Positions 1 through 64,000 of a stretch of DNA of 64,000 nt are shown piece by piece. This stretch comes from Beroe forskalii. Lineage: Eukaryota; Ctenophora; Nuda; Beroida; Beroidae. The notes under the pieces are model-generated. The model had not been told where the DNA came from and made no database searches. It worked only from the letters and a program-made list of their open reading frames with translations. Positions within the stretch are counted from its first letter, which is position 1, and each line of letters opens with the position of its first letter. The DNA lies in contig WFMF01000202.1 in NCBI GenBank assembly GCA_011033025.1, positions 242,419 through 306,418 of the forward strand, read 5' to 3'. Both the position numbers and the translations under genes were made by a program.

Positions 1-236
1 ATATATTTTAGATAACGAATCAACACAAACGTTCTGATTAATCTCTCCCAGGTCACGATCTTCCGGTGCAACTGTTTTCTTATATTGACGTCATGCGACG
101 ACAGAGAGGGGCTGCGACTTCTGCACATCATGGGTGGTCGGAAAACTCACAACTTGATTTACATGAATTATTTAAGAGCCCCGAGTGTTTATTGCGGGGT
201 TCCGAGCTTATTCTAAGATTGATTTACGGGTAAGTG

Positions 237-278
237 TATCGTCATGGTGTTGGTTCAGGGTGGGAATTGATGATGTTA
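237..278 (+). repeat. Divergent copy of the 43-bp dispersed module
   Basis: This is the weakest copy. It has TATCGTCA in place of the first TGACGTCA, a spacer one base shorter than in other copies, and an ending in TTGATGATG. It is accepted because the flank continues with GTTAAACTGTCTATTTT, closely matching the flank of the copy at 9263 (GTTAAACTGCCTGTTTTT), so homology extends past the module. Confidence 0.45.
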
Positions 279-3200
279 AACTGTCTATTTTCCCCGGGCG
301 ACATTCACGTTTTTTAAAGTAATATGTGAAGTTAGAAGTATGAATATAATAATATATCGACAACACACATATATATTCAATCAGAACGTAAATATACGTT
401 GTATGTTTTATCTGAAAATCGTTAAAATCAGGGTCAGAACCAAATGGGTAGGTTTACTGACGCAGCTGGGCAGTCTAAAACTCTCAACACTTCGACAAAC
501 CTTTAAAATGGACTACTGTCACAGGAATATCATACGGGTTATAAATATATATCATAATGGGTTGAAATAAGAAGTTATGTGCATGCAGGGGTGCAGTGTG
601 CATGATCAGATTTTGATATGAATGATATGCAATGAGAGAACATTAATAACGTATATATAAGTTGAATTGGATTGAAAAGTTGGTCGTTCACGGCGCCTTG
701 TGTAATCAGAACTCATCATGATCCAATCATTTTGTGATCAAAAGATATATTGTGCTATGATTATGGTTGATTTGAATCGTAATCATATTGTATGGAATAA
801 TATTAAATTTACAGGTTATCTCTTGATAAGTATTACTATAGCGACTATCGTTGGTTTTATACCGTATTTCGGTCGCTCGATATCATCACCCTTTCTCCCA
901 AAGAAATCGCGAGTAGTAGTAACCAATCCGGACTGAACCAGAAGGTTAGAAAGCAATCTAATGAAACAAAAGTGAAGAGTTCTGCCCTCTCGACAAATAA
1001 AACATTTTAATCAAGTGTGATAACAGTAACGATTGAAATCATATAATAACTTTTCTTTCCGTGGAAAAGATCCGCATTTCCATGGAAGCAAGATAGTCAA
1101 CGAATCCTTGAAAATTAACTAACAACTGTTGAGGCCTTTCCATCACAACATCTTACGATTCTTACATGCTAAATTTAATGGCATCCAGGCAAGATCATAT
1201 CACATGTTACGGTTCGTTTATATTGCTATTTATCACAGTACAGAAGTACTGCACTATTTTGATCTATCAAGATTCATTGTGTGTTTGTATGATCCTCAGA
1301 TAGGTCTGTGTTGAGAGTTACATAATGATGGCAATAGATGGAAGGAAACTAAAATCAAGTACTGATCTAGATTACAGGATACAGCCATAAGGTCACTTAA
1401 AGTGAGAAATTAGATTAATTTATGAAATCAAAACGGCTCTCAAGATACAGTTCCATCAGAATTGTACATGCAACTGGCCTTTGTAAGTCACTTGACTTTT
1501 CAACCCAGTGTCTCATGGGCAGCTTGGTTTCAGAAACAGCAGACCGACAAATATTTTTCCTTCTGGCCAGGGATTCTTCAGTCTTGGGGTTTTCCCAACC
1601 AAGACTGAAGACTTCCCCGACCCAGAAGGAACTTCAGGGAGATAAACTCAACGGTTTAAATACTATCTTGGACTCTATTGGTATAACGTCTACAATAGAG
1701 CCTGGGGTAATGTACGAATTATCAATGATAATGGATTCATCACACTTGGTGTAAGATATGCGGTACTATATATAAATTCATTAGTGTACAATATATATTA
1801 TATTTAGGTATTGTATCCTAGAATTATGACAGATGACTATGCTAGCTCCTCGACAAATTCAAAGCTGGTAGGATAGACCAAGTTGGCTTAAATCAATTGA
1901 AGGACATCAGTGATCTAGGTAATATATCGTATAAAGTGTAGACTGTAGGTTTTATTTTTAAGTCGTTGGGGAAGGTTAGAGCTCTACTCGAGTCTAGATT
2001 ACATGAGGAAAATGAGGGAAAATGAGAGAGATCTTTAGATCATATGTATCTCATCATGATAACCTTATGCCGGATCAAGAGTCCTGATCCTACAGATAAC
2101 AAGCTCTTTATATACACAAGATCATCAATATATGATAAAGATCAGCGAGAACTGATTGCAACACACATCTGAGGGGGCAACATAGCGACTACTGAGATGC
2201 ACAAGAGCGGACCTAAAGTCTTAAAGAGGCACAAAATCCACAAGAGCGTATTTAAAAGAGGCACAAATTCCGATCAGAAAAATGAATTTGGCACAAAAAT
2301 GAAGGTTCAAATTCTTCTCCTCGCACGTAACAGCAAAGCATCGCAAATAATAACTTATGAGTATAATTATCAGCTGCGCCACAGATTGAATCTCGAGGCC
2401 CACATGAGTATTACTGCATTATCTAGCACATAATTCATCGCAATCGTGTGAATATATTTCCGGGAAAGTTGTAATGGGAGTGGGATATGCTGCTTTTCTG
2501 AGGAAAAATTCGCAACGGTTTTTATGTGAATCAAGCCGATAACATAACTTTAAAACTCGTGATACACAATGAAAAGGGGGGCCGAGAAAGTTATCAATTA
2601 TATTCCTGATGCATATAATTCGAATATTGCATTAGAGATAAATTCTGATTCTAGACCTTCACATAATAATATCATATTGGATAACACCGATAACACAAAT
2701 ACTTTGCTTTTGCATATATCACAACCATACAAGTGTCTCCTAACATACCATCTTACACACAATCAAACAGAGTATAAAATGGGTGCCACTCTCTGCACCT
2801 CTTCACGTATAAAGAATTAGGTTTCCTGTGTTCTGAAATTAAAATGAATCGCTGACCACCCTCACTCCGAACCTAACCACCTTTGAACCTAACCAGCTTC
2901 CCGTATTTCGAATTCGTACTCCGAATATTGCGGAGGAGCCTCTCTCGAACCTAGATGCGGACCTATGATCTACGCAAATATATATAATATTCGGTTGCCA
3001 AGTGAAATAATCACAGATTTATTGGGATCATACGGCCAAGGTTCCGATCGCAAAGGTAAATACTCGGGCTCATCAGACCTGGAATCTAATTCAAATTCAG
3101 AGCTCGGGGGGTACAGACAGACAGTACGAGAATAAAGATCATATATTCTCTCTAGAATATATTAACCGTACTACTGCAGTGCACGATTATCTCATGATAA

Positions 3201-4244
3201 GTGCCAGATGATGCTACGGCGAAATCAAATAAATTCAAACAATAATCATACGCAAATATATATAAATTTTAACTAAATAAGAATGCAAATAATCAAATAT
3301 ATATTATATATATCCAAAGGACAAACGTAAACACGGCATATATTTATTAATACGTAGGAGCATCATTGAAGGAGCAACGAGTACACTGCAAAATATATAC
3401 ACGTTACTAAATACTATGTCTGATGGACGACAGATGCAGGATCCATCATCTGTGAGAAGGAGGAGAAGGACGACGGGAGAGAGAATATATATCATGTGGT
3501 TCCGTCCGCGGACGGAAAATAGGCGAATCTCCGACGTTAATATCGAGCATTTGAAATCTTGATAATGCCGTCACGTACTACGAATTGGCTGAGAGTTTTA
3601 TGAGTGGTGGAGCTGGTAATATGTGAGGTCTACTCGCCAGTAATATATTATATAATATGTTGTTTGGTTGAAATAACGGCCTTCCATTTACTGCGGCCAT
3701 TCAGTCGTCAATGAACGGTCGGTAGGTACATATATATAAGTTAAGAGCTTATTTCTGTCTACAACTTTAAAGAGACCAAAATCCGGACGCTCTGGAGACA
3801 TATACACAATACAGGTCACAAGCTTGTAAGTAAGCATATTTGTAATTGAATCAGTAAATGAGTAAGGATACCACTAAACCATATGATTATACTCATATAT
3901 ATATATGTTCACCATGTACCGCGGCATTATATATAATATATGTACGCATATCAAAAGAGAAGGGAAGAGTGACCAAGGGAAGCTAGGAGGAGGAGGAGGG
4001 TTATAATGCAAGGGGTAGTAGGGGAACTATCATCGGTTTTTGGAGCACTGTACGGGACAGGAGACTCATCGGCAAGGACCAACAGGAACTCTAATAGGCA
4101 TTATATATCATGTATCACACAGATGATCTATACAGTACCGCCTGAGTGGTAGGAAGTCAGAACGGCAGTCGGGGAAGTTAATAAACATTGCCTTTGTTAG
4201 AGAGATAGGTGCTCTTTCGGGGAAACACACAGTTCAATATAGCG

Positions 4245-4350
4245 AGTCGTTTTGGAGACGGCGATACGGCGGGATTAGTTAGTGAAATGGCGGGATGAGT
4301 TAGGGAAAAGATGGGATAAGTTATGGAAATGGCAGGATTAGTAAGGGGAA
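4245..4350. repeat. ~24-bp degenerate minisatellite
   Basis: Four to five imperfect units of the type ATGGCGGGATTAGTTAGTGAA are in tandem. A minus-strand open frame through it gives a repeating Pro-Ala-Ile-Ser pattern, which is explained by the repeat and not by a gene. Confidence 0.6.
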
Positions 4351-5959
4351 ATGATGATAGGATATATGTTATGTAATAATAGGACTCTCGATTACAGGAG
4401 GGCAACCGTGCGGATGAGAGGGTTTCATACTAAATCTCTTTATGTATGAGAATCTATTAGTATGGATATTTTCATGGATCAATTTACCCGTTATCTTATA
4501 TAGTCTGATAGTGAGTCATATGCCATGTCTAATGAATGTAATGAATCATTCACTTCGCTGAAGGAACTAAGGAATGGCGAACTGATGGTCATTGTCGTTA
4601 TAATATATGATGGACTTTTATTGTGCTAGACATATTCACTATTATAATATATTCAAAGATTCAAATCTATCCGAACGCTCGCAGTAATTTGAATGTGAGA
4701 TCAAGTAATAGCTCGATCTAGCGTCCACACGTTTTCACAACTTTCATCCGTTTTGACACTGTTCAAGGTGACGAGAGTTACAAAAAACACATATATAAAT
4801 CTTGGCAGATGAAACGAAATCACGGATCAGACACCATTTCCTGGCAAAAACACTAGCAATAACGGTCGAGAGAGTTATATAAGTAACATTTAAATATCAT
4901 CACGCAAGTTTTCCAATATTCATGCTTTATATAAAAACACATGAGTCAAGCAGCCAAGCGGCTTCTTGGACACAACAATCTGCATTGAATGACAATAACA
5001 TGACCGGTATATGTAACACGAAGGACATACGAAAAGTAGGAGGTTTAACGTCATTAATTAAACGGTTAAATGCTCGATAATGACGCAAGTGTTACCCTTT
5101 TATTATTCATTCGCGACAATTTACAGAGCTAGATATGTCTCAAATATTACTATTCATGCTTACGACATATACGACAATATTTATATATGACATTATATGT
5201 TTGATTTATTATTTATTAACAAATGAGTGTTACAATGAACATTTTGTTGATGATAAGAGATCTGAGCTGATAGTAGGTTTAGAGCGAGCGCGAGAGCGCA
5301 CAAATCGTGATAAACTGATCAATATCAATTTAGTAAGCACTGCAATCGTGTGAAGCCACCAAACTAAACTTTCAATGAGTGATTTGATGATAATCATCTC
5401 TAAAATATTACTCTTCGATGAATATATTATTACACTTGACCAAGAGATCGGTTACCATGGCTCGATATAAAACTCTGATGAAAATATGTATAATAACGAG
5501 ATGTTGAGATGCAGCTCTTCTTATCTCTACAGAAATGCATGTGGTACGTTATATCAACGATCCCAAACACACGGGCATGAAATTGTTACGAAAAGTTTCC
5601 GTAACGAGTGCACTTCTTCATGCGCTTATATTAAGATTGGTGTGCATCGTAACATATTATATCACAAAAGGGGCTGTCTTAATTACCAGCGTTTTGCAAC
5701 CCCCGTACCACGTACCACCAATGGGCCTGTCGAAATTGCCAGCGTTTTGAAACCTCCGCACATATAACACGTACCACACAAAAAAACCAGGATGTCATGT
5801 TCGCATGATGAACCATCCCGTGCCAGTCTCGGTCTCACTCCTGTCTTCCCGTGTCTCATGAACATGATAAAGGCATGTAAATCATGACATGGCGGAGCGG
5901 GATATATTCAGGATGTAATGACTCATTAATGGGCCCTGGGCGTGACAACCCGACTCCTG

Positions 5960-6185
5960 ATTACCATGGATTCCCTGATTATATGAGCACTCCGGGGACA
6001 TTAGGCAGTGGGTCGTGACGTCACTGAATTGATAGCGGAGTGGTGGGTTAGTGACGTGGGATGGCTCACTGGTTTTGTGCGTTCCATGGATCCACTGATT
6101 ATCATGGATAATACAACATACCCCCCCAATTTTATACTTTTCCGTGCCATGGGATCACTGATTATCATGGATATAATACAACTCC
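5960..6185. repeat. Degenerate repeat around CCATGGATCACTGATTATCATGG
   Basis: Three copies of a block reading CCATGG..TC.CTGATTAT occur at about 5962, 6085 and 6148. The latter two continue with CATGGATA and an ATACAAC stretch. The spacing is uneven (about 123 and 63 bp), so this is a local duplication cluster and not a regular array. One 43-bp module (6016) lies between the first and second copies. Confidence 0.5.
6016..6059 (+). repeat. 43-bp dispersed module, copy with 28-base spacer
   Basis: TGACGTCA is followed after 28 bases by TGACGTGG. The interior contains AGCGGAGTGGTGGGTTAG, the same AGTGGTG core seen in the copies at 53327 and 62845. Confidence 0.55.
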
Positions 6186-8335
6186 AAAGTGGACAGGTGA
6201 TTTCGAAGGGAGGGGCAAATATTCCTCCTGGAATAATATGTAGTTTCGCCACATACACACATACATTGTTACATATTCTGGTCACGCACAACGAATGGCC
6301 ACGGTTCCACATCACTAACTTACCGTGTTAAACAATGAAAATGACGTCATCCCTCCCCACCTACACTGCTCAATATGTATCAACCTATAATGTGATCGTG
6401 CATGGAGTGCAGTGTAGTCAGAGAGAGGGGGAGATTTGTCTCATTTCCTTGACTTCTCAGCTCCTTATGCGTTATATAGAATATCTCTTGTCACGGCCGA
6501 TTGCATTTATTTAAAATACGTCCGCATCAATCTAACATGCTCTCGAGCTTACATAACAGGCGACTTTCACAAGACCTCACAACGGGGATATATTATGTTT
6601 ACATCTCATGCATGTGTATAAAATTTATCTTGTTACATATTATTCAGTTTACCACGCCATTGTGTCGCCATTGACCGTGCAATTTAAATTTGTAAAGGAG
6701 CGAACAAAACACTCGGCGCACAATGCAGGCACAGCAGCTAGAGAGATGGAGAGTGAGAGAGTTTGTGAATAAATGTAGTGGATTAAGAGGGTGGAATTTA
6801 GATGACAAAAGATCTCAAAAGTGGAACTTTGAACACGCCTCTCTCCACATATTATCATAAATACCGGATACAGAGAGCGGAACAAAACGTGAGGTTTCGC
6901 GATATGGTCATTGTTAAGATTCAGCAGTTTAGCATAGCTTAAACTGATGGCGTCATACACTGAGTTAAGTTTTTAAGCTAAGCTATTGATGGAAAACTGG
7001 GGCCAGGATTTTTAAAAAATAAAGTAACCTAGGCTAGGATTTTGGGGAATAATATGAAAAATCTGAATTTAGCGATATTGACCATCACACGAGGGCGTAT
7101 CTTATAATCGTGGAATGCGTCGAGTTAACATCTAAACGCACGGGAGAAATAGGCTAAAGAAATTATGCATGCACTGTGCAGTTACACGTGGTATCTGGAG
7201 TTTTTCCGATTCAATTCTTCAGAAACCCAGACTTGAACTATCAGCTCACGTTCTCCCTCGAAATATTCTAAACGCCCTGAGTTCGTGATGGCCGTTTTCA
7301 ATCGAGAGAAGCGAGAACTCACATATAATATCCGAGGATTCTGTCAGCGAATCTATAACCTACCTTGCAAATGAAAAGTCAGTTGAAAAGTATGCTCAGG
7401 AAAGGATCGAATAAATAAACTATGAATAGGTGTTAATATGATATTTGTATGTTTACCCGTCAGAAGTGATAGTATTTTTCGTTGAGTTGGGAGCAGTTTA
7501 CATATATACAACATAGACGGACCTAAGGGTGTTGGTTATATGACTGGCGTTTATTATAACTTGATGATTGAACAGAGTCTGGGAAAGGCTGCTTAGTTAT
7601 TATTCTGTCCGACATCACGGTGCCGATCATGGAATTCACATTTCTATCATACCAGGGCGTGAAATACGGAATACGGACCTATCGAGTAGGTCTAGATCCA
7701 ACATTTGGATCTTCTTCTTAGAGGGGAGGGGCGAAATCATTCGGAATCCACTAACGAAAAGAACCCAACTCTTTCCAATAACACTTTGACCTTAACTTAA
7801 ATACATACAAACATATTACACTCGCAGAAGTTACAGAATATGCAATCAAGGTTGAAGCGAGTCAATTAGGAAGTGTTGGCTGGCTTTTTCGATTATATAA
7901 TTGAGAACAGGTACAATCTCATGCCTTGGCAATTATGATAGCCCAAGGAAGGCAACCAAAACTATATGACGAAAAAAATGGAACAGAACTAGGAACCGAC
8001 TTGACCGGAAAAAATTCGATCCGGTCGTTTCCTAACCACGAAGTGTCTCTATCTTCGCAAAACACGGAAACCGGACTGAGAACTGCATATTGGAGAACAC
8101 GAAGTGTCTCTGTCCTGAGAGCGTGGCTCATCACACAAATGTAACGAACACACAACGCGTGGAGAGAAGGATTCAAGCTGTAGGAGAGAAAAATATAACA
8201 CCCGGCAATGATACATAATTGCATTAGAAAGCCACCAAGGACCCAGAACTGTATCAATTCCATGGAGATCAGAGCACTCACGATACGGTGCGCTTATGTT
8301 TTAATATGCGCGCGTGACATGTAGGCGCGTGCGGA

Positions 8336-8378
8336 TGACGTCATTGTCAGAGCTCAAAGTGGGGCGTTGATGACGGGA
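8336..8378 (+). repeat. 43-bp dispersed module
   Basis: TGACGTCA, 27 bases, then TGACGGGA. The interior ends in GGGGCGTTGA, matching the GCGTTGA end of the copy at 9390. Confidence 0.65.
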
Positions 8379-9262
8379 ATGGAGCCTATTTCGTGCCCTT
8401 ATTTTTATGTGGCACCTGTGCTACCTGTGTCTCCGGCTCAAACAGAAACATATGGAATATATTACATAATTTGAATATAATATTACGAGTAATAAATGTC
8501 CGGAGGAGAGAGAGTTATAGATTATTTTCCAACGCCGCATCGGGAACATATTATAATATGTGATTTAGTGATTTATAGATGCCATGATGGGGCGAAGTGA
8601 TCGAAGTTATATATCAGCGACAACCGGCGACAAAGCGATCGCAAAGATCGGGGAAAAGTGATCAGGAATAAGCAAAGTTACATATTATTATGATTATATT
8701 TACAACATGAAAATTTGGGTAACAAAGCATTATAAAGTTATAACTTTCTTGCGGCATATATTATTATGCTAGTGTCATTGTAGCACATTGTAACCAGCCA
8801 AACTGTTGAAATCAGCCACTTTTTATCGAGAAGAAGAGACGAGTTTATATACGAGAAAATGGCAGAATTGAGAATAATATAAATTATCATAATAATATAT
8901 CCACTGTAAAAACCAGACGTCTAAAACCAGTAGGTCTACCACCGTGTAAAAATATACCAAACCACTATCGTATATTTTATTCCAGAGAAAAAACAAAACC
9001 AATTAGCTAACATAATTGGGTTTAATAAATATAAAAATACATAAATATAAATATAAAAATATATATATTACCAAACATAATATATGCTTTTAATATAATT
9101 CGTATATATATATTATATAAAAAACACATTATATATCTTGAAAGGCGTTCGTGACTGCTGAAAAGACGTGCTGAAAGTTCCCCCGTTCACCACCATTGCA
9201 GTATCCCCTTCTCTGCTCTAAGGAGACACCAAGCGCTGCACAAGAGAAATATGCCACTAATA

Positions 9263-9305
9263 TGACGTCATTATCATAGCGCAGCGTAGTAAGTTGATGA
9301 GGTTA
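9263..9305 (+). repeat. 43-bp dispersed module
   Basis: TGACGTCA, then 27 bases beginning TTATCATAGCGCAGCGTAGT and ending AAGTTGA, then TGAGGTTA. The interior TAGCGCAGCGTAGTAAG resembles a tRNA A-box region, but no B-box follows. Confidence 0.7.
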
Positions 9306-9389
9306 AACTGCCTGTTTTTCGCGCGAGGGGTTTAGCTATATAGCACTTCGCTTAGCGTATATATTCAAGGGCAAGTAGATGAAGTTTAG

Positions 9390-9432
9390 TGACGTCATTA
9401 TCATATCATAACATAGTGCGTTGATGACGCAA
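9390..9432 (+). repeat. 43-bp dispersed module, second of a close pair
   Basis: TGACGTCA, 27 bases (TTATCATATC...GCGTTGA), TGACGCAA. It lies 127 bp from the previous copy in the same orientation. The DNA between them is not obviously duplicated. Confidence 0.7.
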
Positions 9433-12400
9433 CAAGGAGCCTAGTGGTTGAGGGTGAGATATACGCCACAGCAAGTTCTCCTCCAGACAACTTATATTTA
9501 TATATATGTACCATAACCATGGTCCACGTATATGAGTAATTGTCTAATTTACACGTCGGACAAACTATCATCTTTGTCTAAATATCTATTCACTAAACTA
9601 TATATATATATTATATCCAATATAGAGTACTACACAGTTACCGAACACAGTTTTATATTTTATTATTATTTTTATTATTATCAGTCGTGGCACGAGCCGA
9701 AGTGCTGGATTTTTATTTTGGGTAAACGAAATATTTCTTTCGATTGAGAAAAAAAGAGAAAATTTTAATTTATATATCTTAGGTTCTAGTGATAAAGTAG
9801 TAATTTATACCTCGAATTAAAATATAAAACGTCAAGTAACGGGGAATTATCACAACAACTTTCTAGAGACGAAATAAGCAGCCTAAATAATTTATAGGAA
9901 TAATAATATATATGTTACTCTGACACCCGTTTAAAATATATACTGACTGAACCTCGTCGCTAAAGATACCTAACGATGCGTTAGGTAGTAAATATAGTAA
10001 AGTATTTTACAATCTTTTGATTAATATGTAACTCAGCAATTTGACTTGGTATTATAGGTTTCACAAAATCACGCCGTGATTCGAAATTAGGTTACAGTGC
10101 CAAGTGCCAGCAAAATCGATAAAAATTATCGCTACAATTTCCGCGCATCGAATACTGAGAGTTTTCATAATTCAAAAAAAAACCTTTATTTTTTGAGATT
10201 CTGCTGTACGGCTAAAATGTAGGTTTAACTCAGGATCGACCATATGGACGATCTTTGATCTGGTGATTGTGGGATACTTAATACGGATGGGAAAATATAT
10301 CCTTGCGTTTTAATATTGAGATGATTTGAAGTATTAAAGAGTTTTGATTCAGATTAATAACCATAGTGATCCAAATTGCTAAATAGCAATTTTACGAATT
10401 TCAACGCACGAATTCACATACTTCGTTCAAATTGCAATAAATACCGTTTGTTGCCATAAATTCCTCTTTAAACACAAGCGAGCAATTGATAATGGTAGTC
10501 CGAATTAATTCAAATATTCAAGCATTTGTTGAAATTAGGAAATTAAGTTGTTTCACTATCACTCCGAAAACAACTTAATAAAACAGTGCCGAAGGACTAA
10601 AATGAAAAGCAACCATTCATCACACTCTCAAACAAATCAAACAAAAGAATTTGCCAGCTCGATTGTATATCTAAGAGAGAAAACTTTATATTTTTCCAAG
10701 TTAAACAAAACGAACCATAGCTTAATCCTCGAAGCACCGAACTGAAACTCCGTACTGGTGAACGAACAAACGACGCTGCGATGACTAGAGCATATATAAT
10801 GGGTCTCGAAATATAGAGAATATATTATATGAATATATATATACACACACGAGAGAGACTAGAAAGAGAAAGAGATTAGGGTTCAACTTTTAAAACAAGG
10901 CAATCACCCCCCACGTGGGCACATATATATTTCTAGAACACATATATTTTATTCAAAGTGTGTAAAACAAAGGCAATACCACATCGGATGTGTGGGGCGC
11001 AATGTGAAGGAGCTGAATATAATATATATAAATATATATATATTATGAAATATATTTTATAGGTCATGAGATACAATCAAAAGACTTGAAAACACACTCA
11101 AAAACGCACACACATGGAACGAACCAACGCACAAACCATCTCTCTCATGATCAATGCCCCCAGTGCATATAATGCTAATAGACAGAGTAAAAAAGGACAT
11201 CACCCCATATTATATATATGCTAAGTAAATATATATAGCGTTTTATATAAAAGACTTAAATCACTTTTGCTAATGGACTATTGTTTGAATTCAACGCACA
11301 AGTGAATGTACGCATTAATATGCGCATCGCGCCTAATGCTATCACCACCGTTACTTTTTACAGTGATATAGAGTATTTAACATATAATAGAGCTCTGCTA
11401 GTCTACAATGGGAGCTAGACACCTTGTAAAGCGTATCTCATGTGGCATAGTTGAGAAAAAATAATTGACCGAATATTAGGATACTGGCAGTAACCAAAAT
11501 TCAGATTAGGCAAAAACCGAGCAAAACCTTCGATTGTTTGTCAGAAAAGCAGGATTAACTTACGTTTGGTTATACTATAAGCTTAAAGGAAATTTTACTC
11601 TCAAATATTTTTCTCATCTACATCTCATATCACGGGTTTTTGGACATTTGATGAGTGCCATTTTCATCTTCATGTGACGATTCATTATGATATTAACGGT
11701 GCATGACTGCATAGTAAGATTAATCATTTAGATACGCAAATTCTCCTCAATTTGGAAACTTGGAGCTGTTTTCTTTTCAGTTGAGGTCCAGAGACAGATT
11801 TTACAGTTTGAACAATACATTCTCTAGTGTACATTTTGACAAAACCGAGTCAAGACAACCAGTTTCTCATGGAAAGTGTGATTGTATCATCAGCTTGATT
11901 ATCAAGTCAGACATTTCGATACATTCTTCTTGTAACATGAGGTTTTTCTAGAGAATATTTTAAATATTTACATTACACTCAGCTTATTAGATCACAAGAT
12001 TCTCATAATCAAGCCTTCTGTTTGGTACAAAGCAGTCCATCATGAAATTGTAGCGTGCTTTTAGTTTCTAATATAATATATCCGATTTAACCATCAATCT
12101 AAAACAATATCATAGTTCTCAAGAAAGCTTAAAGGTTCCTCAACTTTAACTGAGACATCAAATCAATATATTTCTTGTAGCTCCTAACCAAGACCACGGT
12201 GTACAATGAAATGGGTTTCGTTGAATGAGAACATAAGAGTTAAGAATTCCCAGTATTCATTCCTTATAATTGTGTATGGTGTACAGAGAAACGAGGTATA
12301 ATAAACTGAAACCCCGAGAATAGTATGTTAATATGTGTATGAATGTGGGTTTCGAAATTGATAAACGAACCAAGTGCGACTATATTTGTATTCAATACTT

Positions 12401-13194
12401 CCCAATACTATAAATTATTCACAAGAGTGCCGACCGCACGCTAATAACAAAGAATGTTCGAAAGGTTTGATAGGTTGAAACTTCAAAGATTTTGTATTGT
12501 ATACCTACTGAGAAAATCTGAAACTTCAAAATATTTAAAGCCTTCTGAAAAGAAGATTGAAATCGAGAACATCGGTTTTCTGGGACCTATTTAAGTGAAC
12601 TATAAGCCACAAAAACCCCACTGATTCTTGGCAGATCTCCAGATACGAACCACACTTGTTAACGGATTTTGCTGTGAATTAACAATTCTCTACCTGATTG
12701 GAGTCAAAACATGGCTGCAGCGCAATTTTCATGTGCTGCGCAGCAAGGGCGGTCTGAAGCTACGATCATGACGCGGTAGAGGCAATAAGAACTATTCCAA
12801 TTAACTCAGGTTGGTAAAAGGCTGACACGATCCGTACGTGTTTTCAGTTTGTGTATTCACTGAACTTTGCTGAAGGGATCAACCGTTCCTTCACGAGACA
12901 CGCAAAACAATGAAAAGAAATTTAAAGCAACATTTATGAAATTGATAACAGTTGGAATGAATACATAACACAGTAAGTAACAATTTCTTGAAAGACAAAA
13001 CTACATTATATTATTGACATCAATCCCAACCAATATATCCCAACAGCTACACTTTTTCAAGTCTCAGATTTGAATAGTGTAATTAGCAGAGGTAAGAAAC
13101 ACTATCGCAGATACATATCACTACAAAACAGTCTCAATTCCGGAGACTAATGAGCAATATGTGCGAGCAAGACAACAAAAGGTGGTTATTAAGA

Positions 13195-13237
13195 TGACGT
13201 CGTTATCATAGCTTAAAGTAGTACGTTGATGAAGATG
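13195..13237 (+). repeat. 43-bp dispersed module
   Basis: TGACGTCG, 27 bases (TTATCATAGCTTAAAGTAGT...ACGTTGA), then TGAAGATG. The left half is nearly identical to the 9263 copy. Confidence 0.65.
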
Positions 13238-15716
13238 AACGCACAACTATTCTCTGTACGAGATTTTGTGTGGAAATTAATGCTAGCTCAATTAGCTTTA
13301 CTATGAATAGATAATCTCTGCGTAACAATTCATAGACGAATCACCGAAAGTATAGAAACATATAAAGAAGGGATATACTACATAAAATATAAACATTTAT
13401 GAGAGAATAATATCCCTTTATATAATATTAACTCTCTACCTAATCCAACAATAAAGTACATATAACATTAAATATTATTTTAATTACATTATCATAGATT
13501 AACTACAATTTATATATATAAGAAAATAATATCATTCAATATATGTAGCAGGATTCAGCACGTGTAAACAGCCTGCTACACCTGCCGCCGCCTCCAACGA
13601 TCTCCCTGTTCTTTAACTCACAAAAGACAGCAGAGAATATAGTATAGAAATTCTGAGTGCGCGCCGAAAAAAACCGGCAGCGTGACGTTGTCAATTAACC
13701 GTTGAGCGCCGTAAAGATTGCGTTATTATTGAAGTTCTATTATATATGTGCGAAACTTAAAATAAATATACTATCATTATGTGTTATATATGAGTATATG
13801 TGTGTTGGTGGGCTGTATCATATATTATATAAATTGTTAAACGTAAAAATATATAGAAATAATAATAATATGTAACTGGTTCGCATAACATTATATTTTA
13901 TTTGTTCGTGATCAACACACAAAAACACCAAATTAACATAGCAAAGTTTCAAAGCTTTGTTGCGATATAGAGTGTGCTATCATTGTTGAATATTGAAGAT
14001 TCAATTGCCTTCTTCAATGAACATTGGATTATTGAACAAGGCAAGTGAATGTAATATAATTTAAGTCAAATTGCTCGCCAAAAGGCTAAAACAAGTTCGA
14101 ATCTATCGTGTACAACCACCAATTTAGTAAAAATACTTCTAGCAATTGAGCAGAAGTTTCTGCATCAGGTGTCAGGTAAAAGCCGAAGTTTTCTAGCTTT
14201 TTTAGTGTTTGGACACGAGACAAGAGACGCCCTTCCCCATTCCATTATTTTCGACTCAAAAGAGAAAACCAAATATCATTCTCCAAGACCACAACTGCAA
14301 AAAAACGCTGCGCGTGTGATCGGATGGCACCGAAACCCAAGATCAAACCATTATAAGTTGAGAGTTAATTAGAAAACGGGAGACAAAGGCTCTCACAAAT
14401 ACGTTTCACAATGAGGCCACACTCTCTGCTTCTCTCTGTATTGAGAGTCGAAAGAGAGATTGAGTTGCAAGTATGAGGTTGAGACTTGAGAGAGAGTCCT
14501 GTATCTAGTTTAAATGTCTTAGATCCCACGCACTCACAGACGTCTTACATCATGAAACAGTTATATTGTGCGTCTCACGCGAACACGCTTTATAATAGGG
14601 GATGTAACTGTGGGATTTTAGACTGGTGCACCACGAGCGTGCTAAGAGATACACCTCTTTATATATATATATTTCTAATTCATATATTAATATGAGAATG
14701 CAACGATTTTGATATATAACACTGGGAGCTCGAGAGTCTCGAATGCAGTTTAGATCAAAGGTTACACCCAAGTTTTACGTTCAGTAGTACTATCAGAATT
14801 GATTTAAATAGTGCTTGGAATCCACTGGAAAGTCTTAATTCTAGACATCTGTACCTGATCAAGTTAACTGCCAAACCGTCGAGGGAAGTTGCTATGGTGT
14901 TAAGATATTGGGATCGAACTAAGCTGAAAGTAATGGTAATCTAAGCTAAGCATAATGCTTAACTAAGCAAAACGTTTTAAAACTAAAGTAAGATTTAAAA
15001 CGAATTTAATAAGATGAAGTCATACTGCAGGTATCAGCCGAAATCGAGAACGAAACGCGAAAAAGTAATAACCACAAGCTGTTTGCAAATTATATAAGAT
15101 TTCGTATCGGCAGGAAAAACAACAATCGTGATTGAAATAAAGCCATATATAACACCTTTTAGATAATTATTGAGCTACATTATAAAATATTTGTTAATAT
15201 AATGGACTATATTCAAGATAGTTTTCCCTTATGCCATTTGTTCTCTCGAGACAATTCCTGGAACCTCCTCGACCTTGTGGAGGCGTCAAACAATGTCTCA
15301 CAGCGATCACAGGAAAGAACAAAAAGAAGTGTAGACTCTGGGACACGAACCTATAATATCACACACAATTAGCTCTGGAAATTCAGCTGTTCCAGAGATG
15401 AACTCATGTGGTTGGAATGTAGCACAAAGGAGGACTTGAATATACACATACTTCAAAGAAATAAATCGAAAAGAAGGGGAAACAAGATTAACCGTTTTTA
15501 AGAACGATCAGATACAAAAGGCTTCCAGGAAAAATAAGCGATCGGTTGTAAGTCATCGATTTACCCCCTGAAAACCGTGACGATTCCCTCACTATGTTAC
15601 CAGGATGCCGCTTCATATTCCAAAACAACACATGCCTTACACTTCAGAGAGTTTTAGGTACAGTGCTAATTACTGGAGCGTATCCTAAACCTGGGAATTC
15701 CTTCAGTGCATACTTT

Positions 15717-15779
15717 GTAACCTAACTTTACTGTTTCTCTGTAACCTAACTTTACTGTTTCTCTGTAACCTAACTTTAC
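15717..15779. repeat. 24-bp tandem repeat, 2.6 copies
   Basis: Near-perfect units start GTAACCTAACTTTACTG and end TTTCTCT. Two full copies and a partial third are present. The lack of divergence suggests recent expansion. Confidence 0.85.
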
Positions 15780-15864
15780 ATTCTCTTACTTTCACATAAC
15801 TTACAGGGGAATGTCACATGGACAGAGCACTTAGTAAAACTCATGTGGGTTGAATGCACGTATC

Positions 15865-16050
15865 AGAAAACCAAATGTGCAAATATCAGAAAATAAATTG
15901 CATAAAATCAGACAACAATTTGTACGTATATCAACAAAAATGTGCAAATCCGAAAACATTATGCGCATCTTAGAAAACAAAATGCGCACATTACAGAAAA
16001 TTATAAAACGGCATATCAGAAAAAAAACTGTGAATTCATCAGAAAAATGC
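15865..16050. repeat. Degenerate ~24-27 bp repeat around ATGCGCATATCAGAAAAC
   Basis: Seven or so imperfect units containing TCAGAAAA and TGCGCA/TGCAAA alternate across this stretch. Open frames on both strands here (about 75-80 codons each) are by-products of the repeat. Confidence 0.6.
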
Positions 16051-16283
16051 GACTTTAACATTTATCATAAGGTGCACTGGGCCATATAACCTCAATACTC
16101 ATTACTCATGTGACCCCGAAATGCCTGAATTTCCTTGGAAAAAGGGGGATCTAGACAAATCTCCAGACACGCCTCGGTGAGGAAGAAACGAAACTCAATA
16201 CACACGCGGAGAAGAGAAGAAGAGAGCGAGAGAAGAGGATTCATAGTTTCAAAGCACACACAGTATCTATATATTTCATAATG

Positions 16284-16325
16284 TCACAGTATATATATAT
16301 ATATAATATGTGTGTGTGTGTGTGA
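16284..16325. repeat. (TA)n followed by (TG)n microsatellite
   Basis: An alternating TA tract leads directly into a TG run, a purine-pyrimidine alternation of about 40 bp. Confidence 0.75.
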
Positions 16326-17856
16326 GTTGGGGTAATCTAATAAGGGTTGTATCTCACCTGTACCTTCACTAGGGGGATATCGAGTATAAATAATATATAT
16401 TATGTGTTTTATGTATGTATTTTATGCACACGTTGCCATGGTAACAAATACTGTTACAGTTCAAGATCGGTTATTTATATATTTTATCATATATTATAGA
16501 TGTTTTATATAATATGTGTCTCGTAACACCATTCACAGCTCATCTCTCCTTCCTTCCCTCTCCCTGTCTTCTATTTATCGTTCTCTTTTAGATTTTCTTA
16601 ATTCGAGTAGCACTTGAAAATTTAATTAAATGCACACATAATATTTTATATATTAACAAATTTTTCGGCGGAAATTCAATACCGAGATAATACGATTATT
16701 CTATGGGTTGTCCTATCAAGTGCATGAATTTCGAGACAAATACGCGAGGAAGGTCGCGCATAATATGTAAAATATCAGCCCTCCTTATATGCAATTTGAT
16801 TTGAGATCTGAACAAACCAGGAGACTGATCACAAATGGATGATGGTTGTGGATTCTCTAACCCGGTTGGAAATAGTTGATCTAATTAAAAGGGCACTTTA
16901 AGAAGAATGGGGCGTAAATTAAAATTATTGTTATGGTGCGGGAACAGTTACGGAAGCAAAGTCACGGGAACTATTTTTATTAAATAACACTGCCGTGAAT
17001 CGCAATAAAATATATTCAATAATTTTATAAATCATAAATAACAAAGTTACAAATTATTAATATATTAAAAATTCAGACCTTAAATATCGCAATTCAGACA
17101 CTGAAAATTAAAGAAAAACTGAATATATTATTAAAATATTGCGTTGAATTGAAAGGAATATTAATATCACATCCATAATTAACCAATACCCTTTACCATG
17201 AATAAAAAATAGTTCTGATTAATCAAACATATTACTTTTAATTCGTTAACTTATTAATCATCTAAACCGATCAAATTCAGTACTTCCGTTTTAATAGTTC
17301 TATACCATGTGACAAAAAACTGCTTTGATAAATAACACATTAAATCATAGGAAACAGCTAATTTCATATGAGTTGGAAAGCAGCACTTTCAGGAAACTGT
17401 GCGTTACAGGTTAATAAAAAACTTGAAATAATGATATCGTTCATTATCTGATATCAAAGGACGGACCGGATTTTCTTTTGAAAACTGATAACGCTATGAT
17501 TTAAAAATTTAATGATTTTAACTCTGAAATCAGATCACTCTTAAAAAAAGTTTCACGGGTGAATCGAGAAAATAGTTTGTTATGACAATTGATAGGTATC
17601 CGTATATATAAACATTTAACAATTCGCCATTAATAAATCTAAGTTATCAAAATCAACTGGTTTGCAGAAATCTTACGATAATACTTAACACACATAATAC
17701 ATGATAATTAAGATTCAAGTTAAGACTTACCTGGATATACAGAAATCGTATCAATCCAGTGCAGTAAGTGAATGAAAATGACGAGGTGGGGTGTAGGCTT
17801 TCGATTTAGATGCAACGAAATTTCCGGAAAGGTTTTTTTGATTTCCTCAGATATTT

Positions 17857-18030
17857 CAGTATCCCCGGTAACTAACAGTATCCCCGGTAACTAACAGTAT
17901 CCCTGGTAACTACCAGTGTCCCTGGTAACTACTGGCAGTAATCAGTAAGCCCGGTAACTACTGGCAGTAATCAGTATCCCTGGTAACTACCTGTATGCCC
18001 GGTAACTAACAGCATCCCCGGTAACTGGTT
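17857..18030. repeat. ~20-bp minisatellite that runs into the OSTM1 stop codon
   Basis: Units of the form CAGTATCCCCGGTAACTAA repeat about eight times. Some units are stretched by a GGCAGTAATCAGT insert. The last unit overlaps the 3' end of the OSTM1 coding sequence. Read on the minus strand, the unit is GTTACCGGGGATACTGTTAG, and one such TAG at 18006-18008 is the gene's stop codon. Confidence 0.85.
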
Positions 18031-21000
18031 AACCTCCACGACCCGAGGTAGAATATGAGAGGAATGAGTGATATGCTGAGGGTCATGGTAAGAACAGGAA
18101 TGTACTCGATGGGAGGGTGTCCACAACCGTACTTCACACTCCACGCTTGAGCTGTGCTGTTCATGGAGTCTGCCAAATCAGCACATGCGAATCCTGAGGT
18201 TTTATATGAGTAATAATTATTATAGTTTAGAAAAGAATTGATTTATGCGACTGTTTGGCGGATTAGTGAAAATCAATTTAATAAAGATGAGATGCGAAAT
18301 TTAATGATTTATGGAATAGTAAATTATTCATTAATGAAAAAATACAATAAGTTTGGGCGAAACCCACAACGGACAATGTGGTTCCTGACAAGCAAGCATA
18401 AAACGTAAAAGCTCAGTGTTAAACCTATAGCCACTAGCAGGGACAATTTCGTGAATTACAGAACAAGGTCGGAAGCAAACGAGTACTGCTCAGCCTTGTC
18501 GCATAATATGTTGCACTTTACGGTATATATGTACAATCAGAAGTTTCTTCACAACAACAGCTATATATTATAGGTGATGCAAGAAAGTTGGGAATTTATA
18601 TAACATTATGCTAATATCATTAGGGAAATAGTAAAGTGTAGTGGTGATAGATACACCAACTTGTAATATAAAGAACATAAAATTGAATAAAATATTTATC
18701 CTAATTACTTGAATAAATTATATATATTGAATATTGAATATTGATGTTTTGTTATTTATGGAATATATGAAATAATGCTATTAAATTTTGCATTTAGCAC
18801 TACCTTAAGCTTTACCCTTTTGTCTTTCCCGTGTAAGAATGACTAACTCGTGTTTCTTAATTTTATGCAGAGAATATGGCATGAACTTTGGAATAAAGAT
18901 TAACTGGAACTATTATTCAATGGCACAATAAATTAATTACTGAACTTATTATTGTAATGGAGATGGGGTGAAAACAAAATAAGCAAAACATGTAGCCGTA
19001 TTAACTCTACCTAATGCCTGAAGTTGCTTGAACTCGTTTCGCAACTCCTCGTACGCATTACTACACGTATCACAAATCTGATCTGGCTGATGCTTGTTCT
19101 CGTTGAAACAATGCAAAGCTTCATCAGTCTGAAAATTGTGGTTGATTTTAGGCGACTATAGAAATATAAATAACGGGCTGTGACCTCTGTTCATTGTGAA
19201 AGCAAGAGCCCATCCCTGGGATGTAAGATTCAATATAATAATCTGTGCTCATTCGTTATCAAATGGTCAAACGTCATTGGCATGAATATTCAGATTTGAG
19301 TGATGTAGAGTTCATCTAAACAAACTGAAGATACTTATTGATGGCAATGCCTAAATTATAGTACCTTAATGTTAACTGTATTGTGACACCAAAAATCTTG
19401 AGGCATTTTTGGGAGATCTAATTTAATACTAGGCCATTTAGTTGGAATGACAAACGCATAGCAAGGGGTATAAAGTAGGGTACAAAGCGGGTTCTATTAT
19501 GTAAAAACATGAATGAACGATCTATTACCTTATTCACAAATAAACGAGTCCTGTTTTCGGTGAGACCGGAACATGTAGTACAGAGGGCACTGCTCCACAT
19601 GTTCCTGTAAGCATCCCACAGTCGCCTTATCACCATGGCGTTGTCTGAATCCAGCAACTGTGCTATCAGAGAGCTCAAACAGAACTTTAAACCTTTAAAC
19701 TATACCATCATGTAGCATTTGCTTTGAATAAATAAGGGATAATATCTTATGCTCTTATGAAATAAAAGTGAACATATTTCAGAATGTTTGATCAAAACCA
19801 TAGCCTATGCATCATTATTAGAGTACAGATTATATAACAGAAATTCCTTCTTCAGAAACTTTACAAAAATGTGGCACAACAGGCCATAGGGCCAGGGATC
19901 GTTCACATATTACATAATCACATAGGGGGAGGGGGTTTGGGAATGATTATGTTACATGTTTTGTAACAAATACAACTACTGTAAACTTGATTACAAGGGG
20001 GAGGGGGTTTGAAATCAGCCAAAAATTGATTACATAATATATGTGAACGATCCCATTACAATAATTGGTGTAATTAAGACCATTTCAATCTGTCATGGAG
20101 TCACTGTTGACTTGGATTGATCAAAATTTAGCAATTTATTCATAGAAGTTGTTTAGCTGTTTTTCCAGTGAACTTCACTGGAACTGAGCTGTATCTCTCT
20201 GAGGTTCTGAACTCTTCAAATGAACTGAGCAATTCATCATGAATGGTTCACCCTGATCTAGCAAATGTCCATGACCTTTAAGTTTGTCCAAATTTAGATT
20301 GTAAAAATCGAAGACCAATTCACAGGGCATGAATGGTTCACCCTAAAAATGTATCTCCATGCCCAATGTCCATAGGTAGATTAAGTTGTCCAAATTTAGA
20401 TTTTTTACAGCTCTTACTGGCATAGAAAAACTTTCAATTGATGACTCTTTATGAGTCGCTTTGTAAACATTGACAAAAATTGTTTGACCATTTAACAACC
20501 TAAAATTGGGCCACATACCTATTCAAAAAGTGATCAGAAAGGAAGAGAAAAAGTTAGTAGTTTGAAAATCATTATGATTTTTATTCAAAACACTGATTGG
20601 ATGAAAAAATTGATTGTCATAGTATTATTAACTGAAACTATCCCTTTCATTGATGCTGGATTCCTTCCTTTTGTATCCTCTTCAACCATTTTTCCCAAAT
20701 CTCCTAAACCCTTCTTCAAATAAAACCTAAAAAAACCACCTTTACCAAGGCATGTGAGTTTTAATTTTTGTGTATCCATCAAACATCAGTAAATTCCGGC
20801 CAACACACATTATATGTGAACGATCCCATTACAATAATTGGTGTAATTAAGACCATTTCAATCTGTCATGGAGTCACTGTTGACTTGGATTGATCAAAAT
20901 TTAGCAATTTATTCATAGAAGTTGTCTACCAGTTAATTTTCTCCGGCAAGTGAACTTCACTGAACTGAGCTGTGGATCTCTGAGGTTCTGACCTCTGCCA

Positions 21001-22768
21001 TGAATTCAAATGAATTCATGACCAATTCATCATGAATGGTTCAGTGGTTCACCCTGTTGTATCTATGCCCAATGTCCATAGGTAGATTTAAGTTTGTCCA
21101 AATTTAGATTGTAAAAAGATTGAAGAAAGTTCTGAGAGACCTGATATGATAACTAAAACATTGACAAAAATTGTTGTTTGACCATTAAAGGGTCACATAC
21201 CTATATTCAAAAAGTGATCAGAAAGTGAAGAGAAAGACTAGTAGTTTGAAATCATTATGATTTTACAGCTCTTACTGTCATAGGCAAACAAACTTTCATT
21301 GATGCTCTTTTTCCTTCCTTTTTGTATCCTCTTCAACCATTTTTCAAATCTCCTTGTCTTATTTTAACAACCTAAAATTGGGCCATGCCACAGGGTGAGT
21401 CAAGGCACCATCCATAAAGGACATCTGAAAATTTCCGGCCAAGTTATTTTAGGCTGTAAGAAGTTATAATGGTCATCAAGCAAACAGAACTGTTTTGCTC
21501 TTACTTATTCAAACACTTATTGGATGAAAAATTGAGTAGGTTGTTAATTTTGAAGTATATTATTAACTGAAACTATCCCCTTACTATGCCCCTGGATAAG
21601 GGTTGTGGATTTGGTCACCCTAGCTATTACCTTAACCCAATAAGTAAACTAAACCCTTATTAAAATCAAAACCTAAAGGCTAAAACCCACCTTTACCAAG
21701 GCATGTAGATGTAATTTTAATTTTTGTGTACTCTCAAACTTCAGTAAATTCATATTCAACACAGTAAACCTGAGTCCTAACTAGCACCAACATTTGTTCA
21801 TGAAATGAATTATTTATGAACTTCAGTCCATCATGAATGCCAATCATGACATGAGGTGCTAATCAAAGTAGGTGGACTTTTTATGAGAACAGTTAGATAC
21901 CTATCTGGCCCTGGTAAATAAACTCATATTAATTCATTTGGAGTCATTTTATTCAGCCATCAATTTCATAGCCAAATACACATAATAAATTCAGTTCATT
22001 GACTTTGTTGAATGATTAATTAATACTATTTTAAGGGACATACTATTTCAAGGGAAATAGAAGAAATACTTTTTCTAGCGACTACTTCATTGTATACCAT
22101 TCTAGAGCAATAACATTGTAGCCCATCTTCAAGCATTACAAAAATATGGCCTATGACCAGTTGGTTATGACCTGAAACAATTCATGATGGTAAGATCTTC
22201 CTGATAATGAGGAACCATGGCCCTGTTCTAAAACTGGGCTGAAGGTGTTAATAAGTTGTTGGTCTTATGGTGTTCTGTTGATGATGACTGTATTTGTTCT
22301 ACAAAGAAAAAGATGGTGTTCTGTTGTAAAATGTAAAAAGTTATCCTATNTTTTCCTATATAGTATATATTTTTAAAATTTATATTGTTATTTGTTTTAA
22401 TCCATAAAGTCAATGTCATCATTACAAAACATTAAAGAACCACAGTGTTTGCATAATTTGTACTTGTATTATTGACTCAAAAGAGAATAAATGAAGTACT
22501 CATTGATCATTACATAAACCAATAAATTACATTTCAAAATACATCATTCAAATTCATCAAACCTCATTCCACAAACCTCATTAAAGCATGTGACACATAT
22601 TCTGACTGGCTTGGTGTTCTTCCCCAGACAAGTTGTAAACTCTGAAGAAGCTGAGGCAAATTGAAGCTGCAGCAAGGAACATTGGGGCTCTAATTTTGAC
22701 TTTGCAAATACACCATATGCATAAAGCAACAAAATAGAAAGAAATGCTGCGTAATGGACTAATTTCAT
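18006..22768 (-). CDS. OSTM1: OSTM1 homologue (osteopetrosis-associated transmembrane protein 1), exons spread over 4.8 kb
   Basis: OSTM1 is the single-pass lysosomal membrane partner that stabilises the ClC-7 chloride/proton antiporter. Exons seen on the minus strand: 22768-22577 (ATG start, 64 codons), 19657-19529, 19128-19011 and 18193-18006 (stop). All have GT-AG borders and joining phases. Exon 1 encodes a signal peptide (MKLVHYAAFLSILLLYAYG) and the family pattern C.LL..F..AS.EFT.CL....PVR.C..C. The next gives LLDSDN and a CTTC motif with an NRT glycosylation site. The third has CF.......QICDTC..AYEEL, and the last holds the membrane span (IPVLTMTLSISLIPLIFYLG) and a very short tail ending RGCC. 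The family spacing suggests one short exon between exon 1 and LLDSDN that I could not find, probably within the duplicated stretch at 20.0-21.8 kb. The cytosolic tail is about 10 residues, shorter than the ~30 of vertebrates. Identification is strong; the exact exon set is incomplete. Confidence 0.85.
19895..20054. mobile_element. 160-bp MITE with ~25-bp terminal inverted repeats
   Basis: Both ends read GGGATCGTTCACATAT inward and continue into TTACATAATC or TATTATGTAATC. The interior has two GGGGGAGGGGGTTT blocks around a TTGTAACAAATACAACTACT segment. It lies in an OSTM1 intron. A shortened relative occurs at 31019-31104 in inverse orientation. No clear target duplication was visible, so superfamily is open. 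Confidence 0.7.
20038..21765. repeat. Scrambled tandem duplication inside an OSTM1 intron
   Basis: A block of ~115 bp starting ATATGTGAACGATCCCATTA at 20038 recurs at 20811 almost unchanged. Beyond it the two copies share many 20-60 bp segments in altered order and with different gaps: AATTCATCATGAATGGTTCA, CCCAATGTCCATAGGTAGAT, ACAGCTCTTACTG, TCAAAAAGTGATCAGAAAG and AAAACCCACCTTTACC. Copy 1 starts inside the right end of the MITE at 19895. The patchwork pattern is as expected from a mis-merged pair of haplotypes or from real local rearrangement. A single unknown base occurs nearby at 22350. Confidence 0.7.
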
Positions 22769-23035
22769 TGCCGTTGATGATAGCTTACATTTCAGTGATT
22801 AATGGACTGAATCATATTTTGGTGACCTATGTGAAAAAAGATTTCAAATTTTCAAGAAAATATATTCAATAGTTGTCATAATTATTACAGGGAAGGTGTT
22901 ATATCATGCACTGCTAAGAGATTGAGCAGAACAAATGAATTGATACCATATCATCAGACATAATTATCACAGGCTTTAGTTTCATATGCCAAAATTTAAA
23001 CTATTATTATTATTTTCAATATATAGCATAACGGT

Positions 23036-23175
23036 GGCATGTGGAACTCCCACATGCAGGGCTTTTCCATGCATGGTGTAATGGTGCACAGCTCACTGCC
23101 TGTCTTAACAAACAGTGAGCCACATGATAACATTGCACATGGAAAGGCCGTGCACCTATGAGTTCAACACACCCC
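23036..23175. repeat. Imperfect ~60-bp inverted repeat (hairpin-like MITE)
   Basis: The left arm (GGCATGTGGAACTCCCACATG...CAGCTCACTG) pairs imperfectly with the right arm (CAGTGAGCCACATGATAACA...GAGTTCAACAC) around a short loop near 23110. Arm identity is perhaps 70%. Probably an old foldback element upstream of OSTM1. Confidence 0.45.
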
Positions 23176-23819
23176 TGTTAAGAGCGGAGATGATAACCTT
23201 GGACCAGAATTTTATGGCCTTCACAACTGAGAAGGCAATCTTCAAAGTATGGTTGAAGTTTTGTTTGCCCAAAAAATCTACATTAACATTTTCAATGTTT
23301 GCATGAAAAATAGTCAATCATTTATTAATAATCAGGCACAAAAGGAAATAGGAATTAATAAATTAATTCATCTAATACTCTCCTATGTGTGAGCCCAAGG
23401 TACAATTAACTAAATACTTATTCAATACTTAGACCGTTAAATGACATTAAACTTAAAGTTCGAAACCTAACACAAAGAAGAGGACGTTTGAATATAATGA
23501 TCACGTTTCAACTTTGGAAGTTTGGTGAAAATTGCAAAGATTAAAAAAATTCTACAGAAAAATCTTGATTTGAATTGATTACCTGATAATTTTGATAAAA
23601 TTGGTGAGATATCTTGTCAAAAATTTCAAAAGTTGTGTGGAAAATTGGGTATTTTGATTACAGGTTAAAAAATTAACGGTTAATTATGCATAATTAACCG
23701 TCAAAACGCCATCACAACCCAAAATAAAACATGATCATTCAGAATTGACATAAAACCCAACCCACATCCCCTCCTTTTATTTGCAACTGATTAAATTACA
23801 TACGGCCGCTAGCAAATCT

Positions 23820-24720
23820 CTTGGGAAATGCAAACGCTTCCCCTAACCAGGGGCGTCGCGAAACGGTTTTTAGCGCTTGCCGCGCACCCCGTGCGCGTAA
23901 CCAGGGTCCTGGTTAGGGCAATGCAAACGCCGTCTTAAACCCGTATAGGGGTGTGTACGTGCCGCGCGCTTCCCTGTTCTAATTATTATTCACGAATATA
24001 GATACCCCTTGCCCCTGTTTGCGTTGCGCGGCGTGCTTCCTCAGGGAAGCGTGTTCCCCTAACCATTGCTAAACACGTATATCCCTGTGTGGCTAGGGCT
24101 CGCGCGGCGCGTACACACACCTATGCGGGCTTAGGAACCCTAACCAGGGACGTCGCGTGCGTGTAACCAGCGTCCTGGTTAGGGCAAGGAAGCGTGGCGC
24201 GCGCGGCGTATGCACAACTATTTGGGCTTAGGATCTGTTCTGCAAGGAAACGCGCCGTGCAATGCGAACAGGGATAATGGATATGTGTTTAACTAAACTG
24301 ATGAGCATTGCTCTCACCATGCCAGGGATCTGGTTAAGCTCCGAGCATAGAGTGCGCGGCGCGGCAGGCCGGGTAAGTTCTGAACCTCTTGTTAGAAAGG
24401 GAAACATGTGCGCGCAGAAAAGCGCGCTGGTTCTCAAAGCAATTCAACGCGCGCAACGTTTTTCCTAAGCCCGCATAGGTGTGTGTACGCGCGCAGCGCT
24501 TCCCTACGGGAAGTGCGCCGCGCAGCGCAGACAGAAATATACGTGTTTAGCAAGCAACGTTTCAGTGTTTCAATTTATCCTTTAAAACATATCGATTTGT
24601 CAACGGACGGACGTTGCCCGTTTATTTCTTTTGACTTGATGGCGAGAGTGCAAAGTGACGCCCAATTGTCCAAATGTGGAACGTTGCGCCGCGCGCGAGG
24701 ATAGGAAAATATCCTACGAA
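23820..24720. repeat. CpG-rich modular block between OSTM1 and RABGAP1
   Basis: In sharp contrast to its AT-rich flanks, this block is dense in GCGCGC. Modules recur: CCCTAACCAGGG.CGTCGCG at about 23840 and 24138; GTAACCAG.GTCCTGGTTAGGG at about 23898 and 24162, itself an inverted repeat; and AAGCCCGCATAGGTGTGTGTAC at about 24466, inverted at about 24107 and in weaker form at 23937. It could be the shared promoter region of two divergent genes, a repeat element, or both. Open frames across it are composition artefacts. Confidence 0.6.
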
Positions 24721-25872
24721 TCGACCTGTAACTCGAAGACAAAATTGCCCAAGTTTGCACACGCTAAACAGCATCCTGGTTTCAAGAAACTCTGATCCTG
24801 GTTATAGGAAAAATTTGCTCAGCCAGAATATTTGCATGACCTCATTGCATGTTCCAAATGCTGTTGATTTCTGATAAAACAAGTACATAACTGCTTGCCA
24901 GGCCTTGCCTTGCCTGGCCCCTGTGCATGCAACATAACTGCCTGATGACCGAATTTAATTGAGACGAGTATTATATCTTGCTTGTTATAAACTCTTTAAT
25001 CCAGGTAATGTCCTATAAAATGGGAATCTTAATCTTATTGCTAGTGTGAAGATTTGAAACTCTTTCTGAGATTTCATAAACAACACTTGTGTTTAACACG
25101 ATTCTTTAAGATTGCATGTTTGTTATCAAACTCATTGGAAGCACAAATACATTCTTTTAATTTTTGTTTTATTCAAACACAAAACTCTGCAAAAGCTCTA
25201 TCCTGCAGTCCCTGAAAGGATCTATGCAGACATACCTTCACCAGGTATCTTGGCAGATTGAAACTGGTTGTAATGAGAGTAGTACTTTCATTGTATTCCA
25301 AATTGATGATTAAAATTAAATTTCTTTTCCTAAAGTTTCTTTTCCTAAATACTTAGTGTGTTGTTTAATTTCTTGATGCTTGGAGTAAAGACAAAGACCA
25401 AAGAGCAAGTTTCAAATTCATTCAGGCAGGTTGTCACTGCACTTGACGGTGCTATACCCTGGTACCAGGGGGTGACTGCTGGGGGGCCTACCTCATAAAA
25501 AGCTCTCTTGGACTGAAGATGCCTGCACACCACTCATCTTGGTGTGACTCAGTAAGATCCCACTGCTCTCCACATTGCATTACCTAAAGGAATCATGTTG
25601 GTGTTCAAGTATGGAGTTGGAGAAAAGTCTTTCAGATTGATGTCTTGAAGAAAGATTTCTTTTTAATTCAAATGTATTTTCCTAAATATGGTTTGAGAAA
25701 ACCCACACTGTGGCACATGGAGCTGTCCTATGAAATAAATGCTTTTGTAAATTATGGCAAATTCGTACTATAGATATTAATTTCATGCATTGATGATGGT
25801 ATGTCACCATAGACCTCTCTTAGACCCCTTAGTGAATCTAAATTCAAAGTTTAAATAATTAATTGATCTTAG

Positions 25873-28800
25873 ATTTGCCTAAGGGAAGTAGGATGGAGAG
25901 GGAACATGAAGGTGAAAAGGCTGAAGATGCTAATGGTTTAGCAGATGACTTGGCTGCCCAATCAACTGTATTTGACAATGTAAACTACATGGGTCGTGCT
26001 GTCATAGGTAAGTTGGTGAATGAATTATTATCATTAATGAAATCCTCACTCATAAAGGGGTAATCCTAACCTTGGGTAGCTCACTTTTCAAAGTTGGAAG
26101 GCTGTGAATATCAGTCGATAATGCGTATCTTAGTACACTGCATGAATTCTACTGTACACCCCCCTCAGAACTTATGATATTCAGATGGGTATCTGCTTTA
26201 TTGCTAAGCACAGTTCACCAATTACTTTCAGGATCGTGTGTCAGCAATGTTGAAGCAAACTCGATCATTGGAGAATTATTTGATTACAACACAGACAGCA
26301 GGGTCTCCCTTGCTATTCCCCGCAGTTCTGATGGATGTGTTACAATCTTTGATGATGACAAGGAAGTGCTTCACTCTGATCCAGTGAAATCAGTGAGTGT
26401 TGAAAGTACTTTGCTCGTGTGTCTCATAAGTGTTGTGAAACCTGGCAATTGACAGTGACATAGTGATGATTGTACTTGTGATTAGTTTCTCTAGAGGTTA
26501 AATTGATAGTACTTCTAGATGAAATTATTTTGTTAAAAACTGACAAATGTTAATGATTTATAGATTCATTTTCTCTAGGTCCTTTACTGTACAAAAAGTG
26601 CAGCGTTGCCCCATTGCTTTGCCTATACCAGTGGTAAGAGAGATGGAGGTATGTTCTACTGCCACGCTTTCAAGTGTAAAGATAGTGACATTGTGAGTTG
26701 TTTGACCTCTTTCAAATTATAGGTAGTGAAGGGGTCCTTCAATATAAAACTTTTCTGCACTATGTCTACTACTCTAGAGTCTAATCAGTCAACATTGAAT
26801 GATATGTTTGAATGATTATATGTTTGAATGATAAATTTTTTGAATGGTATCTGAAGGATATCTGAACTATCATAATTGAATCAAATTATTTTTTTCAGTG
26901 CTCTCGCATACTGAACTGTATGGCAACAACATTCAACAGAGGTCATAAAAAGGTAACAAATTTAAGACAATTAAATCTGATAATCATTTTAAATTTCTAT
27001 TTTTAAAATTCTGAATTGTATGATTTCCACGTGGTTTAATGACTGAACATCAAAAGCATTGTAATTGTGATTTGTGACGGGCGCCCATTGGAATGTGAAA
27101 TCTGTCAAAATATTCTCCTATAAAACGGTGTATCAGCTAATCTCCAGACCATTCCCCAGAATTTATTTATCCAAGCATTAGAACATCCTCTCAGAAGTAG
27201 CTTAATGTCATTTACACATTCTCGTTCACACTAGAACTCCAAACGAAATAAGATTTAGAAATCCACAGATTTCACAAACGATATAACAGATTTTTATTTC
27301 CCATGACATTTAAACGTGCGACAATGGTCTGCCATGCTGGCAACTGTATTCATTCGGGGCGATTACTAGACTCATTTTCACCTCAACAAAGAAAGAAAAA
27401 CGTGCAGATAGCATTTAAAAAACTAAAACAATAGACTTGCCTACACAATTAAAGATTATAAATAAGCTTTTGTCTTATCTTAATACAATTTATATTGCTT
27501 GATATTGGAAGGGGAGTTCATTAGTATGTCGTTCTTAGTTAATTGTGTAAATGGTATATTATAAGATAGTTGTGCAAAGTGCATCACGAACGAAATATGA
27601 ATTGCTTCCACTGAAGTAAAGTTGAGTGAACATTTGGTCGGAAGTCATGTTGCTGTTAATGGACCATCGTCTGCCAAAGTATTTTAGATATTTACTTTCC
27701 GTGCTATGAGCATCATATTATGCCTTGTAATCGATCAGAAATCATTTCACTGTATCGATGGTGCATTCTGATTCTGATTTTGCATCCCGTTACTTTCTTT
27801 CACTGTTGTTTGTGCACTGTATTTTGAGTGATTTTCAACATGGAATGAGAATGGCACAAATAAAGTAATAATATTAATAGATGCTAAAAATATAGCTGCT
27901 AATTGAAATTTCATGGAAACTGGAAGCAACATGTGAAATTTAAAGTAAGATCGAAAACTGTAGTTTTATGAATATCCCAAAACTCGGCCCCTGCCTTATT
28001 TCAAAATCACCCTCGGCCAAAATTCTAAATCTACATGGTACTTGGTAAATCGTATACTTGGTAAATTCAGGAGGCTGTTTTCATTGACTACCAATGATCC
28101 AGTATTCCAATGATTGTAGACCTAGTTCATTTGATCACCAACAATATCAAGGCCATACCAGGAATTAACTTCAGACTTCCGGGTGATCAGTCCTCAACTT
28201 CATAGGCATGCAGACTGTGTAATTTGTGTAAATATTACAACTAATGTTCGCTTTCTAAGGTTTATTTCATGATCGTGGGGGTATATAATTTGATTCCCAA
28301 TTTCACAAAACTTAACTTCATTATATATACTTTATATTATGAATATAAAGGTCAACAAAGCCTCTCATATCATCGTATTACTCTTCCTCAGTGTTTACCG
28401 AATGTTTGCTGTACGTTCAAAATCTAAAATAGTTATGGTCAAAGAGAAGTTCGACTTGCCCTTTTTTGAGAATTTTATAGGGTTAACTAAACAAGCTACT
28501 GCTTGCCCCTGTAACAACTCACACATTTCATACATATCAAGACTGGGTAGTATAAAGTTTGGTAACATATTGTCAAAATAACGGAGTCAAACCCTGTAAC
28601 ATGTGCTGAGATATTCAAGTTTGAAAAAAGCATTCAATGTTACAGGTGCACGAGTTACAGGTTCGATTTCAGCAGCCCATATCTCTTTTCCTGAGGTCGT
28701 TAGGATTATGCAACTTTTTTAGACTGGGTAGTATAGGAATTATCTTTTAAAAGCTGATTTGTGATACATGTGGCAAATTATTATCACTCTGTTACAGGTG

Positions 28801-31800
28801 GATTAAAAGGCCATGTTGAAAATCAGATGCTAAAAATATGATATTTTGCCGCACCCAACATATAACTAATTGAGCTAGAAGGTTGAAATTTGCCAAATTG
28901 TTGATTTTGTTACGTTTGAAGTGTCAATTCGAAAACTTTGTTCCTAACACCACTGTTACAGGTGCAGAAACCTTTCAAAAATGCCAATTATTTCAATCCT
29001 TAAATATTGGCTAGTAAGCTTGTAAATTGCCCAGTGTCATCCATTTATAGCAGATTTCCAACCAAAAACATGTAATTGCATGAAAAACCGACTGTTGCAG
29101 GTTAATAACCTTGTTACAGGTGTTGAGGCTTCTTCATAGTTCCTCTTAGAATGCCTTTATTTCTGCCCCTGTAACAAATGTGAACAAAGCCAAAATTATC
29201 ACACACTGTGCAGAAGGCTTTGTCTAATTGTCTTAAGCAATATTTTCGATTATAAACTTCGTTACAGGTGTAAATCATTTGTTTAAAGTTCGTGCAAATA
29301 ATCCATTTAAGATTTTGCTTTTAATTGGAATTGGCAATCAAGGGGTCAATTATAACAAAACTATCATGCAATTCACATGCCTATTATGTCGTTCTGATGT
29401 TACAGATGGTTAATGAATCCAAAAACCGTGTTACAGGTGCCAAAAACATCGCTAATATGAGGGAATTTGGGTGTCACCTGTAACACTGTTCAAATATCTA
29501 AGAGCTAACTAGGGGCTGATTGAGTCATTATCTATCTAGGTCAATTTAACCACAATTTTAGCCACCCCTAACCTCTGTTACAGGTGCAAATGGCAAAGTT
29601 TCCATCGCAGGTGACGTTGATGATTTTTTATTACAAATACTAGGGTGTTCTATTCTTCCCATGACCTTGAGTAATATGTTTGTTAGGTCAGTAGAACACC
29701 TGTAACATGGGGTTTCAACAATATACAGCATGATCAACACGATATCTAATGATAAGGATGGGTTTTTAATTATAAAACATAGATATGTAGAAACAATGTC
29801 TTAACATCACTGGTCAAAATGAATGTCTAATGATTTTTGCCAAATTTCGCACCTGTAACAAGGTTTTTTACTCAGAATGTTTTGCAATAATGAGTTGTCA
29901 AAACTAAGTTAATTATCAGCTTTTGACATTGTTTCAGCCACTTTAAAGAGGTGTTTTACTTACCCTCTAAATATGTTAAAGAAATTTCACACAGCACCTG
30001 TAACAGGGGTTGGGAATGGTTCTTGATACTGTTACTCACTTCATAGCTGTACAGAGTGCACATCTACCAAGTGGTTTCATCAAAATAACCTGTCAAGCTA
30101 TCTTAAATGGTAGGGAATTTAAGGGGGTTATCAGGCACCTGTAACAAGGGTTTGGGCATCGCCTTTTTACTTTAAGTACAAATACTATATATATGACAGT
30201 AAATCAAATGTTTTTGAGTAGAGAAAGTCTTCATGTATGTTACTATATTAAATTTAAGTCAATTTATTGGTAAATTACGAAATTTATTGCCAAATTAAGG
30301 AATTTTACATAAATTGCTGCACCCAAGTTACAGGAGTGTGACTAAAATCAATTATCTCATCCTAATTATTCAATCCAATGACTTTACAAGACTCAAAACC
30401 ATAATTTATAACATAAAATTAAATATCGTAAGTGTTACAGGTGATTCTAATGCACTATCTGGAGTGAGCTGTTCCACCTGTAACAGAGGGTTTCATATCA
30501 CCACACTGACCATAGACCATCCATCAAGTAATAAACTACATATTGGTTTAATTCCGTATGTTTCAGTACACTAGTGACCCTGTAACATTGAATTTATAGT
30601 GATATGGTGTGAAAAAACAGGACTCATTTGCAGAGATAGGGGCAAGTCGAACTTCTCTTTGACCTTATGTTTTCATCCCTATTTGAATTTGAAACTTGAG
30701 TAATATTAACTAATTATCTATGGTCCTTGCCGAGGGTATATCTCCTTGTCGTAGTTGATATCATTTGTCATAATTTGTCGCACAATCTCTACGTAATTCG
30801 ATTGCTGTTTTTAGCCCTAAAATGCGCACTGTTTACCACCATTTAGCGGGTGTGGTCGCAATGCAGGACACTATCTTGTGTTTGACTTGTTCGTGCAATG
30901 TTGACACGCTCTACGACAGTTACCAGCCAGACTTCAAGAAGGACTCCAAAGAACATGCCTATAAACTCACTCGCCTGGTTTATACTCCGCTAATTAAATT
31001 CAATAATAATTCATTCTAACCCCCCTCCCCTCGTAATCAAGATTACAGTAGTTGTATTTGTTACAATAACATGTTACGTAAAATGTGAACGATTATATGG
31101 TGTCGGCTTGGTCAAGTGGCCCAAAACATCGATCTGAGTGTCGGCCTGTCTGGCGTGTTTTGATACCTTTTATTGACATGAGGTTGTCTGGTTGGGAGTG
31201 TTCAAATAGCACGTGCTTATCATCTTGAACAGCCCGTCGTCTCTTTGATCTGAACTGGGGCAGAAACAGCAAGCCCTTCAGACTTGAAATTCCCAGTACA
31301 CAGAGTGTCGCCTGTAAGTTTCAGGTCTTTTGGTGCTTCAGTTATTGTCCCAGGTCAGTTCAAACTTTTGAATCACGTGACCAACCTGGCACTATTCAAA
31401 TGCGCCGAGTTTAATTATCGCTATATTTATGAGTTTCCACAACATGCTTTGACTTTATCTGATGATGATCGTTCGAAGATGGCCAATGATCTGCAATTAG
31501 TTCGATATCCAACGATGCAAAGGTGCATCGGGCCGGGATAATTTTGAAAAAGTGAATGTTGAAAAAAGTCTCATTCTCTAAGATGAAGTAATCATACCGT
31601 TAGAGTAAAAGTAGGCATCACGTATTTGTCTGCATAATTACTGAATTGTTCAGTAATTCTGCAATACAAAGCTCAGTTGTATACGGCTTACAACAAGGCT
31701 TAGCACACAGTAATACACGGCCCATTGAATATGGGTAGATGATCATATAGCATATGCAGAGTAATTTCCTATTGTATCATGGATAATACGCTGTACTGCT

Positions 31801-34800
31801 CACATAGACACAGACACACAGACACACTCTATAATGTATAACCCTCTCGAATCTGTCTTCTCTAATGGACGGTGTACCAAATCATGTCTATTTGTGACAA
31901 GGGGGTATTTTTACTTTTAGTGCTCCATCGAGTCTCGAGCCATACTCTTTTCTAGAGTAACAAAGTACCGTGTTTAACTTTTCACATATAACACCGGAAC
32001 CTCTTTTGTCAGAAACAAAACAAGAACGCCCTGGTTATATTGCATTTTAATGACAATATGACATGAAAGAAGAATGAAATATTCATTTTATACTTTATAC
32101 AATCCCTGCTGGAATTAAAATGTAATTATTGAACCATTGTTCGGTGCGGAACCAAGTAATTCGACAGTGCTCAACAAGTTTCCAAAGAAACAACATTATA
32201 CACGTCACAAGTACGCGGAACTTTGAGTAGGAAACTGCCCATTTTACTTCGTAGACTACAATCATGATTGAAGCCATTCTTTTCAAATTTTGCTCGTCCA
32301 TTAACTTCCCAAACCCCTCCCAACTTCCCAAGATTCTTTATAGCGTCCGAGTAAATTAAGTTATACGGTCTTTACTGAATTACAGTGCAAATTTGCTTCG
32401 AACTTTTGAGGTTGCGGTATACGTTCACCACTTCGACATGTAACCGCTCATTATCCTGCAGAACAGTTTCTCGTCGGATGGAACTCTGGAGTTTGAGTTC
32501 GAGCTGTCCACGGAAATCCTGGAGGAAGATTCGAACGGCAATGTGGTTCCGGTTGTTCAGGACAGCAAGGTCGGTTTTTTATCCAAAGTTTTGGTATATT
32601 GAAGAGTTATCTTTTTTATTGATGAAACACTGAGAGTTAGACCGCGTCATTGAAAATTGCCGTCAGTTGAACCCTTCTCCAAGTTAGCAGTGAATGCTCT
32701 ATGTTCAACTGCCCCATGTTAATTTGAATTTTCAAACATCCTCGGACCCATTTCAATTCCCCCTGAGGAGTGTTGTTTTGGACCAGTGAAACAGTATATA
32801 CCTTTTCAATTGCATGAAATTAGAGAACAGTTTTAACATAAAACGCCAAAAATAAGCTTAAAAAATAAACTGAAAAACTGCTAAGCATCTTCACATGAGA
32901 CAACAATCAATATAAGTCCCAATTTAATGAAACACTAGATTAAACTTGATTAAACTTAATACAGTACACATATCTCAAACATTGTCCGGTAATCTTATTA
33001 TCAAAACTCCCATCGTAACTCCAGCTCAGCGAGTTCTATGGTGACGCATCTTCATTCTTCGTAGTGATCGGTCGCGGTAGGCGAGGAAGTAGGACGCCCA
33101 GTTGGTGTAACTGTTGGGGAGTGGTGCCCTGTCTCGTGTCCGGTGGTCGTTCCAAATCCGGAGGTTGTCCAGTATCCGGTGGTCGAATCTGATGTAGATC
33201 CCGTGGGGGAAGAACTTGTTTCAGAGTGGTGGGTTGGCATGGCATCGGAGTGCAGTGCAAACACACCCAGGATAACAAGAACCAGTGCTGTGTTGGGAAA
33301 CATGCTGAGCTGAAACCACAGAGATTAATTAGAAGAGAAAAATCTCTATTGGCTTAATATTGTTGTCGAGGAATTTTATGTGAAGAAATTCTTATTCGGG
33401 AAATTAGAACAATCGTATCATAGTAATTTGGTGGAAAATAAAACCGGGAACCCCGTCTTGACTCGTAAACTGGAACCCTAAAAACGGCTTAATGGTTTAA
33501 AAAAAAGTCTCGTAACAGAAAGGCACACTATTCTCAAGTCAAGTGGACTAAGACTCGATGAATGGACTGCCGAATTTTTGCCGTACATTTTAAAGTTAGC
33601 CTAAATCATAAATCCCCATTCCCCTGTGTTGAAGGTGCGTTAATTTCTTCACATTAGTCAATGTAATTTCTATTTGATCGTTACTCACTGATGATTTATT
33701 TTTCCATAAGGTGTTATGTATACACCCTCATTTAAGGATAGTGACGAGCATTCGTAGTTTCGAAATTTTCCACAAAATTTGTTAGAATGCTATTTTTAGA
33801 AGGAACAGATGGAGTTGCAGGTTGAAGACATTATTTTTCTCTGCAACTCGGTAAAATTCCGCATTTTGATGCAACGGTAGCTGGTTGATAAACCAAATTT
33901 GTGGCATAATCCAGGCACAAAGTTTAATCCATTTTTGTAAGATCATGAACTATACAAGAATAAACCATTGAAATGTGCCAAGTTGATTCTCACTGCCGGT
34001 TCTCACTGTCTAAGAAGCCCTTATCAGCCCAGTGAAATAGTGGTAACCGGTTTCGTCGGATTATCGTCGGATTGCCCTGATTTTATCCCGTCACATTCCT
34101 CAGGAGACATTCAAGCTACGAGAGACCCGTATTCAGCACATAATCGTCACAGTAACTCAGACCACAAGGTGAAAATACCCCTATTTGATATTTGATCATT
34201 ACGAAGGAAAGAAAAATAATCTGAATCAAGCTCATTTCGCAACATTTACCATGCTTATGTTTGCTTATTTTTTGGTCAGATTTAGGTCCATCAATAACTT
34301 TTCAATAACAAGTTTAAATGCTTCCTTGCTGCAGCTCTACGTTGATACTGGAGCGGTGCTGTGGGTTGTTTCTGGGTCCGCCTGACTGCAGCGACCCTGA
34401 CAACTACCTGCTACTCGATATGCCAATAGGTGAGTGGACGAGTGGGTGACAAGAGTGGTATTAGGTAAGTGGTCGAGTGGGTGGCAAGAGTGATAAAAGG
34501 TGAGTAGACGAGTAGGGGTGGCAAGAGTGGCATTAGGTGAATTGAAGAGTGGGTGGCAAGAGTGGTATTAAGGTGAGTGCAGGAATGGGAGACAAGAGTG
34601 GTATTATTTCGATATAGGATAGTTCAATCAATACATGCACTCTTTCTGACGCGTCACAGCCCTTGTCCCAGAAATGGAGATGGGCACGGTGTCAACAGGT
34701 CCTCTCTACACGATCAAAGGAGTCTGGAACCCTGTCCTGCAGCCCTGCCACTGGATGAAAGGGGACGGTGAGTTACGTGATATGAAGCGCGTGATGAATA

Positions 34801-35992
34801 ACGCGTTATACAGGAAACTAGTGGTGAATAAAGCGCGTGTTTTGCGTTTTATCCTTAAATACTCACCCATTTAATGTATTCCATCTATGCATTCCTTGAA
34901 GTATTGATCCAATAAGAAATCTTGTACCTTATTCTTGGATCATAAATGTTTTTAACACGATTTTTATGAGCTTCCATTTATAACGTTGAAATCATAAGGT
35001 GTGAAGGGAGCAACTATCGCAATCGACGTAGTTGCATCAGGAGTCTTGGATCCTATCAGATTCGAACGTCGGGTTCAGTTTAAGATATATCCGGATACAG
35101 AACGGTTCTTCCTTTCCTCACGCTATCACAGTCAACAGAACTACACTGTCACCCTGAAACCGGTTGGTAACGTTTCGTTAACCTTATTATGGCATATTAG
35201 CTTACCCACAGGTCCATTCAACATTGGCCAATCAGCGTGCGAGATGAACGTAAACTCGACCGCTTATTGGTCAGTGTCAAGACGATTCCCGATCCTGTGG
35301 GTCCTGCGCGATCCTGCCGTCGATACAGATGGAATCTAATCATGTAGAGTTCGGATTAATAATTAATTAGCCTGGTTTGATCCCCTTCACATTGACATCT
35401 GTGAAAACGCCCTCGAACGCCCCAGCACAGCTTTCAAAGTGAGATGATTTCATTTTTTCATAAAGCTATGACATTACTCTAAACCGTTATAATCATAATA
35501 TGTATGCGTAGTATAGTCACCAGTTACTAATCAAACCCCACAGAACACGGATGACGAACACAGACGATTTAGTCTTAGTTCCGTGGTAGACAAACCGGTT
35601 ACCTCATCACCCAGTAGACTGAAGTCTCTATTCGCTGGCATTGGCTTTGTGGACGAAATGTCCGATGATTACATGGAATCTGATGGTATGCGAGACAAGC
35701 TATATTTGTTACATTTTATGATTGCAGTATTTTGATAGAGAATGTCGGCATTCATGAAGGATCAGAGACCTTTTTAAGGGATTTTTGACTGAAACTTTGG
35801 ACATAAAATCTCCAAATCTTACCAAATCTACTCCTTATTCCCATTGTAGGCGAGGAACCTCTGATATCTGGAACGGATGACGTAGCTACGGAGGAGGTAT
35901 CGGAAGAAATAATGAAGACTTGGAACGATTTGCTGGAGGAATGGACTGACTTCTGCACTCGACCACCCGAACTTGTGAAACTCGCACGGAAA
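25873..35992 (+). CDS. RABGAP1: RABGAP1/RABGAP1L-type Rab GTPase-activating protein, 5' and middle exons
   Basis: Family members activate GTP hydrolysis by Rab proteins through a TBC domain, at endosomes, Golgi or centrosome. Exons with GT-AG borders and matching phases: 25873-26007 (Met possible at 25893), 26232-26392, 26579-26692, 26899-26952, 32462-32569, 34104-34168, 34335-34429, 34660-34767, 34999-35162, 35544-35685, 35850-35992. The first four form the PTB domain (VFDNVNYMGRAVIG; VLYCTKSAALPHCFAYTSG; CSRILNCMATTFNRG). The next five form the DUF3694 region (TLEFEFELS; LILERCCGLFLGP; IKGVWNPV; AIDVVASGVLDPIRFERRVQ; DTERFFLSSR). The last ends with W..LLEEW, RPPELVKLARK, the lead-in to the TBC domain. 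The next expected exon (G.PE.LRG) is not found before the retrotransposon at 36.3 kb or after it. The donor at 35163 (GTTGGT) is weak, and upstream N-terminal exons are not recognised. Which paralogue it is cannot be said. Confidence 0.85.
26953..28432. other. RABGAP1 intron, no feature seen
   Basis: First part of the long intron between the PTB and DUF3694 exons. AT-rich, without recognisable repeats or coding potential. Exon phases (0 on both sides) allow direct joining of 26952 to 32462. Confidence 0.5.
28437..30664. mobile_element. 2.2-kb non-autonomous DNA transposon with CACCTGTAACA motif array
   Basis: The ends are perfect 25-bp inverted repeats beginning GGTCAAAGAGAAGTTCGAC (28437-28461 and 30640-30664), flanked by TTAT on both sides (28433-28436, 30665-30668) as a 4-bp target duplication. 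Inside, a 10-11 bp motif CACCTGTAACA occurs about 22 times between 28.50 and 30.59 kb, roughly 12 in one orientation and 10 in the other, spaced 20-180 bp in otherwise unrelated AT-rich sequence. A second phrase, AGACTGGGTAGTATA, is repeated near 28541 and 28721. There is no transposase frame. It sits in the RABGAP1 intron. Superfamily is not assigned: 4-bp duplications occur in several groups. Confidence 0.85.
30669..32461. other. RABGAP1 intron, remainder
   Basis: Contains the truncated MITE at 31019 and simple CA/GA tracts near 31805-31830. Short open frames near 30822-31019 and 31284-31541 show no family resemblance and no flanking splice sites in a useful frame. Confidence 0.45.
31019..31104 (-). 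mobile_element. Internally deleted copy of the 160-bp MITE
   Basis: The reverse complement matches the 19895 element through ATCGTTCACAT, then TGTAACAAATACAACTACTG and TTGATTAC.AG..GGAGGGG. The middle of the left arm and the whole right arm are missing. Confidence 0.6.
33052..33303 (-). CDS. Small secreted Ser/Thr/Pro-rich protein nested in a RABGAP1 intron
   Basis: An 83-codon single-exon frame on the strand opposite RABGAP1, between its exons at 32569 and 34104. The protein starts MFPNTALVLVILGVFALHSD, a clear signal peptide with predicted cleavage after ALHSDA. It continues with about 60 residues almost entirely of Thr, Ser, Gly, Pro and His (TGYWTTSGFGTTTGHETGHH) and ends DHYEE. Such tails are typical of O-glycosylated, mucin-like peptides. 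A splice acceptor-like TTTCAG lies 5 bases before the ATG, so a 5' UTR intron is possible. No family recognised. It could be a chance open frame, but the signal peptide followed by a biased mature region argues for a gene. Confidence 0.5.
   Translation of the reverse strand: MFPNTALVLVILGVFALHSDAMPTHHSETSSSPTGSTSDSTTGYWTTSGFGTTTGHETGHHSPTVTPTGRPTSSPTATDHYEE
34430..34606 (+). repeat. Minisatellite whose unit is a 5' splice site (5 copies)
   Basis: It starts exactly at the donor of the RABGAP1 exon ending at 34429. Five units of 34-37 bp run GTGAGTGGACGAGTGGGTG..CAAGAGTGGTATTAG. Units begin at 34430, 34465, 34500, 34537 and 34573. Each of the first four ends in AG directly before the next GTRAGT/GTGAAT, so near-consensus AG|GTRAGT donors recur in tandem. 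The intron resumes unrelated sequence at 34607. Confidence 0.9.
35203..35310 (+). repeat. ~105-bp dispersed repeat (MITE-like), copy 1
   Basis: Begins CCCACAGGTCCATTCAACAT and ends GATCCTGTGGGTCC, so the ends are partly inverted. Inside, ATTGGCCAATCAG and TTATTGGTCAGTG form a CCAAT-box-like pair. It shares most of its length with 45405-45512. It lies in the RABGAP1 intron after the weak donor at 35163. Confidence 0.6.
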
Positions 35993-36095
35993 GTATGTTT
36001 TTTAGTGAAATTAATTTAATTCAAATACATCAGGATTATCTAATATAAATTCCATGATATTCATATCATGAAAGTTAAAGAAGGAGCAATAGGAA

Positions 36096-36136
36096 CAGAT
36101 GTTCTATAATTGCCATATTGAATTATAGAACATCTG
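36096..36136. repeat. Perfect 16-bp hairpin with 9-base loop
   Basis: CAGATGTTCTATAATT is followed, after GCCATATTG, by its exact reverse complement. It lies about 100 bp after the last recognised RABGAP1 exon and 200 bp before the retrotransposon frame opens. Possibly a relic of a small element end. Confidence 0.7.
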
Positions 36137-36599
36137 GAATATGTGGTTCCATACCACCATTGGTAGATTAAGATCACGTGGTATTTTCAATTGTGTGTTG
36201 TGTTAAAGGTCACATATGCGCTGATATATGAAGCTATTGTCCAACTGACATGAAAATGTAGATGTCAAAACTTCTTCAAACGAAACCAAATTTCATGTCC
36301 TTGTACATTTAGCGAGCCCTAAGCCGCGTTCATTATAAAGAATCTCTACACTCGATGCAGTAAATGCAAATACACTCCAATGGCTTGTATTATCTCGACG
36401 TCAAGCGCCCTTTGGCTCTCCCTCACAACCTGATCCATGCAACACCCCATTCCACCCTCAAAATGCAACCTCCTCCTCCTCCTCCCTCAATCCAACACCG
36501 TCAACTCCACTCTCAACTTCCCTTGACTCACCTTCACACTTTTGCAACACGAGTGGAGCCTTTAGTCCTGTCACGCCCACCCTTGTCGTTGGGGGAAAT

Positions 36600-39500
36600 T
36601 TGGTGAAAGATGATGAGTCTCATTCAGATGGACTGGCGGTTCTTAACGAGATTCAAAAGTACCGTGAAAGTGAAGGTAACTGGTCTGGAGTGCAATCATT
36701 TCAGAAAAATCCAGAAATAGAAGGACATTTTTGTCCGCTCGAAATCCTTGCTACACCCAAAGGCAAGGACAAAGAAAAGTGGGATGAGCTCGATGCCTTA
36801 GTTGGGCATGAGCTGGAAAAAGCTAGCCATGAACCAGGCAGCAACATTGATGAAAAATTGGCACAGTTTAAGGATATCATCTACACAGTGATAGCAGAGA
36901 AATATGGTACAAAAGAACGTCACCAACATGTTAAAAAAGGAAGAAAGGAACATGTTGATCAGCAGAAGAAAGAAATGCGGAAGAAGAAGAAAGAGTCAAA
37001 ACGAAGATATAAGGAACTTCTCAGACAAGCAGCCTCAGATAGTGAAGTTAATGATGAAAGAGTGAAATGGCTCAAGCTGGTTAGACTTCACAACAAGCTC
37101 CGTCTACAGGAAATGAACATCAGAGGAAAGGATCAACAAGCCAGCAACAATGCTGAGTTTGAAAAGAACCCCTTCGAGTTTGTGAAGAACAACATCACCT
37201 CTACGGAATCTAAGCAGCAGCCTAGCCCAAAGTGTGATGTCAAGGAAGCCACTCGATTCTTTACAGAGAGATATAGTGATGATAAACGAGATGAGAAGAT
37301 AGAGTACCCATGGTTTGTAAAACCGCCCTTACCACCCAAACACGTCCTCAGCACGGAACCCCCATCAAGAGAAGAAGTTGACAGCTATGTCAAGTCCAGG
37401 CGCAACAAAAGTGCCCCTGGACCAGATGGAATTCCATACGTCGTGTACAAGAAATGCACCACAATTCGATCCTTCCTCCACTTGGCACTGGTAGAGTGCT
37501 GGGAACAATGTAGTATCCCTGAGGGGGATCAAATTGCCCTGAAGTTCTTGATCCCAAAGACAGCCAGCAGTAGGAAGCTGGAGGACTTCAGAGACATAAC
37601 ACTGTTCAATGCTTCCATAAAAGTCATGTATGGTGTGTGGAGCAGAAGAGTGACGAAATACATGACACAGAACAGGTACATCGACACTACAATCCAGAAA
37701 GGATTTATCCCCAAGGTGGCAGGGTGTGTTGAACACAACCAAACTCTACATGACATCATGAGAACTGACAGAGAAAGAGGGAAAGCTGTCCAGGTATCAT
37801 TCATTGATCTCAAGAATGCGTTTGGTTCTACAAAGCACAATCTCATAGTAGCTGCTCTACAGTGGTACCATGTACCACCAGAGATTATAAACATCCTCAA
37901 AACCCTCTATTCTAACTTCCATGTCCTCGTTTCGGTGAACAATGAGCTCACTGAACCTATCCCAGTTTTGATAGGAAGTTTACAAGGTGGACCTGAAGCC
38001 GGAATTTGCTTCAATATTCCCTGGAACATAATTCTGGACGGGTTATGCAGGAAAGCTTTAGAGATAGGAATAGCTGAAGGGGAAAAGCCTGTCTCCGCCT
38101 TTGCAGACGACCTCACCACAAAGACACACTGCATGGCAAAACAACAGAAGCTTTTAGATTACACAGGATGGATGTTCAAATGGTCAAAATCATTCCAGCT
38201 CAACACAAAGAAGTGTAAAAGTCTGTGTATTGACGAATCAGGGATACCAACAGAACACAGTCTGAACATCAATGGCCAAAAGTTTGGGTCACTGCACAAG
38301 TCACCCTTCAAGTTCCTCGGAAGGTGGATATACCCTACACTGTCTGACAAAGCCAATCTGAAGAATGTCACTGACAAAGTGGAGAACATCCTCAAAAAGA
38401 TCAACGACCTAGCACTCGATGGAGTAAAAAAGACTTGGATATACCAATTTGGGCTACTTCCTTACATCAGCTGGGACTTAATGATGTACCCACTGATGGA
38501 AACGACCATCCAAGCATTGGAAGCAGTGATCAACAGATACCTTAAGAGATGGTTGGGGATAGCGAGGTGTGCTGATCCTTCAATCATATACAGGGAGAGG
38601 GCTGGTCTCAACATCACCAACATCAGATTGTATGTCCTCAGTAACTGCCTGAACACCCAGCTTACAACGGCTACGTCAAGAGACCCCCTCGTTAGAAGAA
38701 CAGCAAAAAGGAAAAGAGATGATCACATGGATCAAGATGGATGGAACCCCAGCAAGAAGCTCAAAGCTGCAGTTGAAGAGATAGACTTCGAGAAGAAGTT
38801 CATGGTCAACGTGCGGATGAAAGGAGATAGGAGAGGCCTTGATAAAGAGAAGAAGATCAATCTCAACAAGAAGAATGTCATCGCAAAAGCCAAAGACCTC
38901 ACCAATGATGAGAAAATCGGAAAGATCCTCCGACTAGCATCCCAGAGCAAATGGACAGAATGGGATGAACTCATCAACCTGGATCTGAAGTGGAAAGAAC
39001 TCCTCTACAGCTTTTCACCGTCCATGCTCTCCTTCCTGCTGAACTCGATCCAGGGGACCCTCCCTGACCCAATGAACTTGAGGAGATGGAAAAAGACTGC
39101 AGAAGCTAGGTGTCATCTCTGTGGATGGAAATACTGCTCCCAAGTCCACATACTCTGTAGCTGTAAGGTAGCACTACAGCAAGGGCGTATTTCCTGGAGA
39201 CACGACAGCTTACTCGGATCCATTCTCAAATGGCTAAAGACTAGTAAGAAGAAGAAAGAAGAAAGAAGAAACGAAGAAGGAACAAAGAAGATCCCAAGCC
39301 TCAACGATTCATTTGTGGCAGCTGGTAAGCCCATACCAAGAAAGAAGAAACTTCCTCAGAGAAATGGTCAATGGTGGGGGGATGCTCAAGATTGGAAGTT
39401 CCTCTGTGATAAGAGAAACGAGCAATATCAAATACCACCAGAGATTGCATGCAGTCCACTTCGCCCTGACATCTGCATATACAGCCTTGATAGGAAATCT

Positions 39501-39818
39501 TGCCTGTTTGTGGAACTTACCTCCCCCTTCGAGGATAACATCGCAGACTGGAAAATAAAGAAGTCAACAAAATACGAAGATCTAGTCAGAAGGTCCAAAG
39601 AAAAAGGATGGAACACAAAACTCTTCACTGTAGAAGTAGGAGCTCGAGGATTCGTCAACACCAGCTCCATGGCTCTGTTTCGTTTTGTGGGACTTACCAC
39701 AAAACAATGTAAAGTTATCAGAAAAGAGCTCTCTATCATAGCAGTAAGAGCAAGCTACTTTATCTGGCTGAACAGAGAGAATAAAGAATGGATACAACCA
39801 GCCAAGGTTGTAAGTTAA
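36600..39818 (+). CDS. Reverse transcriptase plus C-terminal restriction-like endonuclease (element ORF)
   Basis: An uninterrupted frame of 1072 codons (open from 36339). Counted from 36600: a Lys/Glu-rich basic stretch at about 105-150; then reverse transcriptase with SAPGPDGIPY near 270, the FRDITLFN and QKGF...GCVEHN motifs, FIDLKNAFGS with catalytic Asp403, GSLQGGPEAG (QGG 462-464), the catalytic FADD at 501-504 and FKFLGRW near 570. There follow a zinc-knuckle (CHLC 838-841, then HILCSC) and the nuclease core RPDI at 955-958 with ELT at 972-974, a PD-(D/E)XK arrangement. These are the hallmarks of the early-branching non-LTR clades that lack an APE endonuclease. There is no ATG in frame until about residue 126; 36600 is only a TTG. 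The upstream open part (36339-36599) is Ser/Thr/Pro-rich. No frameshift or stop interrupts the conserved region, so the copy is recent. Confidence 0.9.
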   Translation: MVKDDESHSDGLAVLNEIQKYRESEGNWSGVQSFQKNPEIEGHFCPLEILATPKGKDKEKWDELDALVGHELEKASHEPGSNIDEKLAQFKDIIYTVIAEKYGTKERHQHVKKGRKEHVDQQKKEMRKKKKESKRRYKELLRQAASDSEVNDERVKWLKLVRLHNKLRLQEMNIRGKDQQASNNAEFEKNPFEFVKNNITSTESKQQPSPKCDVKEATRFFTERYSDDKRDEKIEYPWFVKPPLPPKHVLSTEPPSREEVDSYVKSRRNKSAPGPDGIPYVVYKKCTTIRSFLHLALVECWEQCSIPEGDQIALKFLIPKTASSRKLEDFRDITLFNASIKVMYGVWSRRVTKYMTQNRYIDTTIQKGFIPKVAGCVEHNQTLHDIMRTDRERGKAVQVSFIDLKNAFGSTKHNLIVAALQWYHVPPEIINILKTLYSNFHVLVSVNNELTEPIPVLIGSLQGGPEAGICFNIPWNIILDGLCRKALEIGIAEGEKPVSAFADDLTTKTHCMAKQQKLLDYTGWMFKWSKSFQLNTKKCKSLCIDESGIPTEHSLNINGQKFGSLHKSPFKFLGRWIYPTLSDKANLKNVTDKVENILKKINDLALDGVKKTWIYQFGLLPYISWDLMMYPLMETTIQALEAVINRYLKRWLGIARCADPSIIYRERAGLNITNIRLYVLSNCLNTQLTTATSRDPLVRRTAKRKRDDHMDQDGWNPSKKLKAAVEEIDFEKKFMVNVRMKGDRRGLDKEKKINLNKKNVIAKAKDLTNDEKIGKILRLASQSKWTEWDELINLDLKWKELLYSFSPSMLSFLLNSIQGTLPDPMNLRRWKKTAEARCHLCGWKYCSQVHILCSCKVALQQGRISWRHDSLLGSILKWLKTSKKKKEERRNEEGTKKIPSLNDSFVAAGKPIPRKKKLPQRNGQWWGDAQDWKFLCDKRNEQYQIPPEIACSPLRPDICIYSLDRKSCLFVELTSPFEDNIADWKIKKSTKYEDLVRRSKEKGWNTKLFTVEVGARGFVNTSSMALFRFVGLTTKQCKVIRKELSIIAVRASYFIWLNRENKEWIQPAKVVS

Positions 39819-40060
39819 GACAGACTCATTGTACATACAATCATAGTTGCTTTCATTGTAAGATGTATTTCCAGATGTATATAAGTAGATGGATCCAGGG
39901 TTCCCTATGCAGGGACGTCACTGTGAGCTCTGGAAAGCAATTTAGGACGCATAGGGCCACTGAGCACCTAGATTGCACCATCTACCCACTAAACCCCTGA
40001 CGTTCTATATCGAATACTTCATTCGATCCCTATATCACCACATTGTGTTGGACAACACAT

Positions 40061-40532
40061 TCATCCACGGGGAGAAAGAACTTCTCATAACCCTCCTGGA
40101 CAGTTTCTGAAGATGGGAAGGGCTCATTGCATACGTGCATGAGCTCGGGTGTGTAACCTAAGCTGTGGAGCTACTGGTCAAAAGTACTCCTGGAAGCCAG
40201 GCCACACCCACTCGCTGCTTCCTATGTATCCCACTTCATTGAGACTCGAACCAACAGGGCATGCAGGACACCTTATCCTCTGTGGAACCCTCTACAGTGC
40301 CCTATCTCGCTGGTACTGCCTGTCCCCCATGGAGCTTCATCCACAAGGAAAAAGAACTTCTCATAACCCTCCTGGACAGTTTCTGAAGATGGGAAGGGCT
40401 CATTGCATACGTGCATGAGCTCGGGTGTGTAACCTAAGCTGTGGAGCTACTGGTCAAAGTACTCCTGGAAGCCAGGCCACACCCACTCGCTGCTTCCTAT
40501 GTATCCCACTTCATTGAGACTCGGACCAACAG
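40061..40532 (+). repeat. Two ~197-bp direct repeats 3' of the retrotransposon ORF
   Basis: Copy A 40061-40257 and copy B 40337-40532 (offset 275-276) run TCATCCAC..GG.AAAAGAACTT through GAGACTCG.ACCAACAG at roughly 97% identity, separated by 79 bp of unique sequence. Repeated 3' ends are common in non-LTR elements. Alternatively this is a tandem duplication of the target flank. Confidence 0.85.
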
Positions 40533-41579
40533 CTGGGTCCTTATTGGCTTACACCTTTTAACCAGTGGCATCCATTTATAGCAATAACATCTGTTACTAC
40601 CTCCATCGCATTCATGGTTCAGCTCCTCCAGACTCCTTTATGTTTGTTTGTTTTATCACAAAATCACTTCAATGGCAGTATTCTTTTTTCTTCCTCAGGA
40701 CAAACTTTAGTGGAAGTGGGATGGGGAGGTGACGAAACAGACATTGAGGACCTATTATAAGTACAGGAATGTCTTTGATTGACTGTCCATGGATGAGACA
40801 GGTGATTTACATGGCTGTTTTTAGCACCAATTTCATTTTCAAAATAGAGGTTTTTAGTCATCAGAAAACTAATAATGATCTTTAACTGCTTGAGGTGTAA
40901 GGACAGATGAGACTGTCATGCAAATGGGTATGCTGGGATCTGAATCTAGAGGAACTTGAGGTTTCTTTAATCAATGGATTAGTTGAATTAGGGATTCTTC
41001 AACTGAACAGGGCTTGAAATGAATTTCCCGAACTGAGGGTTTGGATTAAATAGTGTAATTCTGTCAAGGTTGTCATTCATTGTTCTCAACAGAAAGCATT
41101 TGCTTCTAAGATACACCTGATTCAGAGATATGTTCAAAAAGGTGTTTTCCAGTTTTTGACGTCTTCTTTGTCACATTCAATCTCCCAAGGGTTTCCAGAT
41201 CTTTCAAGCGAAGTTCTGGAAGACTTCATTTATAGACCCTTTGAATCAGGGACCATTTCAAAGGTTTGAAGGTTACCAACTCAACTGTTGTTTGACCAGT
41301 CCTACACGTGGTTTCTTACGCTTTTCAGTGCCAGGTTCCTCCCATAGGTTGGTCAAATTGATAAAAACTGGTCGGATGTTCAATAAAATCATCTGAATAA
41401 TTCATCATTTTATAATCATTAAAATTTCAATTATCTCCTACATAAATTAACCGTTTCTATAAGATTGAAGAAGTTTCCAGTTAACAAAAAATTTTAGTTT
41501 CCACACCAAATGAAAGATACCCACTTTTAAGGATATGGCATTATATCCCCAGTTCAGACCCTCCCCCATTATCTTTTAG

Positions 41580-42130
41580 GGAAGTTTTCGGAATCTAGAT
41601 CAAACCTTCCCATGGCAATCAAAAACCGTCCCACAAAAAAAAAATCCAATATTTCCACGAAAATAAAATATCCCCCACAAACGACCATTTCTCACCAAAA
41701 CTTCTGGCCCCAGCCGAGATTCCCGGACGAGGATCATTCCGTGTCTGGTCAACAATTTCCCATCACACCCCAATTTTTCAACCACCTGAAATGGAGTGGT
41801 AGAGGAAGGGGTGGTTACAGAGGGAGGGGGGAGTGGTTCATGAAGTTCATGGGGGAAATGGGGGTGGGATTTAAAAAAATTTTTAAAACCCCCTGCAAAG
41901 GGGAAAGAGGGAGGGGAAAGGGTAGGTTGAATTTGGTCCGGGTTTTCATTTAAACTTATCATACACCCAAAAGGGAAAAATTTTTAAAAATGGATTTTTT
42001 TAATGTTGGCTGTCCCCACAACGGTCACAGGTACAGGAGGAGCTTGATAGTCCCCATAAAATTTAAAAAGTTTGGGGGCCTAAGGGAAGGACGGCATCAC
42101 ATTTAAAGGGAAAGGGGGGGGGGGTTTTGA
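41580..42130. other. Homopolymer-rich patch, possible low-quality sequence
   Basis: Runs such as ten A, six T and ten G are far denser here than elsewhere in the window. Open frames of 113 and 120 codons on opposite strands appear only here and look like products of this composition. Confidence 0.45.
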
Positions 42131-42333
42131 ACTAGAACAGATAGCAGACTGCAATGGTATAAATTTTAGGGTAAAATGCAGTAAATCCACTAAATTTGTT
42201 ACGAAATTTGTGAAAAATTTGTCAAAAATGCCCATTTTCAGAAATTTTGGATATTGAAACTGGATTTCTCGGCTGCTCCTAGCGCTCTAAGTAAATTTAA
42301 TTATGAATCAGGAATCTTAACCTTAAATTGGTG

Positions 42334-42376
42334 TGACGTCATCATGGACTATTACATGCTACAAAAAGATGACGTA
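42334..42376 (+). repeat. 43-bp dispersed module
   Basis: TGACGTCA, 27 bases (TCATGGACTATTACATGCTA...), TGACGTAA. The spacing is conserved but the interior is the most divergent of the set. Confidence 0.55.
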
Positions 42377-44500
42377 ACCAGCTGATTTCTAATATCGATG
42401 ATATATGCCAATGATTTGGCACAATTGTTTGAAGAATTCACGTGACATAAATGTTACTATGGAGATAAGACTTCAAAGTTTCAAGTTGATTAGTACCTAG
42501 TTAGTAAAAAAAGTTTTGAGTTCGTAAAAAATGTTGCGGGTCACATCAATACTACCCATTGCACCCAGTGCAGTCTAGATAGTTCTAGGTATCTAGATAT
42601 CTAGGCAGTTGTATGGTAAAATTCTCTTGTGTTTTTAAAATCTGTAGCAATTTTGGGTATTAAATTGATTGTATCCCTAGAAAGGAATCACTTCGTAAAG
42701 AGTAAGTGACTTTATATATTTGATAAGAGTGAGAAACTAAGATTATATGAAACAAAAGGGTCGCTTTTTGCAACCAATTTGTGGTCCCTGAAACAATTTC
42801 TGTAGCTTGTAGGGGTGGGTCTAATTTTCAGTTCAGCTTGACCAGTTACAGGCATGCCGCTATCTGGTGGGTGGGTGGGTGGTTGGGATTCTCGACCAGA
42901 TAGGGTGATGCCGTCCTCCCACTTACTGCTGAACCCCCCCCCGCAGCATTACATATTTTGACAAACATACACCTTCATGACTCAGTTTTGTCACGTCAGA
43001 ATGAAAAATTGCGCGTAAAACCTCGGTTTTCACAACAAGTAAGGTAACATCAGTTGACTCTTTCATCCTCAAGAAAATGAAGTGTAACTTTCAATATTTC
43101 CATATTACTCATATTCCCTCAATCTAATCCCAAACGGTGACGTGGACAGAGTTGAGAATGTGAAGCATTATGGTTCCTTAAAGTCCTTGAAACATTCATT
43201 CTTGAATCTCGCCTTTTTATACGTCATGAGTCGGCATAAATCGCGATACAAAGCAAAGTTTCGTTGCATCTCGGCGCAGATTACATTCAACCTGAACCGT
43301 GACCCAGGTGGCTCCCAGGGCACAAAGGTATCTGACTAAATGATCGAGACACTTAAATATATATCATTGTGTATTGCTCAAGGAAAATTACACGATATAT
43401 CTTTCAACCTTTTCTGGGGAAGATAGTGTCTTTGACAGGTCACACGAGAAAGAATTCTTAATAAAACGTGGTCAATTTTGACGAAATTTTGAGCTTTATA
43501 TCCGAAATTCATATAATATGGAAATATATATTCCCAACCAAAATTATGATCGAGAGTTCCCTGGGAAATAATGAATATTTGAAACGTGATGCTGCCCTTA
43601 AAATTTACGTCTGTCTCTACCCAACTTGGGGAATACTTACCATCATCAGCCGTTCTCTCATATTTATTATTATAGAGCCTGGGTAATATATAATAATAGA
43701 TATGCGTCTTCCGGGTGATCTTTCATCTTATATGAGGGAAAGAAATCTCCCAAATCTCTTTCCTCGAATCTTTACCAATGGAGTTAGTCACTACTGACCA
43801 TAGCCGTGCGATTTGACAAATATATGAGTGCTCGAAAGTACCGATTTTCCTAATCACTGAATGGGGGAAATGTCTCGGTAAATGGGAGGCAGCGGATGAA
43901 GGACAGAACATTGCTGTCATAGTTGGGAAGGCTAAACCGGAGGTCGCGCGATCAGCATGTTCCAGTGTCGAGACATGACTCGCAAACATATTATATGGGT
44001 GAGTTAAGTAGTAGAATATTATCCCTACACATAAAATGCTCATATGATATTGCATTAAAATGCTCATAAATATATATTCAATATTAACATGACATAATGT
44101 CATTAAGATGATGTTTTGCAAGGAAGGCTGACGTGAAAACTACTACATCTTTTCTTGGAATATATATAAATAAGAGATCACGAATTTAATATTATAGCGA
44201 GTATTACTCTGCTGTGTGAAATTTAGTTCTCCAAATTGTGTGAATGAGAAATTAATGCAAAAAGGCACTACATCAAAGGAAAGCTAAATTCGAGGTATTT
44301 TAAGATATTAAAACGCTGTAAATCATGATCCAAGTTGAACCTGACTTGAGCAGTGCCGGATCCCAGATTGGAAGACCAGAAGACTTCTTAACAGGAAAGG
44401 CCGTGTGGGCAAAATTTTTGGGCTAAATCGAAAGTCAATCAAAAAAAAACTACTCAATTCGTGACGAAGTCAGGGATAATTTCAAGTGTAAGTCTCTTAC

Positions 44501-47500
44501 CGGTGCTGTTAGCTGAGACCATCTTATCGACGGAGTTGATCTTCTGACTGAGATCCGAGGTCTCGTTCTTGAGGAGCAACATCAGCCTTTCCATGTCAGT
44601 GTTGAGTTTCTGTAACTGAGAGGGGAGATGGTTAGAAAACTAGAATATATGGTTTAGGTTAATCTTTAGGAAGTGCGAGAGCTGGGCCCGTGATACGTGT
44701 ATAAGCATAACCACACCTCATGTAACAGAGTAACTCATGTAACAGAGTAACAGATCAACTAAACCTTTTAGAACTGTTTATATGAAGAAATTGTGAGAAC
44801 AGCGGAGGCCCTTACAGTTTACGGCCCACGTACGACCTATTATATTACACGGCAATACGTATGCGAGCGTGACCAGGTAATTTGTAGGTTTTGGAGAGTC
44901 GTAACTGGTTCTAGGTTCTAGGTTGAAGAACTCTGAACTTATAAGATCTAATGGTAACTGGTAGTAGGGTTTTGAAACCCGGAAAAATAGGTTATAGTTA
45001 GGTAAGCGTTCATATAATAATTGGAGTTAACGCAATAATGGGTATGTCAAGATTTAACCTGTACTGGTACAAAAACCGGTTGATATTGTCTGTCATAATG
45101 ACCAGTGACTAGGTAACCACTAACCAGTGACAGTCATGGTAACCAATCACTGAAAGCCACTATTTAACCGACGTTTCTGTTGTCTGCCATAGTTATTATC
45201 ATTATTATTAACCATCCAGACAACGTCTAGATATTCGCGAATATAATAATATTTTATCAAGTGTTTTAAACCTAATGATATTACTTAGAAAGCACATTAA
45301 TAGCATGATACTATATACCATCTCCGACACACTAACCTCTCAGAACCCATATACCACGAACTGTCGATACCATAAGCTGATCTATTATCACTAACGTGTT
45401 AGCTTTTAAGTCCCAGGTTCATTGGACATTAACCAATCAGTGCTTGAGTTGAGGGTGAACTCGGCCGCTGATTGGTCAATGTTTCGACGATTTCACGATT
45501 CTATGGGTAACCTAATATATTTACGCAGCCGATAGCAGCCAATCATCGAATCTCATCTAGCTATCTAGATAAGGTATGATGAGGTCCATAGGGTCTTATA
45601 AAGCGCCATCGGGCCTTGGATATTATACAACCATTACATCACGTGATAGTTCTCAGAAGACATATACCACGAACTTAGTAACAATGCTGACGAACTTGTG
45701 AATCATTGCAAAATATAAATCTCTTGCAAACACTTAAGTGGTATGTTCCTTACTGTAGTGATATAAGAATATTTCAAAAATAGTCGTATTCATCGACCCA
45801 GTAACATAAACATGGCCACTGGCCAGACGCATCGACCGACCAGCGAAAGTTTCAAATCATTTATTTTAATGTTAATACCTGCACAACGCTGAGCATCTCG
45901 TCCTGCTGAAGGGCGTAGAGAGAGTTTATGAAAAGCTTGAGCTGTCTGACGCACTCTGTCATATTCACACACATGTACCTGAAATTAGCTTGAATTAGAC
46001 TAGGTAGGGAGGTACCTGGAATCCACTTTCATTAAAAGTTAAACTGGGTAGGGAGCTATTCTAGTATTTTAGAAATACGTCCAGATTTCACTACATTTAG
46101 GCACTAATTTGATTTTTAAGGAACTTAAATTATGGAAAAAGTTTAAGGTGGACTTCATTCCGACAAAATACACAACACCTCTTCAGCACTGTGGACTGTA
46201 GGTACCCTTATAATACAAGTAGCTTTTTCTCTTTGCCTTGGAATCGAAGAAGACAATATGCCATCAATTTCGTTGTATTCTCTGAACCCAAAAAATAGGC
46301 ATTCAATTGTGGTGTGACTGGTGAAAAGGATCCACTAAGACTTATAAGGTATCACAATCCCGCACAATCCCATGATTTAAAATCTAAGTCAAAATGCACA
46401 ATTGGAAGATGAACTCAGATTGAATTTCGGAGCTAAATTTAGATTGAATTCTATTACTTATAAATTCATTGAAGGGCCATTAATCCACTTAAATTTTAAA
46501 TGGGAATCACTTTGATGATAATTCAAACCAACAGTCCCTTAAATAGCGGACCCTAAATCCTTATCACGCCTATGTACAGTGGTCAATGTATGCTCTTAGT
46601 GAGTTCGTCATCAGCGAATAAAATGTATAGACCGTGAGTCATTTGCGCAAGTCCATGCCCCACCATTTGTTCTTGAACACAGCCATGTATGAACAGTTAT
46701 CATATCATAGTTTAACGAGGGAAATTAATGTAAAGTGCTACATAGTACCCAATTATCGTGAATATCGAACCTTAAAATGGTACTAAATCTGATGTCGCAA
46801 GTTCTTAGAACACCTTCAGAAATTTCCACACGACCGCCATTTCTACGTGCGTGATACTGATGTAACAGTGATATATCCACGTGCGTACATGCGCAGCGCG
46901 GTTAGAAAATGATTGGCATTCCTCGAAGTCGCGACACCTGCGTAATAGCTCAGGCAACAATGTTCGGATCGCGTGCGATACCAGAGATAGGTGTGAGACC
47001 GGCACTTAACGGCTGCATGCTGCAGGTTCATGGCTCATTGGATAACTTTGCAGACCAGGATAATTCAGGAGGAGAAACTAAAATTGCTGTAAGTTTGGTA
47101 ATTGAAGTGTCGCAGGAAAACCTGCGGAAACGTGGTGGTATGTCAAGAATAGTTATCCACCTTGTCAAGAATAGTAAGTTCTATATCAAGAAGAATCCTG
47201 GAGCAATGAACTGTACGATATTTACGGTGGGAGGTATGCTAACAAATCATCTAGAAGAAATTATGAAAAGAAATTCTTATGTAGAAGTTATGATATTCTG
47301 ATATTGAATTGATATTAAATGAAAGTTTGAAATAAAAATGAAAGTAGGACAAAAGGAGAAATAAGTTCGCCCTATAGTTACCTGGAGAAAGAGCTGTTTC
47401 TGTTGGAGTTGGGCGTGCTCGTGGGGGTGGTTGGGAGGGGCGTCGTCGGAATGCTGCCCCCCAAAGTGGGCGTGCTCCCCGGTGACATGAAGTTCGGGAG

Positions 47501-50500
47501 ACTCTGCGGGGAGAGGAGTGTTAGTAGTGAAATTATTGGATCCGTCCGCCGTTTAGGAGTGTTAATAGTGAAATTATCACAATATTATAGAACCCTCTGA
47601 CGTTTCCATGCGGGTCTATAATATATAGAAACTTGCCTGAAGCTGATCGGGTCCATAATCCATATTGGTTTAGACCCTCGCCCTACGGGCTGTTGGTCTT
47701 AACCGGATACAACCCTCAGGCTTACGCCCGCGGGAAGTATTACAAAATGCTAAAATGTACCCGATAGGCGCGTGTTTATGTATAAAAACGCGGTATAGTG
47801 AGTCTGTATTATGGGTGTGTCAGCCCCTGTTAAATAAACCCTTGAAGCGTCAATTTTAAAATGGGTTAAAATTCATTGCATGAATGGTTTTTTTGATCGA
47901 ATTTATAACAAATTATTTTTTGTCAAATACGGTATCCTTGAGAAGTATACGGGAGTAAAGTAGAATATAGGTTCGTCTGTAAGGCGCGTGTCTTAGCACG
48001 TAGTTGGTTTAGTTTGAGCTTTAAAATGGTGAAAGTCTGGAGGAACGCCGGTTGACTTAGGTGGACCTTCAGTGGACCTTATCGGCGAAGGCAAACCTTC
48101 TCTTCCACTTTCTTCGAAGATTTTAGAGCTATCCACTTCGAAGAAATGGTGATCACATTGAAACATAATGATCGCATTTAATGTATCATTGTGCAACTCG
48201 TAACTCGTCTCAGACACAGATTTTTTTACTCGTTTAATTTCTAATTATACCATCGTGAAACCAACAGTAATAAATATCAAGTTTTGCATTCATAATTTGA
48301 AATGCTTTCAATCTGCACGTTAAACACCCTGAAAGCTTGCACCAAAGCTTGGAAGCGTTACGTCACGATTATATATATAAAATCGGGGCACATACTATTT
48401 TATATATTAGATTTTAGAACATATTTCTAAATATTATAATATATATACTTCAATATTTTGCGAGCTCATGTTTCTGTGTTTCAAGCTGAACCTAAATATA
48501 TCGCACATATTCACGCACACACACACGCACACGTACCTTATAGTCAGTGCGGTGATGTGAAACGCTCAATCATACCAAAACGAGAAAATGAGCAGTAAAA
48601 CTGGAAACTCAGGATATTTCAAGGTTTCATGGTAAAATGCATAAATCTCTTTCTGCTTTCGAATATACAAAATATAATGCTAAATAGGCAGCAGAAGGCA
48701 GCCTCATACTTTCGTGAAATCTCATGATAGCTCTAGAAAATTCCTAAATTGCGTTTTAACCCATTAAGGACTATGTCCACATATGTGGACACCTTACCAG
48801 CATGTACTTGATGATGAATAATTTTTAGGAATTGGGCATTTTCTTCATGAAAAAATATTTACGGGGTCAAACAGAGGCATGATTTTGTATACTGACCGCA
48901 GGAATACATCTCAGATATTTAGTTTCTGCATAAAAAGGACTCCACAGCAGCAAAATTTTCAATTTTCGACGATTTTTTTCAAGTACAAAGTAAGACAGTT
49001 CATATTACCGAATGATGCCCAAAAACACCATGGTATATTTGTCAATAGAGTGAATAACTTTGAAACACCAATTATATTGTAATGGCATTGGTTTATTCGG
49101 ATTGACATCCAATATAATATTGATGTCCACAAACGTGGTCATAGTGTGTCCACAAATGTGGACGTCCAAATACGTGGACACTGACTGTCCACGTATGTGG
49201 ACGTCCCCGTATGTGGACAATGAGTGTCCACGTATGTAGACGTCCACACATGGGGACGCTCAGTGTCCACATTTGTGGACGTCCACATATGAGTACAGTG
49301 ATATATTGATTCAGACTCACAGTCCTGGATCACACATCGTGTGCAATAGCCTTTGGTCTTATCTAGAAGGTGTCTGGTTCATGGCAAGGCCAACTTCCCA
49401 TTTTTTTTCGCTCCAAAAAGGGATGAAATGTTTGCATTCATGCTTTCACTTCCTTGCTCACGTGCCTCAGGTATCAATTTGCAGAGGTTCAAAAAAAGTC
49501 AGGTCTGATGTACTGGATTCAGAGATAGTCAGATCTGAAGTAATGGCTCTAGAAATAGTCAGATCTGATTTAATTGCGTAAGCCAGGTCTGATGAACTGG
49601 CGTCTGAAAAGATGTTTAAGTTCGATGAACTCAATGTCAGAGATATAGTGAGCCATGGTCCGTTGTATTGGTGTCAGAGAAGGTCAGGTGAAATCCACTG
49701 ATATACTGCAGTCAATTCGTATTCGCTGCACTGGTGTCAGGGAACCCCCGGTACATTGTTACTTTGTTATGGTGTCTGGTCTAGCCAGGTTAGATGAACA
49801 AATAGTCAGGTCTGATGTACTGCTGTCTGGTGACTGGGGTTTTCATGAACTGGTGTCAGAAATATTGAGTCAAGTTCTGCATTATTGGTGGCAGAGGACA
49901 TCAGGCCGGATCAACGGTTTTCTGGTCTCTGGGATTGTCAGGTCCGATGAACTCTGGTGTCACAAATAGTCAGGTCTGATGCACAGGTGACAGGGATAGT
50001 TATGTTCGAAGCTGGTGGCAGAAAAAGTGAGTGAAGTTATGACGCATGAGTGTCAGAGGACATCAGGCCGGATCACCGATGCTCTAGTGTCACAAATAGT
50101 CAGGTCAGATAAACTGGAATCAGAAATAGTGAGGCCTGATGTACTGGTGTCAGAGATAATGAGCCAGAACCGATTTACTGTCGTCAGGGATAGTCTTATT
50201 TCCGAACTTCAGGTTGGATATCCAGCCGATGCACTAGTGCAATGTACTTGGTGCCAGCAATATAAGTCAAGCACGAAAGTGAGCTTCGGTATGCCTACCG
50301 TATCCGTGATGTGTGTTACTCAGTCATGGAGCGAAAACAATCAACTGGCTACTAATTAATGTACCATACAAATTAGAAGGTACCACACATGCTTAAGTAC
50401 ATTATACATACTCTAAAATGTGTCGAACCTGATATCTTCAGCAGGATATAACATTTGGAGATTGTTAAGTTGTCACTAAGTTATAATTTTGTCTCCAAAC

Positions 50501-51420
50501 GTGGACGTCCACATATGTGGACACTGAACGTCCACATATGTGGACATGTCCACATATGTGGACAGTCAGTGTCCACGTATGTGGACGTCCACATATGGGG
50601 ACACTTGGTGTCCACGATCGTGGACGTCCACGATCGTGGACCAAACCAGCGACCACAAATGGGGACGGCCATTATTCAAAAAACTACAGTAACTACGATG
50701 CTGGACTTATGTTATATCAAATCATATGGCATATCAAGCTCAATCTGAAAATTTGACATCGCTACCTCAATCGGATCTTAGTGTGGTCCTTAATGGGTTA
50801 AGAATTGGTCTACCAATGTTTTATAATATTTGGTTTAAGTGTTAAGCATTAACCTGCTATCAGAGCCTAGAAATACAGTTAGGTTATAAAATAGGTTCAT
50901 ATTTGTGAGGAAGTAAGTGTTTAGCAGTATATGGTATAAACAGCACAGCTTCTCCTTGCTGACAAAAAACTTTGTGTTTCTGACAAAACTGCGGTGTTGC
51001 GCGTGGGAAATGAGAATGTATCAACGTGTGATTTATTACGCTACGACTTTTCAATGGGCGAGGTACGGGGTACTAAAATTCTTCTCAGGTCGAGAATACC
51101 CAACCATGACTTCGTGTAAATTTCATGTTTTCAAAAGTATGGATAAACCCGAGGATAGACAATAACATTCCAATAGTGATTACGTGACATTCTAATCACG
51201 TGAAAAAAACTGCCACTCTTATGAAACCACGAGATTTGAAGTCACGTGATAGGATATCACGTGAGATAAAGTAACGTGATATGAAGTCACGTGACATGAA
51301 GTCACGTACCTGTATGAAGCGGGAGGATAGCATTTCGGGGGAGAGCATGGTGTTGATGCTGCTGGGAAGGAGGGGACCGTTGATGTGAGACATCGTCAGG
51401 CCCGCAGCAATCGACGAGTT
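44501..51420 (-). CDS. Unrecognised protein, four minus-strand exons (partial gene)
   Basis: Exons in transcript order: 51420-51310, 47503-47382, 45978-45879, 44615-44501. All have CAG acceptors and GTA donors (GTACGT, GTAACT, GTATTA, GTAAGA) and phases that join without stops, giving about 149 codons. The first encodes NSSIAAGLTMSHINGPLLPS and is Ser/Leu/Pro-rich. The second is low-complexity (SLPNFMSPGSTPTLGG then TTPLPTTPTSTPNSN). The third (TECVRQLKLFINSLYALQQ) and fourth (LQKLNTDMERLMLLLKNETS) are amphipathic helices likely to form a coiled coil. The layout, a disordered region leading to a coiled coil, suggests a scaffold or nuclear/centrosomal adaptor, but I do not recognise the family. 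5' and 3' exons are missing. One piggyBac-like element lies in the intron between the first two exons and another upstream of the first. Confidence 0.6.
45405..45512 (+). repeat. ~105-bp dispersed repeat (MITE-like), copy 2
   Basis: Shares AGGT.CATT..ACATT..CCAATCAG and GCT.ATTGGTCA.TGT with the copy at 35203, in the same orientation. Divergence suggests an old family. It lies in an intron of the minus-strand gene. Confidence 0.55.
47513..47580 (-). repeat. 43-bp duplication just upstream of a splice acceptor
   Basis: AGGAGTGTTAGTAGTGAAATTAT (47513) recurs as AGGAGTGTTAATAGTGAAATTAT (47556), immediately beyond the acceptor of the exon at 47503. It is two units only. Confidence 0.6.
49148..49296. 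repeat. Array of eight 16-bp palindromes in 39-bp units (left array, copy 1)
   Basis: Units GTCCACATATGTGGAC and variants abut in pairs: 49148+49164, 49187+49203, 49226+49242, 49265+49281. Each pair is separated from the next by exactly 7 bp (ACTGACT, AATGAGT, GCTCAGT). Arms GTCCAC/GTGGAC are mostly kept while the central four bases vary. A degraded ninth unit lies at 49125. Confidence 0.9.
50491..50641. repeat. Array of eight 16-bp palindromes (right array, copy 1)
   Basis: Units start at 50491, 50507, 50530, 50548, 50571, 50587, 50610 and 50626. Spacers are again 7 bp, except that the second pair is split by AT. The last two units are GTCCACGATCGTGGAC, in which the centre has changed from ATAT to GATC yet stays palindromic. 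Confidence 0.9.
51221..51309 (-). repeat. 15-bp minisatellite beginning at a splice donor
   Basis: On the minus strand, directly after the exon ending at 51310, about six 15-bp units run GTACGTGACTTCAT, GTCACGTGACTTCAT, ATCACGTTACTTTAT and so on. The first unit supplies the donor GTACGT. The units carry CACGTG E-boxes. The frame stays open through the repeat, so intron retention would add a five-residue repeat of the type SRDF(I/M/K). Confidence 0.85.
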
Positions 51421-51810
51421 CTGAGAGGGGAGAAACAGTGGTTAGTAAGGAAAAATGGGGGTGAAACAGGGGGAATAACGTGTGTCATTTGAGATAAAGA
51501 AGATATGTGGGTTATTTGAGATAGGAAACGTGGGTTATTTGGGAAAAAGGAGAATGTGGGTTATTTTAGATCAGGCCCGCAGCAATCGACGAGTTCTGAG
51601 AGAGGGGAGAAACGGGGGTTATTTGGGATATCAAAGATAAAGGTGGGTTTATGAGAAATGTGGGTTATTTGAGATACGAAACGTGGGTTTAAAAAACGGG
51701 GGTTTTGAGTTCTTGAGTATGAGAGATAAATGAGAAACAGGGATTATTTGAGATAAAAAACGTGAATCAAACGTGGGATAAAGGAATAATGTGGGTTATT
51801 TGGGGTAAAG
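51421..51810 (-). repeat. Minisatellite plus partial copy of an exon's acceptor and first 25 bases
   Basis: The segment 51396-51436 (last 16 intron bases with CTCAG and the first 25 exon bases, on the minus strand) is repeated at 51571-51613. Around it, about ten degenerate units of GTGGGTTATTTGAGATAAAG with 20-40 bp spacing run to 51810. The copied acceptor is itself intact (CTCTCAG). Confidence 0.8.
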
Positions 51811-53326
51811 GAGAAGTGTGGGCTACTGAAGATGAAGCATCAACCAAGACCAGAACCTATCACACCGAAGCCTTGATTTTTTATTCTACCAGGTATATCT
51901 TCATAATCATATCGTTATGCTCAATCAGAATACGAAAGAAAACACTGGTGAACTAGATTTGAATATCATACCCCCTATTAGCCCTGTCTGGAAGGTGATC
52001 GGTTCACAGGAGGTGTCCATGACATCCACTATAATCGGTATTTAAATTCTTCGGACGGCAGACTTGCAGACATCTTAATATAATATTTATGGCATGTGCA
52101 TTGTGTTGCGTGCGACTATTATCTTTTTCGTATATATAAAATATGCGCTCCTTTTTGCGCAACATACATAATAACATTTGCCCCGTTTGCTTATGTAACC
52201 TATATTTTTGAAGCTCAAGTTGGTTGAGTAACCTCGATACGAGTTACAAATGTAAAGGCGAGTTTGAGCCCCGGGTTTGCCCAAATATGCGATAAATGGT
52301 GTTTGAAGATAAAAGTAGGACAACTTAAAGACGGCAATCTTGAGTGTAATATATATTATGTAAATATATTATAGTATATTATATATGCCTGAGTGGGGGA
52401 GCGTGAGAAATTAAAACCTAATATCCTGGTTGAAATATTTAACCTATTTCTCCGAATCTAGGAACAACTATGCTCTCAACTTTCCGAAGAGTTTAACGGT
52501 TTCGGGGCCTATAAATGAATGAAATGGTTGAAGACATTGCGAATATATGATGGTTTAATCGAATCCAAATTTTTAAATATTTTCGCCAAGACAGGGCCGT
52601 GTAAGTTGTCCCAACCAGGAAGACACGTACGCAGAAGTTATATCGGTATGCAATGTCTGAATCTAAAGTCCTGGGACACACGATATTACGCGCGATATCG
52701 ACCAGTAGGTGTGAATACACACGCGCAAGATACGTACATGCGCAACCACGTGCATTTAGTGCATAGAAACTTGTCACTTTTAGTATCATATCCCTTGAAC
52801 ATTCCTCATATTATGCATCGTGTTTATGAGAAAACTTAAAAATTGCACTTTCAACTCATCAAAAATATATTCACAAAAGGCTCACAAGTACCGTATATCA
52901 TGTGAACTTTCAACTTAGCTTAATCGAATTAGACATTTTCTACGGAAGGATTCATAATATTTATGAAAAGTGTTGTATTTTTACATTCTAAGTATTTTAA
53001 GTATATTCATTGTTTAAATTTCTCTGTCAATATTTCGATCCTTTGATGTTTTTGTCTGTTTATTTGTTTGTATACTAGAGTTCAGTGTTTGTTCAGTTAA
53101 TTCTTACTGCTAACGACAGTTTTTATGCGTGTATGTAATATGTATCATGACTATGTATGTATCTGTGTTTCTATTAATGTTTGTGCGTGTGTTCTAGAGT
53201 TTGTACACCAGTGTGTGTGTGTCACTGTGTCGTTATGCATTATTTCCTTATTTCTATGTGGATAATGTCCAGCCTAGTCATGAGTACTCGCTGTATATAG
53301 CAAGGTAGCGCGCAGCACATGTCGTA
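51811..53326. other. Gene-free stretch between repeat clusters
   Basis: AT-rich with no supported exon. A frame at 52519-52839 and its reverse at 52493-52789 show no motif. A short passage at 52660-52760 (CGCGCGATATCGACCAGTAGGTGTG) has faint similarity to 46960-47000, perhaps an old repeat. Confidence 0.4.
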
Positions 53327-53369
53327 TGACGTCACCAACTCACCATGCTAAACCAGGCCCATGACGTCA
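53327..53369. repeat. 43-bp dispersed module with TGACGTCA at both ends
   Basis: This is the most complete copy: TGACGTCA at 53327 and at 53362 with 27 bases between. Reading the minus strand gives the usual orientation, ending GCATGGTGAGTTGG before the second octamer. Confidence 0.75.
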
Positions 53370-53842
53370 CTCTCAGCCGCCTACTATCTGGAGATGTACA
53401 GAATGTACGTTTGCGTCGAGTTCTAATGTCTTTTATAATGTCTGTCTTTAGCTTTACACTATAGTCCTAGGTTAGACGTGGATTTTATTATTCTGCTCGC
53501 TTTTCTGTTAATATATAAGCTATAAATTTAGTGCACTTTAATATTATTTTTGTTGACATTTTATTTTTGAATAAGCGTTCAACCCCAGTTCCATATTAAA
53601 TAGAGCTATTAGATCATTCACGATAAATAATTCTGATTTCGTTAAGTTATCTTGTCTTGCTCTTTTGACGGCAATAGTGTTGTTAACCCATTAAGGACCA
53701 CACTAAGATCCGATTGAGGTAGAGATGTCAAATTTTCAGATTGAGCTTGATATGCCATATGATTTGATATAACATAAGTACAGCATCGTAGTTACTGTAT
53801 TTTTTCGAATAATGGCCGTCCCCATTTGTGGTCGCTGGTTTG

Positions 53843-53993
53843 GTCCACGATCGTGGACGTCCACGAATGTGGACACCGAGTGTCCCCATATGTGGACGTC
53901 CACGATCGTGGACTCTGACTGTCCACATATGTGGACATGTCCACATATGTGGACGTTCAGTGTCCACATATGTGGACGTCCACATTTGAAGAC
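53843..53993. repeat. Palindrome array, inner array of copy 2
   Basis: Eight 16-bp units start at 53843, 53859, 53882, 53898, 53921, 53939, 53962 and 53978, with 7-bp spacers and the same AT split between 53936 and 53939 as in copy 1. GATC- and ATAT-centred forms both occur, in a different order from copy 1. Confidence 0.88.
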
Positions 53994-55215
53994 AAAATTA
54001 TAACTGAGTGACAACGTAACAATCTCCAAATGATATATCCTGATGAAGATATCAGGTTCGACACATTTTGGAGTATGTATAATGTACCTAAGCATGTGTG
54101 GTGCCTTGTAATTTGTATGGTACATTAATTAGTAGCCAGTTGATTGTTTTCGCTCCATGACTGAGTAACACACATCACAGATACGGCCACGGTTGGCATA
54201 CCGAAGCTCACTTTCGTGCTTGACTTATATTGCTGGCACCAAGTACATTGCACCAGTGCATCGGCTGGATATCCGACCTGAAGTTCGGAAATAAGACTAT
54301 CCCTGACGACAGTAAATCGGTTCTGGCTCATTATCTCTGACACCAGTACATCAGGCCTCACTATTTCTGATTCCAGTTTATCTGACCTGACTATTTATGA
54401 CACTAGAGCATCGGTGATCTGGCCTGATGTCCTCTGACACTAAAGCGTCAGAACTTCACTCACTTTTTCTGCCACCAGTACTTCGAACATAACTATCCCT
54501 GTCACCAGTGCATCAGACCTGACTATTTGTGACACCAGAGTTCATCGGACCTGACAATCCCAGAGACCAGAAAACCGTTGATCCGGCCTGATGTCCTCTG
54601 CCACCAATAATTCAGAACTTGACTCAATATTTCTGACACCAGTTCATGAAAACCCCTGTCACCAGACAGCAGTACATCAGACCTGACTATTTGTTCATCT
54701 AACCTGGCTAGACCAGACACCAGAACAATGTACCGGGGGTTCCCTGACACCAGTGCAGCGAATATGAATTGACTGCAGTATATCAGTGGATCTCACCTGA
54801 CCTTCTCTGACACCAATACAAAGGACCTTGGCTCACTATATCTCTGACATTGAGTTCATCGAACTAAAACTCTAAAACATCTTTTCAGATGCCAGTTCAT
54901 CAGACCTGGCTATTTCTTACGCAATTAAATCAGATCTGACTATTTCTAGAGCCATAACTTCAGATCTGACTATCTCTGAATCCAGTACATCAGACCTGAC
55001 TTTTGTTGACACCAATGCATTGAACCTCTGCAAATTGATACCTGAGGCACGTGAGCAAGGAAGTGAAAGCATGAATGCAAACATTTCATCCCTTTTTGGA
55101 GCGAAACAAAATGGGAAGTTGGCCTTGCCATGAACCAGACACCTTCTAGATAAGACCGAAGGCTATAGCACACGATGTGTGATCCAGGACTGTGAGTCTG
55201 AATCAATATATCACT

Positions 55216-55387
55216 GTACTCATATGTGGACGTCCACAAATGTGGACACTGAGTGTCCCCATATGTGGACGTCCACTTACGTGGACACTCATTGTCCACA
55301 TATGGGGACGTCCACATAAGTGGACATTCATTGTCCACATATGTGGACGTCCACATTTGTGGACACACTATGACCACGTTTGTGGAC
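55216..55387. repeat. Palindrome array, outer array of copy 2
   Basis: Nine units start at 55216, 55232, 55255, 55271, 55294, 55310, 55333, 55349 and 55372, in pairs with 7-bp spacers (ACTGAGT, ACTCATT, ATTCATT). A lone perfect palindrome stands at 55722-55737, 15 bp from the element end, mirroring 48775-48790 in copy 1. Confidence 0.88.
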
Positions 55388-55756
55388 ATCAATATTGTAT
55401 TGTATGTCAATCCCAATAAACCAATTCCATTAGAATAAAATTGGTGTTTCAAAGTTGTTCACTCTATTGATAAATATACCATGGTGTTTGTGGGCATCAT
55501 TCGGTAATATGAACTGTCTTACTTTGTACTTGAAAAAAATCGTCGACAATTGAAAATTTTGCTGTTGTAGAGTCCTTTTTATGCAGAAACTAAATATCTG
55601 AGATGTATTCCTGCGGTCAGTATACAAAATCATGCCTCTGTTTGACCCCGTAAATATTTTTTCACGAAGAAAATGCCCAATTCCTAAAAATTATTCATCA
55701 TCAAGTACATGCTGGTAAGGTGTCCACATATGTGGACATAGTCCTTAATGGGTTAA

Positions 55757-56345
55757 TGCTAGGAGTGAATAGATTGTTGCCACACATAACCCAAAAGTGA
55801 TATATGCATCATTATAACATACCAATAAACCTATTTCTCGCGCAAGCCACAAAAGGGTTACTCTTCGTTATCAACTTATCTTTCTGTGCTTTGATGATTT
55901 TGTCATATCAACCGCCTATATCTCCTTCAGACAAAACATAATATCAATGTTATCGAACTCACGATCACTGGTCTTCGCATTCCACATAGTTTACAGATCT
56001 CCGTGCAGATCATTAAGATGTTGTTGAGGGGATTCCTTATCTTTCATTACGTGCTCCTGCTTGAAAGTACCTTTTAAAATAAAGTTCGGACTTTTATATT
56101 CTTTGATATTTGTGCCCATATTATTTTTTTTCTTCATTTTTTTCTTGATTGTTTTTGTTAATTGGGACTGCTAGAAATCATGTTTCAGGCATTTTTATAG
56201 TGCGTTTCGAACTACAGAACATATATTTTTCAACCCATTATTTTCCCCCTTTTGGGGAGAAATCCTTGCAGCTGATTCAGAAATCTACCTTGCTCCCCAA
56301 CCCTCCCCCTCCCCTTATTGCTCCAAGTTCTAACCCTTGATTCCT
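55757..56345. other. Short gene-free stretch
   Basis: Nothing recognised. T-rich sequence near 56100-56160 and a C-rich run near 56290-56315 precede the acceptor-copy repeat. Confidence 0.4.
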
Positions 56346-56557
56346 GACTTCAAATTTTTGATGATTCCCAGCCCGCCCCTACTCCCAATAACCCTCAGGC
56401 TCAGACTAACCCTCAATTCTTAAGATTTAAATGATTCCATGCCCCTACTCCCAATAACCCTCAAATCTCCAGATTTCGATGATTCCATTCCCCTACTCTA
56501 GATTTTGATGATATCATTCCCTATTCAAACTCTCCCACTAAACCCCTATTTCTCTAG
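56346..56557 (+). repeat. Tandem copies of a splice acceptor and exon start
   Basis: Ahead of the exon at 56558, about four degenerate units repeat the exon's first bases (ATTTAGATGATTCCATG) and intron text CCCCTACTCCCAATAACCCTC. Copies of GATGATTCC or its variants lie near 56360, 56430, 56480 and 56507, several preceded by AG (AAGATTT, CAGATTT, TAGATTT). Confidence 0.75.
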
Positions 56558-56780
56558 ATTTAGATGATTCCATGTCCTCCACTTACCCGTTCAACGGTGG
56601 CTACAACGACTACAACAAGCACTTCAACCCTCAGCTGCAGGATTGGAACAGGGACGCCAATCGTGAGTACATTCACGAGATTTAATTGTGTTTTAGTGTA
56701 AATATCTCACTTGTATTCCAGCTGCTGTAACAGCCAATGAGAGAAATCGATGGATGATCAAGCCAATGGCGGTTAAATAA
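56558..56780 (+). CDS. Probable last two coding exons of an unrecognised plus-strand gene
   Basis: Exon 56558-56662 (acceptor TTTCTCTAG, donor GTGAGT) and terminal exon 56722-56780 (acceptor TATTCCAG, stop TAA at 56778) are separated by a 59-bp intron and join in phase. The first encodes LDDSMSSTYPFNGGYNDYNK followed by HFNPQLQDWNRDAN, with an ATG at 56572 that could also be a start. The second gives PAVTANERNRWMIKPMAVK. An AATAAA lies at 57227, 447 bp downstream. No upstream exon was identified and I do not recognise the protein. The hydrophilic Asn/Tyr-rich composition suits a cytosolic C-terminal tail. It could be a short gene in its own right. Confidence 0.4.
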
Positions 56781-57719
56781 GTGTTATAAGTATCAACAGA
56801 AAACATTGGTCTTGTAAGTTGCAGAACTGATTACAGTAATTTGGATATTTTCATTGTATCTGGAATTTTAGCAATTTGCTACTTTTCGAGAATAGTTTGT
56901 TAGTTTGTTATTTTAACACATCGCAATATATTGGTGTAAGACTGTCAAAGATAACCCTTTAATGTGACAGTCATTGTCATGCCACAACTACACTAGAATA
57001 CCAACTATATAATAATGTTCGTGTTATTATCGCTGGAACTACCCATGAAGCCCGGCGCTGCGTCAATGTCAAATATATTGACAAAGTTTGGCAGATGCCA
57101 GCTCTCGATGCCTAAGATATTTAGTTGAAGTAGCTGACTAATATGCCAGGTAATATTTTATTCCTGTGTCGTGTTTGAATATTATCTGGTCTGCTTAAAT
57201 TGATGAGCTAGTCTGTGTGGGAGAGTAATAAATATACGCGTTTTTAGACGGCTGCTGCGAGATCTGACCTTTTCTCCAGCTATATTAAACATTCTGTCGT
57301 TTTATCGGTCGCTTAATGGCCTTTTCTGTCAGTATCCGCATCTCTCCGATCGTGTGTGGTCGAGATACGAGCTCAGTGAGCTTCATTTCCCACCAATGGA
57401 CAACGCTTTGTGTGTTATTAATTAAAAACCTCATGCAAACGCGTTTCATTGAAAATGTGAAAATATCGGTTTTTATCAGCTGCAGCAGGCTTATAGTGTT
57501 TGATAAGTTGATAATATGGGGGGGGGGCCAACGCTCTTTTAGGCTCCGAGGATAGAAAAATTCTCAAAAGAGCCCTAGAAATTGGGGCCTAAAAGAGCCT
57601 AAAAGTGCCATTCGTGTGAAATGATCAGAGTTTTCCCAGAATAATGTTTCTTCACAGATCAGGTACAGTGTTGTGAAATCTTAACTGATCATTAGTGTAC
57701 TGTGTACTTGCCGTAAGTA

Positions 57720-57738
57720 CACACACACACACACACAA
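57720..57738. repeat. (AC)n microsatellite
   Basis: About nine CA units in an otherwise unremarkable part of the composite element. Confidence 0.8.
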
Positions 57739-58324
57739 ACACTGTAGAATTGAAGGTGATGATATCAAATTAATCCAATTTCAATGAAAATGTTTAGACA
57801 AGCAACGATCCACAATGATTTTGTTTCATCCTTTGTGGCTTTGTTGCTTTCCAAATTTCCAATTTCATGCCCAACAGTAATCTCTGGTAGTATCATTACC
57901 ATTATTTCCTGGTAATCCCTTATTTGCCGGCATCTTATCCATAAAATGAAAAAAACTCTACTTTCTTACTTTATTTCACAGTTAAGAAGGTCGATGATTT
58001 TGCTGAATATCTTTGTTTGAATTTCATTTTCACACACAATTTGCTGATATTTTACTATGTGCTGTTCATTGTTGAGGTCTTGGGTATATGCTCCAGTAAT
58101 TTCGGTTGCCTATTGTATAATGTACAATGTTATTCGTGCAATTAATTTCATGTGTTCTTTTAAGTATAACCATATAATATATATATGGTCGCTATACAAG
58201 ATGCTAGGTATTATCCATTAGCAGAGGCAATATAGGGTCTGACCGACCCTATATTCTAGAATTGACCAATCCATATGGTTGCAAAAAGGGCGTATGAGCC
58301 AATAGACGTTACAATTGATTCAGC

Positions 58325-58720
58325 CTTGAAAATCTACCTACTAAGCACTATCTCGGATCAATTTTGAGAATTTACCTATCAAGCACTATCTAGTTCCCTT
58401 TCGGTCTTCGGACCTTGCCCACCTTTTTGGAGAGCGAATCTGAAAATTTACTCAAAATTCTGAAAATTTACATAATAATAAGCACTATCTCGGATCACAT
58501 TTTTAGTCGTTCGGGTCGTTCCCTCAAAAAAATGGTCGCCAATTTTTGAAAATCTACCTACTAAGCACTATCTCGGATCAATTTTGAAAATTTATCTATC
58601 AAGCACTATCTAGAATAAATTTTAAAAATTTACCTACTTAAAGGTCAAAAATGTACCTAAAGTCCTGAAAATTTACCTACAAATGTGAAAATTTACCTAA
58701 TAAGCATTATCTCAGAGTCG
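58325..58720. repeat. Interspersed repeats of CTACTAAGCACTATCTCGGATC
   Basis: The phrase GAAAATCTACCTACTAAGCA and CTATCTCGGATCA recurs four to five times with TTTACCTATCAAGCACTATC variants at irregular 50-190 bp spacing inside the composite insertion. Confidence 0.65.
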
Positions 58721-58883
58721 TCCAAAAAAGGGTCGCCACATAAATTCCAAGAATATACCTACGAAATTTGCCCTCCATTCAACGGTATAATTTGCCCTCC
58801 AAAAAGGGGTAAAAACTAAAAAGTGCCCTCCCAAAGAATTTTCAAGGGTTGGCAGCTATGGGTATACTCTAAACATAAAAAAA

Positions 58884-59721
58884 TACACTCAGTTTTTTTT
58901 ATAAGAAACTTATTGAAATCCTAGGCTACAAGTTTCTTATTTTTTCACGATTTTGAGCCTAAAAGTTTCTTAATCGGTTTCTTAATTCTACATACCGACA
59001 TACCGTACGAAAAATGTCTACGAAATTTCCAACATAGGAACCTACTGTGTAGACTGTAGTTGAGGAATCCAACCTTCTGATATTTTCAGTTAAATTATAC
59101 ACTTTTAAGCATGTACCTATCTTAAAAGATTTGTGCAGCTGTATACAATAATGTTCAGGGATCTTCATCAAATGTTCTTCCAAAAAAGTTTGAAATTTTG
59201 AAATTTAGATAATATCTAAATCCCGTCTAAATCCTATAATGCTTGAAACTTTTGGAAATAGATATGGAACTGTAATAGTGTCCTGTCTCAACAACAATTT
59301 CTAAATTTCTGTTTCGTGCTTTAGTATCTGGCATGTTACTTTAAACCGAAAAATCATGAAAGATTCATTTTCTAAATTTCTATTCTATATTATGATCAAT
59401 TATCACATATCCAGTGTAATACTGTAATAGAAGTTCAATAGAAGTACTAGATTAGTTTCGGAATGTTCACAATCAAAAAATGGGGGTCTGGGGCGCAGCC
59501 CCCATGTCGCCATTTTTGAACATCATGTTAAAAGAATTTCAGTTGCAATAGGATTTTATACACAAATTTCAAAATTCTAGGCTAGAAGTTTCTTAATTTC
59601 TTAATTGTAAATCAGTGAAGTTTCTTAATTTTTCCGAAATTCTAGGCTAAGTTTCTTAAATTTTCGGAAATCCTAGGCTAAGTTTCTTATAGACAGTTTC
59701 TTATAAAAAAAACTGAGTGTA
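58884..59721. mobile_element. 834-bp Tc1/mariner-like MITE
   Basis: Element 58886-59719 has perfect ~25-bp inverted repeats starting CACTCAGTT, then a T run and ATAAGAAACT, flanked by TA on both sides. Subterminal phrases TAGGCTAAGTTTCTTA and close variants repeat on both flanks. There is no transposase. It is nested in the larger insertion, so it arrived later. Confidence 0.8.
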
Positions 59722-59754
59722 GTGTAATCAATTTTCTAATTCAAGGATTGACAT

Positions 59755-61950
59755 AAGAGGCGGGAGATACTTAACTGTGGATCATCAGCGGTTAACCTAC
59801 AGTTGTTAAGAGAAACGGAGGGGTTTCGGCCCATGTACCTCTCACAGCTTACAACTGCAAGGTTGGGCCACCCAGGACTCCGGATTCCTGAGCAACACAG
59901 TTTAGGAAAGCAAGAAAAAAGAGAAAGAGTTCAATAGAGCCCAGAGGAAAAAGATCAATGAGTGTTAAAATCGTGTGATATATCTGAATATAAAGCTACT
60001 AAAACTAGAAGGTGAAGGTTAAAATGAAAAGGAGGTTGCAGGCATCTGCCTGTGCAGCCCACATTTCAGTAAATTGCGCGAGGTCAGCAACAAGCTGCAA
60101 ACATACATTTTTGATACATTTTGAAGGGTTTAGCAGGGATCGCAGCTGGGATCAGTGATGTCACATGCTCCATCTCCTCGTTCGCAGCTCCAGTCGAGTA
60201 AGGAGTTGCTGTTTGGCGTTGTGTAACCCGTAACCGGTGTGCGAGGAAGTCTCAAAGGGATACTTTGAATGCCTCAAAGCTCCTTTTAAAACTGAGTTGA
60301 CTTGCTTTGGGAAGCAAGTTCCAAAGACGAACAGATTTAACCCCAAATGAATTGTCGTAGGCAGTAGACACTGAGCGCTGTGCCTTGTAGTTGAATGGAA
60401 GAATTTTCGCTCCGGACACCAAGACGTTCATTGTTGTAGAACTCTAAACATGTGCTGTTCGGGGCCTTTTTCCTGCAGAATCTTCCATGTATGGATTATG
60501 GTGTACCGTTCTCTTCTACGCTGGAGAGACATCAGTTTCATCTTTTTCAGACGGTCCCAGTAGTCCATATCCTTTGTCCCAGCAATGCGTTTGGTGAAAT
60601 ATTGCTGGATTGATTCTACTGCTTGGATGTCTTTGATCAGATGAGGATCCCAGACGGGCAACAATACTCCAGTCTGCTCCTCACTAAGGACTTATAAAGG
60701 GTCAGCATTGTTAGTTCCGATCTATCCCGGAAAGTCCTTAGGACCCACGATGCCATTTTACAGGAGTCTGTGACGACATTGTTGATCTGCAGAGTCAGCC
60801 ACAATCATCTGATATTAGGACACCAAGATCTCTTACAAATGATGTTGGTTGGAGAATGCTACCGTCAGGCGTTGTGTACCACCTCAGCTCTGCAGTGAAG
60901 GGCAGGTTTCTCAGGAGGTATGAGTTGTTGAGGCAGAAGTTCATGACCTCGAACTTATCCTGGTGGAGCACCATATTGTTGTTCAGTGACCAACTGACAA
61001 CTTGATCCAGATCATTTTGAAGCAAAACCTTGCATAACATGGTAATAATCTGGTGCAGAAGCTTGCTGTCATCGGCAAAAGCAAAGCCCGGTTTTGAAGA
61101 GCCAGTTTAATGATCATGTCCACCACGTAGAGAATGAAAAATATTGGCCCGAGTAAAGTGCCCTGAGGGACACCACTTTCCACAGCTGACGACGATAATC
61201 ACATGATTTTCGAAAGCTCATATTTAAAGTTTATCGTATCATTTAACGTTTTAACGCTCTCTAAACCACTTTCCACGTTAGCGAACTGTGATTTATTACC
61301 ATCAACCACCACAACGGCGTCTGTTTGATAGAAGTCTTCTATCCACTTTAAGAGCTTGCCTTTGATGCCGTAATGCTCCAATTTGGCTAGAAGTAAGCGA
61401 TGGTCTACCTTGTCAAAAAGCTTAACTGTAATCCAGATAAATGACATCAACCTCTTTACCCTCGTTAAGGCTCTTGAGTACGTAGTCCTCATGTTCAAGT
61501 AGTTAGTCAAGCAGCTCCTATAGTTTTTCTAAAACCGTGTTGGCTGTCCGGGAGAATCCCATTAGTTTCAAGATGATCCACTTGCAAGTTGCGGATGAAC
61601 CTTTCAAAGACCTTGACTAAGTGGGATGTAATAGAAACAGGGCAGGTTCATAACAGCCAGAGTGAGAGAAGGGTGTCTTTACAGCTGCATAGAATCTTAG
61701 CTGGGATGTCTTCAATCTTCATCTGGTGCTGCAGGTAAGGATCTAGCTCACCTATAGCTGCATGCATGTCCTCGACTGAGAACTCAATGTCACACAAAGT
61801 TGCAGATGACGGGTCACCTAGTGCTGCTGCTACACATGCTCGGGTCAGGACACACTGGTATATTGATATTGGATCTCTGCTTTTCCACTGGATCACTGAA
61901 CACACACTGGTATATTGACATTGAAGGATCTCTTTTTTCCTGGACATATA
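59755..61950 (-). pseudogene. Decayed LINE (Jockey/CR1-type reverse transcriptase), minus strand
   Basis: Read 5' to 3' on the minus strand: FSVEDMHAAIGELDP (about 61760), VKVFERFIRNLQ and HGFRKT (about 61540-61610), FDKVDHRLLLAKLEHYGIKG (about 61390), SGVPQGTLLGPIFFILYVVD (about 61160), FAFADDSKLLHQ (about 61070) and VRDLGVLISD. It ends with YFTKRIAGTKDMDYWDRLKK (about 60570), which marks the C-terminus of CR1/Jockey-superclade reverse transcriptases. The pieces fall in different frames, with stops and deletions between (most of the motif region between 61650 and 61750 is lost), and no endonuclease is visible. The 3' tail probably reaches about 59.76 kb. Inactive. Confidence 0.8.
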
Positions 61951-62579
61951 TTGTCTTCCTTAGTGGTGCAACACTCGACTTGCATTTTGCATACTTTTCG
62001 TAGCTGAAAAAGTACTTGGTTAATTCTTGATAGTGCTGACTGCATAGGACTCCCCCGCTGGTTTAGTTGGGCAAGAATTTCGTCCTTAATTGCCTAAGAT
62101 ATCAGACTGACTTCTTTTTCAAGCCCAGGAATGAGCATAGGGAGGGATTGTTCACATTCAAAGTCATCTATCTTCCCTGTTGAGCTTTCTCCTCTTCATT
62201 TCAGTGAGTTAACGTTTGCTACTTGAAGATTTCCTGCTGTTTATTTTCCCACCAACTTTTTGGAGAGGCCATCATTAAGGTCACCTGTAGGACAGTAAGT
62301 ACAATGAGGCCGTTTGAAAAATATGCCATCTGAGGACAGAATCTTGAAGAACCTCGTGTATCACAATATATTATGTCATAATGTTTGGAATAACATTTAT
62401 AGCTTTAATATTCCCTAGATATCAGAAATAACCTTGCTGTTTTTCGCAGCATGGACCAAATTCAATTAACTTAGTCACAGGGCTCTTTTAGGCTCCAGAG
62501 GATAGAAAAAATTTGAAAAGAGCCCTAGAAAGTGGGGCCTAAAAGAGCCTAAAAGAGCGTTGGCCCCCCCCCCTAATAT

Positions 62580-63480
62580 GAAGTTATGCCTATCAGTGAT
62601 TGTAGTCTTTGGTATTAAGTCATGTCTGTCAGCGTGGGAATTTGTTCGCGCTTTTATATTTTCATGAATTGTTATATCTATCCTCATCTATAAAATTTTA
62701 TCTACATTATTATGCAACAGTGCATATATAAAATGAACAATGGAAGTGGTTGCTGGTCAATAGCGAATGTTCACTTTCACATAACCCACATACCGCATCC
62801 TTTGTCTTCACTCCCGTGACCCACTAGTGTTCGAAAAAGCGGTGTGACGTCTTCGACTCACCACTCTAAACCTAGATAATGACGTCACTCGCAACTGCCT
62901 ATCCCTCTAGCGCAGCATTTCACACTGATTATTCCTCGCGTAGTTCACATAATTGCTGCTGTGCGAATCATAATGAATTCCTCCAGGATTATTATTATTA
63001 TCCTGAATATTTCCTGTGTATGCTGATGTCGTTTACTTTGCGGGGAATGTCTAAACGGTCTCAGATGATTTCTCTCGTTCACAATGTTTTCATGTTGCTC
63101 TTCTTAAGTTAATGAATTATGCCAAATTTGTTTTCAGACTCCGTATTTTTGGTTTAGTTATTGGGCATAGATCAGTATGCCACTTTGGCCGGGCACAGGG
63201 CTAATGCATATGTCGAAGTTATTAACGAAGCCTACGCCACGCTTCCTCGACATCTAACTGCACTACCACCAAGATTCTGATGACGTTACAGGCTTTGGTG
63301 GCGTCTCACCATTACTCCAATCCGTATATGACGTACTTAATACGTCAAATTTTTGCTGAATTTGCCTCTGATCTGTCTCTCAATGATATCCCAGTATTCA
63401 GTAATAGCTACAGCTCTACAAATATTGGAGTAGTCGCTGTCGTCACGCCTCCTGATCCATGACAACACCCACTCCTAGTG
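62580..63480. other. Gene-free stretch with one dispersed module
   Basis: Past the composite insertion no exon is supported. Frames at 62879-63112 and 63280-63462 lack motifs. Holds the module at 62845. Confidence 0.45.
62845..62887 (-). repeat. 43-bp dispersed module, minus orientation
   Basis: TGACGTCT at 62845 and TGACGTCA at 62880, 27 bases apart. The minus-strand interior TTATCTAGGTTTAGAGTGGT aligns with TTATCATAGCTTAAAGTAGT of the 13195 copy. The right flank (GCCTATC.CTCTAG) also resembles the flank of 53327 (GCCTACTATCTGGAG). Confidence 0.7.
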
Positions 63481-63499
63481 TCTGCCAAGTTCCAGAAGC

Positions 63500-63795
63500 T
63501 TCTTCTTTTACCTTTTCCCTGAATCCAGTTCTCTTTCTTTTTTCCCTTCCAATCTCTTTTCCCCCGCAACTCCCTTTCTCTTTTCCCTTCCAGTCCCCTT
63601 TCTAGTTTCCCTTCCAGTCCCCTTTCTAGTTTCCCTTACAGTTCCCGTTCTCTTCTCCCATCCTGCTCCCTTTCTCTTTCCCATCCTGCTCCTGTTCTCT
63701 TTTACCTCCCGACTCGCCTTGCTCCGTCTTATTTCCACTCCGTTCTCTCCCCTTCCTCCCCTCTTCTCTCCTCCTTTTACTCTTCTCTTCTCCAT
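63500..63795. repeat. Polypyrimidine minisatellite
   Basis: Nearly all C and T on the plus strand, built from units such as CCTTCCAGTCCCCTTTCTAGTTTC. Such asymmetric tracts can adopt triplex DNA. A 95-codon Arg/Lys/Gly/Glu frame on the minus strand is a by-product of the composition. Confidence 0.75.
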
Positions 63796-64000
63796 TTACT
63801 GGTCTGCAGTCCCGACAGCCACCTACTCACATTGGCTGTCCGCCCAGCCTGCTCGAACACAGCATGTTTTCAGAAGTATGTGCTGTATTGGTTAGTGGCT
63901 GTTCCATCAATTATCTTGGTCTTCCACCTCACTTCATACCAGTACCAGGGACCACAGGCTCTGGAGGCAGTACTCCATGTATACCCAGTGACGATGACGT

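Follow-up and report, generated by a model that had tools for sequence, protein, structure and literature searches.

Several exon borders in a 64,000-nucleotide stretch of the genome of the ctenophore Beroe forskalii (hereafter the window) carry short tandem repeats whose copies span the splice junction. We consider it probable that these arrays are junction-straddling ("mirage") minisatellites produced by general tandem duplication and tolerated on the intron side of the border. The original prediction had named five places in three genes where repeats start at, or are built from, splice sites. We read these five places base by base and analyzed them with TRF and a direct-repeat finder, and the presence of repeats at exon borders is confirmed: four of the five places are as described, and the acceptor of the third gene is putative. 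Copies that span a junction lie at 34430, 51309, and 51420 and putatively at 56558 (Table 1).

Table 1. Exons and repeats at exon borders in the window
Feature	Positions	Strand	Basis and details
Kinesin-like gene exon (gene 1, weak candidate)	34335..34429	+	Open frame; 3' end abuts the donor that opens the 35-bp array
35-bp minisatellite, units opening with donor-like AGGTRA	34427..34606	+	TRF: 5.1 copies, 79% matches
Two 23-nt copies adjoining but not crossing the acceptor at 47503	47514..47577	-	Direct-repeat finder
15-bp minisatellite downstream of donor (gene 2)	51220..51307	-	TRF: 5.9 copies, 75% matches
Gene 2 exon with repeats at both edges	51310..51420	-	Predicted exon; splice signals listed
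Intronic minisatellite, ~23- to 27-bp units, enclosing the copy at 51571	51477..51834	-	TRF and direct repeats
Copy of acceptor region plus 25 exon bases	51571..51613	-	Direct repeat, score 41
Tandem copies of putative acceptor/exon start, upstream of the predicted first coding exon of gene 3	56400..56580	+	TRF, direct repeats
Putative first coding exon of gene 3	56558..56662	+	Open frame, ATG at 56572, donor GTGAGT

At the donor at 34430, the exon tail CCAATAG is followed by GTGAGT, and copies of this donor recur at +35, +70, +107, and +143. Read base by base and together with the TRF array, these copies bear out the claim that the unit of a 35-bp repeat opens at this donor. The host gene would be a weak candidate for a kinesin-like gene, given that the exon, joined with its neighbors, aligned to Pfam DUF3694 (kinesin) at an E value of 0.0034 with a score of 18 bits, below the cut-off of 27. 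One search of the assembly with this locus matched the window and copies of a dispersed repeat but revealed no further copy of the locus, of the kind expected from unmerged haplotypes. The dispersed repeat (~110 bp, 35191-35302) has at least 52 further matches on other contigs, mostly 80 to 88% identical, some of them with both orientations at one place. We also note a retroelement adjoining the kinesin-like exons, with an open frame of 1,159 amino acids at 36339-39818 (RVT_1, E 2.9e-12), and a 198-bp segment duplicated in direct orientation with 97.5% identity at 40060-40257 and 40336-40532.

Gene 2 has repeats at both edges of a single exon, and its product gave no family match above chance. 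The minus-strand donor at 51309 reads CTTCATACAG in the exon and GTACGTGA in the intron, and the motif CTTCAT is common to the exon tail and the first unit of the array, which by eye reaches ~10 bases into the exon; the claimed 15-bp repeat running downwards from this donor is recovered by TRF at a period of 15. At the other edge, the copy predicted for the acceptor and 25 bases of exon is present as described: over 38 nt it is 95% identical to 51396-51433, at a distance of 175 bases. The duplication reported at 47513 proved weaker than claimed: it does adjoin an acceptor, as two copies (47514 and 47555) 41 bases apart and 96% identical, but the pair stops 10 nt short of the acceptor at 47503, on its upstream side, and neither copy includes that site. 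A long inverted repeat at 48756-55756 was excluded from the exon-edge repeats as two transposon copies. These are inverted copies, 94.6% identical, of a ~2-kb element (48756-50804 and 53680-55756) with ends TTAACCCATTAAGGAC and internal 39-bp arrays of GTCCACATATGTGGAC palindromes, which we take to be piggyBac-like.

In gene 3, whose product matched no family, tandem copies around GATGATTCCAT lie at 56419, 56467, 56496, and 56552. The part of the original prediction that describes repeated copies at 56346-56557 thus stands at four positions, and the part that makes them copies of an acceptor depends on a putative site at 56557/56558. Two joined peptides used as PDB queries matched nothing useful. 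The window lies at the end of contig C251; elsewhere in the assembly, the 13,339-bp contig C1134 carries a derived cox1 that needs TGA to be read as tryptophan and has 20% GC over 2,844 bases.

The same structure recurs in other genes of this genome. We searched the 216-Mb assembly twice with repeated donor motifs and recognized at least 20 distinct donor-motif arrays (8 + 12) among the matches listed, 16 of which (7 + 9) were read. Half of those read (8/16) lie astride an apparent exon edge, seven at a donor (L002, L003, L014, L021, L025, L073, and L074) and one at an acceptor (L043), and all eight include exon sequence in the unit, by eye from ~9 to ~40 bases. The remaining eight comprise one array that adjoins an acceptor (L020) and seven without a recognized exon edge. 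Arrays found through a donor motif are selected by it, and they are therefore evidence of recurrence and not of frequency. Exons at the straddling loci were called as open frames, with Pfam matches at L002, L021, L036, L039, and L074. Of the motif-found loci, L002, L014, L021, L043, L073, and L074 were scanned, and exons at three of them matched a family (Peptidase_M1_N, WWE, and a kinase that fell under the Pkinase cut-off and over that of PK_Tyr_Ser-Thr); L073 gave only a weak family match, and L014 and L043 gave none. Junction-spanning copies also turned up without motif selection, at the acceptor of a Sec8 gene (L036:9565, 57/60 identical), at a donor (L032:554), and at the acceptor of a C8-domain gene (L039:3321). 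Spanning tandem duplications thus hit both boundary types, donors and acceptors, and the proposal that duplication across exon edges is a route of intron growth is upheld to the extent that such duplications, in the window and in other genes, make introns longer.

Several further repeats were seen elsewhere in the assembly. A long array of ~36- to 37-bp donor-bearing units follows an exon at C77:417549-420317 (L025-L031), and an array of a similar unit lies ~33 kb off on the opposite strand (C77:453471-454650). A CAGTCATGT-type satellite occurs on three contigs (L039:4061-5203, L069, and L072), and a tandem repeat at L040:3482-3805 forms an open frame and was called as exons in the gene prediction.

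Lengthening of an existing intron is distinct from the birth of a new one, and the arrays could instead mark recent intron gain through tandem duplication of exon segments that contain AGGT. Units do contain AG/GT, the exon tail lies within the unit at L021, L025, L073, and L074, and the intron at 34430-34659 is mostly array sequence; intron gain by tandem duplication is, moreover, called genuine in the part of a review consulted here (PMC3443670). That intron nevertheless has its acceptor at 34660 outside the array, which ends at 34606, and the ~50 bases between are not unit copies, nor is the acceptor. In this one intron, the only one examined in this respect, donor and acceptor do not both lie inside copies of the duplicated segment, and we regard recent intron gain as quite unlikely to explain the arrays.

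The original prediction had also suggested splice-site buffering, and a related idea is that the copied sites are retained for this purpose or to provide alternative exon ends. GTRAGT is intact in four of the five units of the array at 34430, and some arrays elsewhere hold many intact donors, as retention would have it; those in motif-found arrays, however, were selected by the search, and unit lengths vary. We examined reading frames in ten donor cases, using the longest upstream open frame and scanning up to 600 bases downstream, or as far as the sequence piece extended, for donor copies. This yielded 48 copies, all from seven of the cases; five are reached before an in-frame stop, and two of the five preserve the frame. 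At 51309, the longest open frame differs from the believed one and there are no downstream copies, and the pieces for L073 and L074 were too short to contain any. With only 2/48 downstream donors in frame without a stop, the result argues against buffering and against maintained alternative donors, an explanation that we consider very unlikely. Decaying introns would be expected to contain extra donors that fit the coding frame this poorly.

The original prediction held further that repeat edges coincide with exon borders rather than lying at random, and one account of this is that splice junctions are preferred sites of breakage or slippage, linked to transcription or R-loops, at which tandem duplications start. 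Within the window, TRF edges do fall close to junctions, with two seen within 5 bp against 0.24 expected under random shifts (P = 0.022) and two within 10 bp against 0.45 (P = 0.08); these P values are uncorrected, and the window was reported because of this very pattern. Among curated junctions of the window, 4/22 have a spanning copy (score ≥18), compared with 96 of 1,000 random window points (binomial P = 0.15) and 41 of 505 intron points in two of the genes (binomial P = 0.10).

The distance of repeats from splice sites, which the original prediction had proposed as a check, was measured in a 100-kb sample of ten 10-kb stretches (L032-L041) from contigs C1, C2, C44, C77, and C251. The stretches were chosen at round coordinates without looking at repeats, on contigs already known from matches, and are not a random draw. 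Exons were predicted ab initio with a small, self-trained, home-made gene finder; five of six predicted peptides that were scanned belong to families at E < 0.001 (TCP-1 chaperonin at E 3.7e-109, Sec8, SH3, Peptidase_M1_N, and a zinc finger), and one matched none. Requiring a copy that spans the junction with a score of at least 18 within 350 bases, we found such copies at 3/72 junctions; among random points outside exons, 201 of 1,450 (13.9%) had one. Junctions thus had fewer (Fisher P = 0.013), a deficit that may reflect coding constraint only, since part of each junction segment is exonic and copies are rare in exons too. The control count omits the satellite stretches L039:3900-5300 and L032:7600-8800 and becomes 232/1,500 with them, and L040:3482, L040:3707, and L033:827 were left out of the junction count. 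An initial run at the same score gave 5/67 junctions against 40/400 control points; three of those five matches were rejected because the predicted exons that carry them consist of tandem repeat (L040:3482 and L040:3707).

No peak appears at the junction in the distance profile of the sample, which runs from 3/72 at 0 to 4/72 at +15, 5/66 at +60, and 7/58 at +100, with exonic offsets between 1/66 and 5/72. TRF arrays make up 9.8% of the sample, and one edge was seen within 5 bp of a junction where random shifts predict 0.75. Arrays touch 3/74 junctions in the sample and 1,395 of 11,421 positions outside exons; in the flanks of motif-selected loci the figures are none of 31 junctions and 1,245 of 3,581 control positions, and in the window 2/36 predicted junctions and 301 of 6,974 control positions. 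This test set aside any exon with more than half its length in arrays and, where exons on opposite strands overlapped, the weaker of the two, a filter that may lose real junctions within arrays. It missed the donor at 34429, and the window junctions were curated by hand. This direct test lends no support to a preference for exon edges: repeat edges are not tied to exon borders beyond chance in the sample, and the distribution shows no excess at junctions.

Genome-wide counts of donor motifs are mixed, although overall they lean toward some excess of donor-like motifs among local repeats. The whole genome has 219 pairs of CAGGTAAGT at a spacing of 8 to 38 bp and 20 of the reversed motif, for which single sites number 1,734 and 1,365, respectively, and pairs of AAGGTAAGT number 96 against 13 in the reversed control, a raw count not normalized to single sites. 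Counted by eye as arrays, 100 of the 219 CAGGTAAGT matches contain at least 12 and all 20 control matches ~6; all 96 AAGGTAAGT matches contain 30. AGGTRAGT triples run the other way, with 1,518 against 4,532 for the reversed motif (single sites, 16,902 against 29,409), and because large arrays such as that on C77 dominate the match counts, the triples are not a test alone. The excess of donor 9-mer pairs over reversed controls and the two window edges within 5 bp of junctions are what breakage at junctions would predict, whereas the sparse spanning copies and flat profile of the sample, its single close edge, and the AGGTRAGT triples speak against it; we judge such breakage unlikely. Slower decay of pairs in which one copy is under selection may account for part of the donor-motif excess.

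The explanation that we favor remains tandem duplication as a general process, with the extra copies tolerated inside introns. The genome would have a high rate of short local tandem duplication, with some events spanning an exon-intron border, and copies would arise by replication slippage or unequal exchange. The exon-side copy would be the working splice site, held by coding need, so that splicing presumably uses the exon-proximal site, and the extra copies would land in the intron, where they would multiply and decay as close to neutral sequence. With the exon-side copy held by coding constraint and the extras only in the intron, arrays that touch an exon would end at its border without any targeting. 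Against this explanation stand the pair excess of CAGGTAAGT and AAGGTAAGT, the P value of the window edges, and a sample of only 72 junctions, predicted ab initio.

Structures of this kind are already known from amphioxus, and here one is seen in a ctenophore. The amphioxus mirage minisatellites, as described in the portions of the literature consulted, are tandem duplications across 5' or 3' exon-intron boundaries that carry AG/GT in many copies; they occur in Adh3, troponin C, and the globins BflGb6 and BflGb9, and repeats in PGBD5 have been likened to them (PMC3087553; PMC3902484). The Beroe arrays resemble them as minisatellite-like duplications spanning donor or acceptor boundaries and differ in host; units here are ~15 to 65 bp, compared with 150 to 160 bp in the amphioxus globins and 10 to 72 bp in Adh3 (PMC3087553). 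Regular splicing and haplotype length variation are reported in those amphioxus accounts, whereas the ctenophore structures are known from genomic DNA. A partial survey of the literature brought no report of mirages outside cephalochordates to our notice.

Three other systems are related, again as far as the sections consulted describe them. Intron gain by tandem genomic duplication shares the duplicated AGGT-like junction sequence (PMC3443670; PMC2891723) and differs in that here the duplication adds to an intron. Internal tandem repeats in human segmental duplications likewise show that boundary minisatellites can alter gene structure, but those were found as paralogue variation with transcript support (PMC2812944). 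In Cryptococcus, introns are also affected by repeat expansion, but there whole introns were multiplied in a repetitive gene region (PMC2395259).

The absence of an edge preference in the sample advises caution against inferring targeting where coding constraint alone stops arrays at exon borders, and the donor-motif excess, if upheld in an array-level genome count, would mean a real bias toward junctions. The finding of mirages in a ctenophore suggests that they are linked to a high rate of tandem duplication and are not a cephalochordate oddity. More tentatively, and with some doubt, we raise the possibility that, far from amphioxus, a few percent of junctions (3/72 in the sample) carry tandem decoys similar in sequence to the real site. 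If true, the genome would bear a standing load of decoy splice sites throughout, which would supply steady raw material for new introns and natural cases of spliceosome choice among near-identical sites. Loci such as those described here are natural tests of how a splice site is chosen among near-identical copies and of how introns grow.
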